Shown: positions 1 to 38,732 of the stretch, in pieces
Numbering within the stretch: position 1 is the stretch's first letter
How the letters are laid out: each line of letters begins with the position of its first letter
Made by a program: the position numbers and the translations under genes
Notes under the pieces: model-generated
What the model was told of the DNA's origin: nothing
What the model saw: only the letters and a program-made list of their open reading frames with translations
Databases searched by the model: none
From: Candidatus Aminicenantota bacterium
GTDB taxonomy: Bacteria; Acidobacteriota; Aminicenantia; UBA2199
Direction: 5' to 3'
Length of the DNA: 38,732 nt
Assembly (NCBI GenBank): GCA_020355945.1
Contig: CP070627.1
Span: 4,051,790 to 4,090,521 of the forward strand

Positions 1-1
1 A

Positions 2-3000
2 AAAATCATTGGGATGTTTGTCAATACATTGGCGCTGCGGATTTATCCCTCAGGGGAGAAGAAATTCACCGATTTCCTAGAAGAAGTAAAGGGAAAAACC
101 TTAAGAGCGTTCGAGAACCAGGACTACCAGTATGAAGACCTTGTAGAAGAGGTATCCGTAACACGGGATGCCAGCCGCAATCCACTTTTCGATACGATGT
201 TTGTATTACAAAATACCGGTATCCAATCACTAGAGATCCCTGCCTTGAAAGTGGTTCCCTATGAATATACAACTGAGACATCAAAATTCGACCTGACACT
301 AATTGGAGTGGAAGTAGAAGAAAAACTGGTATTTACATTTGAATACAGAACCGGCCTATTCAAAGACCGCACCATTGAACGGTTTATCACCTATTTTACC
401 AAACTTGTCAAGGCAGTACTTGAAAATAAACACCGGCAATTATCAGGAATTGAAATAATACCGGAAGCAGAAAGAAACCTGGTATTATATGAATTCAATT
501 CCACAGGAGTAGAATTCCCAAAAGATAAGACCATCAAACAATTGTTTGAAGAACAGGTAGAGAAGACACCGGATCATGTGGCCCTGGTAGGAAACGAAGA
601 AGGCGAGAAGGGTGGAAGGATAGATGGTAAGAAGGAAGGCATGCATCTTTCTTATTGGGAATTAAATCAAAGGTCCCATCAATTGACCCGTTTGCTGAAG
701 GAAAAAGAGGTCAAACCCGACACCATTGTAGGTATCATGATAGGGCGATCTGTGGAAATGATCGTTGGGATATTGGGAATATTGAAAGCCGGTGGAGCAT
801 ATTTACCAATCAATCCCGACTATCCGGAAGAACGAATTCACTATATGCTGGAAGACAGCGCTTCAAAGATATTGGTAACCACGCCAGATTTATCAAAGGA
901 AATCAACTTTGAAAAGGAAATTATATATTTATCGGACGCAATAAATCGCGCCCCTACACCTCACCCCCTGCAGTTGTCGGCGTGGGTTAAAGCACCTGTC
1001 GCCTCATTGGCCTACGTCATTTACACCTCCGGTTCCACCGGGAAACCCAAGGGCGTGATGGTGGAACACAGAAATGCGGTTAATGTGGTTACCTGGTTTG
1101 GCAGGACGCATTGTTTAGGGCCGCACATTCATGTATTGCAGATGTCAGACTATACCTTTGATGCCAGTGTTAATCAGATTTTCGGTACGTTGCTTCACGG
1201 TGCTGTTCTTTATGTTATCCACAAAGATCTGCTGCTGGACAGTGAGGTACTGCGTCAATATATTGAAACGCATCGCATTCATGTGTTGAATTTTATTCCC
1301 ATGATGTTGAATGAATTATTGAGTAATGGCCCGATGTTGAAGAGTATTCACGTGGTGTTGTCTGGAGGAGAACGTCTGGACAATGTGGTTAAGGATAATA
1401 TACTGGAAAAGGGTTATGTACTGTACAATCAATATGGTCCCACAGAAACCACCATTGATGCGTTGGTGGGATGTTGTACTTCCGGGCCGGTGACGTTGGG
1501 AACTCCGATATCTAATACCCGGTGTTACATATTTGATAAATATCAGAAGCTGGCGCCAGTGGGCGCGGCGGGAGAACTTTATATTGGAGGAGCAGGAGTG
1601 GCCAGGGGTTATCTGAATCGTCCGGAATTGACAGCAGAGAAATTTGGAAGAGCCGTCATTCGTCATTCGTCATTCGTGATTAGTAGTTCTTTGAAAACCA
1701 AAAACCGTTCTTCTAAGTTCTTCCCCAATCACCAATGTCCAATGACCAATGACAGGTTATACCGGACCGGTGACCTGGCTCGGTGGCTGGCAAACGGAGA
1801 AATTGAATTCCTGGGGCGAGTCGATCAACAGGTAAAGATTCGTGGATACCGTGTAGAATTGGGTGAAATCGAAAGTCACTTATTGAAACATAATGACATA
1901 AAAGAAGCAGTGGTCATAGATAAGGAAGAAGAGACCGGTACCCGTTACCTATGCGCCTATATCGTCAGTGGGAAGGGAATTGAGAAAAAACTTGGTGCTG
2001 ATGAATTAAAAAAATATCTATCCAAACGGCTTCCAGGCTACATGGTACCCGCTTATTTTATGCATGTAGAAAGAATTCCTTTAACATCCAATGGGAAAAT
2101 AGACCGAAAAGCATTGCCGGAGCCCCAATTGAAATCCAATCAAGAGTATAAGGCTTCGAGGGATGAATTAGAAGGAAAAATGGTAGATATCTGGTCGGAA
2201 ATTCTGGGTATTGAGAGGGAAAACCTGGGTATAGATACCAACTTCTTCGAAGCAGGGGGCCACTCCTTAAACGCAACCGTATTGGTTTCCAAAATACATA
2301 AAAAGTTAAATGTAAAAGTGTCGTTAGCAGAATTCTTTAAAAGGCCTGTAATAAGGGATTTGGCCGATTTCATAAAAGAAGTTGGGAAATATAGTAATTA
2401 TTGCTCCATTGAACCGGCCTCAAAAAAGGAATACTATGAACTATCATCATCTCAAAAGCGGATGTACCTTTTATGGCAGACAGATCCGAAAAATACTGTA
2501 TACAACACACTCAAAGTATTGATGGTGAAGGGGGAGTTGGATAAAGAAAAGTTGAAAATAACATTTAAAAAGCTTATAAAGAGGCATGAAAGCTTTAGAA
2601 CTTCGATATTGGATGTGAGCAATCGCTTTGCTCAAAAGATACACGATGAGGTGGATTTTGAGATTGAATATTATAATAGTAAAGAGGTTGAGGTTAAGGT
2701 TAAGGTTGTTGAGAAAAAGGAAGAACCTCCAACGTCACTACGCAGCCCGCAGCCCGCAGCAACTCTTATAAATTCTTTCATCCGCCCATTTGATTTGACA
2801 AAGGCACCGCTAATACGGGTGGGTTTGATAAAAATTGAGGAAAAGAAACATATCTTAATGATTGATATGCATCACATTATTAGCGATGGACTATCGCTGG
2901 ATTTAATCGTAAAGGAATTTGAAAACCTTTACAAAGGCAGAAAACTTCCAAAATTGTTACTTCAATACAAAGATTATGCGGAATGGCAAAATAGCGAAAA

Positions 3001-6000
3001 ACAAAAGCAAACCCTTAAAAAGATGGAAGAATACTGGTTAAAAGAGTTTGGCATTGAAGGAGAGATACCGGTGCTAAACATGCCTATAGATTATGTGAGA
3101 CCGGCGGTTCAAAGTTTTGAAGGAGACACCATGAACTTCGGGATATCGGTGGAAGATACCGGGGCACTAAGATCAGTTGCATTAGGGGATGGTTCCACCG
3201 CTACGATGTACATGGTATTACTGTCGATCTTCAATATTTTATTATCAAAGCTCAGCGGCCAGGAGGATATCGTCATGGGAACTCCCATTGCCGGGAGGAG
3301 GCACGCGGACTTAGAAAAGATAATCGGGATGTTTGTCAATACCCTGGCATTGAGACATTACCCCGAGGGAGAAAAAACCTTTAAGGAATTTCTAAAGGAG
3401 GTAAAAGAGCGTACATTGGAAGCCTTTGAGAACCAGGACTACCCGTTTGAAGACCTGGTGGAGAAGGTGGCGGTCACCAGGGATGCCAGCCGAAATCCGC
3501 TGTTTGATGTTTTGTTTGCGCTGCAAAATATCGGGGCGGTATCAGGGGTATCAACGGATTCCCACCGGGGTGAACCATTCCCGGTAGAAGTAGAAATACC
3601 GGGTTTAAAAATGGAGTACTATGACTACATAAATTCCACGTCGAAATTTGATTTGGCATTAATCGGGACAAATGCGGGTGAGCGACTGCTCTTTACATTT
3701 CAATACTGTACAAAATTGTTTAAAAAGAAAAGCATTGAACGATTCATCGACTATTTTAAGAAGATCGTCTCGTTAATTGTGAAAGAACCCGGTATGAAGT
3801 TAAGGGATATAGAGATAATATCGGGAGAAGAGAAGAGGCAGTTGTTATATGATTTTAACGATACAAAAGCCGACTATCCACAAGAGAAGACAATCCACGA
3901 GTTATTTGCAGAAGAGGTAGAGAAGACCCCGGACAAGATTGCTTTAACCGGGATAGAGCATGGAGCATGGAGCAGGGCGGGGAGTGTAGACCCGGGAATC
4001 AGTAACCTTCAATTAACTTACCGGCAATTAAACGAGAGATCCAACCAATTGGCGGGTGTATTAAGGGAAAAGGGGGTAATGCCCGAAGCCATCGTGGCCA
4101 TATTGTTGAAGCGTTCCCTGGAGATGATAATCGGGATTATGGGTGTATTGAAGGCAGGTGGAGCGTTTATTCCCCTTGATGTGGGAATCCCCCGTTGGCG
4201 GTTAAGCTGTATATTGAAAGACAGCGGTTGTAAAATGGTGTTGATTGATAAGAATAAGGATAAAGATAAAAAGGATGCCGCTGCCCCCGGGTTAGCCGGA
4301 GATATACCCACATCGATATCGATTTTGGCAGTTAGTAACCACCCGGAATTGACAGCCTCAGGTTCGAGAGAAGACCTTGAATCGGTGAATAGGCTGTGGG
4401 ATTTGGCCTGTGTACTGTATGAATCCGACGCCAGTGGATTTCCCCGCGGCATGATGGTTGAGCATCAGGGCCTGGTAAATTTAGTGAAGGGTATAAAAAG
4501 AGAATATACCGATGGCAGGCAGTGGTTGGAGGTATTATCTTCCCCTGTTTCTCTCCAGACATTTTTAAAAGAGCGGTCTATTTATAAATGTTATATCCTG
4601 GATTCTTACATCAATCCAGTACCCATGGGAACAGAAGGGGAAATTTATGTCGGGGGTATCGGCGTGTGCCGCGGTTATTTAAATCGTCCGGGATTAACCT
4701 GGGAAAAATTCATCCGGGACCCATTCGTTTCACCAATAATCACTGACCATTCTGATCATTCATCAATGACCCAGCTCCTGCACCGGACCGGAGATATGGG
4801 CAGGTATCTGGCGGATGGTCATATTGCTGTTACAGGCAGGAAAGATGACCAGTTAGAAATACAGGGCCGGTGTGTCCAACTGGGTGAAATCCGCTTCCAT
4901 ATCATGGCTTATGAAGGGATGAGAGATGCAGTGGTGGTGTTAGACAGAGATCAGGAAGGAGAGGAGGTTTTAAGGGCCTATTATGTCAATGTAAAATCCC
5001 CGGGGAGTATAGATGTTCATGAGTTAAAAGAATTTTTATCCGAGCGTTTACCCGCTTATATGATACCCATGAATTTTATTCAGTTAGAAGAGCTTCCCCT
5101 GACATCCACGGGTCATTTAGACCGCAGCGCGCTTCCGGTTCCCGGTTCTTTTGTTGGCCCTGGCAATGAAATAGAAAGAAAGCTGTCTGGTATCTGGAGT
5201 AAAATATTAGGAGTAGAAAAAGTGGGGGTCACTGCTGATTTTTTTCAATTGGGAGGCAACTCCATCAAGGCGTTACTGCTGGTGTCCGAGCTGAATGAAG
5301 TCTTTAATGTCAACCTTCTCATCACGCATATATTCGAATATACCACCATTGAAAAACTCTCAGCGTATTTAGCTGAATTGTCAGTGGTCTCCTCATCTCC
5401 TTCCCCTATCGAAAAAATAGAAAAACGAGATTATTATGACATATCGCATGCCCAAAGACGTTTGTGGGTATTGTGTCAATTTGAGGAGAGTTCCGTGGCT
5501 TATAATATGCCGGGGGCTTACATCCTCAAAGGCGCTTTGAATCGAGAAGCCTTTGGTAAAGCATTCGAGATGTTGGTGCGGCGCCATGAGAGTTTGCGCA
5601 CCGTTTTTATAACGATTGATGACGAGCCGAAACAGAGAATATTGGGAAAAGAGGAGATCGGGTTTAAGTTTAAAGAGATAGATTTAAGAAAAGATGCTGG
5701 CCGGGAAAAGAGAGCGAAGGCATTAGCCGACGAAGAGGCCGGACAGGTTTTCAATTTAGGTAAGGGACCGTTGATAAGTGCCAAATTGCTCCAGTTGGAG
5801 GATGAGAAGTACTTATTCTTATTAAATATGCATCATATTATTTCGGATGGTTGGTCAATGGGGGTCCTGGTCAAAGAGGTGTGTATGTTGTACAATGCCG
5901 CTCTTGATGGTAAGGAGAGTTCCTTGTTACCGTTAAAAATTCAATACAAAGATTTTTCAGCCTGGCAGAACAAGCAATTAGAGGGAGAAGGGTTAAACAA

Positions 6001-9000
6001 CCATCGAGGGTATTGGCAGGGTCGATTTAAAGGGGAGGTACCGGTATTGGAGCTTTCCTGTGATTATCCACGGCCAAAGGTAAAGACATACAATGGAGAC
6101 AGGTTGAGCTTTTTGCTGCCATCCGCTTTAAGCCGGGAAGCAATAGAATTAAGCCAGTGTCAGGGTACCAGTTTGTTTATTTTGCTGCTTGCAACGGTGA
6201 AGGCATTGTTATATCGTTATACCGGGCAGGAAGATCTAGTCATCGGTTCGCCCATATCGGGGAGGCAGCACCGTGACCTGGAGGAGCAGATCGGTTTTTA
6301 TGTCAATACACTTGCCCTGCGAACGGTATTTGAAGGGAGAGATAGTTTTGAAGTTTTGCTGGGTAAAGTGAAAGAGACGTCGTTAGCCGCTTATGACCAT
6401 GAGTTGTACCCCTTCGACCAGTTGGTGGATGACCTGGAATTGGCCCGTGATACGAGCCATTCCCCGCTGTTTGATGTGATGGTTAGCTTAAACCCGGAAA
6501 TCGGAGGTATTCCTGCGGAAGGGATAGAAGGAGTAACTATAGAAGGATATGAGGTAGATTCAAAAGTAAGCAAGTTTGATTTGCTCTTTGTTTTTACCCG
6601 GTTGCCAGAAGGAATATATGTGGCGCTCCAGTATAATACCGACCTGTTTAACAAAACTAGAATCCTGCGGATGGGCAGCCATTACCAGGAGTTACTTCGT
6701 TCCATCGTAAAAGATATTCGAACCCCCTTAAATGAATTGAATTATTTGTCGGATGAAGAGAAACATCAATTATTGGTTGAGTTTAACAATAACAAAATGA
6801 CATATTCCCAAGACAAGACCCTCCATGAATTATTTGAAGAGCAGGTGGAGAGAACACCGGATCATATTGCCGTGATGGGACCAATTTCGGATATACGAAC
6901 AATTTCAGGTGTACGGTCAACTCTCTACCTGTCATTATCCTATTTGCATTTAAATCGAAAATCCGATCAACTGGCAAAAGTATTGAGAAAAAAAGGGGTG
7001 AAACCCGGGAATATCGTCGGTATACTGCCAGAACGTTCCGTAGAGATGATCGTGGGAATCCTGGCTATATTAAAAGCAGGGGGTGCCTATTTACCCATTG
7101 ATCCCGAATATCCGGAAGAACGAATAAAATACATGCTGGCCGACAGCAATGCCAAAGTGCTGGTCACCACCAGCACTTTGGCTAAAGAAGGTGAGAAGGC
7201 AAGAATTGATATGTGGGAAGGTAAGAAGATTTTTTTAGAAGACTTTTCTGTGTCCTCTGTGGCAAAGAAACAACCCGCAATTCCCAACCCCCAACCCACA
7301 ACGAGTACTACCAGGCTCGCCTACGTCATTTACACCTCGGGTTCCACGGGGAAGCCTAAAGGCGTTTTGATACAACACATTTCAGTTGTTAATTTAGCCT
7401 TTTCTCAAAGGAGTTATTTTGATATCAGTGCGCATGATCGAATATTGCAATTTTCCTCCATATGCTTTGATGCCTCAGTGGAACAGATTTTTATCACTCT
7501 TTTTTGCGGGGCACTTCTGGTTCTCATCGATAAAGACACGCTTCTGCAAAAAGACAATTTTGAAGCGTTTATAGCGAGCCAGTCCATTACCCATCTTCAT
7601 GCAGTTCCTTCATTTTTGAATAGTATCACTCTGAAAGATTCGTATAAGTTAAAACGGATCATATCAGGGGGGGATGTTTGCCCAGTTCCATTGGCAAAAA
7701 AGTTGAGCTGTTATTGTGATTTTTATAATGAGTATGGACCTACAGAAACCACAGTAACTTCCATAGAGATGAAGTTTGAAGATGTAGATGAGAACCTCGT
7801 TCGTTTACCTATTGGCAAACCGTTAAGTAATACCACGGTTTACCTCTTTGACAGATGGTTGAAGCTTGTTCCTCTGGGAGTTAGAGGAGAATTGTACATT
7901 GGAGGAGAAGGGGTTGGTTTGGGATATTTAAATAAACCGGAATTGACAGCAGAAAGCTTTGTCTATTTATCGAATGGAGAACGTGTATACAGAACCGGAG
8001 ACGTGGCCCGTTGGCTGCCGGACGGCATTATCGAGTTCCTGGGGCGAGTGGACCACCAGGTAAAAATAAGAGGCTTCAGAATAGAATTGGGGGAAATTGA
8101 AAGTAAACTATTAGATATGAAGGATATAACAGGAGCAATCGTTGTGGAAAAAGAGGGTGAAGTAGTAGATAACAAATATCTCTGTGCCTATATCGTTTCA
8201 GAAATAGAACCGGAGATATCCGAACTGAGAGAGTATTTGTTAAAATATTTGCCTGACTACATGATACCATCGCATTTTATGCATCTAAAAAAGATCCCTT
8301 TAACGGTGAATAGGAAAGTAGACAGAGATGCATTGCCGAATCCGCAGTTTAAAGCAGGCAAAGAATATGCAGCACCAGGGGATGAGTTAGAAGAAGAGTT
8401 AGTCAAAATATGGTCTGAATTGCTTGGAATAGAAAAAGACATCATCAGCATCGATGCCAATTTCTTTGAATTGGGCGGTCATTCATTAAAGGCAACCATG
8501 CTGGCAGCAAAAATAAATAGAAAATTTGATATACTGGTACCCCTGGTAGAAATATATCAAAGACCTACTGTAAAAAAGCTTGGAGAGTATATTCGGAATG
8601 AAAACGTGGAAATGGGAAAGGGCATAGATAACCTGGTCCTGTTAAGAAAAGAAGGTGTCAGAGCAAATAATCTTTTCTTCATTCATGATGGAAGTGGAGA
8701 GGTAGAGGGGTACATTGAATTTTGTAATCACTTAACTAATGCATTTAACTGTTGGGGAATTAAAGCAGACAGCTTAAAAAATCACACTCCAGCGAATTTG
8801 ACTATAGAAGGACTTGCTAACAAATATATTGCCAGGATAAAAAGAGTTCAACCCCATGGGCCTTATTACATTGCCGGGTGGTCCCTGGGTGGTACGATCG
8901 CTTTTGAAATGGCCAGGCGATTGGAACAAATGAAGGAAGAAATTTTATTCCTGGCGTTAATTGATTCTCCGGGACCAGACAAACCTTTAAAAAAACATGT

Positions 9001-9604
9001 ACAGAAATTCACGTTAGAATCAGAGTTAAAATTTGTTCAACGCTGTCTGCGAGATTATGGAATTAAGAAAGAGCTGAGAAATATATCTAAGATAGAGCAG
9101 ATATGGCCAAAAATCATAGAATACCTGGAAAAAAGAAATATTGATGTTGAAGAGATTAAAAAACTGATGGTTGAATATGGAATGCAGGTGGTGCGAAATC
9201 ATGATCGATTGGGTGTAAGGGAATCGATTTCCTACCTTAATACGGGCAGGGCGTTAGCCAACGCCAGGGCATTGTATATACCGGGCAGCAGTATTAATAC
9301 CACACTTCATTACTTTAAAGCAAATCATTCAAAGGAAATATTTAAGAAACGCTGGGATGATTACTGCTTCAAACCGATAAAATCCTATGAGATTCCAGGA
9401 GACCATTATTCAATATTTAAAGAACCTGAGGTTGCTGAACTGGCAGAACAATTTACCGGGGTGTTGTTAAATCTGCCTGCCCGCAAAAAACACGAACCCA
9501 CGGGAATGAAGACGTGTCCCGGCAACGAGGTCTTTCAGTGCGAGGCATTGAACTCTTTTGTTTCAGAACCTCGGTATTCAAAAAAAATATTAAAAGGAGA
9601 TTAA
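2..9604 (+). CDS. Non-ribosomal peptide synthetase, 5'-truncated by window edge: (C)-A-PCP-C-A*-PCP-C-A-PCP-TE
   Basis: The frame is open at the left edge and the first codons read KIIGMFVNT inside a condensation domain, so the gene starts outside the window; 3200 residues are visible. Module 1 has A-domain motifs SGSTGKPKG (about 1030), YGPTETT (1434), YRTGDLARW (about 1760) and NGKIDRKAL (about 2090), and a PCP with GGHSL (2256). Module 2 has a C domain with HHIISDG (2870), a degenerate A domain and a PCP with GGNSI (5251). Module 3 has a C domain with HHIISDG (5830), a full A domain (SGSTGKPKG about 7337) and a PCP with GGHSL (8475). A type I thioesterase follows with GWSLGG (about 8876) and GDHYSIF near 9400, so release happens here. 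By alignment to GrsA I read the pocket codes as DANNLGQID-K for module 1 and DAEHIGEVT-K for module 3. Neither is a code I recognise with certainty; the acidic pocket of module 3 would suit a basic or polar residue. The last 45 or so residues after the TE match nothing I know. Confidence 0.93.
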   Translation, partial: KIIGMFVNTLALRIYPSGEKKFTDFLEEVKGKTLRAFENQDYQYEDLVEEVSVTRDASRNPLFDTMFVLQNTGIQSLEIPALKVVPYEYTTETSKFDLTLIGVEVEEKLVFTFEYRTGLFKDRTIERFITYFTKLVKAVLENKHRQLSGIEIIPEAERNLVLYEFNSTGVEFPKDKTIKQLFEEQVEKTPDHVALVGNEEGEKGGRIDGKKEGMHLSYWELNQRSHQLTRLLKEKEVKPDTIVGIMIGRSVEMIVGILGILKAGGAYLPINPDYPEERIHYMLEDSASKILVTTPDLSKEINFEKEIIYLSDAINRAPTPHPLQLSAWVKAPVASLAYVIYTSGSTGKPKGVMVEHRNAVNVVTWFGRTHCLGPHIHVLQMSDYTFDASVNQIFGTLLHGAVLYVIHKDLLLDSEVLRQYIETHRIHVLNFIPMMLNELLSNGPMLKSIHVVLSGGERLDNVVKDNILEKGYVLYNQYGPTETTIDALVGCCTSGPVTLGTPISNTRCYIFDKYQKLAPVGAAGELYIGGAGVARGYLNRPELTAEKFGRAVIRHSSFVISSSLKTKNRSSKFFPNHQCPMTNDRLYRTGDLARWLANGEIEFLGRVDQQVKIRGYRVELGEIESHLLKHNDIKEAVVIDKEEETGTRYLCAYIVSGKGIEKKLGADELKKYLSKRLPGYMVPAYFMHVERIPLTSNGKIDRKALPEPQLKSNQEYKASRDELEGKMVDIWSEILGIERENLGIDTNFFEAGGHSLNATVLVSKIHKKLNVKVSLAEFFKRPVIRDLADFIKEVGKYSNYCSIEPASKKEYYELSSSQKRMYLLWQTDPKNTVYNTLKVLMVKGELDKEKLKITFKKLIKRHESFRTSILDVSNRFAQKIHDEVDFEIEYYNSKEVEVKVKVVEKKEEPPTSLRSPQPAATLINSFIRPFDLTKAPLIRVGLIKIEEKKHILMIDMHHIISDGLSLDLIVKEFENLYKGRKLPKLLLQYKDYAEWQNSEKQKQTLKKMEEYWLKEFGIEGEIPVLNMPIDYVRPAVQSFEGDTMNFGISVEDTGALRSVALGDGSTATMYMVLLSIFNILLSKLSGQEDIVMGTPIAGRRHADLEKIIGMFVNTLALRHYPEGEKTFKEFLKEVKERTLEAFENQDYPFEDLVEKVAVTRDASRNPLFDVLFALQNIGAVSGVSTDSHRGEPFPVEVEIPGLKMEYYDYINSTSKFDLALIGTNAGERLLFTFQYCTKLFKKKSIERFIDYFKKIVSLIVKEPGMKLRDIEIISGEEKRQLLYDFNDTKADYPQEKTIHELFAEEVEKTPDKIALTGIEHGAWSRAGSVDPGISNLQLTYRQLNERSNQLAGVLREKGVMPEAIVAILLKRSLEMIIGIMGVLKAGGAFIPLDVGIPRWRLSCILKDSGCKMVLIDKNKDKDKKDAAAPGLAGDIPTSISILAVSNHPELTASGSREDLESVNRLWDLACVLYESDASGFPRGMMVEHQGLVNLVKGIKREYTDGRQWLEVLSSPVSLQTFLKERSIYKCYILDSYINPVPMGTEGEIYVGGIGVCRGYLNRPGLTWEKFIRDPFVSPIITDHSDHSSMTQLLHRTGDMGRYLADGHIAVTGRKDDQLEIQGRCVQLGEIRFHIMAYEGMRDAVVVLDRDQEGEEVLRAYYVNVKSPGSIDVHELKEFLSERLPAYMIPMNFIQLEELPLTSTGHLDRSALPVPGSFVGPGNEIERKLSGIWSKILGVEKVGVTADFFQLGGNSIKALLLVSELNEVFNVNLLITHIFEYTTIEKLSAYLAELSVVSSSPSPIEKIEKRDYYDISHAQRRLWVLCQFEESSVAYNMPGAYILKGALNREAFGKAFEMLVRRHESLRTVFITIDDEPKQRILGKEEIGFKFKEIDLRKDAGREKRAKALADEEAGQVFNLGKGPLISAKLLQLEDEKYLFLLNMHHIISDGWSMGVLVKEVCMLYNAALDGKESSLLPLKIQYKDFSAWQNKQLEGEGLNNHRGYWQGRFKGEVPVLELSCDYPRPKVKTYNGDRLSFLLPSALSREAIELSQCQGTSLFILLLATVKALLYRYTGQEDLVIGSPISGRQHRDLEEQIGFYVNTLALRTVFEGRDSFEVLLGKVKETSLAAYDHELYPFDQLVDDLELARDTSHSPLFDVMVSLNPEIGGIPAEGIEGVTIEGYEVDSKVSKFDLLFVFTRLPEGIYVALQYNTDLFNKTRILRMGSHYQELLRSIVKDIRTPLNELNYLSDEEKHQLLVEFNNNKMTYSQDKTLHELFEEQVERTPDHIAVMGPISDIRTISGVRSTLYLSLSYLHLNRKSDQLAKVLRKKGVKPGNIVGILPERSVEMIVGILAILKAGGAYLPIDPEYPEERIKYMLADSNAKVLVTTSTLAKEGEKARIDMWEGKKIFLEDFSVSSVAKKQPAIPNPQPTTSTTRLAYVIYTSGSTGKPKGVLIQHISVVNLAFSQRSYFDISAHDRILQFSSICFDASVEQIFITLFCGALLVLIDKDTLLQKDNFEAFIASQSITHLHAVPSFLNSITLKDSYKLKRIISGGDVCPVPLAKKLSCYCDFYNEYGPTETTVTSIEMKFEDVDENLVRLPIGKPLSNTTVYLFDRWLKLVPLGVRGELYIGGEGVGLGYLNKPELTAESFVYLSNGERVYRTGDVARWLPDGIIEFLGRVDHQVKIRGFRIELGEIESKLLDMKDITGAIVVEKEGEVVDNKYLCAYIVSEIEPEISELREYLLKYLPDYMIPSHFMHLKKIPLTVNRKVDRDALPNPQFKAGKEYAAPGDELEEELVKIWSELLGIEKDIISIDANFFELGGHSLKATMLAAKINRKFDILVPLVEIYQRPTVKKLGEYIRNENVEMGKGIDNLVLLRKEGVRANNLFFIHDGSGEVEGYIEFCNHLTNAFNCWGIKADSLKNHTPANLTIEGLANKYIARIKRVQPHGPYYIAGWSLGGTIAFEMARRLEQMKEEILFLALIDSPGPDKPLKKHVQKFTLESELKFVQRCLRDYGIKKELRNISKIEQIWPKIIEYLEKRNIDVEEIKKLMVEYGMQVVRNHDRLGVRESISYLNTGRALANARALYIPGSSINTTLHYFKANHSKEIFKKRWDDYCFKPIKSYEIPGDHYSIFKEPEVAELAEQFTGVLLNLPARKKHEPTGMKTCPGNEVFQCEALNSFVSEPRYSKKILKGD
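1655..1684 (+). repeat. Short tandem repeat (cgtcatt)n inside the A1 coding sequence
   Basis: About three copies of cgtcatt in tandem sit between the A6 and A7 motifs of A1. They are followed by related ccaatg/accaatg repeats (about 1725-1752). Together they add about 40 low-complexity residues (HSSFVISS and onward) that module 3 lacks at the same place. The sequence looks like intergenic-type microsatellite DNA tolerated in a surface loop. Confidence 0.7.
2741..2763 (+). repeat. Short tandem repeat (cgcagcc) inside the C2 coding sequence
   Basis: Tandem cgcagcc units encode a Pro/Ala-rich linker (SLRSPQPAAT) just before the conserved FDLTKAPLIRV segment of the second condensation domain. 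A gttaag-type repeat lies a little upstream (about 2689-2712, giving VEVKVKV). The neighbouring C3 domain has no such insert. Confidence 0.6.
3890..5130 (+). other. Degenerate, internally deleted adenylation domain of NRPS module 2
   Basis: The phosphate-binding loop reads SDASGFPRG (4424-4450) where modules 1 and 3 have SGSTGKPKG. The stretch between that loop and the YILD/EGEIYVGG region is about 160 nt, against about 500 nt in modules 1 and 3. About 110 residues carrying the substrate pocket (A4, A5) are therefore missing. The A10 motif reads TGHLDR (about 5111-5125), with His where the catalytic Lys should be. The frame is intact and the downstream PCP keeps its Ser, so the module is expressed but should not adenylate anything itself. 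It must be loaded in trans, skipped, or loaded by another A domain. Confidence 0.9.
3956..3981 (+). repeat. Short tandem repeat (gagcatg) at the start of A2
   Basis: Tandem gagcatg units encode the sequence EHGAWSRAG between the IALTG and LTYRQLN blocks of A2. A similar non-conserved insert occupies the same place in A1 (EGEKGGRIDGK) and A3 (SDIRTISGV). Confidence 0.55.
7151..7182 (+). repeat. Perfect 14-bp inverted repeat with 4-nt loop inside A3
   Basis: The arms gccaaagtgctggt and accagcactttggc are exact reverse complements separated by cacc. They lie within the coding sequence for NAKVLVTTSTLAKEG. The predicted stem is uninterrupted and needs no G-U pairs. No T-run follows, so it is not a typical terminator. 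Confidence 0.85.
7274..7302 (+). repeat. C/A-rich short repeat (cccaacc) inside A3
   Basis: Tandem cccaac/cccaacc units encode PAIPNPQPTTS directly upstream of the A3 core motif YVIYTSGSTG. The equivalent position in A1 is also non-conserved and low in complexity (APTPHPLQLS). Confidence 0.55.
9594..9600 (+). promoter_or_regulatory. Ribosome binding site fixing the KAS III-like start
   Basis: AAGGAGA lies 6 nt before the ATG at 9607 and overlaps the end of the NRPS gene. It argues against longer starts inside the NRPS. Confidence 0.8.
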
Positions 9605-9606
9605 AA

Positions 9607-10581
9607 ATGGCTTGTATAACTTATATCGATTATTATATTCCTGAGGAAGAACTACCTGTGGAAAATTTTTTGGAGGGTATTAATTTAAAATCAATTCCAA
9701 CCGGTTTTAAGAATAGACAAGAATATGCCTTGTTTATAGAAAATATCCTGAAATTAAAAAGTATCAGGATAGAAACAAGGCTGGAAGAGGCTTCTATGAT
9801 TGGTGGTTTAATTGAAAAAATGTTCAATACTCTAAAGGTTAAGGCCGAAGATATCGATGTCATCATGGCAACCCAGGAACCTGCATATGTTACCCAACAA
9901 AATTTAGCAAAATATTTACAATATAAATATAAGATGAGTAATTCCTATGTGATCAATATAACAGGTAATCACTGTGCGAATATAGAAATTGCAATACATT
10001 TAGCCGGTTCGATTCTTCAAAGCAGCCAGGATTTAAATAATATATTGATAGTTACCTCTAATAAAACCGAAATCATAGATAAGCGAATTTTCGGGGCTTA
10101 TGCCATTGTGGGAGATGCCGCGGGAATTATGTTAATCAGTAAAGATAGTGACAACAATGGGAAATATAGTCTCAGGTTACTGGATAATGTAATCGTATCT
10201 AGTGGAAAGCTTTATGATGCAGATGTAAATGACGATAACTCAATCGTTCACTGCATCAGTTATGTAAAATGTATCTCGGATCTGATTAAAAAGAATTCAT
10301 TAAATAATAATAATATTGGAAAAATTCTCATTCAAAACGCAAATCCTTTAATGGTAACACAGTGTATCGCTTCCGCGGGGGTTGATAAAAACAAAATATT
10401 CACAAAGAATATTGGTAAATACGGACATATGGATTATGTAGACTTTACGATTAACTTAAAGGACATATTAGATGAGGGAGTCATAAACAAGGATCGATAT
10501 ATATTGACTTTTGGAACCGGTCATGCCGGTTCTTATGTATCTTGTTTGTTTTCCTCAAATAAATCGTTTAAAGAAATTTGA
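9607..10581 (+). CDS. Ketoacyl-ACP synthase III-like protein with altered catalytic triad
   Basis: The protein has 324 residues, close to the usual KAS III length. The start is the ATG at 9607 behind AAGGAGA, 2 nt after the NRPS stop. A thiolase fold is indicated by the nucleophile block GNHCANIEIA and the C-terminal LTFGTGHAGSYVS glycine loop. The usual HQAN motif reads QNAN (IQNANPLM), and the usual GNTSA motif reads YGHMDYVD. If this alignment is right, the Cys stays while His becomes Gln and Asn becomes His. Such changes are known in KAS III relatives that act as acyltransferases rather than condensing enzymes. It probably transfers an acyl group between CoA or ACP and the product of this cluster. 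The gene is very AT-rich (16 of 60 G+C in the block at 9661). The family is clear; the role is inferred. Confidence 0.8.
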   Translation: MACITYIDYYIPEEELPVENFLEGINLKSIPTGFKNRQEYALFIENILKLKSIRIETRLEEASMIGGLIEKMFNTLKVKAEDIDVIMATQEPAYVTQQNLAKYLQYKYKMSNSYVINITGNHCANIEIAIHLAGSILQSSQDLNNILIVTSNKTEIIDKRIFGAYAIVGDAAGIMLISKDSDNNGKYSLRLLDNVIVSSGKLYDADVNDDNSIVHCISYVKCISDLIKKNSLNNNNIGKILIQNANPLMVTQCIASAGVDKNKIFTKNIGKYGHMDYVDFTINLKDILDEGVINKDRYILTFGTGHAGSYVSCLFSSNKSFKEI

Positions 10582-10592
10582 ATGATAAAAAT

Positions 10593-10599
10593 AAGGAGG
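10593..10599 (+). promoter_or_regulatory. Ribosome binding site fixing the DUF5714-type start
   Basis: AAGGAGG lies 5 nt before the ATG at 10605. The earlier in-frame TTG at 10578 has no such site. Confidence 0.8.
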
Positions 10600-10604
10600 A
10601 AATT

Positions 10605-11294
10605 ATGAAAATAGGAAAATGTCAAATTTGCGACTCATCACTGGCCCACTCTGATAAGGCGATATTTGCCAGGTGTTATAATTGCGGTAAAGGAGAGAAT
10701 ACTTATATTAAGTGTGTTGATGATCATTATTTATGTAATTCATGCGTCTCTAATGAGATAATGGGAACCCTTTATGAAAAAATTCCCAAAATGACCGAAA
10801 GAAATCCTTTGGATATTGCAGAAAAAATATTTATCGAATGTGGTGTCAGCGGTAATACGCCCCATCCTATTTTAGCAGGCGCTTTTCTAATGTCGTTTAA
10901 GAATACTACCAACTCAATTACTTATGGCGATGTATTGGAAGGTATTAAGAGAACCAGCAAAATTTCAGGAGGTTGGTGTGGATATTATGGCGCTTGCGGT
11001 GCTGCTGTGGCACTTGGGGTTTGTTTTAGTATAATTAAAAAAGCGACACCAATGCATGATAAAGAAAGAAGTTTAGCCAATATTGTAACCGCTCATGGAT
11101 TACAAGCTGTGGCCAGCCAGGGAGGGCCAAGATGTTGTGTCGGGTCGGTGCGCGGCGTTCTCAATGAAGGAACCAGGCTGGTAAAAATACATCTAGGCAT
11201 TGATTTCCCGGCAAAACGAATGAATAGTAAAGGATGCTTTTTCAGTAAATTTAACCTGGAATGTAAAAAAAAAGGTGTAATTTTTATGAAATAA
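10605..11294 (+). CDS. Cys-rich DUF5714-type protein
   Basis: The protein has 229 residues from the ATG at 10605. The N-terminal 55 or so residues carry CQIC, CYNC and CNSC pairs, which look like a small zinc-ribbon or metal-binding knuckle. The rest has the pattern I associate with DUF5714: HPILAGAFL, then GGWCGYYGACGAAV and GGPRCCVGS. No catalytic family is recognised. It sits directly between the KAS III-like gene and the triple-fusion arsenic gene, 20 nt upstream of the latter. The many conserved Cys residues would suit a thiophilic ligand such as As(III) or an iron-sulfur cluster; that is inference from context only. Confidence 0.75.
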   Translation: MKIGKCQICDSSLAHSDKAIFARCYNCGKGENTYIKCVDDHYLCNSCVSNEIMGTLYEKIPKMTERNPLDIAEKIFIECGVSGNTPHPILAGAFLMSFKNTTNSITYGDVLEGIKRTSKISGGWCGYYGACGAAVALGVCFSIIKKATPMHDKERSLANIVTAHGLQAVASQGGPRCCVGSVRGVLNEGTRLVKIHLGIDFPAKRMNSKGCFFSKFNLECKKKGVIFMK

Positions 11295-11314
11295 AAAAAG
11301 ATGGAGGTATAACT

Positions 11315-13831
11315 ATGAACTTAAAAATTAGGATGGCTAAAAGTAATGAAACAAAAAAAGTTGAAGATTTGTTGAAAAAATGCAATCTTTCAACAGAAGG
11401 ATTAAAAGAACAAATCAATAATTTTTACCTGGCAAAACTTAATAATGGGATTGTCGGCAGCATCGGTCTTGAAATTTACGGGAAATATGGGATTATTCGA
11501 TCCACCGCTGTCTTGCCGCAATACCGAAAGAAGGGGATCGGGGCAAAATTAGCTAAAAAAATGATCGATATTGCTGAAAGCCGAGGCATTAGCGAGCTCT
11601 ATTTGAAAACAGAAAATGAGGAAAATTTTTTTAGTTGTATAGGATTCAATCATATCACATCGGACCGGATCCCGGCAGAGATTAAGGATACCAAAATGCT
11701 GGCAGAAAGCTGCTGTTGTTCGAAAGCGGCTGCAATGGTCATGCCTCTCCGCCATCAGCAGCCGGAGGTTAACGAAGGTGTTATCAACAAAGCCATTAAG
11801 GATAAGTATGCTAACCTGGCAAAAGCATTTGCCTCTTCCGATTCATCTTTTTGCTGCAGCTCTTCAAAAAAATCCGCTGTAACAAAAGATTTATATGTAA
11901 CGCTGCCGGAGGATATCCCTGCTGAAGCTTTTGCTGCTTCCTTGGGCTGTGGTAACCCGACTTTTCTGGCGCAAATTAAAGAAGGCGAGGTTATCCTGGA
12001 CCTCGGTTCCGGCGGCGGCCTTGATGTGTTTTTATCTGCCAAAAAAACCGGTCCCACCGGGAAAGTTTACGGTCTGGACATGACAGATGAAATGCTGGAA
12101 CTGGCCAGGGAAAACCAAAAGAAAGCAGGTATCAAAAATGTCGAATTCTTAAAGGGACACATCGAGGATATCCCTTTACCGGCAAACAGTGTCGATTTAA
12201 TTATCAGCAACTGTGTGATTAATTTATCCACCGATAAAGATAAAGTTCTATCCGAGGCATTTCGTGTACTAAAACCCAATGGTAGATTTGCCATTTCCGA
12301 TATCGTGTTTTTAAAGAAAATTCCTGCTAAGTTAAAGAAGAATATGGACGCTTGGGCAGGATGCATTGCCGGAGCCCTTGAAAGGAATGAGTATTTATTA
12401 AAATTGGAAAAGGCTGGTTTTGAAGACATCAAGATAGAAACAACAAGAACATATGAATTAAGGGATTTTGAAAAATATCCGGCTTTTAAGGAATTCTCCC
12501 CTCAAGATAAGAAAAACCTGGAAGGAGCGATGACAGCATCTTTTGTAAAAGCAAGCAAGTCGGCATTGAAACAGGTGGCATTAATATCGACATATGAAAC
12601 AGGTTTTCAACCCCTTCTCATCTCAACTGCAGGTGCTTCTTTTATAAAAAATGGCATAACTCCCAATACCTATGATTTATATCTTAATAAATCCGATAAA
12701 TCAGGTATAGCAAACCATTCATTTTTGGGTATTGCTTTAGCTTTATTTGATTCGTTAGAAGGTGGAACCGCCATTGCCAAAGAGATCAGGGAAAAGAATC
12801 CCCTAGCCCACATTTGCTTTTACGGGCCATACGCCAGGCTAAACAGGGACAGACTGCTTCAATATGGTGACAGTTGCATATTGGGAGATTGGGAAAGACC
12901 GATAGTAGAACTTGCTAAAGCAGTTATGGAAGGGAAGGATTGGACGGAAGTCGAGCATGTATATTCGTCGAAGAATAAATCGGCCAAATTGAATATTGAT
13001 AGGAAGGAATGTTTGCCCCCTGCCAGGCATCTTCTTCCTCCTGTTCGTACATACCAAAACACCTTTATTGAAAATATAGTCAACAAAAAAATGATTGTTG
13101 GAAATGTTGAAACCACCAGGGGATGTCACCACACCTGCAAATTTTGTTCGGTCTATGCAGTCTCCGGCACCAAAGTAAAATTCATAGACCAGGATATCGT
13201 AATGGCTGATGTCGATCAATTGGTTAAAGAAGGAGTCGAACATATTACCTTTGTGGATGCTGAATTTATTAATAGTATAAAATTTTCATTATCTATTGTA
13301 AATAGAATACATGAAAAATATCCTCATCTGACTTATGATTTTACCACCCGTGTCGATCATATTGTAGAGAATGAGGATGCAGTGGCAGAATTCAGGAAAA
13401 CCGGTTGTATTGCTATAACCACCTCGATTGAATTCCCTTCTGAGGAAATATTGAAGAAACTGCAAAAGGATATAACGTTAAGTGATATTGTGAAAGCCAT
13501 GGAAATCTTAAAAAGAAATGGAATCCAGGTGAATACTACTTTTGTTACGTTTAATCCCTGGACCAATCTTGAAGGGCTGGTGAATTTAGCCAGCTTCATT
13601 AAGAATAATAACCTGGGAGATGTGATTGATCCCATTCAATATGAAACCCGGCTCCACCTTTATAAAGGATCGCCCCTCCTAAAAGATGAAGAAATATCAA
13701 AACTTAAACTTAATGAAAGAGAGTTCCATTGGGAATGGGAACATCCGGATCCCCAGGTAGAAGAAGTCTTCCAAAAAATGGTTCAACCGGTCGAAGAAGG
13801 AGAATTTAAGCGCTGCTGTGTGCGCTGCTAA
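11315..13831 (+). CDS. Tripartite fusion: GNAT acetyltransferase - ArsM-type arsenite methyltransferase - ArsL-like radical SAM
   Basis: The protein has 838 residues in three parts. Residues 1-130 form a GNAT fold with acetyl-CoA loop QYRKKGIGAKL, ArsN-like, ending in a CCC run (133-135). Residues 160-420 form an ArsM-type methyltransferase with SAM loop LDLGSGGGLD and Cys212 (SLGCGNP), Cys300 (SNCVINL) and Cys350 (WAGCIAGA). The 50-residue spacing of the last two equals that of Cys174 and Cys224 in the characterised algal CmArsM, and C180/C181 may add the fourth thiol. Residues 425-838 form a radical SAM domain with cluster motif CHHTCKFC (604-611) and final residues RCCVRC (833-838). These recall the RCCLKC tail described for ArsL, which is proposed to add the 3-amino-3-carboxypropyl group of SAM to arsenite to make hydroxyarsinothricin. 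One polypeptide could thus form the C-As bond, methylate arsenic and N-acetylate the amino acid. The domain calls are firm; assignment to the ArsL reaction is by tail motif and context. Confidence 0.88.
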   Translation: MNLKIRMAKSNETKKVEDLLKKCNLSTEGLKEQINNFYLAKLNNGIVGSIGLEIYGKYGIIRSTAVLPQYRKKGIGAKLAKKMIDIAESRGISELYLKTENEENFFSCIGFNHITSDRIPAEIKDTKMLAESCCCSKAAAMVMPLRHQQPEVNEGVINKAIKDKYANLAKAFASSDSSFCCSSSKKSAVTKDLYVTLPEDIPAEAFAASLGCGNPTFLAQIKEGEVILDLGSGGGLDVFLSAKKTGPTGKVYGLDMTDEMLELARENQKKAGIKNVEFLKGHIEDIPLPANSVDLIISNCVINLSTDKDKVLSEAFRVLKPNGRFAISDIVFLKKIPAKLKKNMDAWAGCIAGALERNEYLLKLEKAGFEDIKIETTRTYELRDFEKYPAFKEFSPQDKKNLEGAMTASFVKASKSALKQVALISTYETGFQPLLISTAGASFIKNGITPNTYDLYLNKSDKSGIANHSFLGIALALFDSLEGGTAIAKEIREKNPLAHICFYGPYARLNRDRLLQYGDSCILGDWERPIVELAKAVMEGKDWTEVEHVYSSKNKSAKLNIDRKECLPPARHLLPPVRTYQNTFIENIVNKKMIVGNVETTRGCHHTCKFCSVYAVSGTKVKFIDQDIVMADVDQLVKEGVEHITFVDAEFINSIKFSLSIVNRIHEKYPHLTYDFTTRVDHIVENEDAVAEFRKTGCIAITTSIEFPSEEILKKLQKDITLSDIVKAMEILKRNGIQVNTTFVTFNPWTNLEGLVNLASFIKNNNLGDVIDPIQYETRLHLYKGSPLLKDEEISKLKLNEREFHWEWEHPDPQVEEVFQKMVQPVEEGEFKRCCVRC

Positions 13832-13901
13832 ATCCTGGCATCCTGGCATTGTATAAGAATAAAAAATTTAAGAATTATAAAAATTTTAAAAAAAGGAGTT
13901 A

Positions 13902-15080
13902 ATGATGAAAAATACAACAAGTAGATTGGATGATCTAAGTCATTTGGTTTTAAGTGTAGTAAGTAATGAAGGTAATCATTTGGACCTTTGCGAAGTGCCT
14001 GATAGTAGGCTAAAATTATTGGGAACTTTCTTAAATGATGTACCGGATTCACTTAAAAGTAAAAACGTTGAGCACTCCCTGACCTATGGTCTTGACTATT
14101 TCTCGCCTGGAATAAACGCGGTTATACTTGGGGGTAAAAACAAGGTGCTCCCTTATATTGCTGCCAGGCAGGTGGGGCCTGGAGGTTTAGTGATAAACTG
14201 TTTTTCGAACCATAACCATCTTGAGGAATTGCAGGTAAAATTTGCTGAACTGGCGGATGAACAATTAGCAAAAATTCAATTTCATTATACACCCCATGGC
14301 GACTTGAGGTGTCGGTATTCTGAAATTGAAAAATACCTGGACAAGAATTCAGTGGATAAACTAAAGAACTATATCCATTTGGAGAGTTATATATCCGATA
14401 TGAAACGAGAATACCCGTTAGTCGCTGACAACAGTGTTGATATTGCAGCCTATGATGTGCCGAATTTTAATATCGCACCGTTATCCGAAGATTTCCGCAA
14501 TATGATTTCAGAAATTTATCGAATTCTTAAGAAAGGCGGTATCTTTCTTTTCAGCCTGCTCCTTTCGGATGAAAGTGCTCTTGAAGAAGGTTATTTATGT
14601 GAAGATGATATCGGTACGTTCACCGGTAAATATAAATTCTATGGTTTACAGTGGTTAGGCAGGAGCGATTTGCCATATAAGGTTATAAACGGAAAAGAAA
14701 TCAGGTATCATAATTTTGTCGCCTTCAAGGGCAAAGAAGGTCGATGCCTGGAACGTAAACAGGCTGTTCTCTATAATGGACCCTGGCGGGAGGTTCGGGA
14801 TGATGACGGGCATATTTACCCACGAGGTAAGCGGGTGGCGGTTTGCGATAAAACCTTCAATATTTTATTGAAACCCCCTTATAAAGGTCAATTTACTTAT
14901 ATACATCCCTATATTGATATTCCCCTGGAAGAAGCCGCCGACTTCCCCTGCAGTTCCGGGATATTATTCCGGGATCCAAAAGAAACAAAAGGAGTTGCCG
15001 GAATAGGAACGATTGGTCAAGATTGTTGTGACTCAAATGAAAGCAGTGACAATAGTAACGGTAATAGTTGCTGCTGCTAA
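13902..15080 (+). CDS. Degenerate ArsM-like protein with Cys-rich tail
   Basis: The protein has 392 residues; ATGs at 13902 and 13905 are both possible behind AAAGGAG. The middle aligns with ArsM proteins (TYGLDYFSPG, then VGPGGLVI, then ISEIYRILKKGG). The SAM glycine loop is VILGGKNKV instead of a DLGxGxG form. YGCG has become YGLD, and the SNC Cys is also lost. The C-terminal block VAVCDKTFNIL followed by DFPCSSG and ETKG resembles a conserved extension I have seen on some ArsM-family proteins. The last residues are a DCC, an Asn/Ser-rich linker and a terminal SCCC. It may bind or hand over As(III) or an As(III) intermediate instead of methylating it. It follows the triple fusion by 70 nt in the same array. 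Function is inferred. Confidence 0.65.
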   Translation: MMKNTTSRLDDLSHLVLSVVSNEGNHLDLCEVPDSRLKLLGTFLNDVPDSLKSKNVEHSLTYGLDYFSPGINAVILGGKNKVLPYIAARQVGPGGLVINCFSNHNHLEELQVKFAELADEQLAKIQFHYTPHGDLRCRYSEIEKYLDKNSVDKLKNYIHLESYISDMKREYPLVADNSVDIAAYDVPNFNIAPLSEDFRNMISEIYRILKKGGIFLFSLLLSDESALEEGYLCEDDIGTFTGKYKFYGLQWLGRSDLPYKVINGKEIRYHNFVAFKGKEGRCLERKQAVLYNGPWREVRDDDGHIYPRGKRVAVCDKTFNILLKPPYKGQFTYIHPYIDIPLEEAADFPCSSGILFRDPKETKGVAGIGTIGQDCCDSNESSDNSNGNSCCC

Positions 15081-15125
15081 ATGCTAACCTAAAAACCGGT
15101 ATCCAAAGAATAAAGGAGAAATAAG

Positions 15126-16487
15126 ATGAAAATTTTACTGGTACAACCTTCGGAACCCGATACTGTACTCTCCAGGAGTATGATTATTGAACCGTTGGGT
15201 ATGGAATCCATTGCCGGCCAATTGGGACGGCACCATGATATCCGCTTGCTGGATATGCGATTTGATCAAAATTTTTATCAAGCACTCCGGGAGTTTTCCC
15301 CGGATGTGTTGGGTATCACCGGTGTGACCGCCGATTACTATCTCATGAAGCAGCTCTTTAAGCAAGCCAAAGAATGGAAACCGGAAATCGTTACCATAGC
15401 TGGCGGCCCCCACCCCACCATGGTACCCACTGACTTTAACCTGCCCGATGTGGATGTAACAATTATTGGTGACGGGGAACTTAAATTTAAGCAAGTGATA
15501 CGGTCATTAGAAACCCACGGAGATTTGCAGGAGTTGGGAAGTATTCCCGGCATCGCCTGGCATGGGCCCGGGGGGTTTGAAATTACCTCTAGAAAATTGC
15601 TCCCGGTGGACATCTCTGTGCTTGAAGCCCCCAACCGGGACATCAACCGTGCCTATCGTAGTAAGTATTTTCGCGGCACCTGGAAACCCCTGGCAGCCAG
15701 TTATTCTACCCGGGGTTGTGAATACAGGTGCGATTTCTGCTGCACTTGGCGATTGGCCGGGGGAAGATTTCAAACCCGGGGCGTGGAAAACTTTATCAAC
15801 GACCTGGCTTCCATTGAAGAACCCTATGTGTTCCTGGCCGAGGACAATACCATCGGTGACCCTCAATACAGCATGAAACTCTATGAAGCGGTGAAAGCCA
15901 GCGGCATCAGGAAATCCTACCAATTCTACGCCCGCTCCGATGAAATCATCGCCAATAAACAGTTAATGGTCAACTGGAAAAGTATTGGTACGAAATTGGT
16001 GCTCATCGGCATGGAAATGGCTTCAGATCAAGAACTCAACTCAATCAATAAAAAGAATACCGTAAAGAATAACGAAGCCGCCGTTGAATTCTTAAAAAGC
16101 ATTGATGTGGAAGTCATATCCTACTTCTTAATTGATCCCGCCTTTACCGACGAAGATTTCAAGCGCCTCACCGATTATGTTTTGTACCTGCAATTGACAC
16201 ACCCGGTATACTTCATTCTTACCCCGCTTCCTGGTACCACCTTATATCAAAACAGGAAATCCCAATTGATTACCTATGACTATACTAAATTCGATTTCTT
16301 TCACTGCGTTTTAAAAACCAATTTACCCCAGCATAAATTCTATGAACGATTTATCCGGCTCTACCAGGATACCTATTTGCATCGGGATGCCTCGGAAGCT
16401 GAAAAATCAGTGTTTGACAGCGGTATCGTGGGACAGTTATTGAAAAACCTGGAAAGTGAATATGAAAAAGAACTGCGTTGTGCGTAA
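15126..16487 (+). CDS. Cobalamin-binding-type (class B) radical SAM enzyme
   Basis: The protein has 453 residues with start ATG 15126 behind AAAGGAGAA. The N-terminal 150 or so residues have the Rossmann-like B12-binding layout: KILLVQPSEP, DVLGITGVTADY, IVTIAGGPHPTMVP, DVTIIGDGE. The radical SAM cluster motif CEYRCDFC is at residues 198-205, with an extra Cys at 206. The segment LVLIGMEMASDQELNSINKK is typical of the later strands of the barrel. Class B enzymes usually methylate unactivated carbon or phosphorus using methylcobalamin, or run other radical chemistry. In this array it could modify the arsenic-bearing amino acid or the peptide backbone. No DXHXXG motif is visible, which is common in this class. 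The substrate is unknown. Confidence 0.85.
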   Translation: MKILLVQPSEPDTVLSRSMIIEPLGMESIAGQLGRHHDIRLLDMRFDQNFYQALREFSPDVLGITGVTADYYLMKQLFKQAKEWKPEIVTIAGGPHPTMVPTDFNLPDVDVTIIGDGELKFKQVIRSLETHGDLQELGSIPGIAWHGPGGFEITSRKLLPVDISVLEAPNRDINRAYRSKYFRGTWKPLAASYSTRGCEYRCDFCCTWRLAGGRFQTRGVENFINDLASIEEPYVFLAEDNTIGDPQYSMKLYEAVKASGIRKSYQFYARSDEIIANKQLMVNWKSIGTKLVLIGMEMASDQELNSINKKNTVKNNEAAVEFLKSIDVEVISYFLIDPAFTDEDFKRLTDYVLYLQLTHPVYFILTPLPGTTLYQNRKSQLITYDYTKFDFFHCVLKTNLPQHKFYERFIRLYQDTYLHRDASEAEKSVFDSGIVGQLLKNLESEYEKELRCA

Positions 16488-16562
16488 AGAGAGTAAAAAA
16501 TAGTATTTAAGTTTCCCAATTTAAATTTAAAACTTTAACACTACTAAAAAAAGGAGGAAAAA

Positions 16563-17297
16563 ATGAACCAATGTAATGGAGCAATAAAAATCACCAAAGC
16601 ATCTTTGGCTGAATTTATCGGTACTTTTTTTCTTGTCTTTGTCGGGTGCGGAGCCGTCACCGCCAATCAACTATTTAACGGAGCCGTAGGACATTTGGGC
16701 GTCTCCCTGGCCTTTGGTCTGGTTATTATGGTAATGATATACGCAGTGGGACATATCAGCGGTGCCCACTTTAACCCGGCAGTCACTATATCCTTTACTT
16801 TTAACCGACATTTCCCTCTGAAACTTGTCACACCCTATATTTTATCTCAATACCTGGGGGCTATTGCCGCCGCTTATGTTCTCTTTTTGACCTATAATCC
16901 TATGTTACAGGCTCAAAAACCAGGGGCTGTATTAAACCTTGGGGTGACCCAACCAGCCAATGATTCGCTGATCACAGGAATAATCTGGGAATTCCTATTG
17001 ACGTTTATTTTGATGTTTGTCATTACGGCAGTAGCCACAGATACACGGGCAGTAGGTAGTGCTGCGGGTATGTCTATTGGAGGTACGGTTTGCTTGTGCG
17101 CTTTATTCGCAGGACCCATTACCGGTGCATCAATGAACCCGGCGCGAAGCCTCGGACCTGCACTGGTGACCGGTCAGTGGGAATTCTTCCTGGTTTATCT
17201 CATTCCCCCTATACTGGGAGCGGTTCTAGCCGGCTATACCTACAATTTCTTATGCTGCCATGTGATTACCAGCAAAAAGATGTTTGAAATCGAATGA
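16563..17297 (+). CDS. MIP channel (aquaglyceroporin-like), probable metalloid or organoarsenical channel
   Basis: The protein has 244 residues and six predicted membrane segments, with both NPA boxes (HFNPAVTI and SMNPARSLGP). Aligned by hand to E. coli AqpZ (F43, H174, T183, R189), the aromatic/arginine filter reads F, A, A, R. The His that marks water-selective channels is Ala, and the adjacent Thr is also Ala. This gives a wider, less polar pore of the kind that can pass glycerol or As(OH)3. Aquaglyceroporins (AqpS) are known members of ars operons. It sits inside the arsenic array with AAAGGAGG upstream and is the only transporter-like gene in the window. It may admit arsenite as a substrate or release small organoarsenicals. 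The family call is certain; the solute is inferred. Confidence 0.9.
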   Translation: MNQCNGAIKITKASLAEFIGTFFLVFVGCGAVTANQLFNGAVGHLGVSLAFGLVIMVMIYAVGHISGAHFNPAVTISFTFNRHFPLKLVTPYILSQYLGAIAAAYVLFLTYNPMLQAQKPGAVLNLGVTQPANDSLITGIIWEFLLTFILMFVITAVATDTRAVGSAAGMSIGGTVCLCALFAGPITGASMNPARSLGPALVTGQWEFFLVYLIPPILGAVLAGYTYNFLCCHVITSKKMFEIE

Positions 17298-17330
17298 CCC
17301 CAAATGTCAATTGTTAATTGTTAAAGATTA

Positions 17331-17338
17331 AAGGGAGG
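17331..17338 (+). promoter_or_regulatory. Ribosome binding site fixing the ACP start
   Basis: AAGGGAGG lies 6 nt before the ATG at 17345. The upstream in-frame TTG at 17318 would place this site within the coding sequence. Confidence 0.75.
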
Positions 17339-17344
17339 TTCAAG

Positions 17345-17599
17345 ATGTTTTTACAAAAAAGAAATTATGGAAACTTTATCATTAAAACATTAAAAGAAGT
17401 TACCTTTGAAAAAGGTATCACCAAAAATACCAATTTAAATACTGAGCTGGATATTGACTCTATCGCCTGGGTACAAATTATGTTCAAGATAGAAAAGGAA
17501 TTTGGGAATTTTCGTGACCTGGAAACCCTGATTAACGCAAAATATGAGACGGTATCAGACATGATATCTATTATTAAAAATCATTATGAAGCCCGGTAA
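17345..17599 (+). CDS. Free-standing acyl/peptidyl carrier protein
   Basis: The protein has 84 residues, the usual size for a discrete ACP. The 4'-phosphopantetheine site is Ser39 in ELDIDSIAWVQI, followed by the helix III pattern of ACPs (YETVSDMISIIKNHYEAR). It lies 24 nt upstream of an AMP ligase, which is the common arrangement for a ligase that loads its own carrier. It should carry a starter acid, an amino acid or the substrate of the neighbouring dehydratase-type proteins. Confidence 0.88.
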   Translation: MFLQKRNYGNFIIKTLKEVTFEKGITKNTNLNTELDIDSIAWVQIMFKIEKEFGNFRDLETLINAKYETVSDMISIIKNHYEAR

Positions 17600-17623
17600 G
17601 TAAGGAAAAACAGGGGAACACCC

Positions 17624-19255
17624 ATGAAAAACAATAGAAACGATAAGAATGGTGTTGGATTGTCGACTTTTTACGATGTTTTTAAAACGTTGGAATCCAA
17701 TAGAGAGAGTGCGATCCATTTTTTCTCCCGGGACAACAGTTCCAACTCCGGCCTGGCTTTGAAGGAAAGGAGAAAATTATTCACGGATATTCATGAGGAT
17801 ATACAAATATGCTACAATAATTTAGCAAAAATCGGCATTAACAATAATTCGGTAGTGGGTCTTAATATAGAGAATTCCTATTACTTTTTTGTGTGCGATT
17901 TTGCTCTCATTCTCATGGGTGCCACAACAGTCTTACACAGTAAAAATGACCCGGTGGAACAATTAAAGAATCGTATCGATTTATTTCACATCGATTACTT
18001 AATCAGCCGGGAGAATGTCCCGGCTGTACCGGAGGACATTTGCCCGGTGATCGAGCTTAATCAATTATTCGATACCGGTGCTGCCCGGGTTGAAATAAAA
18101 AAGCGATTATTGGAGAATCGGGATTTTTCAATCGTTTTTTCTTCCGGTACATCCGGGATACCCAAAGGCCTGAGTGTTTCCGAGCACGGTTCGATTGAAA
18201 GCGGAAAATTGTTCTTCAATTGGATGAATTTCTCCAATACCGACAAGTTTTTAATCTATTTGCCCCTAGCAAGTTATCAGCAGCGGTTCTTGATGTGGAG
18301 TTGTCTAATCAAAAACGTCGATATCGTCCTGGTTGACGATAAAACGCTTTTTAAGGGCCTGGAAACCTTCAAACCCACGATATTAATCGCCCCACCCAAT
18401 TTCTATTTTAACCTGTATCGAATCAATACCGGGTCTGCAATTAAACAATTCATTCGAGAATTGCTCCCTTATAATAAAAAGAGTAAATTATTAAAATTTA
18501 TCGCCAGAAGTTACACTTATAGGCCCTTATATAAAGCATTAGGTGGTAAAACCAGGTACTTAATCACCGGTATGGCCCCGGTGGATATTAAAATACTCGA
18601 ACATTTCGAAAAAGGATACCTGGATATTTATCAAATCTACGGACAAACGGAAATCGGGATGATTGCCTGTAATAAATTAGGTGCCAATAAACTGGGGACA
18701 GTGGGTAGACCGATTATCAAAATTCACCTTGCAGACGATGATGAAATTATTACCAACAGCAATTTTCCTACAATTAAGGCCTATTACCTGGAAAATGTTA
18801 AGAGAGTTGAATTGGGAAAGCAAATTCCTACAGGAGACGTTGGTAATATCGATCAAGATGGATATTTGAGCATTAAAGGAAGGAAAAATGAAACTATCAT
18901 TTTAAAAAGTGGAGTTAAAATTAATCCTGCATTAATTGAAAACAGAATAAAATCCAAAGTAAATATTGATGAGGTCATTATATTTAAATCCGACGGCAGC
19001 CACATGAAAACAGATTTAAATGTAACCATTTTAGCGAAATCACCTGGTGTTGACAATATTGAAATGAATAAAATTAAAGGAGTTATCCTGAACGAACCTG
19101 AAATTAAGCAAAACTCCGAAAAGGTTTCCATATTAACATATTCTATTAAAAAAGAAGATAGAAAAATAATGTACACGGAAAATAATAAGTTTAGTAGAGC
19201 ACGTACTTTAGAGCTTTTAAAGAGAAACTACCGGGAACTTAAACTTATTGGCTAG
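17624..19255 (+). CDS. AMP-forming acyl-CoA/ACP ligase (ANL superfamily)
   Basis: The protein has 543 residues. ANL motifs are FSSGTSGIPKG (about residues 171-181), YQIYGQTEIG (about 335-345), PTGDVGNIDQDGYL and IKGRKNETIILKSG. A Lys near the C-terminus (TENNKFSRART) fits the catalytic A10 position. The sequence is more like a fatty-acid or acyl ligase than an NRPS A domain, and it has no fused carrier. Its partner is almost certainly the ACP just upstream. It could supply an acyl starter to the NRPS. It could also be the activity that replaces the broken A domain of module 2, although nothing in the sequence proves that. The stop is followed within 20 nt by the next gene. Confidence 0.88.
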   Translation: MKNNRNDKNGVGLSTFYDVFKTLESNRESAIHFFSRDNSSNSGLALKERRKLFTDIHEDIQICYNNLAKIGINNNSVVGLNIENSYYFFVCDFALILMGATTVLHSKNDPVEQLKNRIDLFHIDYLISRENVPAVPEDICPVIELNQLFDTGAARVEIKKRLLENRDFSIVFSSGTSGIPKGLSVSEHGSIESGKLFFNWMNFSNTDKFLIYLPLASYQQRFLMWSCLIKNVDIVLVDDKTLFKGLETFKPTILIAPPNFYFNLYRINTGSAIKQFIRELLPYNKKSKLLKFIARSYTYRPLYKALGGKTRYLITGMAPVDIKILEHFEKGYLDIYQIYGQTEIGMIACNKLGANKLGTVGRPIIKIHLADDDEIITNSNFPTIKAYYLENVKRVELGKQIPTGDVGNIDQDGYLSIKGRKNETIILKSGVKINPALIENRIKSKVNIDEVIIFKSDGSHMKTDLNVTILAKSPGVDNIEMNKIKGVILNEPEIKQNSEKVSILTYSIKKEDRKIMYTENNKFSRARTLELLKRNYRELKLIG

Positions 19256-19256
19256 A

Positions 19257-19265
19257 GAGGAGGTG
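19257..19265 (+). promoter_or_regulatory. Ribosome binding site fixing the activator start
   Basis: GAGGAGGTG lies 6 nt before the ATG at 19272. The TTG at 19248 precedes this site and is unlikely to be the start. Confidence 0.8.
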
Positions 19266-19271
19266 AAGCAA

Positions 19272-20102
19272 ATGGAATTTTTTCTTGGAATTGATATCGG
19301 GTCATCATCAACCAAGGGAGTTATATTGGATATGGAAAAGAATATATTGGCAAAACGAGTGATTCGGACGAAACCGAAGCATAGCGATGGCGTCGAAATT
19401 ATCATTGAATCGATTATAAAAGATATCCGGTCAAGTCTTAATAGCTCTAACCGGGAGGTATCGAGAGAGGATATTAAGCATTGTATCGGAACAGGATATG
19501 GGAGAAATAATATAGACTGTGCGGATAAGGTTATTACTGAAATAACCTGTCATGCCAAAGGCGCTAACTATTATTTCCCTTACGCCAAGACTGTTATCGA
19601 TATCGGAGGACAGGATAGTAAAGTAATCCGTATAGATAATGAAGGAAAGGTTATCGATTTTGTTATGAATGATAAGTGTGCTGCAGGAACGGGAAGGTTC
19701 CTGGAAGCCGCATGCAAAATACTGAAAGTCCCCCTGGAAGAGTTTGGCAAGATTTCCAGGAGAGCAACTTCTCCATGTAAAATTAGCAGTACATGTGTTG
19801 TTTTTGCCGAATCTGAAATAATCTCGAAGCTTGCCGAGGGCGTTAAAAGCGAATCGATTGCTAAAGGTATACATCATGCAATGGTTTCCAGGTTATTAAG
19901 TATGGGAAAGCGCATAAGGATACATCCCCCGATTGTCTTTACCGGGGGGGTCGCAGAAAATGAGGGAATGGTTGAAGAAGTGGTCACCCTTTTGGGAATA
20001 GAAAAAACTGCCATGTGGGTTCCTGATGAACCAAAGATTATAGGGGCATTGGGGGCGGCGTTATTTGCATATGAAGAATGGAATGGAGGAACACAGAAAT
20101 GA
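19272..20102 (+). CDS. 2-hydroxyacyl-CoA dehydratase / benzoyl-CoA reductase type activator ATPase (HgdC/BcrA/D family)
   Basis: The protein has 276 residues, the normal size for the family. The ASKHA nucleotide fold shows in GIDIGSSSTKGVILD (residues 6-20), VIDIGGQDSKV and FTGGVAENEGM. Cys136 (NDKCAAGTGRF) and Cys175 (SSTCVVFAESE) are 39 residues apart, the same spacing as Cys127 and Cys166 that hold the inter-subunit [4Fe-4S] cluster in HgdC. The protein would hydrolyse ATP to push a low-potential electron into a partner dehydratase or reductase. The next two genes supply that partner. The 3' end overlaps the next start by 4 nt (ATGA at 20099-20102), so the two are translationally coupled. 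Confidence 0.92.
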   Translation: MEFFLGIDIGSSSTKGVILDMEKNILAKRVIRTKPKHSDGVEIIIESIIKDIRSSLNSSNREVSREDIKHCIGTGYGRNNIDCADKVITEITCHAKGANYYFPYAKTVIDIGGQDSKVIRIDNEGKVIDFVMNDKCAAGTGRFLEAACKILKVPLEEFGKISRRATSPCKISSTCVVFAESEIISKLAEGVKSESIAKGIHHAMVSRLLSMGKRIRIHPPIVFTGGVAENEGMVEEVVTLLGIEKTAMWVPDEPKIIGALGAALFAYEEWNGGTQK

Positions 20103-22126
20103 GGAAGCCGAAGAACAATAGTAAATTGTATATGGGAATAGACCTGGGATCGACATCCACAGATGGGGTTGTCCTGGATGATAAATATGAAATCGTTACA
20201 CATAAAGTTATCGATACGGAACCGAATCATAAAACCTGTACCGATAATCTCCTTGCATTGGTTTTCCAGGACCTGTCAAAGATCTATAATGAATACATAA
20301 CCCTGGAAGATATTCAATTTTGTATTGGGACAGGATATGGACGGGAAAATATTCATTGTGCAGGTAAAGTCATTAGCGAGATAAGTTGTCATGCAAAAGG
20401 TGTTCATTATTATTTCCCTTCTGCACGAACGGTTATCGATATGGGAGGACAGGACAGTAAAGTCATAAGTATCGATGATGGAGGGGAGATTATCGATTTT
20501 GTTATGAATGAGAAATGTGCTGCAGGAACGGGGCGGTTTTTAGAAGCTATCGGCGATATTTGCGAAGTCTCCCTGGATGATATGGGACCCATATCGCTAA
20601 AGGCTGAAACAGAAACAGTAATAAGTAGTATGTGCACGGTTTTTGCAGAATCGGAAGTGATATCCAAACTGGCGGAGGGAGAGGGAAAAGAATCGATTAT
20701 TAAGGGATTACATTCGGCAATTGCCTTCAGGGTTTTAGCTATGGGAAAGCGTATCGGGTTAAAAACCCCCGTTGCCTTTACCGGCGGTGTTGCAAAAAAT
20801 AGCGGTATGCTCCGGATGTTGATCGACAAAACCGGGTTTAATAAGAGAGATATATTGGTTCCACCCCATCCGCAAATCATCGGGGCCTTAGGTGCAGCAT
20901 TCTTTGCTCTCGAAGAAAGTAAAAAGCAGCGTACCAATAATGCTGCTCTAAATGGAAAGTCACTTTGGACACCAGGGAAAATAACCGCTGAATTTGAGAA
21001 AGAAATTCCCGTGAGAAACCATAAAAAAAATAGGAAAAATGTTGTCGGGTGGACGGATCTGGCGGTTCCTATCGAGTTACTATCTGCTGCGAATATTAAC
21101 CATACCCGGATAACCGGCGATATAGAGAAGGGGGCCAGCAGCGATCGTTATATGCGAACCTATTCTTGCGCATATATAAAGAATGTGATTTCCGCTTTAT
21201 TAGAAAAAAGTGAGAAGTATAATTTCCTGGATGGAGTGATTACTACCAATTGCTGCAATGCCACTGAAAAAATGTCTGACATTCTTGAGTATCAAAACAA
21301 CGCCCATACTAATACACATGAAAATTTATTCACTTATCCGTTAAATATTCCAAGGTTGGTAACCGATGAAGCAATTGATTTGATGAGAGCAAATATTGTC
21401 GCTCTAAAGATGTTCCTCGAAAAAAAGTACGATACCATCATTACCGAAGAAAGATTAAGGGAAACTTGCAAAGAATACAATAAAACAAAGATGTTGGTAA
21501 AAGAATATACAACTTTATTAGCCAGGAATAATTTCCCCGATACTGCGCGTTTAATCGGATTCCAGGTAGAACAGTTGTGGAACTTGATGGATACGTTCGA
21601 TGATTATACTGCCGATATCAAACATAAAATAGGCATCTTAAAGGAAATGCCCCCATTGGAAAAACAAGGACCGAATATTTTACTGGCAGGTGGCATTATC
21701 CCTGACAGGAAATTTTACGATCTTTTCAGCAATATTAAATGCCATATTGTTTATAATAATACGTCCAGTGGGAATAAATTTTCAGAAGCCCTGGTGGACC
21801 TTGATGAAAAAGATATTTATCGTGCGCTGGCAAAACGTTGCCTCTATTTAGGATATACCCCCAGGACAATGGACCCGGTTTCACGGATGGCCCGCATAAA
21901 ACGCCTGGTGGAAAGTTATGCTGTAGATGGTATTATTTTTAATATTACGAAATTTTGTGTGTATTATACATTCGAGGCCGTGCTGTTAAAGGAATATTGC
22001 CAACAATGGAACATCCCTTTATTAGTGATTGAGTCGGATTTTACCAGTAAGGGTATAGGACAGTTAAAAACCCGTATGGAAGCCTTTATCGAAACCTTTA
22101 AAAATAAAGGAGGACAGTATGTTTGA
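20099..22126 (+). CDS. Fusion of an activator ATPase and a 2-hydroxyacyl-CoA dehydratase-type (HgdB/BcrB/C) subunit
   Basis: The protein has 675 residues. Residues 10-290 are a second activator domain with Cys140 and Cys179, again 39 apart, and FTGGVAKNSGM. Its first phosphate loop reads GSTSTDG, with Asp where the upstream activator and most relatives have Lys. Residues from about 330 to the end form a dehydratase-type subunit with likely cluster Cys in RTYSCAYIK, TTNCCNAT and ITKFCVYYT, ending ESDFTSKGIGQLKTRMEAF. I chose ATG 20099 over 20078 because GGAGGA (20085-20090) lies between them and 20099 forms an ATGA overlap. Together with its neighbours this equals the four functions of a BcrABCD-type reductase spread over three genes. 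Confidence 0.9.
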   Translation: MRKPKNNSKLYMGIDLGSTSTDGVVLDDKYEIVTHKVIDTEPNHKTCTDNLLALVFQDLSKIYNEYITLEDIQFCIGTGYGRENIHCAGKVISEISCHAKGVHYYFPSARTVIDMGGQDSKVISIDDGGEIIDFVMNEKCAAGTGRFLEAIGDICEVSLDDMGPISLKAETETVISSMCTVFAESEVISKLAEGEGKESIIKGLHSAIAFRVLAMGKRIGLKTPVAFTGGVAKNSGMLRMLIDKTGFNKRDILVPPHPQIIGALGAAFFALEESKKQRTNNAALNGKSLWTPGKITAEFEKEIPVRNHKKNRKNVVGWTDLAVPIELLSAANINHTRITGDIEKGASSDRYMRTYSCAYIKNVISALLEKSEKYNFLDGVITTNCCNATEKMSDILEYQNNAHTNTHENLFTYPLNIPRLVTDEAIDLMRANIVALKMFLEKKYDTIITEERLRETCKEYNKTKMLVKEYTTLLARNNFPDTARLIGFQVEQLWNLMDTFDDYTADIKHKIGILKEMPPLEKQGPNILLAGGIIPDRKFYDLFSNIKCHIVYNNTSSGNKFSEALVDLDEKDIYRALAKRCLYLGYTPRTMDPVSRMARIKRLVESYAVDGIIFNITKFCVYYTFEAVLLKEYCQQWNIPLLVIESDFTSKGIGQLKTRMEAFIETFKNKGGQYV

Positions 22127-23396
22127 AATTCACCATAAAGAACAAGACACGATAAGGATTGATGATGTGAATAATCCGCTTTGCCAGGGCATCAACCGGA
22201 TGAAGTTAATTATGAAATATACCAAAATCGAAGGCTTTAGAGATATGTTAAACCTAAATTACTTCGAGGGTCCCAGCAGTTTTCGTAAATATTATGAATC
22301 GGATAAAAAAGTACTTGCCAATTGTGTGGTTCCCAAAGAGATATTTTATATGTTGGGAGTAGATATGCTCTATTTGGAACAGGTAGCCGTACTTGTGGCC
22401 ATGTCTTCGATGCACAGGGAAATGGTTGGAAAAGCGAGAACAATCGTTCCCAGCAGTACGTACTGTACCATTCACCAGGCAACTTTAGGTGCCATAGATA
22501 GTAATTACTTCCCCTTACCGGATGTTTTCGTGTCGCCAAGCTTTGCCTGTGAAGAGGCGATTGTTTTACCTTCTTATTTAAGTAAGAAATACAAGAAAAC
22601 GATTTTTCATATCGATTGTCCCCACAGCGTGGATGAAGCGGCGGAAAAGTACCTGGCCCACCAACTGCATCGATGTGTTTTGAACTTAGCCGATTTTTTC
22701 AAAATCCATCTTAAACAGGAACGTATTGAAGAAACGATCCATTATGCGAACCAAGCCAGGAAATGGTGGTTAAAATTCCAGGCCTTGAGACCTTCCTTGA
22801 AAAAGAATATTTTGGGTATAAATTTGCCCACTATTATGTATGGGCTTTTAATCCAGAGTAAGTTCGGACTTCCCCAAACGGTTGAAATCGTCAAAAAGCT
22901 TTACAAAGTTTTAAAGAAAGAAGTAGACGAATCCAATGACCATACCGAGCCGGTAAATTCTCCACGGATCTTATGGTTACATATGCTGCCTTTGCATACC
23001 GCCTCCCTTTTAATGCTGCTGAAATATTTAAATCTAAATATTGTCGCAGACGAATATTCGCAGATTACCTGGGATGAATTAGACCCTGCCAAACCCTGGA
23101 GAAGTTTGGCTCGCAAATATATGCAATGTATTGCCTACGGCAGTGTAAAGAAGCGATTGAAGTCTTTGGCTAAATTAATCGAGCGGAACGCCGTTGATGC
23201 AATCATCGAGTTGTGTCATCCCGGGTGTAAACCGGTCTCCGGTCAATCTCTCTTGGTTGCGGATTATCTAAAAACCCAGGATATTCCACATTTATCAATT
23301 GAAGCGGATCTTATCGATCCGGACAATTTTTCGATAGAGCAGATAAGAACGAGAATAGAAGCTTTTGTCGAGATGTTGAATGCAAGAGGAATATAA
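22119..23396 (+). CDS. 2-hydroxyacyl-CoA dehydratase-type second subunit (HgdA/B, BcrB/C family)
   Basis: The protein has 425 residues and overlaps the preceding gene by 8 nt behind AAAGGAGG. Cys residues in PSSTYCTIHQA, SPSFACEEA, HIDCPHS and IIELCHPGCKPVSG occupy places where family members hold [4Fe-4S] or double-cubane clusters. The C-terminal block LSIEADLIDPDNFSIEQIRTR matches the family ending (xE.D..d....qi.tR.eAF). It probably forms a heterodimer with the dehydratase half of the upstream fusion. The substrate may be a CoA or ACP thioester made by the nearby ligase. Members of this superfamily also include double-cubane proteins that reduce small inorganic molecules, so thioester chemistry is not certain. 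Confidence 0.88.
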   Translation: MFEIHHKEQDTIRIDDVNNPLCQGINRMKLIMKYTKIEGFRDMLNLNYFEGPSSFRKYYESDKKVLANCVVPKEIFYMLGVDMLYLEQVAVLVAMSSMHREMVGKARTIVPSSTYCTIHQATLGAIDSNYFPLPDVFVSPSFACEEAIVLPSYLSKKYKKTIFHIDCPHSVDEAAEKYLAHQLHRCVLNLADFFKIHLKQERIEETIHYANQARKWWLKFQALRPSLKKNILGINLPTIMYGLLIQSKFGLPQTVEIVKKLYKVLKKEVDESNDHTEPVNSPRILWLHMLPLHTASLLMLLKYLNLNIVADEYSQITWDELDPAKPWRSLARKYMQCIAYGSVKKRLKSLAKLIERNAVDAIIELCHPGCKPVSGQSLLVADYLKTQDIPHLSIEADLIDPDNFSIEQIRTRIEAFVEMLNARGI

Positions 23397-23436
23397 AAAA
23401 TGATTTTTTTAAAAAAAATAAAAATAAAAACCGCCG

Positions 23437-23472
23437 ACTCACACAGACAAACAATGTCTCTGAATGTTTGTG
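23437..23472 (+). repeat. Two alternative small hairpins upstream of the PhpK-like gene
   Basis: In the 95-nt gap, AGACA and TGTCT can pair around AACAA, or ACAAACA and TGTTTGT can pair around an 11-nt loop. The two use overlapping bases. No T-run follows. The rest of the gap is A/T-rich sequence in which I see nothing else. Confidence 0.35.
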
Positions 23473-23480
23473 GTTAAAAA

Positions 23481-23487
23481 GAGGAGG
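23481..23487 (+). promoter_or_regulatory. Ribosome binding site fixing the PhpK-like start
   Basis: GAGGAGG lies 4 nt before the ATG at 23492. The TTG at 23468 precedes the site. Confidence 0.75.
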
Positions 23488-23491
23488 AATC

Positions 23492-25141
23492 ATGAAAAAG
23501 AAAGTCGACTGTTTCTTGATCGGTCATAATGAGATGCAATTTGAGGATTATGAGAGGAGCATCAGGATAATGGGTGTCAATTCCGGGGCGTACCGGGACT
23601 TAAATATGAATTTTATTCGCAGTAATAATAAACTCTACTCTGCCTCAGATATTTTCAATGAACTTTGCTGCAATGGAAACGGATCGTCGTCCTCAGATTC
23701 GATCCGGCCGAAACCGGTAACGATGGGAAGTTCTTTCAGCGCCACCGTGGCCTACTTGGGGACTTATTTATATCGAAGAGGCCTCAACTTCGATTATGTG
23801 AGCTCTTTCCAGGATGAAAAGGAATACCTGGCAGAAAAGCTGGCCCAAGAGGATATACTCACCATTGCCATCACCACAACATTTTATGTCTCTTCCCTGC
23901 CGATTCTTGAAATAATGGAATTTATAAAAAAATATAACCGGGATGCTAAAATCATAGTGGGTGGACCCTTTGTCTCTGCCCAGGTACGCAGCCGGGAGCC
24001 AAAAGGCTTACAATCTGTTTTGAGATCCATACGAGCCGATTTTTATGTCAACAGTTCCCAGGGCGAAGCCACCCTGGTGAAGCTCATCCGGGCATTAAAA
24101 GAAGGAGGGGATATCGATAAAATAAATAATCTATATTATATGAACGATGAAGGCTATGTGTCCACCCCAGTTTTAAAAGAAGACAACCCTTTATCTGAAA
24201 ATATGGTCAAGTGGGACCTGTTTGCCGATAGAGTAGACGATTATGTCATGGTCAGGACTTCAAGGTCCTGTCCATTTGCCTGCTCGTTTTGCGGCTTCCC
24301 CCAGCATGCCGGCAAATACCAGACCGCAAATTTAAAAGCTGTAGAGGAGGAATTAAACCTGCTGGATCAAATCGAATCACTCAGGCATGTGGATTTTGTC
24401 GATGACACCTTTAATGTTCCCCCCGAAAGATTTAAAGAAATTGTCAGGATGATTATCAAAAATAGATATAAATTCTTATGGCATTCTCAATTTAGATGTC
24501 AATATGCCGACAGGGAGATGGTGGAGTTAATGAAAGAAAGCGGCTGTAAAGGTGTTTTTTTGGGAATCGAGTCGGGAAATAATCAAATCCTGAAAAATAT
24601 GAATAAAGCCGTTACCGTTGAAAAATACCTTAAGGGCATTGAGTTATTAAAAGAATACGGCATCTTGACATTCGGCTGTTTTATCGTGGGATTTCCCGGT
24701 GAAACCGATGAAACCATCCGGGATACGTTTAACTTCATAGAAGACAGTGGTTTGGATTTTTTCCGTACGCAGTTGTGGTTCTGCGATCCCATCACCCCTA
24801 TCTGGGAGCAAAAAGAAAAATATGATATTCAAGGTGCGCATTTTAAGTGGTCTCATGCCACCATGGATTTTCGTCGAGGATGCGATTTCGTCGAGCAAAG
24901 TTTCTTATCGATAAAAAATTCAACCTGGGTTCCCCAATATAATTTTGAATTTGATGCCCTCTTTCATTTAATGAATCGAGGGATGACCCAGGATCAGGTC
25001 AAACTTTTTTTAAAAGGTTTTAACAGCGGGATAAGGGAAAAATTAACAGACCCATCCCAAAAGGAGGCCGGTTCCAGGGTATTAGAAACGATAAAGAAAG
25101 CCTGCGGCCAATGTAAAGAGATGGAGGTATGTGAAAAATGA
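23492..25141 (+). CDS. PhpK-like cobalamin radical SAM enzyme (possible P/As- or C-methyltransferase)
   Basis: The protein has 549 residues. The N-terminus (KKKVDCFLIGHNEMQFEDYE, SGAYRDLNMNF), the B12-binding-type middle (AKIIVGGPFVS, YVNSSQGEATLVK) and the radical SAM motif CPFACSFC (260-267) followed by GFPQHAGKYQTA match what I remember of proteins annotated as the PhpK family. PhpK methylates the phosphorus of an N-acetylated demethylphosphinothricin intermediate in phosphinothricin-tripeptide pathways. PhpK-like proteins also occur beside NRPS genes with no phosphorus chemistry, so the name does not prove the substrate. A C-terminal CGQCKEMEVC adds further Cys. The stop overlaps the next start (ATGA at 25138-25141). 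In an arsenic context, As-methylation is an attractive guess. Confidence 0.78.
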   Translation: MKKKVDCFLIGHNEMQFEDYERSIRIMGVNSGAYRDLNMNFIRSNNKLYSASDIFNELCCNGNGSSSSDSIRPKPVTMGSSFSATVAYLGTYLYRRGLNFDYVSSFQDEKEYLAEKLAQEDILTIAITTTFYVSSLPILEIMEFIKKYNRDAKIIVGGPFVSAQVRSREPKGLQSVLRSIRADFYVNSSQGEATLVKLIRALKEGGDIDKINNLYYMNDEGYVSTPVLKEDNPLSENMVKWDLFADRVDDYVMVRTSRSCPFACSFCGFPQHAGKYQTANLKAVEEELNLLDQIESLRHVDFVDDTFNVPPERFKEIVRMIIKNRYKFLWHSQFRCQYADREMVELMKESGCKGVFLGIESGNNQILKNMNKAVTVEKYLKGIELLKEYGILTFGCFIVGFPGETDETIRDTFNFIEDSGLDFFRTQLWFCDPITPIWEQKEKYDIQGAHFKWSHATMDFRRGCDFVEQSFLSIKNSTWVPQYNFEFDALFHLMNRGMTQDQVKLFLKGFNSGIREKLTDPSQKEAGSRVLETIKKACGQCKEMEVCEK

Positions 25142-26130
25142 TTCATTTGTTTAAAACTTTATTCTCAAAAAAATCTGAACCCGGAAGGAATTTGGATTTC
25201 AAAATAATAGATGCACACGTTCATATCCCGTCTGATAGGTATTTACCCCACTCATTTAATGCACCAATTATTGATAATTTATATTCCGCCACCATAAAGT
25301 ACGCACCAACTATAAAACGGAAGACCATCGAAGAAAAATACAAAAAGAATTTGTCCGATCATGAATGCGATCACCTGGTAGAAGAAATGAATGAGGCCGG
25401 TGTAGAGAAAACAATTTTACTTCTCCCTGATTTTACTTTTCAGCTGGAAGACATGCAGTATGATATCGATGAAATGATCGCTATGCATACCCGCGTTTTA
25501 GACAAGTATCCCGGTCGATTTTATTTGTTTGCAGGAATAGACCCACGTTGGAATGAAAAGGGCTTAAAAATTTTCTGTAAATACCTGGAAAAGAGGAAAA
25601 TTCATGGTTTAAAGGTATATCCTCCATGTGGCTATTACCCGAATGATGAACTCTTAAAGCCATATTATGAACTGTGTTCTGAAAATAAGCTCCCCGTAAT
25701 TATTCATACCGGCCCCACATCTCCCATATTTAGGAGTAAATTCTCTGAAATTAGATATATCGACGAAATTGCATATGAATATCCATATGTAAATTTTATT
25801 CTTGCCCACGGCGGGGTAAATAATGTTGATGACGCTGTACTACTTTGCGCATTCCGCCCCAATGTGTACCTGGACATCAGTGGGTTCCTGGCCTCCTTCG
25901 ATCCTTCCGGACCTATAAACGCTCTCCGGGCTTTATTCAAGCGAAAAATCAATCATAAAATTATTTTTGGCACGGATTGGCCGATTTTGGGGTTAAAAAA
26001 TACCTATTCAAATATTGTTGATAAATTAAAAGATCCCCGAAACGGAGCGATAAATTCATTAACTGATCTTGAAAAAAAAATGATATTAAGAGAAAATATT
26101 CTTAATTTAATAGGACCCGCAGTAAATTAA
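25138..26130 (+). CDS. Amidohydrolase-2-type metal-dependent hydrolase
   Basis: The protein has 330 residues in a TIM-barrel amidohydrolase pattern: HxH at His27/His29 (IDAHVHIP), then HGLKVYPPCGYYP, VIIHTGP, FILAHGG and FGTDWP. All expected metal or acid residues are present, so it should be an active hydrolase or decarboxylase. It is translationally coupled to the PhpK-like gene. It might remove an N-acetyl protecting group or cleave an amide or lactone of the product. If the GNAT domain of the triple fusion protects an amino acid by acetylation, a late deacetylase would be needed and this is a candidate. The substrate cannot be read from sequence. Confidence 0.85.
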   Translation: MIHLFKTLFSKKSEPGRNLDFKIIDAHVHIPSDRYLPHSFNAPIIDNLYSATIKYAPTIKRKTIEEKYKKNLSDHECDHLVEEMNEAGVEKTILLLPDFTFQLEDMQYDIDEMIAMHTRVLDKYPGRFYLFAGIDPRWNEKGLKIFCKYLEKRKIHGLKVYPPCGYYPNDELLKPYYELCSENKLPVIIHTGPTSPIFRSKFSEIRYIDEIAYEYPYVNFILAHGGVNNVDDAVLLCAFRPNVYLDISGFLASFDPSGPINALRALFKRKINHKIIFGTDWPILGLKNTYSNIVDKLKDPRNGAINSLTDLEKKMILRENILNLIGPAVN

Positions 26131-26155
26131 AAAAATTCAATCAGGAGGAAAAACT

Positions 26156-26497
26156 ATGAACAAGCTTGAAGAATTAACAAAACAAAGGAAGAAAGCTCAC
26201 AGTAAATTTTTAAAATTCAAATCCAGGGTTTATAATTTATTTATCGAATTGGAAGAAGCCGCTTATTCCGATAGAGCACTTACTTTAAAAACGAAAGTGC
26301 TTATCGGCATTGGTATCTCGGTGGTTAAGGATTGTTTATCCTGTATGCAGTGGCATATTGAAGAAGCTGCCAAATGCGGAGCCACGGCAGAAGAAGTATT
26401 TGAGGCAATTGAGGTCGGTATAAAGATGGGTGGTGCACCGGCAGTTGTGTCTGCCAGGTTCGCTCTTGAAGTTATGGAAGAAGTTTACAAGATTTAA
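26156..26497 (+). CDS. AhpD-like / carboxymuconolactone decarboxylase-family small protein
   Basis: The protein has 113 residues, with an AGGAGG site 8 nt before the ATG. The CMD-family signature is complete: Cys60-x-x-Cys63 followed by His67 (VKDCLSCMQWHIEEA), then GATAEEVFEAIEVGIKMGG. Such proteins act as thiol-disulfide or peroxide reductases. I recall AhpD-like proteins annotated next to arsenosugar-type radical SAM loci, but cannot confirm that here. It could keep As(III)-thiol chemistry reduced. It is the last gene before base composition changes, so I take it as the right end of the array. Confidence 0.88.
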   Translation: MNKLEELTKQRKKAHSKFLKFKSRVYNLFIELEEAAYSDRALTLKTKVLIGIGISVVKDCLSCMQWHIEEAAKCGATAEEVFEAIEVGIKMGGAPAVVSARFALEVMEEVYKI

Positions 26498-26499
26498 AA

Positions 26500-26577
26500 A
26501 TGACTGCTGATCCCTTTGCCTGGATGGGGCAACTGGTGAGAGCAGGAAGGCAAGAAAATGAAAGAGTGCGGATATGA
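26500..26577 (+). pseudogene. 25-codon remnant ORF coupled to the next gene
   Basis: The frame encodes MTADPFAWMGQLVRAGRQENE and four more residues, and ends in TGA inside an ATGA overlap with the start at 26574. There is no ribosome binding site of its own. It begins 3 nt after the AhpD-like stop, exactly where G+C content rises. It looks like the surviving 3' end of a gene that was once upstream of the QueG-like gene in a donor operon. It could also be a short leader peptide. Confidence 0.45.
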
Positions 26578-27281
26578 CAATTACAGCTTATGAACTAAAA
26601 CAGTTCGCTCTTGAAAAAGGAGCTGAACTGGTAGGTGTGGCGCCGGTTGAGCGGTTTAGATCGGCGCCAGTCGGTCACCATCCCGGGGACATCCTGCCCC
26701 GGGCAAAGGTAGTTATTGTTTGTGCTCAATGCATTCCTATCAGTACCCTGGAAGGACCTGCTACGGCCTATCATCGGGCCATGGAAATTATTCATGCCCA
26801 ACTCGATCAACTGGCCTGCAAGATAGCCCTTTTTCTGGAAAAGGCCGGAGGGCGGGCTATTCCTGTACCTTCTGACGAGCCCTATCGTTACTGGGAGGCA
26901 GAGAGGTCTTATGGTCGCGGCGATCTGTCGCACAAGCACGCTGCCCAAGCAGCCGGGTTGGGGAAGATAGGTAAAAACTCGTTGCTCATAACACCCCAGT
27001 TGGGAAGCCGAGTGCACCTTGTATCAGTGGTAACAGACATTGACCTGGCACCAGATCCACCAGATCCGATTCCGGATTGGAATCCCTGCCCTGAGAGCTG
27101 TACCATTTGCTACCAGGTTTGCCCGGTTGGAGCCATTGGTGAAAGGCAGATGGTGGATCAGGAACTGTGTCGGAAGGCAGCGATGGAGCAATTGCCCAGG
27201 GGGATGATTATCGAAAGCTGCGGGGCTTGCCGACGAGCTTGCCCGTTTGTAGTTGTTGGTAAAAGGAGGAAATTAAAATGA
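26574..27281 (+). CDS. QueG-like protein with two [4Fe-4S] clusters (epoxyqueuosine-reductase-related)
   Basis: The protein has 235 residues, well short of QueG (about 350-380), so it lacks the C-terminal repeats of that enzyme. The middle GLGKIGKNSLLITPQLGSRVHL matches the conserved epoxyqueuosine reductase/RdhA-like core. Cluster motifs follow: CPESCTICYQVCPVGAI (CxxxCxxCxxxCP) and CGACRRACPF with an extra Cys in ELCRKAA. Its job may be corrinoid-dependent reduction or electron delivery. The end overlaps the next start (ATG at 27278). G+C is higher than in the array upstream, and the two genes look like a transferred pair. The substrate is unknown. Confidence 0.82.
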   Translation: MTITAYELKQFALEKGAELVGVAPVERFRSAPVGHHPGDILPRAKVVIVCAQCIPISTLEGPATAYHRAMEIIHAQLDQLACKIALFLEKAGGRAIPVPSDEPYRYWEAERSYGRGDLSHKHAAQAAGLGKIGKNSLLITPQLGSRVHLVSVVTDIDLAPDPPDPIPDWNPCPESCTICYQVCPVGAIGERQMVDQELCRKAAMEQLPRGMIIESCGACRRACPFVVVGKRRKLK

Positions 27282-27904
27282 AAGAATCAAGAGTGTATTT
27301 TGCTGATGTAGCTGAGAACTGGGATGAAATGCGAGCCGGTTACTTCACTGAAGCGATGCGTGATGCTGCTATTGCACGGGCTAATCTTCCACCTGGTGCT
27401 GTAGTAGCTGATGTGGGCACGGGAACAGGTTTTATGATCCAGGGGTTGGCCACGCGTGCAACTGCTGTCTATGGCTTTGATGAGTCGCCGGAAATGTTGG
27501 CGATAGCACGGCGAAACCTGGGCACCTTCAGCAACGTGAAATTGCGAGAAGCCCGGGGTGATATGCTGCCTATACCTGATGGTTCACTTGATGCTGTATT
27601 TGGAAATATGTACCTGCATCACACACCAGACCCGGCGGCTGCTATTGCTGAGTTGACCCGTGTGCTACGCCCGGCCGGGAAGCTGGTGCTGATTGACATG
27701 GATGCCCATAACCAGGAATGGATGCGAGAGGCCATGGCCGATCGCTGGCTGGGTTTCAGGCGGGACGATATACGCGCCTGGTATGCTGCTGCCGGACTAA
27801 CTGATGTGGCTGTGGAGTGTGCCCAGGGTGACTGCCGCCCCGCCACTCCTGGTGGAGAAAAGCTAGTCCTCAGTATCTTTGTCGCTTATGGGCAGAAAGG
27901 ATAA
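27278..27904 (+). CDS. Class I SAM-dependent methyltransferase
   Basis: The protein has 208 residues with ATG 27278 behind AAAGGAGG (27261-27268) in the end of the previous gene. SAM-binding motif I is VADVGTGTGFM, with the acidic loop AVYGFDESPEMLA, motif DAVFGNMYLHHTPDPAAA and LRPAGKLVLIDMD. It resembles the UbiE/Methyltransf_11 group and also the methyltransferase half of ArsR-methyltransferase fusions, but it has no ArsM Cys triad. A 60-nt block at 27421 has 32 G+C, against 16 in a block of the KAS III-like gene. Methylation of a cofactor, corrinoid partner or metalloid are all possible. Confidence 0.85.
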   Translation: MKESRVYFADVAENWDEMRAGYFTEAMRDAAIARANLPPGAVVADVGTGTGFMIQGLATRATAVYGFDESPEMLAIARRNLGTFSNVKLREARGDMLPIPDGSLDAVFGNMYLHHTPDPAAAIAELTRVLRPAGKLVLIDMDAHNQEWMREAMADRWLGFRRDDIRAWYAAAGLTDVAVECAQGDCRPATPGGEKLVLSIFVAYGQKG

Positions 27905-27953
27905 CACAGAAAAAAGAGCCCATGGCCCAATAAAAAAAATAGGAGAATTAAAA

Positions 27954-29084
27954 ATGAAAAAATTAAAATTATTGCTATTCTCATTTTTAGTGATGTCAGT
28001 CTTTTTCCTCTATCCCGAGGTTAAAAATGTCGACAAACCCTTAAATGGAGAATTTCATTTCCAATTGAGTAAGATTTGGGAGACAAAAAAAGCAGGTGAG
28101 GATTCCTTTGCCCGTATTCGCCAGATACTGGTGGCAGAGGATGGCGCCGTTTATGTCTACGACAAAAAAAATATGAGATATTATATTTTTGACAAAGATG
28201 GACAATTCACCGGCGCTTTTGGAAGAAAGGGCGAAGGCCCGGGTGAGATCCGTAGGATAATACAGGCACCCATGTTCCTGGTGGATAATAAAATTATTAT
28301 CCAGGACAGCGGAAGGCTTCACTATTTTAACAGCCAGGGAAAATTTATTAAATCGGTTTTAAATAGCAATGTACGATATCTGCCGTCTTTTTTTCTCAAT
28401 GAAAATGAATTCATCACAGCCCCACGAAATTTGCTTGCCGTAAACGAGGACAAAGGAAAAATACGTCGAATCAACCTCAAAACCGGTCAACAAAAGGTTA
28501 TAAGCGAATTCTTGATATTCGAAGGAGGCACAGTCCAAACCGGGAATAACCAGTTTGGTGTCGTCCATGTGGCATTGACTCCCATGATGATTATTGGGTA
28601 TCATAATAATCGGCTCTATTTTGGAAAAAACGATTTCTATAAAATCTCGATTACCGATATGGACGGGAAGGTAATAAATGCCTTCAGCTTGAAAAGAGAA
28701 AGAAGACAAATCACCGATGAAGTTAAGAAAGAGAGATTATTTAGAGAAGCCAAAGGCAGGGCACCAAAAGAGGTACTGGAGCAGTTGGCCAAACGGATGC
28801 CCAATGACTTAACTTATTTCAGTCGCATCGAAGTACATAACGGCTTTATTTATGTGTTTTTATCATACTACAATCAAGAAAATAAACAGCAAATTGATAT
28901 ATTCTCCGCAGGAGGCAACTATTTATATCGCGCCTATATAAAAGCACAAAGAGCTGATGATATAATTCTCAATTCCATAATTAAAGAGGAGGAACTCTAT
29001 TTAGCCCTAGAAAATAAAGACGGTGAACAATCCCTAGCCAAATTTAAAATAATACTCCCCAAAAACTCAGCGCTGGGATATTGA
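27954..29084 (+). CDS. Secreted 6-bladed beta-propeller (NHL-like) protein
   Basis: The protein has 376 residues from ATG 27954 behind AGGAGA. An N-terminal Sec-type signal is clear (MKKLKLLLFSFLVMSVFFLY); no lipobox Cys follows. Repeats of the type AVYVYDKKNMRYYIFDKDGQ, FTGAFGRKGEGPGEIRR and NQQIDIFSAGGNYLYRAYI are typical of 6-bladed beta-propeller proteins that are very common in some Acidobacteria-related lineages. It would be exported and bind an extracellular ligand or protein. Nothing ties it to the cluster chemistry or to the methionine genes downstream; the 91-nt gap after it holds no structure that I can support. Confidence 0.78.
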   Translation: MKKLKLLLFSFLVMSVFFLYPEVKNVDKPLNGEFHFQLSKIWETKKAGEDSFARIRQILVAEDGAVYVYDKKNMRYYIFDKDGQFTGAFGRKGEGPGEIRRIIQAPMFLVDNKIIIQDSGRLHYFNSQGKFIKSVLNSNVRYLPSFFLNENEFITAPRNLLAVNEDKGKIRRINLKTGQQKVISEFLIFEGGTVQTGNNQFGVVHVALTPMMIIGYHNNRLYFGKNDFYKISITDMDGKVINAFSLKRERRQITDEVKKERLFREAKGRAPKEVLEQLAKRMPNDLTYFSRIEVHNGFIYVFLSYYNQENKQQIDIFSAGGNYLYRAYIKAQRADDIILNSIIKEEELYLALENKDGEQSLAKFKIILPKNSALGY

Positions 29085-29175
29085 TCACGTTCCGGCATGT
29101 AAATTCAAACTGTGAAAATTTTTGGCTAAATAGAGGAAGAAACAGGATAAAAAAAAACAAGCGAAAGGGTAAAAA

Positions 29176-30231
29176 ATGGAAAAGAAAATGAAAATGAACG
29201 TTGCAGTATTGGGTGCGTCTGGGGTTGTGGGACAGGTTTTTCTCCACAGACTCTCCAATCATAAGTGGTTTGAGCTATCCATAATCACCGGCTCCGGCTC
29301 ACGAGCCGGTAAAACCTATGGCGATGATGTGCAGTGGGTTCTGCCGGTTCCAATGCCGGAATCTGTAAGAAAGATGAAAATAGAAACCCTGGATATCACT
29401 CAGTTGAAAAAATCGGGGATCAAAATTGTTTTTTCCGCATTACCCGCTGATGTGGCGAAAACAGTTGAACCGGAGTTAAGAAAAAATCATTTTTATGTCT
29501 TTTCCAATGCCGGGGCACTGCGATGTGAAAGAAATGTCCCCATATTGATCCCGGAAGTCAACCCGGAAACGCTGGAATATATAAAACAACAGGGTTTCCC
29601 CGACAACGGCTTCGTGGTTACCAATGCCAACTGTTCCACCACAGGATTGGCTGTGGCCCTTGCACCGTTGAAGACCTTCGGTATTAAAGAGGTATTTGTA
29701 TCCACCTATCAATCAGTGTCCGGTGCCGGTTACCCGGGATTGTCGGCCCTGGATATTATGGGAAATGTCATTCCCTATATCCAACGGGAAGAAGAAAAGA
29801 TGAAGATTGAATTAAAAAAGATTCTTCAACTGGATACGGACGCTGAAATCTATCCCCACTGCGTTCGTATCCCGGTTCTTTTTGGTCACCTAGAAACCGT
29901 ATGGCTTACATTTGAGAAACCGGTGGAAGAAGCTGATATATTGGAGGCGTGGCGGAGCTTTGAATTGAATAGCCCAACGCTTCCCTCGCTGCCCCAACAG
30001 CCGGTGGTGTATATGGATAACAAACGTTTCCCGCAACCCAAAATGAGCTTCTGGGGATCTCCTTCCGGTATGCAGGTATTTACAGGAAGGCTGCGGAAAG
30101 AGAGGGATAAAATCGGTTTCACACTGCTGGTTAACAATTTAGTGAAAGGGGCTGCTGGCGGCTCTATCGGAAACGCTGAATTATTTTTCGATGTTTACGG
30201 ATACCAATTCGGATTGGGAGGTGGACAATGA
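29176..30231 (+). CDS. asd: Aspartate-semialdehyde dehydrogenase (archaeal/fungal type)
   Basis: The protein has 351 residues. It has an NADP-binding loop VAVLGASGVVGQVF, nucleophile Cys in TNANCSTTGLAVA, a QSVSGAGYPG segment and a catalytic-region His in YPHCVRIPVLFGHLETVW. The enzyme reduces aspartyl-phosphate to aspartate semialdehyde, the branch point to homoserine and lysine. ATGs at codons 1, 5 and 7 are all possible starts. It overlaps aspartate kinase by 4 nt (ATGA at 30228), so the two consecutive steps of the pathway are coupled. It opens the methionine operon. Confidence 0.93.
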   Translation: MEKKMKMNVAVLGASGVVGQVFLHRLSNHKWFELSIITGSGSRAGKTYGDDVQWVLPVPMPESVRKMKIETLDITQLKKSGIKIVFSALPADVAKTVEPELRKNHFYVFSNAGALRCERNVPILIPEVNPETLEYIKQQGFPDNGFVVTNANCSTTGLAVALAPLKTFGIKEVFVSTYQSVSGAGYPGLSALDIMGNVIPYIQREEEKMKIELKKILQLDTDAEIYPHCVRIPVLFGHLETVWLTFEKPVEEADILEAWRSFELNSPTLPSLPQQPVVYMDNKRFPQPKMSFWGSPSGMQVFTGRLRKERDKIGFTLLVNNLVKGAAGGSIGNAELFFDVYGYQFGLGGGQ

Positions 30232-31622
30232 AAGAAAAAAAGGCGGTGGTCAAATTCGGTGGATCAAACCTCAAAACAAAAGAAGATATTGCCAGGCTTA
30301 TCCGGGTGATTACCCTCTATCGGCAGCCAGTTGTTATTGTGATTTCCGCAGTTTATGGAGTTACGGATATCCTGGTCAAATCGATCCGGAGGGCAAAAAC
30401 CGATGAACGTGCCATATCCGATTTAAAAAAACACCTGAAGGATGTTCATCATCGAATCATCGATTTCTATATCGATGATACCCATTACAGGGAAACGGTG
30501 TTGGACAAAATCAACCAACGGGTGGAGGAGTTGGAAAAATATTTACGCTCCATCTACTATCTGGGTGAAATTCCTGACTTTGTTGAAGATAGGGTATTAA
30601 GCTACGGCGAGAGACTCTCCTCACTGGTGTTGACATCCATTTTATGTTTCATGAATATTCCCTGCAGCGAATGTTTACCCGAAACCCTTGGATTATTTAC
30701 CAATGGAGAATACCGAAATGCTGCCGTAGATTTTTCCCTGTCGGAAAAGGTGGTAAAGAAATGTCTATCAGGAGACAATATCTATGTGATCCCAGGCTTT
30801 TACGGCATATCATCGGACTCAAAGGTGACCCTCCTGGGAAGGGGGGGCAGCGATTATACTGCTGCTGCTATTGCCCGATGCATAGATGCGACCTCTGTGG
30901 ACCTGTGGAAAGATGTCCCGGGTTTTATGAGCGCAGATCCAAAACTGGTGGAAAATCCCATGGTTATTAACCATTTGACCTACAATGAAGCTGCGGAATT
31001 GTCCTATTTCGGTGCCCGGATTTTGCATCCCCGGACCTTTGAACCGGTAATGGAGAAAAAAATCCCCATCCGGCTGTTTAATATCAACCATTTTTCAGAA
31101 GAACTGGAGCCGGTGACTGTTATCTGGGATAAAGGTGTGACCAAAAAAGATGTCATCAAAAGTGTGACCTTTAGCGATGATTTCGGTATTTTTAAGTTAC
31201 ACGGTGTCGGCGTTGGAATTAAGCCCGGCATCATGGCCAAGGTGACCACCAAACTGAACAATGTAGGAATCAATATCAAATCGATTATTACATCCCAGAC
31301 CTGTATCAATATCCTCCTATCCAGGTACGACCTGGCAAAGGGTTTACAAATGGTCAATGATGTTGGCTTGTCGGCAGTAGACCGGATCACATCTCTTGAC
31401 AACATCTCGCTGATTGCTGTTGTGGGAGAAGGCATCTTGGAAAAACCAGGAATAGCCGCACGGGTATTGGGTGCGATTTCCTCCCATAATATCAATATTC
31501 GGACCATCTCTGTGGGTGCTTCCAATGTGGCCGTTTATTTCATTATCGACCAACAAGAAAGAGAAACAGCAGTAAAATCCATTCATAAAGAGATTTTCGG
31601 ATATAATGGAGGATTAAAATGA
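30228..31622 (+). CDS. Aspartate kinase with two ACT domains
   Basis: The protein has 464 residues. The kinase core shows VVKFGGSNL at the N-terminus and [15 protein letters not shown] in the substrate region. The C-terminal third carries two ACT repeats, [20 protein letters not shown] and [19 protein letters not shown], which usually bind an end-product amino acid, so feedback control is likely. It is a single-function kinase with no fused homoserine dehydrogenase; none is present in the window. ATGA overlaps exist at both ends (30228 and 31619). Confidence 0.94.
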
Positions 31623-32944
31623 ACGCAATACACACAATAGACATAAAAAATAACCGGTTAGAAACAGAAACACTGCTGCTACATGCGGGTCACGAACCAT
31701 ATGCAGAAACCGGTTCACGGGCAGTTCCCATTTACCAGACCACCTCGTACCTGTTTAAAAATAGTGAACATGCAGCCAATCTATTTGCTCTTAATGAGTT
31801 TGGAAATATTTATACTCGCTTAATGAATCCCACCACCGATGTGTTGGAGAAGCGTGTGGCAACTCTGGAAGGCGGAATTGGGGCATTGGCCACTGCCAGC
31901 GGCCAGTCTGCGATTTCATTGGCTTTGCTAAATATTGCCCAGGAAGGGGATGAAATCGTCTCCTTCAAAAATCTATACGGTGGGACGTTTACCTTGTTTA
32001 AATACATTTTTAAACGCTTTGGTATCACTGTTCGTTTTGTGTCCCCCAATGAACTGGTTTCACTCAGACAAGCGATAAACCACCGTACCAAAGCCGTTTA
32101 TACCGAATCCATCGGCAATCCCGGGTTGAATGTGGCAGATATCGAAGCTGTTGCGAAAATTGCTCACAGTAACGGGATTCCTCTAGTGGTGGATAATACG
32201 GTTTCGCCTTATATCCTACGTCCCATGGATTCAGGGGCGGATATCGTGGTGCATTCTACCACCAAATTTATCGGCGGTCACGGCACTTCTATCGGCGGAA
32301 TTATCGTAGACTCCGGGAAATTCCCCTGGACCAACGGGAAATTTCCATTAATCGCCGGGCCGGACCCCAGTTATCACCATGAGGATTTTGTGGAAAAGTT
32401 CAAGCCAATAGGTAATATTGCCTATATTCTTAAAGCACGGGTATCAATGATGAGGAACCTGGGACCGGCAATGTCTCCTTTCAATGCATTCCTCTTTTTA
32501 CAGGGATTGGAGACCTTGCATTTGCGAATGCCCCGGCACTGTGAGAATGCGCTGCAAGTTGCCCAATTCCTGGAAAATCATCCGTCCGTGACCTGGGTAA
32601 ACTACCCCGGGTTGGATTCCAGCCCGGAAAAGGAACGAGTAAAAAAATATTTGCCCAATGGCGCGGGTGCCATTATCGGATTCGGTATCAAAGGCGGCAG
32701 TAAAGCAGGAAAAGTTTTTATCGACAATCTCTCTTTTATTTCTCACCTGGCCAACATTGGTGATACCCGTACCTTAGCAATCCATCCGGCTGGTACCACA
32801 CACCAACGATTATCACCGGAAGAACAACTGGACGCCGGGATTACCCCGGATTTCATCCGTTTATCCATTGGAATTGAACATCCGCGTGATATCATCGCAG
32901 ATATTGACCAAGCATTAACAAAAGCATTGAAAGAGAAAGGGTAA
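31619..32944 (+). CDS. metY: O-acetylhomoserine sulfhydrylase
   Basis: The protein has 441 residues, the long form typical of O-acetylhomoserine aminocarboxypropyltransferase, not cystathionine gamma-synthase (about 390). The PLP lysine is in [18 protein letters not shown]. Other family blocks are [38 protein letters not shown] and [14 protein letters not shown]. It makes homocysteine directly from O-acetylhomoserine and sulfide, which suits an anaerobe with sulfide available. It starts in an ATGA overlap with aspartate kinase and is followed 2 nt later by metX. Confidence 0.95.
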
Positions 32945-32946
32945 TC

Positions 32947-34086
32947 ATGGAAGTAAAAGACGAGACCAATCGCATTGGCATAGTAGAAAAGCAATATTTT
33001 ACCTTTGGTCACACCCCTGGTGATATGCTGGAATTAGAATCCGGCAGGCGGTTTGGGCCGGTTACATTGGCCTATGAGACCTATGGAAGATTGAATCGAG
33101 ACAAAAGCAATGCCATATTGATTGAGCATACCCTTACCTCCGATGCCCATGCTGCCGGTTATCACAGGGGCGATAAACACCCTGGCTGGTGGGATGATAT
33201 GATCGGACCGGGCAAAGCCTTTGACACCAGGAAATACTTTGTGATTTGTTCCAATGTCATCGGTGGATGCAAAGGAAGCACCGGTCCTTACTCCATAAAC
33301 CCGCAAACCGGCAAACCTTTTGCACTGGATTTTCCCGTTATCACAGTGGCCGATATGGTGAAGGCCCAGAAACGACTGGTGGACCACCTAGGTATCCAGC
33401 AACTATTGTGTGTGGCTGGGGGTTCCATGGGCGGCATGCAGGCACTCCAGTGGGCAGCGTCTTACCCTAATAAGGTCCGCTGCGTCGTTCCCATTGCCAC
33501 CTCATGGAAACAGTCTCCCCAGCAGCTTGCTTTTGCAGAGGTGGGCAGGCAGGCAATTATGAAGGACCCCAACTGGAACAACGGCAATTATTACAAAGGC
33601 CCACTACCGGAAAACGGCCTGGCTGTGGCACGCATGATCGGGCATATTACCTATATGAGTGAAATCTCCATGGAAGAAAAATTCTCTAGAAAACTCAAAA
33701 ACGGTGATTACAGCTTCTCTTTCAATGTCGATTTTGAAGTGGAAAGCTATTTGAATTACAACGGCAGTGCTTTTGTGAAACGGTTCGATGCCAACAGTTA
33801 TCTTTACATTAGCCGGGCTCTCAGTTATTTCGATGTCTCAAGAGAGAAACTCATTCCCAACAATAAAAAGATAAATACCTCTTTCCTGGTGATTTCATTT
33901 CTTTCCGACTGGCTGTATCCCTCCTGGCAATCCCGCGAAATCACGCAATTTCTTATGTCTCGGCAACAAGATGCCACCTACTGCGAAATTAAATCCACTT
34001 ACGGCCATGATGCCTTTTTACTGGAATTCGAGGAAGAGACACGGCTGATTAAACATTTTTTAAAAAAGGTCAGCAATGGGCATTGA
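32947..34086 (+). CDS. metX: Homoserine O-acetyltransferase
   Basis: The protein has 379 residues in the alpha/beta-hydrolase fold. The nucleophile elbow is [13 protein letters not shown] and the catalytic acid/base His is in [14 protein letters not shown]. The early blocks [14 protein letters not shown] and [19 protein letters not shown] are diagnostic of MetX. It supplies the substrate of MetY. The last 11 nt overlap metW, which is the usual metXW pairing. Acetyl versus succinyl donor preference cannot be decided from these motifs alone. Confidence 0.94.
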
Positions 34087-34708
34087 GAATACGAAAACGA
34101 ATACAAGTACAGATAGAAGAACCATACGGTTGGACCACCGGATTATTTGTGGTATTGTCGAACCGGGAGACCGAGTGTTGGACCTGGGATGTGGGAACGG
34201 TGATTTGCTAGCTCTGTTGCGGGAAAAAAAGAAGGCCAAGGGACAGGGGCTCGAGTTGAGTGAGTCTGCCATTTTCCAATGTGTAGAGAAGGAGCTCAGT
34301 GTATTTCATATGGATTTTGACAGCGGGTTATCCAGTTTCCCGGATCAATCCTTTAATTATGTGATCTTGAACCAGAGCTTGCAAGAGACGCTGCATGTGG
34401 AGTTTGTATTACAAGAAGCCTTGCGGGTGGGGCAAAAGGTGGTGGTGGGATTTCCCAATTTCTCTTATATCACCGCCCGTATGCAGTTGTTTTTCAGAGG
34501 CAAAACCCCGGTCACCAGTGCTTTGCCTCACCTCTGGTATAATACCCCCAATCTTCATTTCTTGACCATATCGGATTTTAAGAATTTTGCAGCAGAGCGA
34601 AAAATAACCATTCTTCGACAATATTACTTTTCCCGCAGAACAATCATAAGATTTTGCCCTAATCTTTTTGCCATGAATGCCATATTTGTCATCACTGGAG
34701 GTCTTTGA
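34076..34708 (+). CDS. metW: Methionine biosynthesis protein MetW
   Basis: The protein has 210 residues in the class I methyltransferase fold with [12 protein letters not shown] and the MetW blocks [47 protein letters not shown] (split here by description, one continuous block) and [10 protein letters not shown]. MetW is found with MetX, and together they are needed for homoserine acetylation in many bacteria. It ends the operon and faces pruA tail to tail across 54 nt, where I see no convincing terminator stem. Confidence 0.92.
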
Positions 34709-34762
34709 ACTGGAGAAAGACGTTAAAGCAATAAAAAGCAAACTAGCGATGTAATCCCTAAT

Positions 34763-36394
34763 TCACTCTTCTGCCATAAAGGGATACTTGAAATCCGTGG
34801 GTGGGTAAAAGTTCTCCTTAATCGTACGGGGACTGACCCAGCGGTGCAAATTAAGGTGAGAGCCTGCCTTGTCATTGGTCCCGGAAGCACGACCACCGCC
34901 AAAGGGCTGCTCACCCACCACCGCACCCGTAGGTTTGTCATTCACATAGAAATTACCTGCCGCATGTCTTAAAATATCTCCTGCTTTAAGAATAGCCGCC
35001 CTGTCCCGGGCAAAAATCGCACCGGTTAACCCGTACGGTGAAGTCTCATTACACAGATGAAGCGTTTCTTCAAAGTTTTTTTCATCATAGAGATAAAGGG
35101 TAATCACAGGTCCGAAAATCTCTTCCTCCATGGTGATAAAGTGGGGATTTTTAGTTAACAAAACCGTGGGTTCGATAAAATAACCCACACGCTTGTCACC
35201 CTTTCCACCTATAATGATCTCAGTATCCGTATCCTCTTCGGCTTTTTTTATATAGCCCGTAATTTTATCAAAGGAATCCTCATCAATCACTGCATTCATG
35301 AAATTCCTGAAATCCGTGGGCTCACCCATCTTAATTTCACCGATCATTTCTTTCAGGAGGGTTTTCAGTTGGGGCCACATCGATGTGGGGATATAGGCCC
35401 GGGAAGCGGCGGAACATTTTTGCCCCTGGTATTCAAAGGCGCCCCTGACCATACCGACAGCCACTTCCCCGGGATCGGCGGACGCATGCACCACCACAAA
35501 GTTTTTCCCACCGGTCTCACCCACCAGGCGAGGATAGGTCCGGTATTTTTCAATATGATTACCGATCTTTTTCCATATCCCTTGAAAAACACCAGTGGAA
35601 CCGGTAAAATGAACGCCAGCCAGGTGATAATTGTTCAATACAGGATTAGCGACTTTGCTGCCTGAACCAGGAATGAAATTAATCACCCCATCGGGAAATC
35701 CGGCTTCTTTAAACAACCGCATCAGGTAATAGCCGGCAAGTACGGCAGTGGATGCAGGTTTCCATAGCACCACATTGCCCATCAATGCAGGGGCTGTGGG
35801 CAGGTTGCCGGCTATGGAAGTGAAGTTAAAGGGGGAAATCGCAAATACAAATCCTTCTAATGGTCGATATCCCAGGCGATTGACCGTGCCCCTGGTGGAA
35901 TGGGGCTGCTCGTTGTAAATGACGCTCATATAATAGGTATTGAAGCGCAGGAAATCCGCCAATTCGCAAGCGGAATCAATTTCCGCCTGGTGAACGCTCT
36001 TGCTTTGGTTCAACATGGTGGCTGCGTTCAGTATATAGCGGTATTTGTGGTGAATCAGTTCTGCCGCTCGCAAATTAATGGACGCCCGTTCCGGCCACGG
36101 CATCGTCTCCCACTCCCTTTTGGCCTCAAGCGCTGTATTAATTGCCAGGTTAATCAGCTCTTCATTGGCCTTGTGCCAGGTTCCTATTACATGACCATGC
36201 TTATGGGGCATGATCAGCTTGCCCAAATCACCGGTAAAGTACTCTTTACCACCAATGATCACAGGAACTTCCACCTGTTCATTGGTCATCCGGTCTAATT
36301 CCTTTTTTATCAGTTCTCGCTCCGGTGTTCCCGGAGCATAACTTAATACCGGCTCATTGACCGGCTCTTTTATCGAAAAAATCGTATGATTCAT
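34763..36394 (-). CDS. Delta-1-pyrroline-5-carboxylate (glutamate gamma-semialdehyde) dehydrogenase
   Basis: The protein has 543 residues, the length of the eukaryote-like group 1 P5C dehydrogenases. The catalytic Cys is in GQKCSAASRAYIP and the general-base Glu in LVGETGGKNF; the NAD-binding block VVLWKPASTAVLAGYYL is present. It oxidises glutamate semialdehyde to glutamate in proline or arginine breakdown. A GGAGG site lies just before the ATG (gaggaggtgttgaaATG on the minus strand). No proline dehydrogenase is in the window, so its operon partner is absent or unlinked. Confidence 0.93.
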   Translation of the reverse strand: MNHTIFSIKEPVNEPVLSYAPGTPERELIKKELDRMTNEQVEVPVIIGGKEYFTGDLGKLIMPHKHGHVIGTWHKANEELINLAINTALEAKREWETMPWPERASINLRAAELIHHKYRYILNAATMLNQSKSVHQAEIDSACELADFLRFNTYYMSVIYNEQPHSTRGTVNRLGYRPLEGFVFAISPFNFTSIAGNLPTAPALMGNVVLWKPASTAVLAGYYLMRLFKEAGFPDGVINFIPGSGSKVANPVLNNYHLAGVHFTGSTGVFQGIWKKIGNHIEKYRTYPRLVGETGGKNFVVVHASADPGEVAVGMVRGAFEYQGQKCSAASRAYIPTSMWPQLKTLLKEMIGEIKMGEPTDFRNFMNAVIDEDSFDKITGYIKKAEEDTDTEIIIGGKGDKRVGYFIEPTVLLTKNPHFITMEEEIFGPVITLYLYDEKNFEETLHLCNETSPYGLTGAIFARDRAAILKAGDILRHAAGNFYVNDKPTGAVVGEQPFGGGRASGTNDKAGSHLNLHRWVSPRTIKENFYPPTDFKYPFMAEE

Positions 36395-36437
36395 TTCAAC
36401 ACCTCCTCTTTTCTTAAAAGCTAGTCTAAACTATAAT

Positions 36438-36466
36438 AGTATACCTCAAAAATAATTTTTTTTCAA
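36438..36466 (-). promoter_or_regulatory. Sigma-70-type promoter of the P5C dehydrogenase gene
   Basis: On the minus strand TTGAAA (36461-36466) and TATACT (36438-36443) are separated by exactly 17 nt. The -10 ends about 43 nt upstream of the ATG. Confidence 0.55.
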
Positions 36467-36500
36467 ATAAATTTTGCCTTGGGTTGCCCAGGGGGGGGCG

Positions 36501-36546
36501 CTTTTTGAAAAAACTGCCCCCCCTACCCCCCGCAAAAACTTTTTAT
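36501..36546 (-). repeat. Intergenic repeat, copy 1 (minus orientation)
   Basis: Read on the minus strand it begins ATAAAAAGTTTTTG, has a G-rich middle and ends TTTTTTCAAAAAG. The same two ends occur in plus orientation at 37033-37073. Runs of G (36491-36498) and C (36517-36523) flanking the CTTTTTGAAAAAA core can form a strong hairpin. The rest of the 239-nt divergent region 36395-36633 holds the two promoters described here and nothing else that I can support. Confidence 0.65.
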
Positions 36547-36575
36547 TATCTATACTATGTTGATGCAAAACAGGC

Positions 36576-36604
36576 TTGACTTATTTTTTTTTGTTCAATA
36601 GAAT
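36576..36604 (+). promoter_or_regulatory. Sigma-70-type promoter of the cytidine deaminase gene
   Basis: TTGACT (36576-36581) and TAGAAT (36599-36604) are separated by 17 nt. The -10 lies 29 nt before the ATG, and an AAGAGG site sits between. Confidence 0.6.
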
Positions 36605-36633
36605 ATAGGTTCCGATTCAAAGAGGTATAAAAG

Positions 36634-37026
36634 ATGAAGACAGTAGAAAGATTGTTGGAAGCAGCGCAAAAGGTAAAAGAAAACGCTTATGCGCCTTACT
36701 CTCATTTTCATGTGGGAGCGGCATTATTGACAGATACCGGGAAAATTTATGCCGGCTGCAATGTGGAAAACACGTCCTATGGTCTGACTATTTGTGCTGA
36801 GCGCAATGCTGTTTTCCAGATGATTAGTAATGGCGAACGTCGTATTGTTGAAGTTTTAGTGATTGGTGATACAGAGGAGTTTCTTCCACCCTGCGGTGCT
36901 TGCCGCCAGGTGATGACTGAATTCTCCACCAGCGACACCGTTGTCTACCTGTGCAATAAGCACGGTCAATGGAAAAAAACCACCATGGGAGAACTCATGC
37001 CATACACCTTTTTTTTGAACAGATGA
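36634..37026 (+). CDS. cdd: Cytidine deaminase
   Basis: The protein has 130 residues, the standard size of the homotetrameric form. Zinc and catalytic residues are in the CAE of TICAERNAVF and in PPCGACRQVM; the substrate block is GAALLTDTGKIYAGCNVENTS (start of that block about residue 28). It deaminates cytidine and deoxycytidine for pyrimidine salvage. It is followed by the phosphorylase that cleaves the resulting uridine, so the pair forms a nucleoside-degradation unit, though a hairpin-rich repeat of about 200 nt separates them. Confidence 0.95.
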   Translation: MKTVERLLEAAQKVKENAYAPYSHFHVGAALLTDTGKIYAGCNVENTSYGLTICAERNAVFQMISNGERRIVEVLVIGDTEEFLPPCGACRQVMTEFSTSDTVVYLCNKHGQWKKTTMGELMPYTFFLNR

Positions 37027-37032
37027 CCTCTT

Positions 37033-37073
37033 ATAAAAAGTTTTTGGAAGTCCAGAAACCTTTTTTCAAAAAG
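37033..37073 (+). repeat. Intergenic repeat, copy 2 (plus orientation)
   Basis: It begins ATAAAAAGTTTTTG and ends TTTTTTCAAAAAG, as in the inverted copy at 36501-36546. It begins 7 nt after the cdd stop. Its CCTTTTTT / AAAAAGG part can form a stem that might act as a weak terminator. Confidence 0.65.
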
Positions 37074-37240
37074 GGGGTGGCACCCCCAACCCAAGAAGGC
37101 CCTAGCGGGCCATCTCGCGGCTCACTGAATTGTTCGCCGCAACTTCCAGGCTCAAAACTTTGTTTTTCTAGCAAACTTTTACAAGGTATTAGTAAAAAGA
37201 GCCCCCCTAAGAGGGTGCCCGCGCCGCGGGCCCGCCGGAG
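37073..37240 (+). repeat. Hairpin-rich non-coding stretch between cdd and the phosphorylase gene
   Basis: Three stems are visible: GGGGGTG/CACCCCC (37073-37087), GGCCC/GGGCC around TAGC (37098-37111) and GCCCGC/GCGGGC around GCC (37218-37232). The stretch ends in CGCCGGAGGC, whose GGAGG may act as the ribosome binding site of the next gene. Open frames across it have no family features. I read the whole as a mobile or amplified intergenic repeat, not a gene. Confidence 0.6.
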
Positions 37241-37258
37241 GCAAGAGGCAATAAAATA

Positions 37259-38587
37259 ATGTATGAAATCATTGCGAAAAAAAGAGATGGGTATGAATTG
37301 AGTACCCGGGAGATTCAATTTTTTATTGATGGCTGTGTAAGCGGTGAAATCCCGGATTATCAGGCAGCGGCTTTATTAATGGCTATTTATCTTCGGGGTT
37401 TAAACCAACGGGAAATGACGGACTTGACCCGTATCATGATGCATTCGGGAGATTTGATTTCTTTAGAGGGCATCAGTGGTAAAAAGATAGACAAACACAG
37501 TACCGGTGGAGTAGGAGACAAAATCAGTTTTATTCTTTCTCCTTTGGTGGCCGCTTGTGGTGTTAAAGTTCCTATGTTATCGGGCCGCTCGCTGGGACAT
37601 ACCGGGGGTACACTGGACAAGCTGGAATCCATCCCCAGGATGAATGTTTCTTTGCAGCCTGATCGGTTTAAGCAAGTTTTAAATGAGGTCGGGATGGTGA
37701 TTTGCGGTCAGACAGAAAATACCGTACCTGCTGATCGGAAATTATATGCTCTCAGGGATGCCACTGCCACGATTGGCAGTATCCCGTTAATTTCTGCCAG
37801 CATAATGAGTAAAAAACTGGCTTTGGGGACGGATGGTGTGGTATTGGATGTCAAGACCGGCAGTGGTGCGTTTATGACTCAATTGGAAGATTCCATTGAA
37901 CTTTGCCAGACCATGGTGGCTATTGGTGAAAAGGCTAATCGCACTACCATTGGCCTGATTACCAACATGGATCAGCCATTGGGAAAGGCAGTGGGTAATT
38001 CCCTGGAGATTATCGAATCCATCGAAGCACTGAAAGGCCATGGGCCTGGAGATGTGATGGAAGTGACCTTTGGGTTAAGTGCCGCCATGTTGGTGGCTGC
38101 CGGGGTGGAAAAAGATTACCAAAAAGCAATAAAAAAGCTCCGAAAGGTTCTTGAATCCGGTCAACCCCTGGAAATTTTCAAAAAATTTATTACTGCACAG
38201 GGTGGCGACCCCAGGGTTTGTAATGATTACTCCCTGCTGCCCCGGAGCAAACACCAGGTAGAACTCCTTGCTGAAAAAAGCGGATATATCTCGAAAATCA
38301 ATGCTTACCAGGTGGGCATGACCGCGGTTGATATTGGTGGGGGCAGGAAAAAAAAGGAAGATGTCATCGATCATAGTGCCGGGTTTGTATTTCGCAAAAA
38401 GGTAGGAGATAAAGTTACCCGCGGCGAAGCGATTCTTACTATTCACACCAACAATGCCAAAAGCATCCCTGGTGCAAAAGAACGTCTGAAAAAGGCTATT
38501 TTCATTAGCAAAGAGAAGGTTTCACCACCCGGGATGATTTTGTACCGCATCGATAAGAGCGGACCCTCGGCATGGGGGACCGGCTAA
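37259..38587 (+). CDS. Pyrimidine-nucleoside (thymidine) phosphorylase
   Basis: The protein has 442 residues, normal for the family. The signature SGRSLGHTGGTLDKLESI is present, as are DKHSTGGVGDKISF (phosphate site) and VKTGSGAFM. It phosphorolyses uridine, deoxyuridine and thymidine to base and (deoxy)ribose 1-phosphate. DeoA (thymidine-specific) and Pdp (broad) cannot be separated with confidence by eye, so no symbol is given. It acts after cytidine deaminase in the same direction. Confidence 0.94.
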   Translation: MYEIIAKKRDGYELSTREIQFFIDGCVSGEIPDYQAAALLMAIYLRGLNQREMTDLTRIMMHSGDLISLEGISGKKIDKHSTGGVGDKISFILSPLVAACGVKVPMLSGRSLGHTGGTLDKLESIPRMNVSLQPDRFKQVLNEVGMVICGQTENTVPADRKLYALRDATATIGSIPLISASIMSKKLALGTDGVVLDVKTGSGAFMTQLEDSIELCQTMVAIGEKANRTTIGLITNMDQPLGKAVGNSLEIIESIEALKGHGPGDVMEVTFGLSAAMLVAAGVEKDYQKAIKKLRKVLESGQPLEIFKKFITAQGGDPRVCNDYSLLPRSKHQVELLAEKSGYISKINAYQVGMTAVDIGGGRKKKEDVIDHSAGFVFRKKVGDKVTRGEAILTIHTNNAKSIPGAKERLKKAIFISKEKVSPPGMILYRIDKSGPSAWGTG

Positions 38588-38732
38588 GGCACTTTAGGGC
38601 AATGAGGCGCAGTATTCCCTTCTATCCTGCGCTAGTGGCTCGTTCCAAAAATAACGCATCATTCTCGCTGGTTCCGAACATGAATAGCTGCGTTGTTCTT
38701 CCTCGACATAGCCCCACTATGCCTCGTCATCA
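38588..38732. repeat. Non-coding end of window, probable interspersed repeat
   Basis: No gene is visible in these 145 nt. The end carries CATAG and CTATG arms around CCCCA within a tcctcgac...gcctcgtcat context. This phrase layout is reminiscent of REP-like intergenic repeats in other bacteria. The element is cut by the window edge, so neither its length nor its copy number can be judged. Confidence 0.35.

Follow-up and report, generated by a model that had tools for sequence, protein, structure and literature searches.

A putative gene cluster for an arsenic-containing nonribosomal peptide, with a fused GNAT-ArsM-ArsL protein, in a likely Candidatus Aminicenantes bacterium

The window (the whole stretch of DNA analysed, 38,732 nucleotides) was found to possess an array of 15 genes between positions 2 and 26497, all on the plus strand, with a multi-module NRPS first and a CMD/AhpD protein last. 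It is considered probable (roughly 0.6) that a fused GNAT-ArsM-ArsL protein encoded within this array makes an arsinothricin-type amino acid, and that the co-directional NRPS builds an arsinothricin-type unit into a peptide. Intergenic gaps (n = 14, with starts backed by Shine-Dalgarno sequences) range from −8 to +95 bp, and such a co-directional layout is no product of chance. As the fusion gene lies in one tight array with the NRPS, the likely product of the cluster is a peptide containing arsenic. Every gene listed in the earlier sequence-only reading of this DNA was found to be present, on the plus strand throughout. A terminator scan (24 seen versus 18.6 expected) does not resolve the operon borders. 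The genes are as follows.

2..9604, +, NRPS, truncated at its 5′ end by the window edge; domains in the window are a partial C followed by A1-T1, C2-A2 (degenerate)-T2, C3-A3-T3-TE (Pfam, motifs, A-domain alignment)
9607..10581 (ORF 9514-10581), +, KAS-III-like protein (Pfam; Shine-Dalgarno-backed start; alignment to 2ebd)
10605..11294, +, DUF5714 Cys-rich protein, weakly MbdU-like (141.5 bits, cut-off 600)
11315..13831, +, trifunctional fusion, 838 aa: GNAT residues 1-~150 (ArsN2-like), ArsM ~155-417, ArsL ~420-838 (NCBIfam, tree, alignment of 11 fusions, PDB ArsM matches)
13902..15080, +, Cys-tail protein: degenerate ArsM-like domain and Cys-tail domain, QDCC...SCCC (NCBIfam; homologue in an arsinothricin locus)
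15126..16487, +, B12-binding radical SAM protein, HpnR/BchE-like (Pfam, NCBIfam)
16563..17297, +, MIP channel (Pfam, NCBIfam, locus comparison)
17345..17599, +, free-standing acyl carrier protein, ACP (Pfam, NCBIfam)
17624..19255, +, AMP-forming acyl ligase (Pfam, NCBIfam)
19272..20102, +, activase of the 2-hydroxyacyl-CoA dehydratase/benzoyl-CoA reductase type, BcrAD_BadFG (Pfam, NCBIfam)
20099..22126, +, activase fused to an HGD-D dehydratase/reductase subunit (Pfam, NCBIfam)
22119..23396, +, second HGD-D dehydratase/reductase subunit (Pfam, NCBIfam)
23492..25141 (ORF 23468-25141), +, PhpK-family cobalamin-type radical SAM protein (TIGR04479)
25138..26130, +, Amidohydrolase-2 family protein; its gene shares 4 bp with the PhpK-like gene
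26156..26497, +, carboxymuconolactone decarboxylase (CMD)/AhpD-like protein (Pfam, NCBIfam)

The arsenic reading of the cluster is strongly supported, at the level of protein sequence, by the score of the ArsL half, by the clade in which it falls and by the matches of two neighbouring proteins to proteins of arsinothricin-type loci, and this agrees with the arsenic-carbon bond chemistry proposed in the sequence-only reading. The ArsL half scores 507.3 bits against NF040542, the arsinothricin ArsL family (curated cut-off 450). Its radical SAM motif CX3CX2C (CHHTCKFC, residues 604-611 of the fusion) is kept in 11/11 fusions, and its C-terminal tail, RCCVRC, conforms to RCC[LV]RC in all eleven, compared with RCCLKC in 4/4 proteins of arsinothricin-type loci. 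In a tree of 36 proteins (11 fusion halves, four ArsL of arsinothricin-type loci and 21 CUAEP-type or similar proteins) the fusion halves form one clade (100/100), which is joined to the four arsinothricin-type-locus ArsL (100/100, with a long-branch warning), and the 21 remaining proteins fall apart from both. A radical SAM domain outside the arsenic-acting clades was to have counted against the arsenic reading; the ArsL half is placed inside, since it groups with ArsL of arsinothricin loci and apart from the CUAEP type.

The ArsM part scores 326 bits against PRK11873 (cut-off 263), and its Cys212, Cys300 and Cys350, which are invariant in 11/11 fusions, align with Cys residues of the ArsM chain 5evj. 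The top fold matches of the predicted structure are likewise ArsM structures (mean pLDDT 65.4, with the ArsL tail below 50, too low to judge tail geometry). Against the arsinothricin ArsM model NF040538 the fusion reaches 163.5 bits, under the cut-off of 500. The GNAT domain is closest to ArsN2 (NF040501), yet below threshold (105.8 versus 125 bits), and assignment to ArsN1 was rejected, the best local match to ArsN1 of arsinothricin-type loci being 49 aa long with an E value of 0.54. With these values, the parallel to the N-acetylated intermediates of the phosphinothricin pathway, as drawn in the sequence-only reading, is weak.

The two neighbouring matches are those of the Cys-tail protein and the MIP channel. 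The former is 43.8% identical, across 130 aligned residues (E 1e-36), to a protein of the Pseudomonas amygdali locus whose gene lies between arsL and arsM, and is matched in one of the four arsinothricin-type loci. It had been described as an ArsM-like protein with a Cys tail; the tail is borne out, while the ArsM label is weak, with no Pfam hit at E ≤ 0.001, degraded methyltransferase motifs and 84.8 bits against NF040538 (cut-off 500). It is predicted to be an arsenic-binding carrier or scaffold. The MIP channel shares 48% identity with its counterpart in the Priestia arsinothricin-type locus and is predicted to conduct As(III). The CMD protein was rejected as an arsinothricin-locus homologue, as it bears no resemblance to the CMD of Priestia or Alicyclobacillus, the two loci having one.

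The NRPS was confirmed to end in a TE, as the sequence-only reading had stated, with the corrections that the gene is truncated at the window start and that its second adenylation domain is degenerate. Motifs of A1, A3 and TE are intact, the 5′ end of the gene lying outside the window. In A2 the A4-A5 core is missing and the A10 Lys is replaced by His (motifs and A-domain alignment), so that, on its sequence, this domain is predicted to be dead; being without a substrate pocket, it would leave module 2 unable to activate its own residue. The pocket residues of A1 and A3, read by hand from motifs and alignment in GrsA numbering, fit no assignable code and no substrate was assigned. From the operon structure, it is plausible that the NRPS takes the arsenic amino acid as a substrate.

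The pathway proposed here is inferred in every step that goes beyond these sequence identifications. Arsenite would be admitted by the MIP channel and bound by proteins rich in Cys, among them the Cys-tail protein with its degenerate ArsM-like domain. The ArsL half, with a [4Fe-4S] cluster, is predicted from its sequence to cleave SAM and to place its 3-amino-3-carboxypropyl group on As(III), a reaction proposed for Burkholderia gladioli ArsL, with hydroxyarsinothricin as the product. The fused ArsM domain would then methylate the arsenic to yield arsinothricin, for which ArsL and ArsM are enough in E. coli (PMC8552651), and the fused GNAT may N-acetylate the product, either to protect the producer or to form an intermediate of the pathway. 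The NRPS would condense the arsenic amino acid with other residues, module 2 being skipped or loaded in trans, and the TE would free the peptide. A modified acyl unit would likely be supplied by the ACP, the ligase (which likely loads the carrier protein) and the HGD dehydratase set, and methyl groups may be added by the two cobalamin-type radical SAM enzymes. The KAS-III-like protein likely acts in acyl transfer; of its triad the Cys is retained, and His and Asn are replaced (Gln and His by alignment to 2ebd). The "four dehydratase-type functions" of the sequence-only reading do correspond to four domains spread over three ORFs, two of them activases and two HGD-D subunits; PF06050 and PF01869 were each detected twice, and no NCBIfam equivalog was above cut-off for the HGD-D subunits.

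Few bacterial organoarsenical natural products are on record, the available text of a review naming methylated arsenicals, oxo-arsenosugars, arsinothricin and bisenarsan (PMC12159101). The nearest known systems are arsQML of B. gladioli GSRB05 and the annotated loci with an RCCLKC-tailed ArsL (Priestia, Alicyclobacillus, P. amygdali, Pantoea plasmids), which share with the present cluster an ArsL of the same clade and an ArsM, and in part a MIP channel (some loci) or a Cys-tail protein (P. amygdali). They differ in that ArsL, ArsM and GNAT form one polypeptide here, accompanied by an NRPS, ACP and ligase, the HGD dehydratase set and two cobalamin-type radical SAM genes; ArsQ was not seen, and the 27 window proteins scanned include no permease other than the MIP channel. 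Like the bisenarsan (bsn) cluster of Streptomyces, the present array would be an organoarsenical secondary-metabolite cluster, but the As-C bond of bsn is proposed to form without SAM enzymes and a PKS is used, as far as the available text describes it (PMC12159101), whereas a radical SAM ArsL and an NRPS occur here. GNAT-ArsM fusions, e.g., of Longimicrobiales, resemble the N-terminal half (38–46% identity, 28 aligned) but are without an ArsL domain. No arsenic-containing peptide, or cluster of such make-up, was found described in the literature searched, and the sequence-only reading likewise knew of none. Whether this is the first nonribosomal peptide pathway with an arsenic-bearing building block, in which a single polypeptide would produce a methylated arsinothricin-type amino acid, perhaps also N-acetylated, out of arsenite and SAM, and the NRPS next to it would make a peptide antibiotic of this amino acid, is evenly balanced. 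If true, the placement of an arsinothricin-type synthase within the operon of an NRPS would open a new way of making arsenic-warhead peptide antibiotics, and ArsL-clade enzymes would extend to a likely Candidatus Aminicenantes bacterium. Taxonomic placement of the window by its MetY and pyrimidine phosphorylase proteins gave an ambiguous result within Acidobacteriota. The single chain makes the pathway testable via one gene in E. coli.

Other explanations were weighed against the arsenic peptide. The fusion, the Cys-tail protein and the MIP channel could serve detoxification, giving a harmless organoarsenical beside an unrelated set of NRPS, ligase, dehydratase and radical SAM genes for an arsenic-free peptide. 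Going by the available part of the source, arsinothricin itself requires no NRPS (PMC8552651). GNAT-ArsM proteins without ArsL, some of them named ArsN2 (P0012, P0019, P0042), make up the list of homologues after the ten other fusions, and PhpK-family proteins (584–694 bits) adjoin NRPS genes in two genomes in which no ArsL was found. Against this, the arsenic genes are internal to the single-strand array, preceded by those for the NRPS, the KAS-III-like protein and the DUF5714 protein (gaps of 2, 23 and 20 bp) and followed by those from ligase to CMD, and no exporter, ArsR or other ars efflux or regulator gene was detected among the 27 window proteins scanned; the lack of an exporter and of ArsR there speaks against the arsenic peptide as well. 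Separate detoxification is regarded as unlikely, though the most probable of the alternatives. An acyl- or lipid-type organoarsenical, with the ACP, ligase, KAS-III-like protein and dehydratase set placing an acyl chain on an arsenic headgroup and the NRPS minor or separate, is very improbable: these genes do share the array, and bisenarsan is an acylated organoarsenical according to the available text of PMC12159101, but the array is headed by a large NRPS, the KAS-III triad is altered and no PKS or chain-elongation set was seen in the window proteins scanned.

The phosphinothricin tripeptide (bialaphos) pathway employs an NRPS, an N-acetyltransferase and PhpK, and counterparts to all three occur here as an NRPS with TE, a GNAT domain and a PhpK-family protein at 620.3 bits (TIGR04479, cut-off 600). 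A strict arsenic counterpart, with an N-acetylated arsenic amino acid, assembly of three residues and As-methylation by the PhpK-like enzyme, is nonetheless improbable, since an ArsM domain is already there for As-methylation and A2 is degenerate. No PEP-mutase-type family, and with it no PEP-mutase-derived C-P route or phosphinate context, was found among the 27 window proteins scanned, whereas the scaffold here would derive from SAM via ArsL. The PhpK label is also non-specific in this lineage: three further family members (619–655 bits) lie on a contig of equal size to the window's own. Being multicopy, and NRPS-adjacent where no ArsL was found, it is no proof of P- or As-methylation, is not diagnostic for the present cluster, and was rejected as evidence for an arsenic analogue of phosphinothricin, so the PhpK parallel drawn by the sequence-only reading is not supported. 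Its two cobalamin-type radical SAM genes are both present, of which only the ORF at 23468-25141 passes an NCBIfam family cut-off (B12-binding Pfam score marginally under, at 30.9 versus 32.1); that at 15126-16487 scores 208.5 bits against the HpnR model, far under the cut-off of 650.

Among the matches listed when 5.8 billion protein clusters were searched, only 10 other full-length fusions were seen. In a scan of genome contigs (524 stretches encoding relatives, 80 loci kept) no match was listed past query residue 451, so that no kept locus matches the bulk of the ArsL half. ArsL-like proteins were matched at E ≤ 1e-60 in 62 of 396 Acidobacteriota genomes, none over the cut-off, and by the same query in none of 93 genomes of one class; no full-length match to the whole fusion was listed for 38 genomes of another class. 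A search with the degenerate A2 region returned generic NRPSs; out of 2498 hits 119 other proteins were listed, with no contig size in common with the fusion list, a result which says nothing on co-conservation of the NRPS because long generic NRPSs filled the ranking. The dehydratase fusion was matched at E ≤ 1e-60 in six of the 93 genomes, by its activase part only. PhpK was matched at E ≤ 1e-140 in two of 396 genomes of the phylum, each 44% identical, and the fusion and PhpK-like pairs P0005/P0124 and P0010/P0125 occur on contigs of identical size (131218 and 34379, respectively), an apparent co-occurrence, by size match, for two of the ten fusions.

The array at 2-26497 was found to comprise 15 genes, all on the plus strand, with 14 intergenic gaps of -8 to +95 bp when starts are picked by Shine-Dalgarno sequences. 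The close-packed, one-strand arrangement described in the sequence-only reading is thereby borne out. The genes, in order, are:

Gene 1, +, NRPS (cut by the window start)
Gene 2, 9607-10581, +, KAS-III-like protein
Gene 3, +, DUF5714 protein
Gene 4, 11315-13831, +, GNAT-ArsM-ArsL fusion
Gene 5, 13902-15080, +, ArsM-like Cys-tail protein
Gene 6, +, B12 radical SAM protein
Gene 7, +, MIP channel
Gene 8, +, carrier protein
Gene 9, +, AMP ligase
Gene 10, +, activase
Gene 11, +, activase-HGD-D fusion
Gene 12, +, HGD-D subunit
Gene 13, 23468-25141, +, PhpK-family radical SAM protein
Gene 14, +, amidohydrolase
Gene 15, +, CMD/AhpD-like protein

Three models match the 838-aa fusion one after another along its chain: ArsN2 at 105.8 bits (below the cut-off of 125), PRK11873 for arsenite methyltransferase at 326 bits (cut-off 263) and NF040542, the model for ArsL of arsinothricin, at 507.3 bits (cut-off 450). 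A tree was built from 36 ArsL-like proteins: 11 fusion halves, the ArsL proteins of four annotated arsinothricin-type plasmid loci (Priestia, Alicyclobacillus, Pseudomonas amygdali and Pantoea) and 21 CUAEP-type or similar proteins. The fusion halves form a single clade (100/100), which joins the four arsinothricin-type proteins at 100/100 with the other 21 set apart; this joining calls for caution because long branches meet (a warning of the tool), although the model scores concur. Tree and score together place the ArsL half beside the arsinothricin-type proteins, in line with the arsenic reading proposed earlier. The protein search scored 7996 candidates and gave 1130 hits, the best 120 of which include ten full-length homologues (69-79% identity); matches to the other 110 span half of the query or less, and among these 120 the RCCx[KR]C ending is confined to the ten. 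The C-terminal RCC[LV]RC and CX3CX2C are present in 11 of 11 fusions, and in their alignment Cys212, Cys300 and Cys350 are invariant. The ArsM part aligns to ArsM chain 5evj, the three Cys positions included, and the GNAT domain has no match to its counterparts in the arsinothricin-type loci. In Escherichia coli that expresses Burkholderia gladioli genes, ArsL by itself produces hydroxyarsinothricin, and arsinothricin is made when ArsM is present as well (PMC8552651). The fusion would carry out this ArsL and ArsM chemistry within one chain, a reading to which a probability of about 0.85 is given.

Residues 263-391 of the Cys-tail protein are 43.8% identical (130 aa, E 1e-36) to a hypothetical protein whose gene lies between arsL and arsM on a Pseudomonas amygdali plasmid, the only one of the four loci with a match, while residues 66-309 match the ArsM of that locus at 26%. 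In alignment to this ArsM the methyltransferase motifs are degraded (LGSGAG reads LGGKNK) and SNCVINL falls on a Cys-free stretch; the protein is predicted to be a non-catalytic, Cys-rich arsenic carrier. The MIP channel shares 48% identity with its counterpart in the Priestia locus and 36% with the Pantoea one. The CMD protein has no match to its counterparts in these loci; ranked by E-value, its first NCBIfam match is to the AhpD portion of a model for an ArsM-AhpD selenoprotein (35.6 bits against a cut-off of 510), and it exceeds the general AhpD domain cut-off (31.5 against 27.8). Three of the four plasmid loci encode an ATP-grasp protein near ArsL (L129 2729-3952, L130 2430-3662 and L132 7560-8762) together with a GTP-binding protein. 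ATP-grasp ligation may thus already yield a peptide or an amide at some loci of the arsinothricin type.

The NRPS is tied to the arsenic genes by operon layout, the successive gaps from it to the KAS-III-like gene, DUF5714 and the fusion being 2, 23 and 20 bp, and its use of the fusion's product is somewhat favoured. The conservation search (best 120 of 2498 hits) bears neither way, as generic long NRPSs fill the ranking. Within the window the domain order is partial C, A1-T1, C2-A2-T2, C3-A3-T3-TE. Motifs A3, A4, A5 and A10 are intact in domains A1 and A3. Domain A2 is missing three segments, of 44, 30 and 42 alignment columns, in which the other two have A4 and A5; its A3 motif is broken (YESDASGFPRG) and the A10 Lys is His. 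It is predicted to be dead, which would require module 2 to be either skipped or loaded in trans. Pocket residues read by hand, by GrsA numbering, are DANNVSQIDK (A1) and DAEHISEVTK (A3) and led to no substrate assignment. An adenylation domain degenerate in a similar way, its A3 broken and the GPTE motif absent, occurs at L143 14794-18015 in the Acidobacteriota genome G398, in a PhpK-bearing NRPS cluster.

The PhpK-like gene had been taken as a parallel to phosphinothricin biosynthesis. Its product does exceed the family cut-off (620.3 against 600), as do the homologues P0130, P0146 and P0168 (620.4, 655.2 and 619.2 bits). However, among 93 genomes of one Acidobacteriota class, the two with a match at E <= 1e-80, G398 (694.2 and 583.7 bits) and G402 (599.4 bits; this and 583.7 are just under the cut-off), carry it beside NRPS genes, and ArsL was sought and found in neither. 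The family label therefore cannot tell P-, As- or C-methylation here and lends the parallel no support; both carbon and phosphorus are described as targets of class B radical SAM methyltransferases (PMC7277169). PEP mutase was above cut-off in none of four large genomes of that class, G398 and G402 among them. A strict analogy to phosphinothricin tripeptides is judged improbable. Two further genomes encode a 44%-identical protein, next to an NRPS condensation domain in G336 and with no NRPS gene within the 4.6 kb viewed in G031. In a tree of 29 proteins the window protein groups with eight close relatives, 74-81% identical, in a single clade (86/97) to which P0130 is sister. Two of the eight lie on contigs sized as fusion-bearing ones (131,218 and 34,379 bp), so that the proposed co-occurrence with the fusion was seen for two of ten fusions, by crude matching of contig sizes. 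The window NRPS and PhpK-like proteins have 100%-identical matches on a contig of 9,131,798 bp, the size of the window's own; at least four PhpK-family proteins (P0121, P0130, P0146 and P0168) are on a contig of that length and point to an expansion. In G398, the PhpK-family proteins at L142 15736-18123 and L143 3489-5714 have C-terminal segments that resemble condensation domains but score under the Pfam cut-off, and they adjoin NRPS genes and a CmlA-type hydroxylase.

The four dehydratase-type functions named earlier are present as two activase domains and two HGD-D subunits, alongside a carrier protein and a ligase. As judged from sequence, all of these together form a 2-hydroxyacyl-CoA dehydratase/benzoyl-CoA reductase-type system, which would make an acyl unit, dehydrated or reduced, on the carrier protein; for the remaining array genes, too, the roles are ones that we infer. 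With the activase-HGD-D fusion as query, the 93 genomes gave no match outside the activase part at E <= 1e-60, and the activase part alone was matched in six. The KAS-III-like protein keeps the Cys, and its Gln and His align to the His and Asn of KAS III, which suggests acyl transfer, not decarboxylative condensation.

In the open-access literature searched, which takes in only a minority of subscription papers and no bioRxiv preprints, no paper combining ArsL, a nonribosomal peptide and arsenic was found, nor one on RCCLKC; listings and abstract openings gave no description of such a cluster.

Downstream, at 26574-27904, the genes for an iron-sulfur protein resembling QueG and reductive dehalogenases and for a DVU_1556-like methyltransferase have 53-54% GC, compared with 39.6% for the preceding cluster and 38% for the propeller gene that follows; this compositional step at ~26.5 kb may be the cluster edge. 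About 2.7 kb past the cluster, on the same strand, a methionine-route run begins (29176-34708: asd, aspartokinase, O-acetylhomoserine sulfhydrylase, metX-like, metW). Methionine leads to SAM, the donor for ArsL, ArsM and the radical SAM enzymes, and the proximity may be coincidental.
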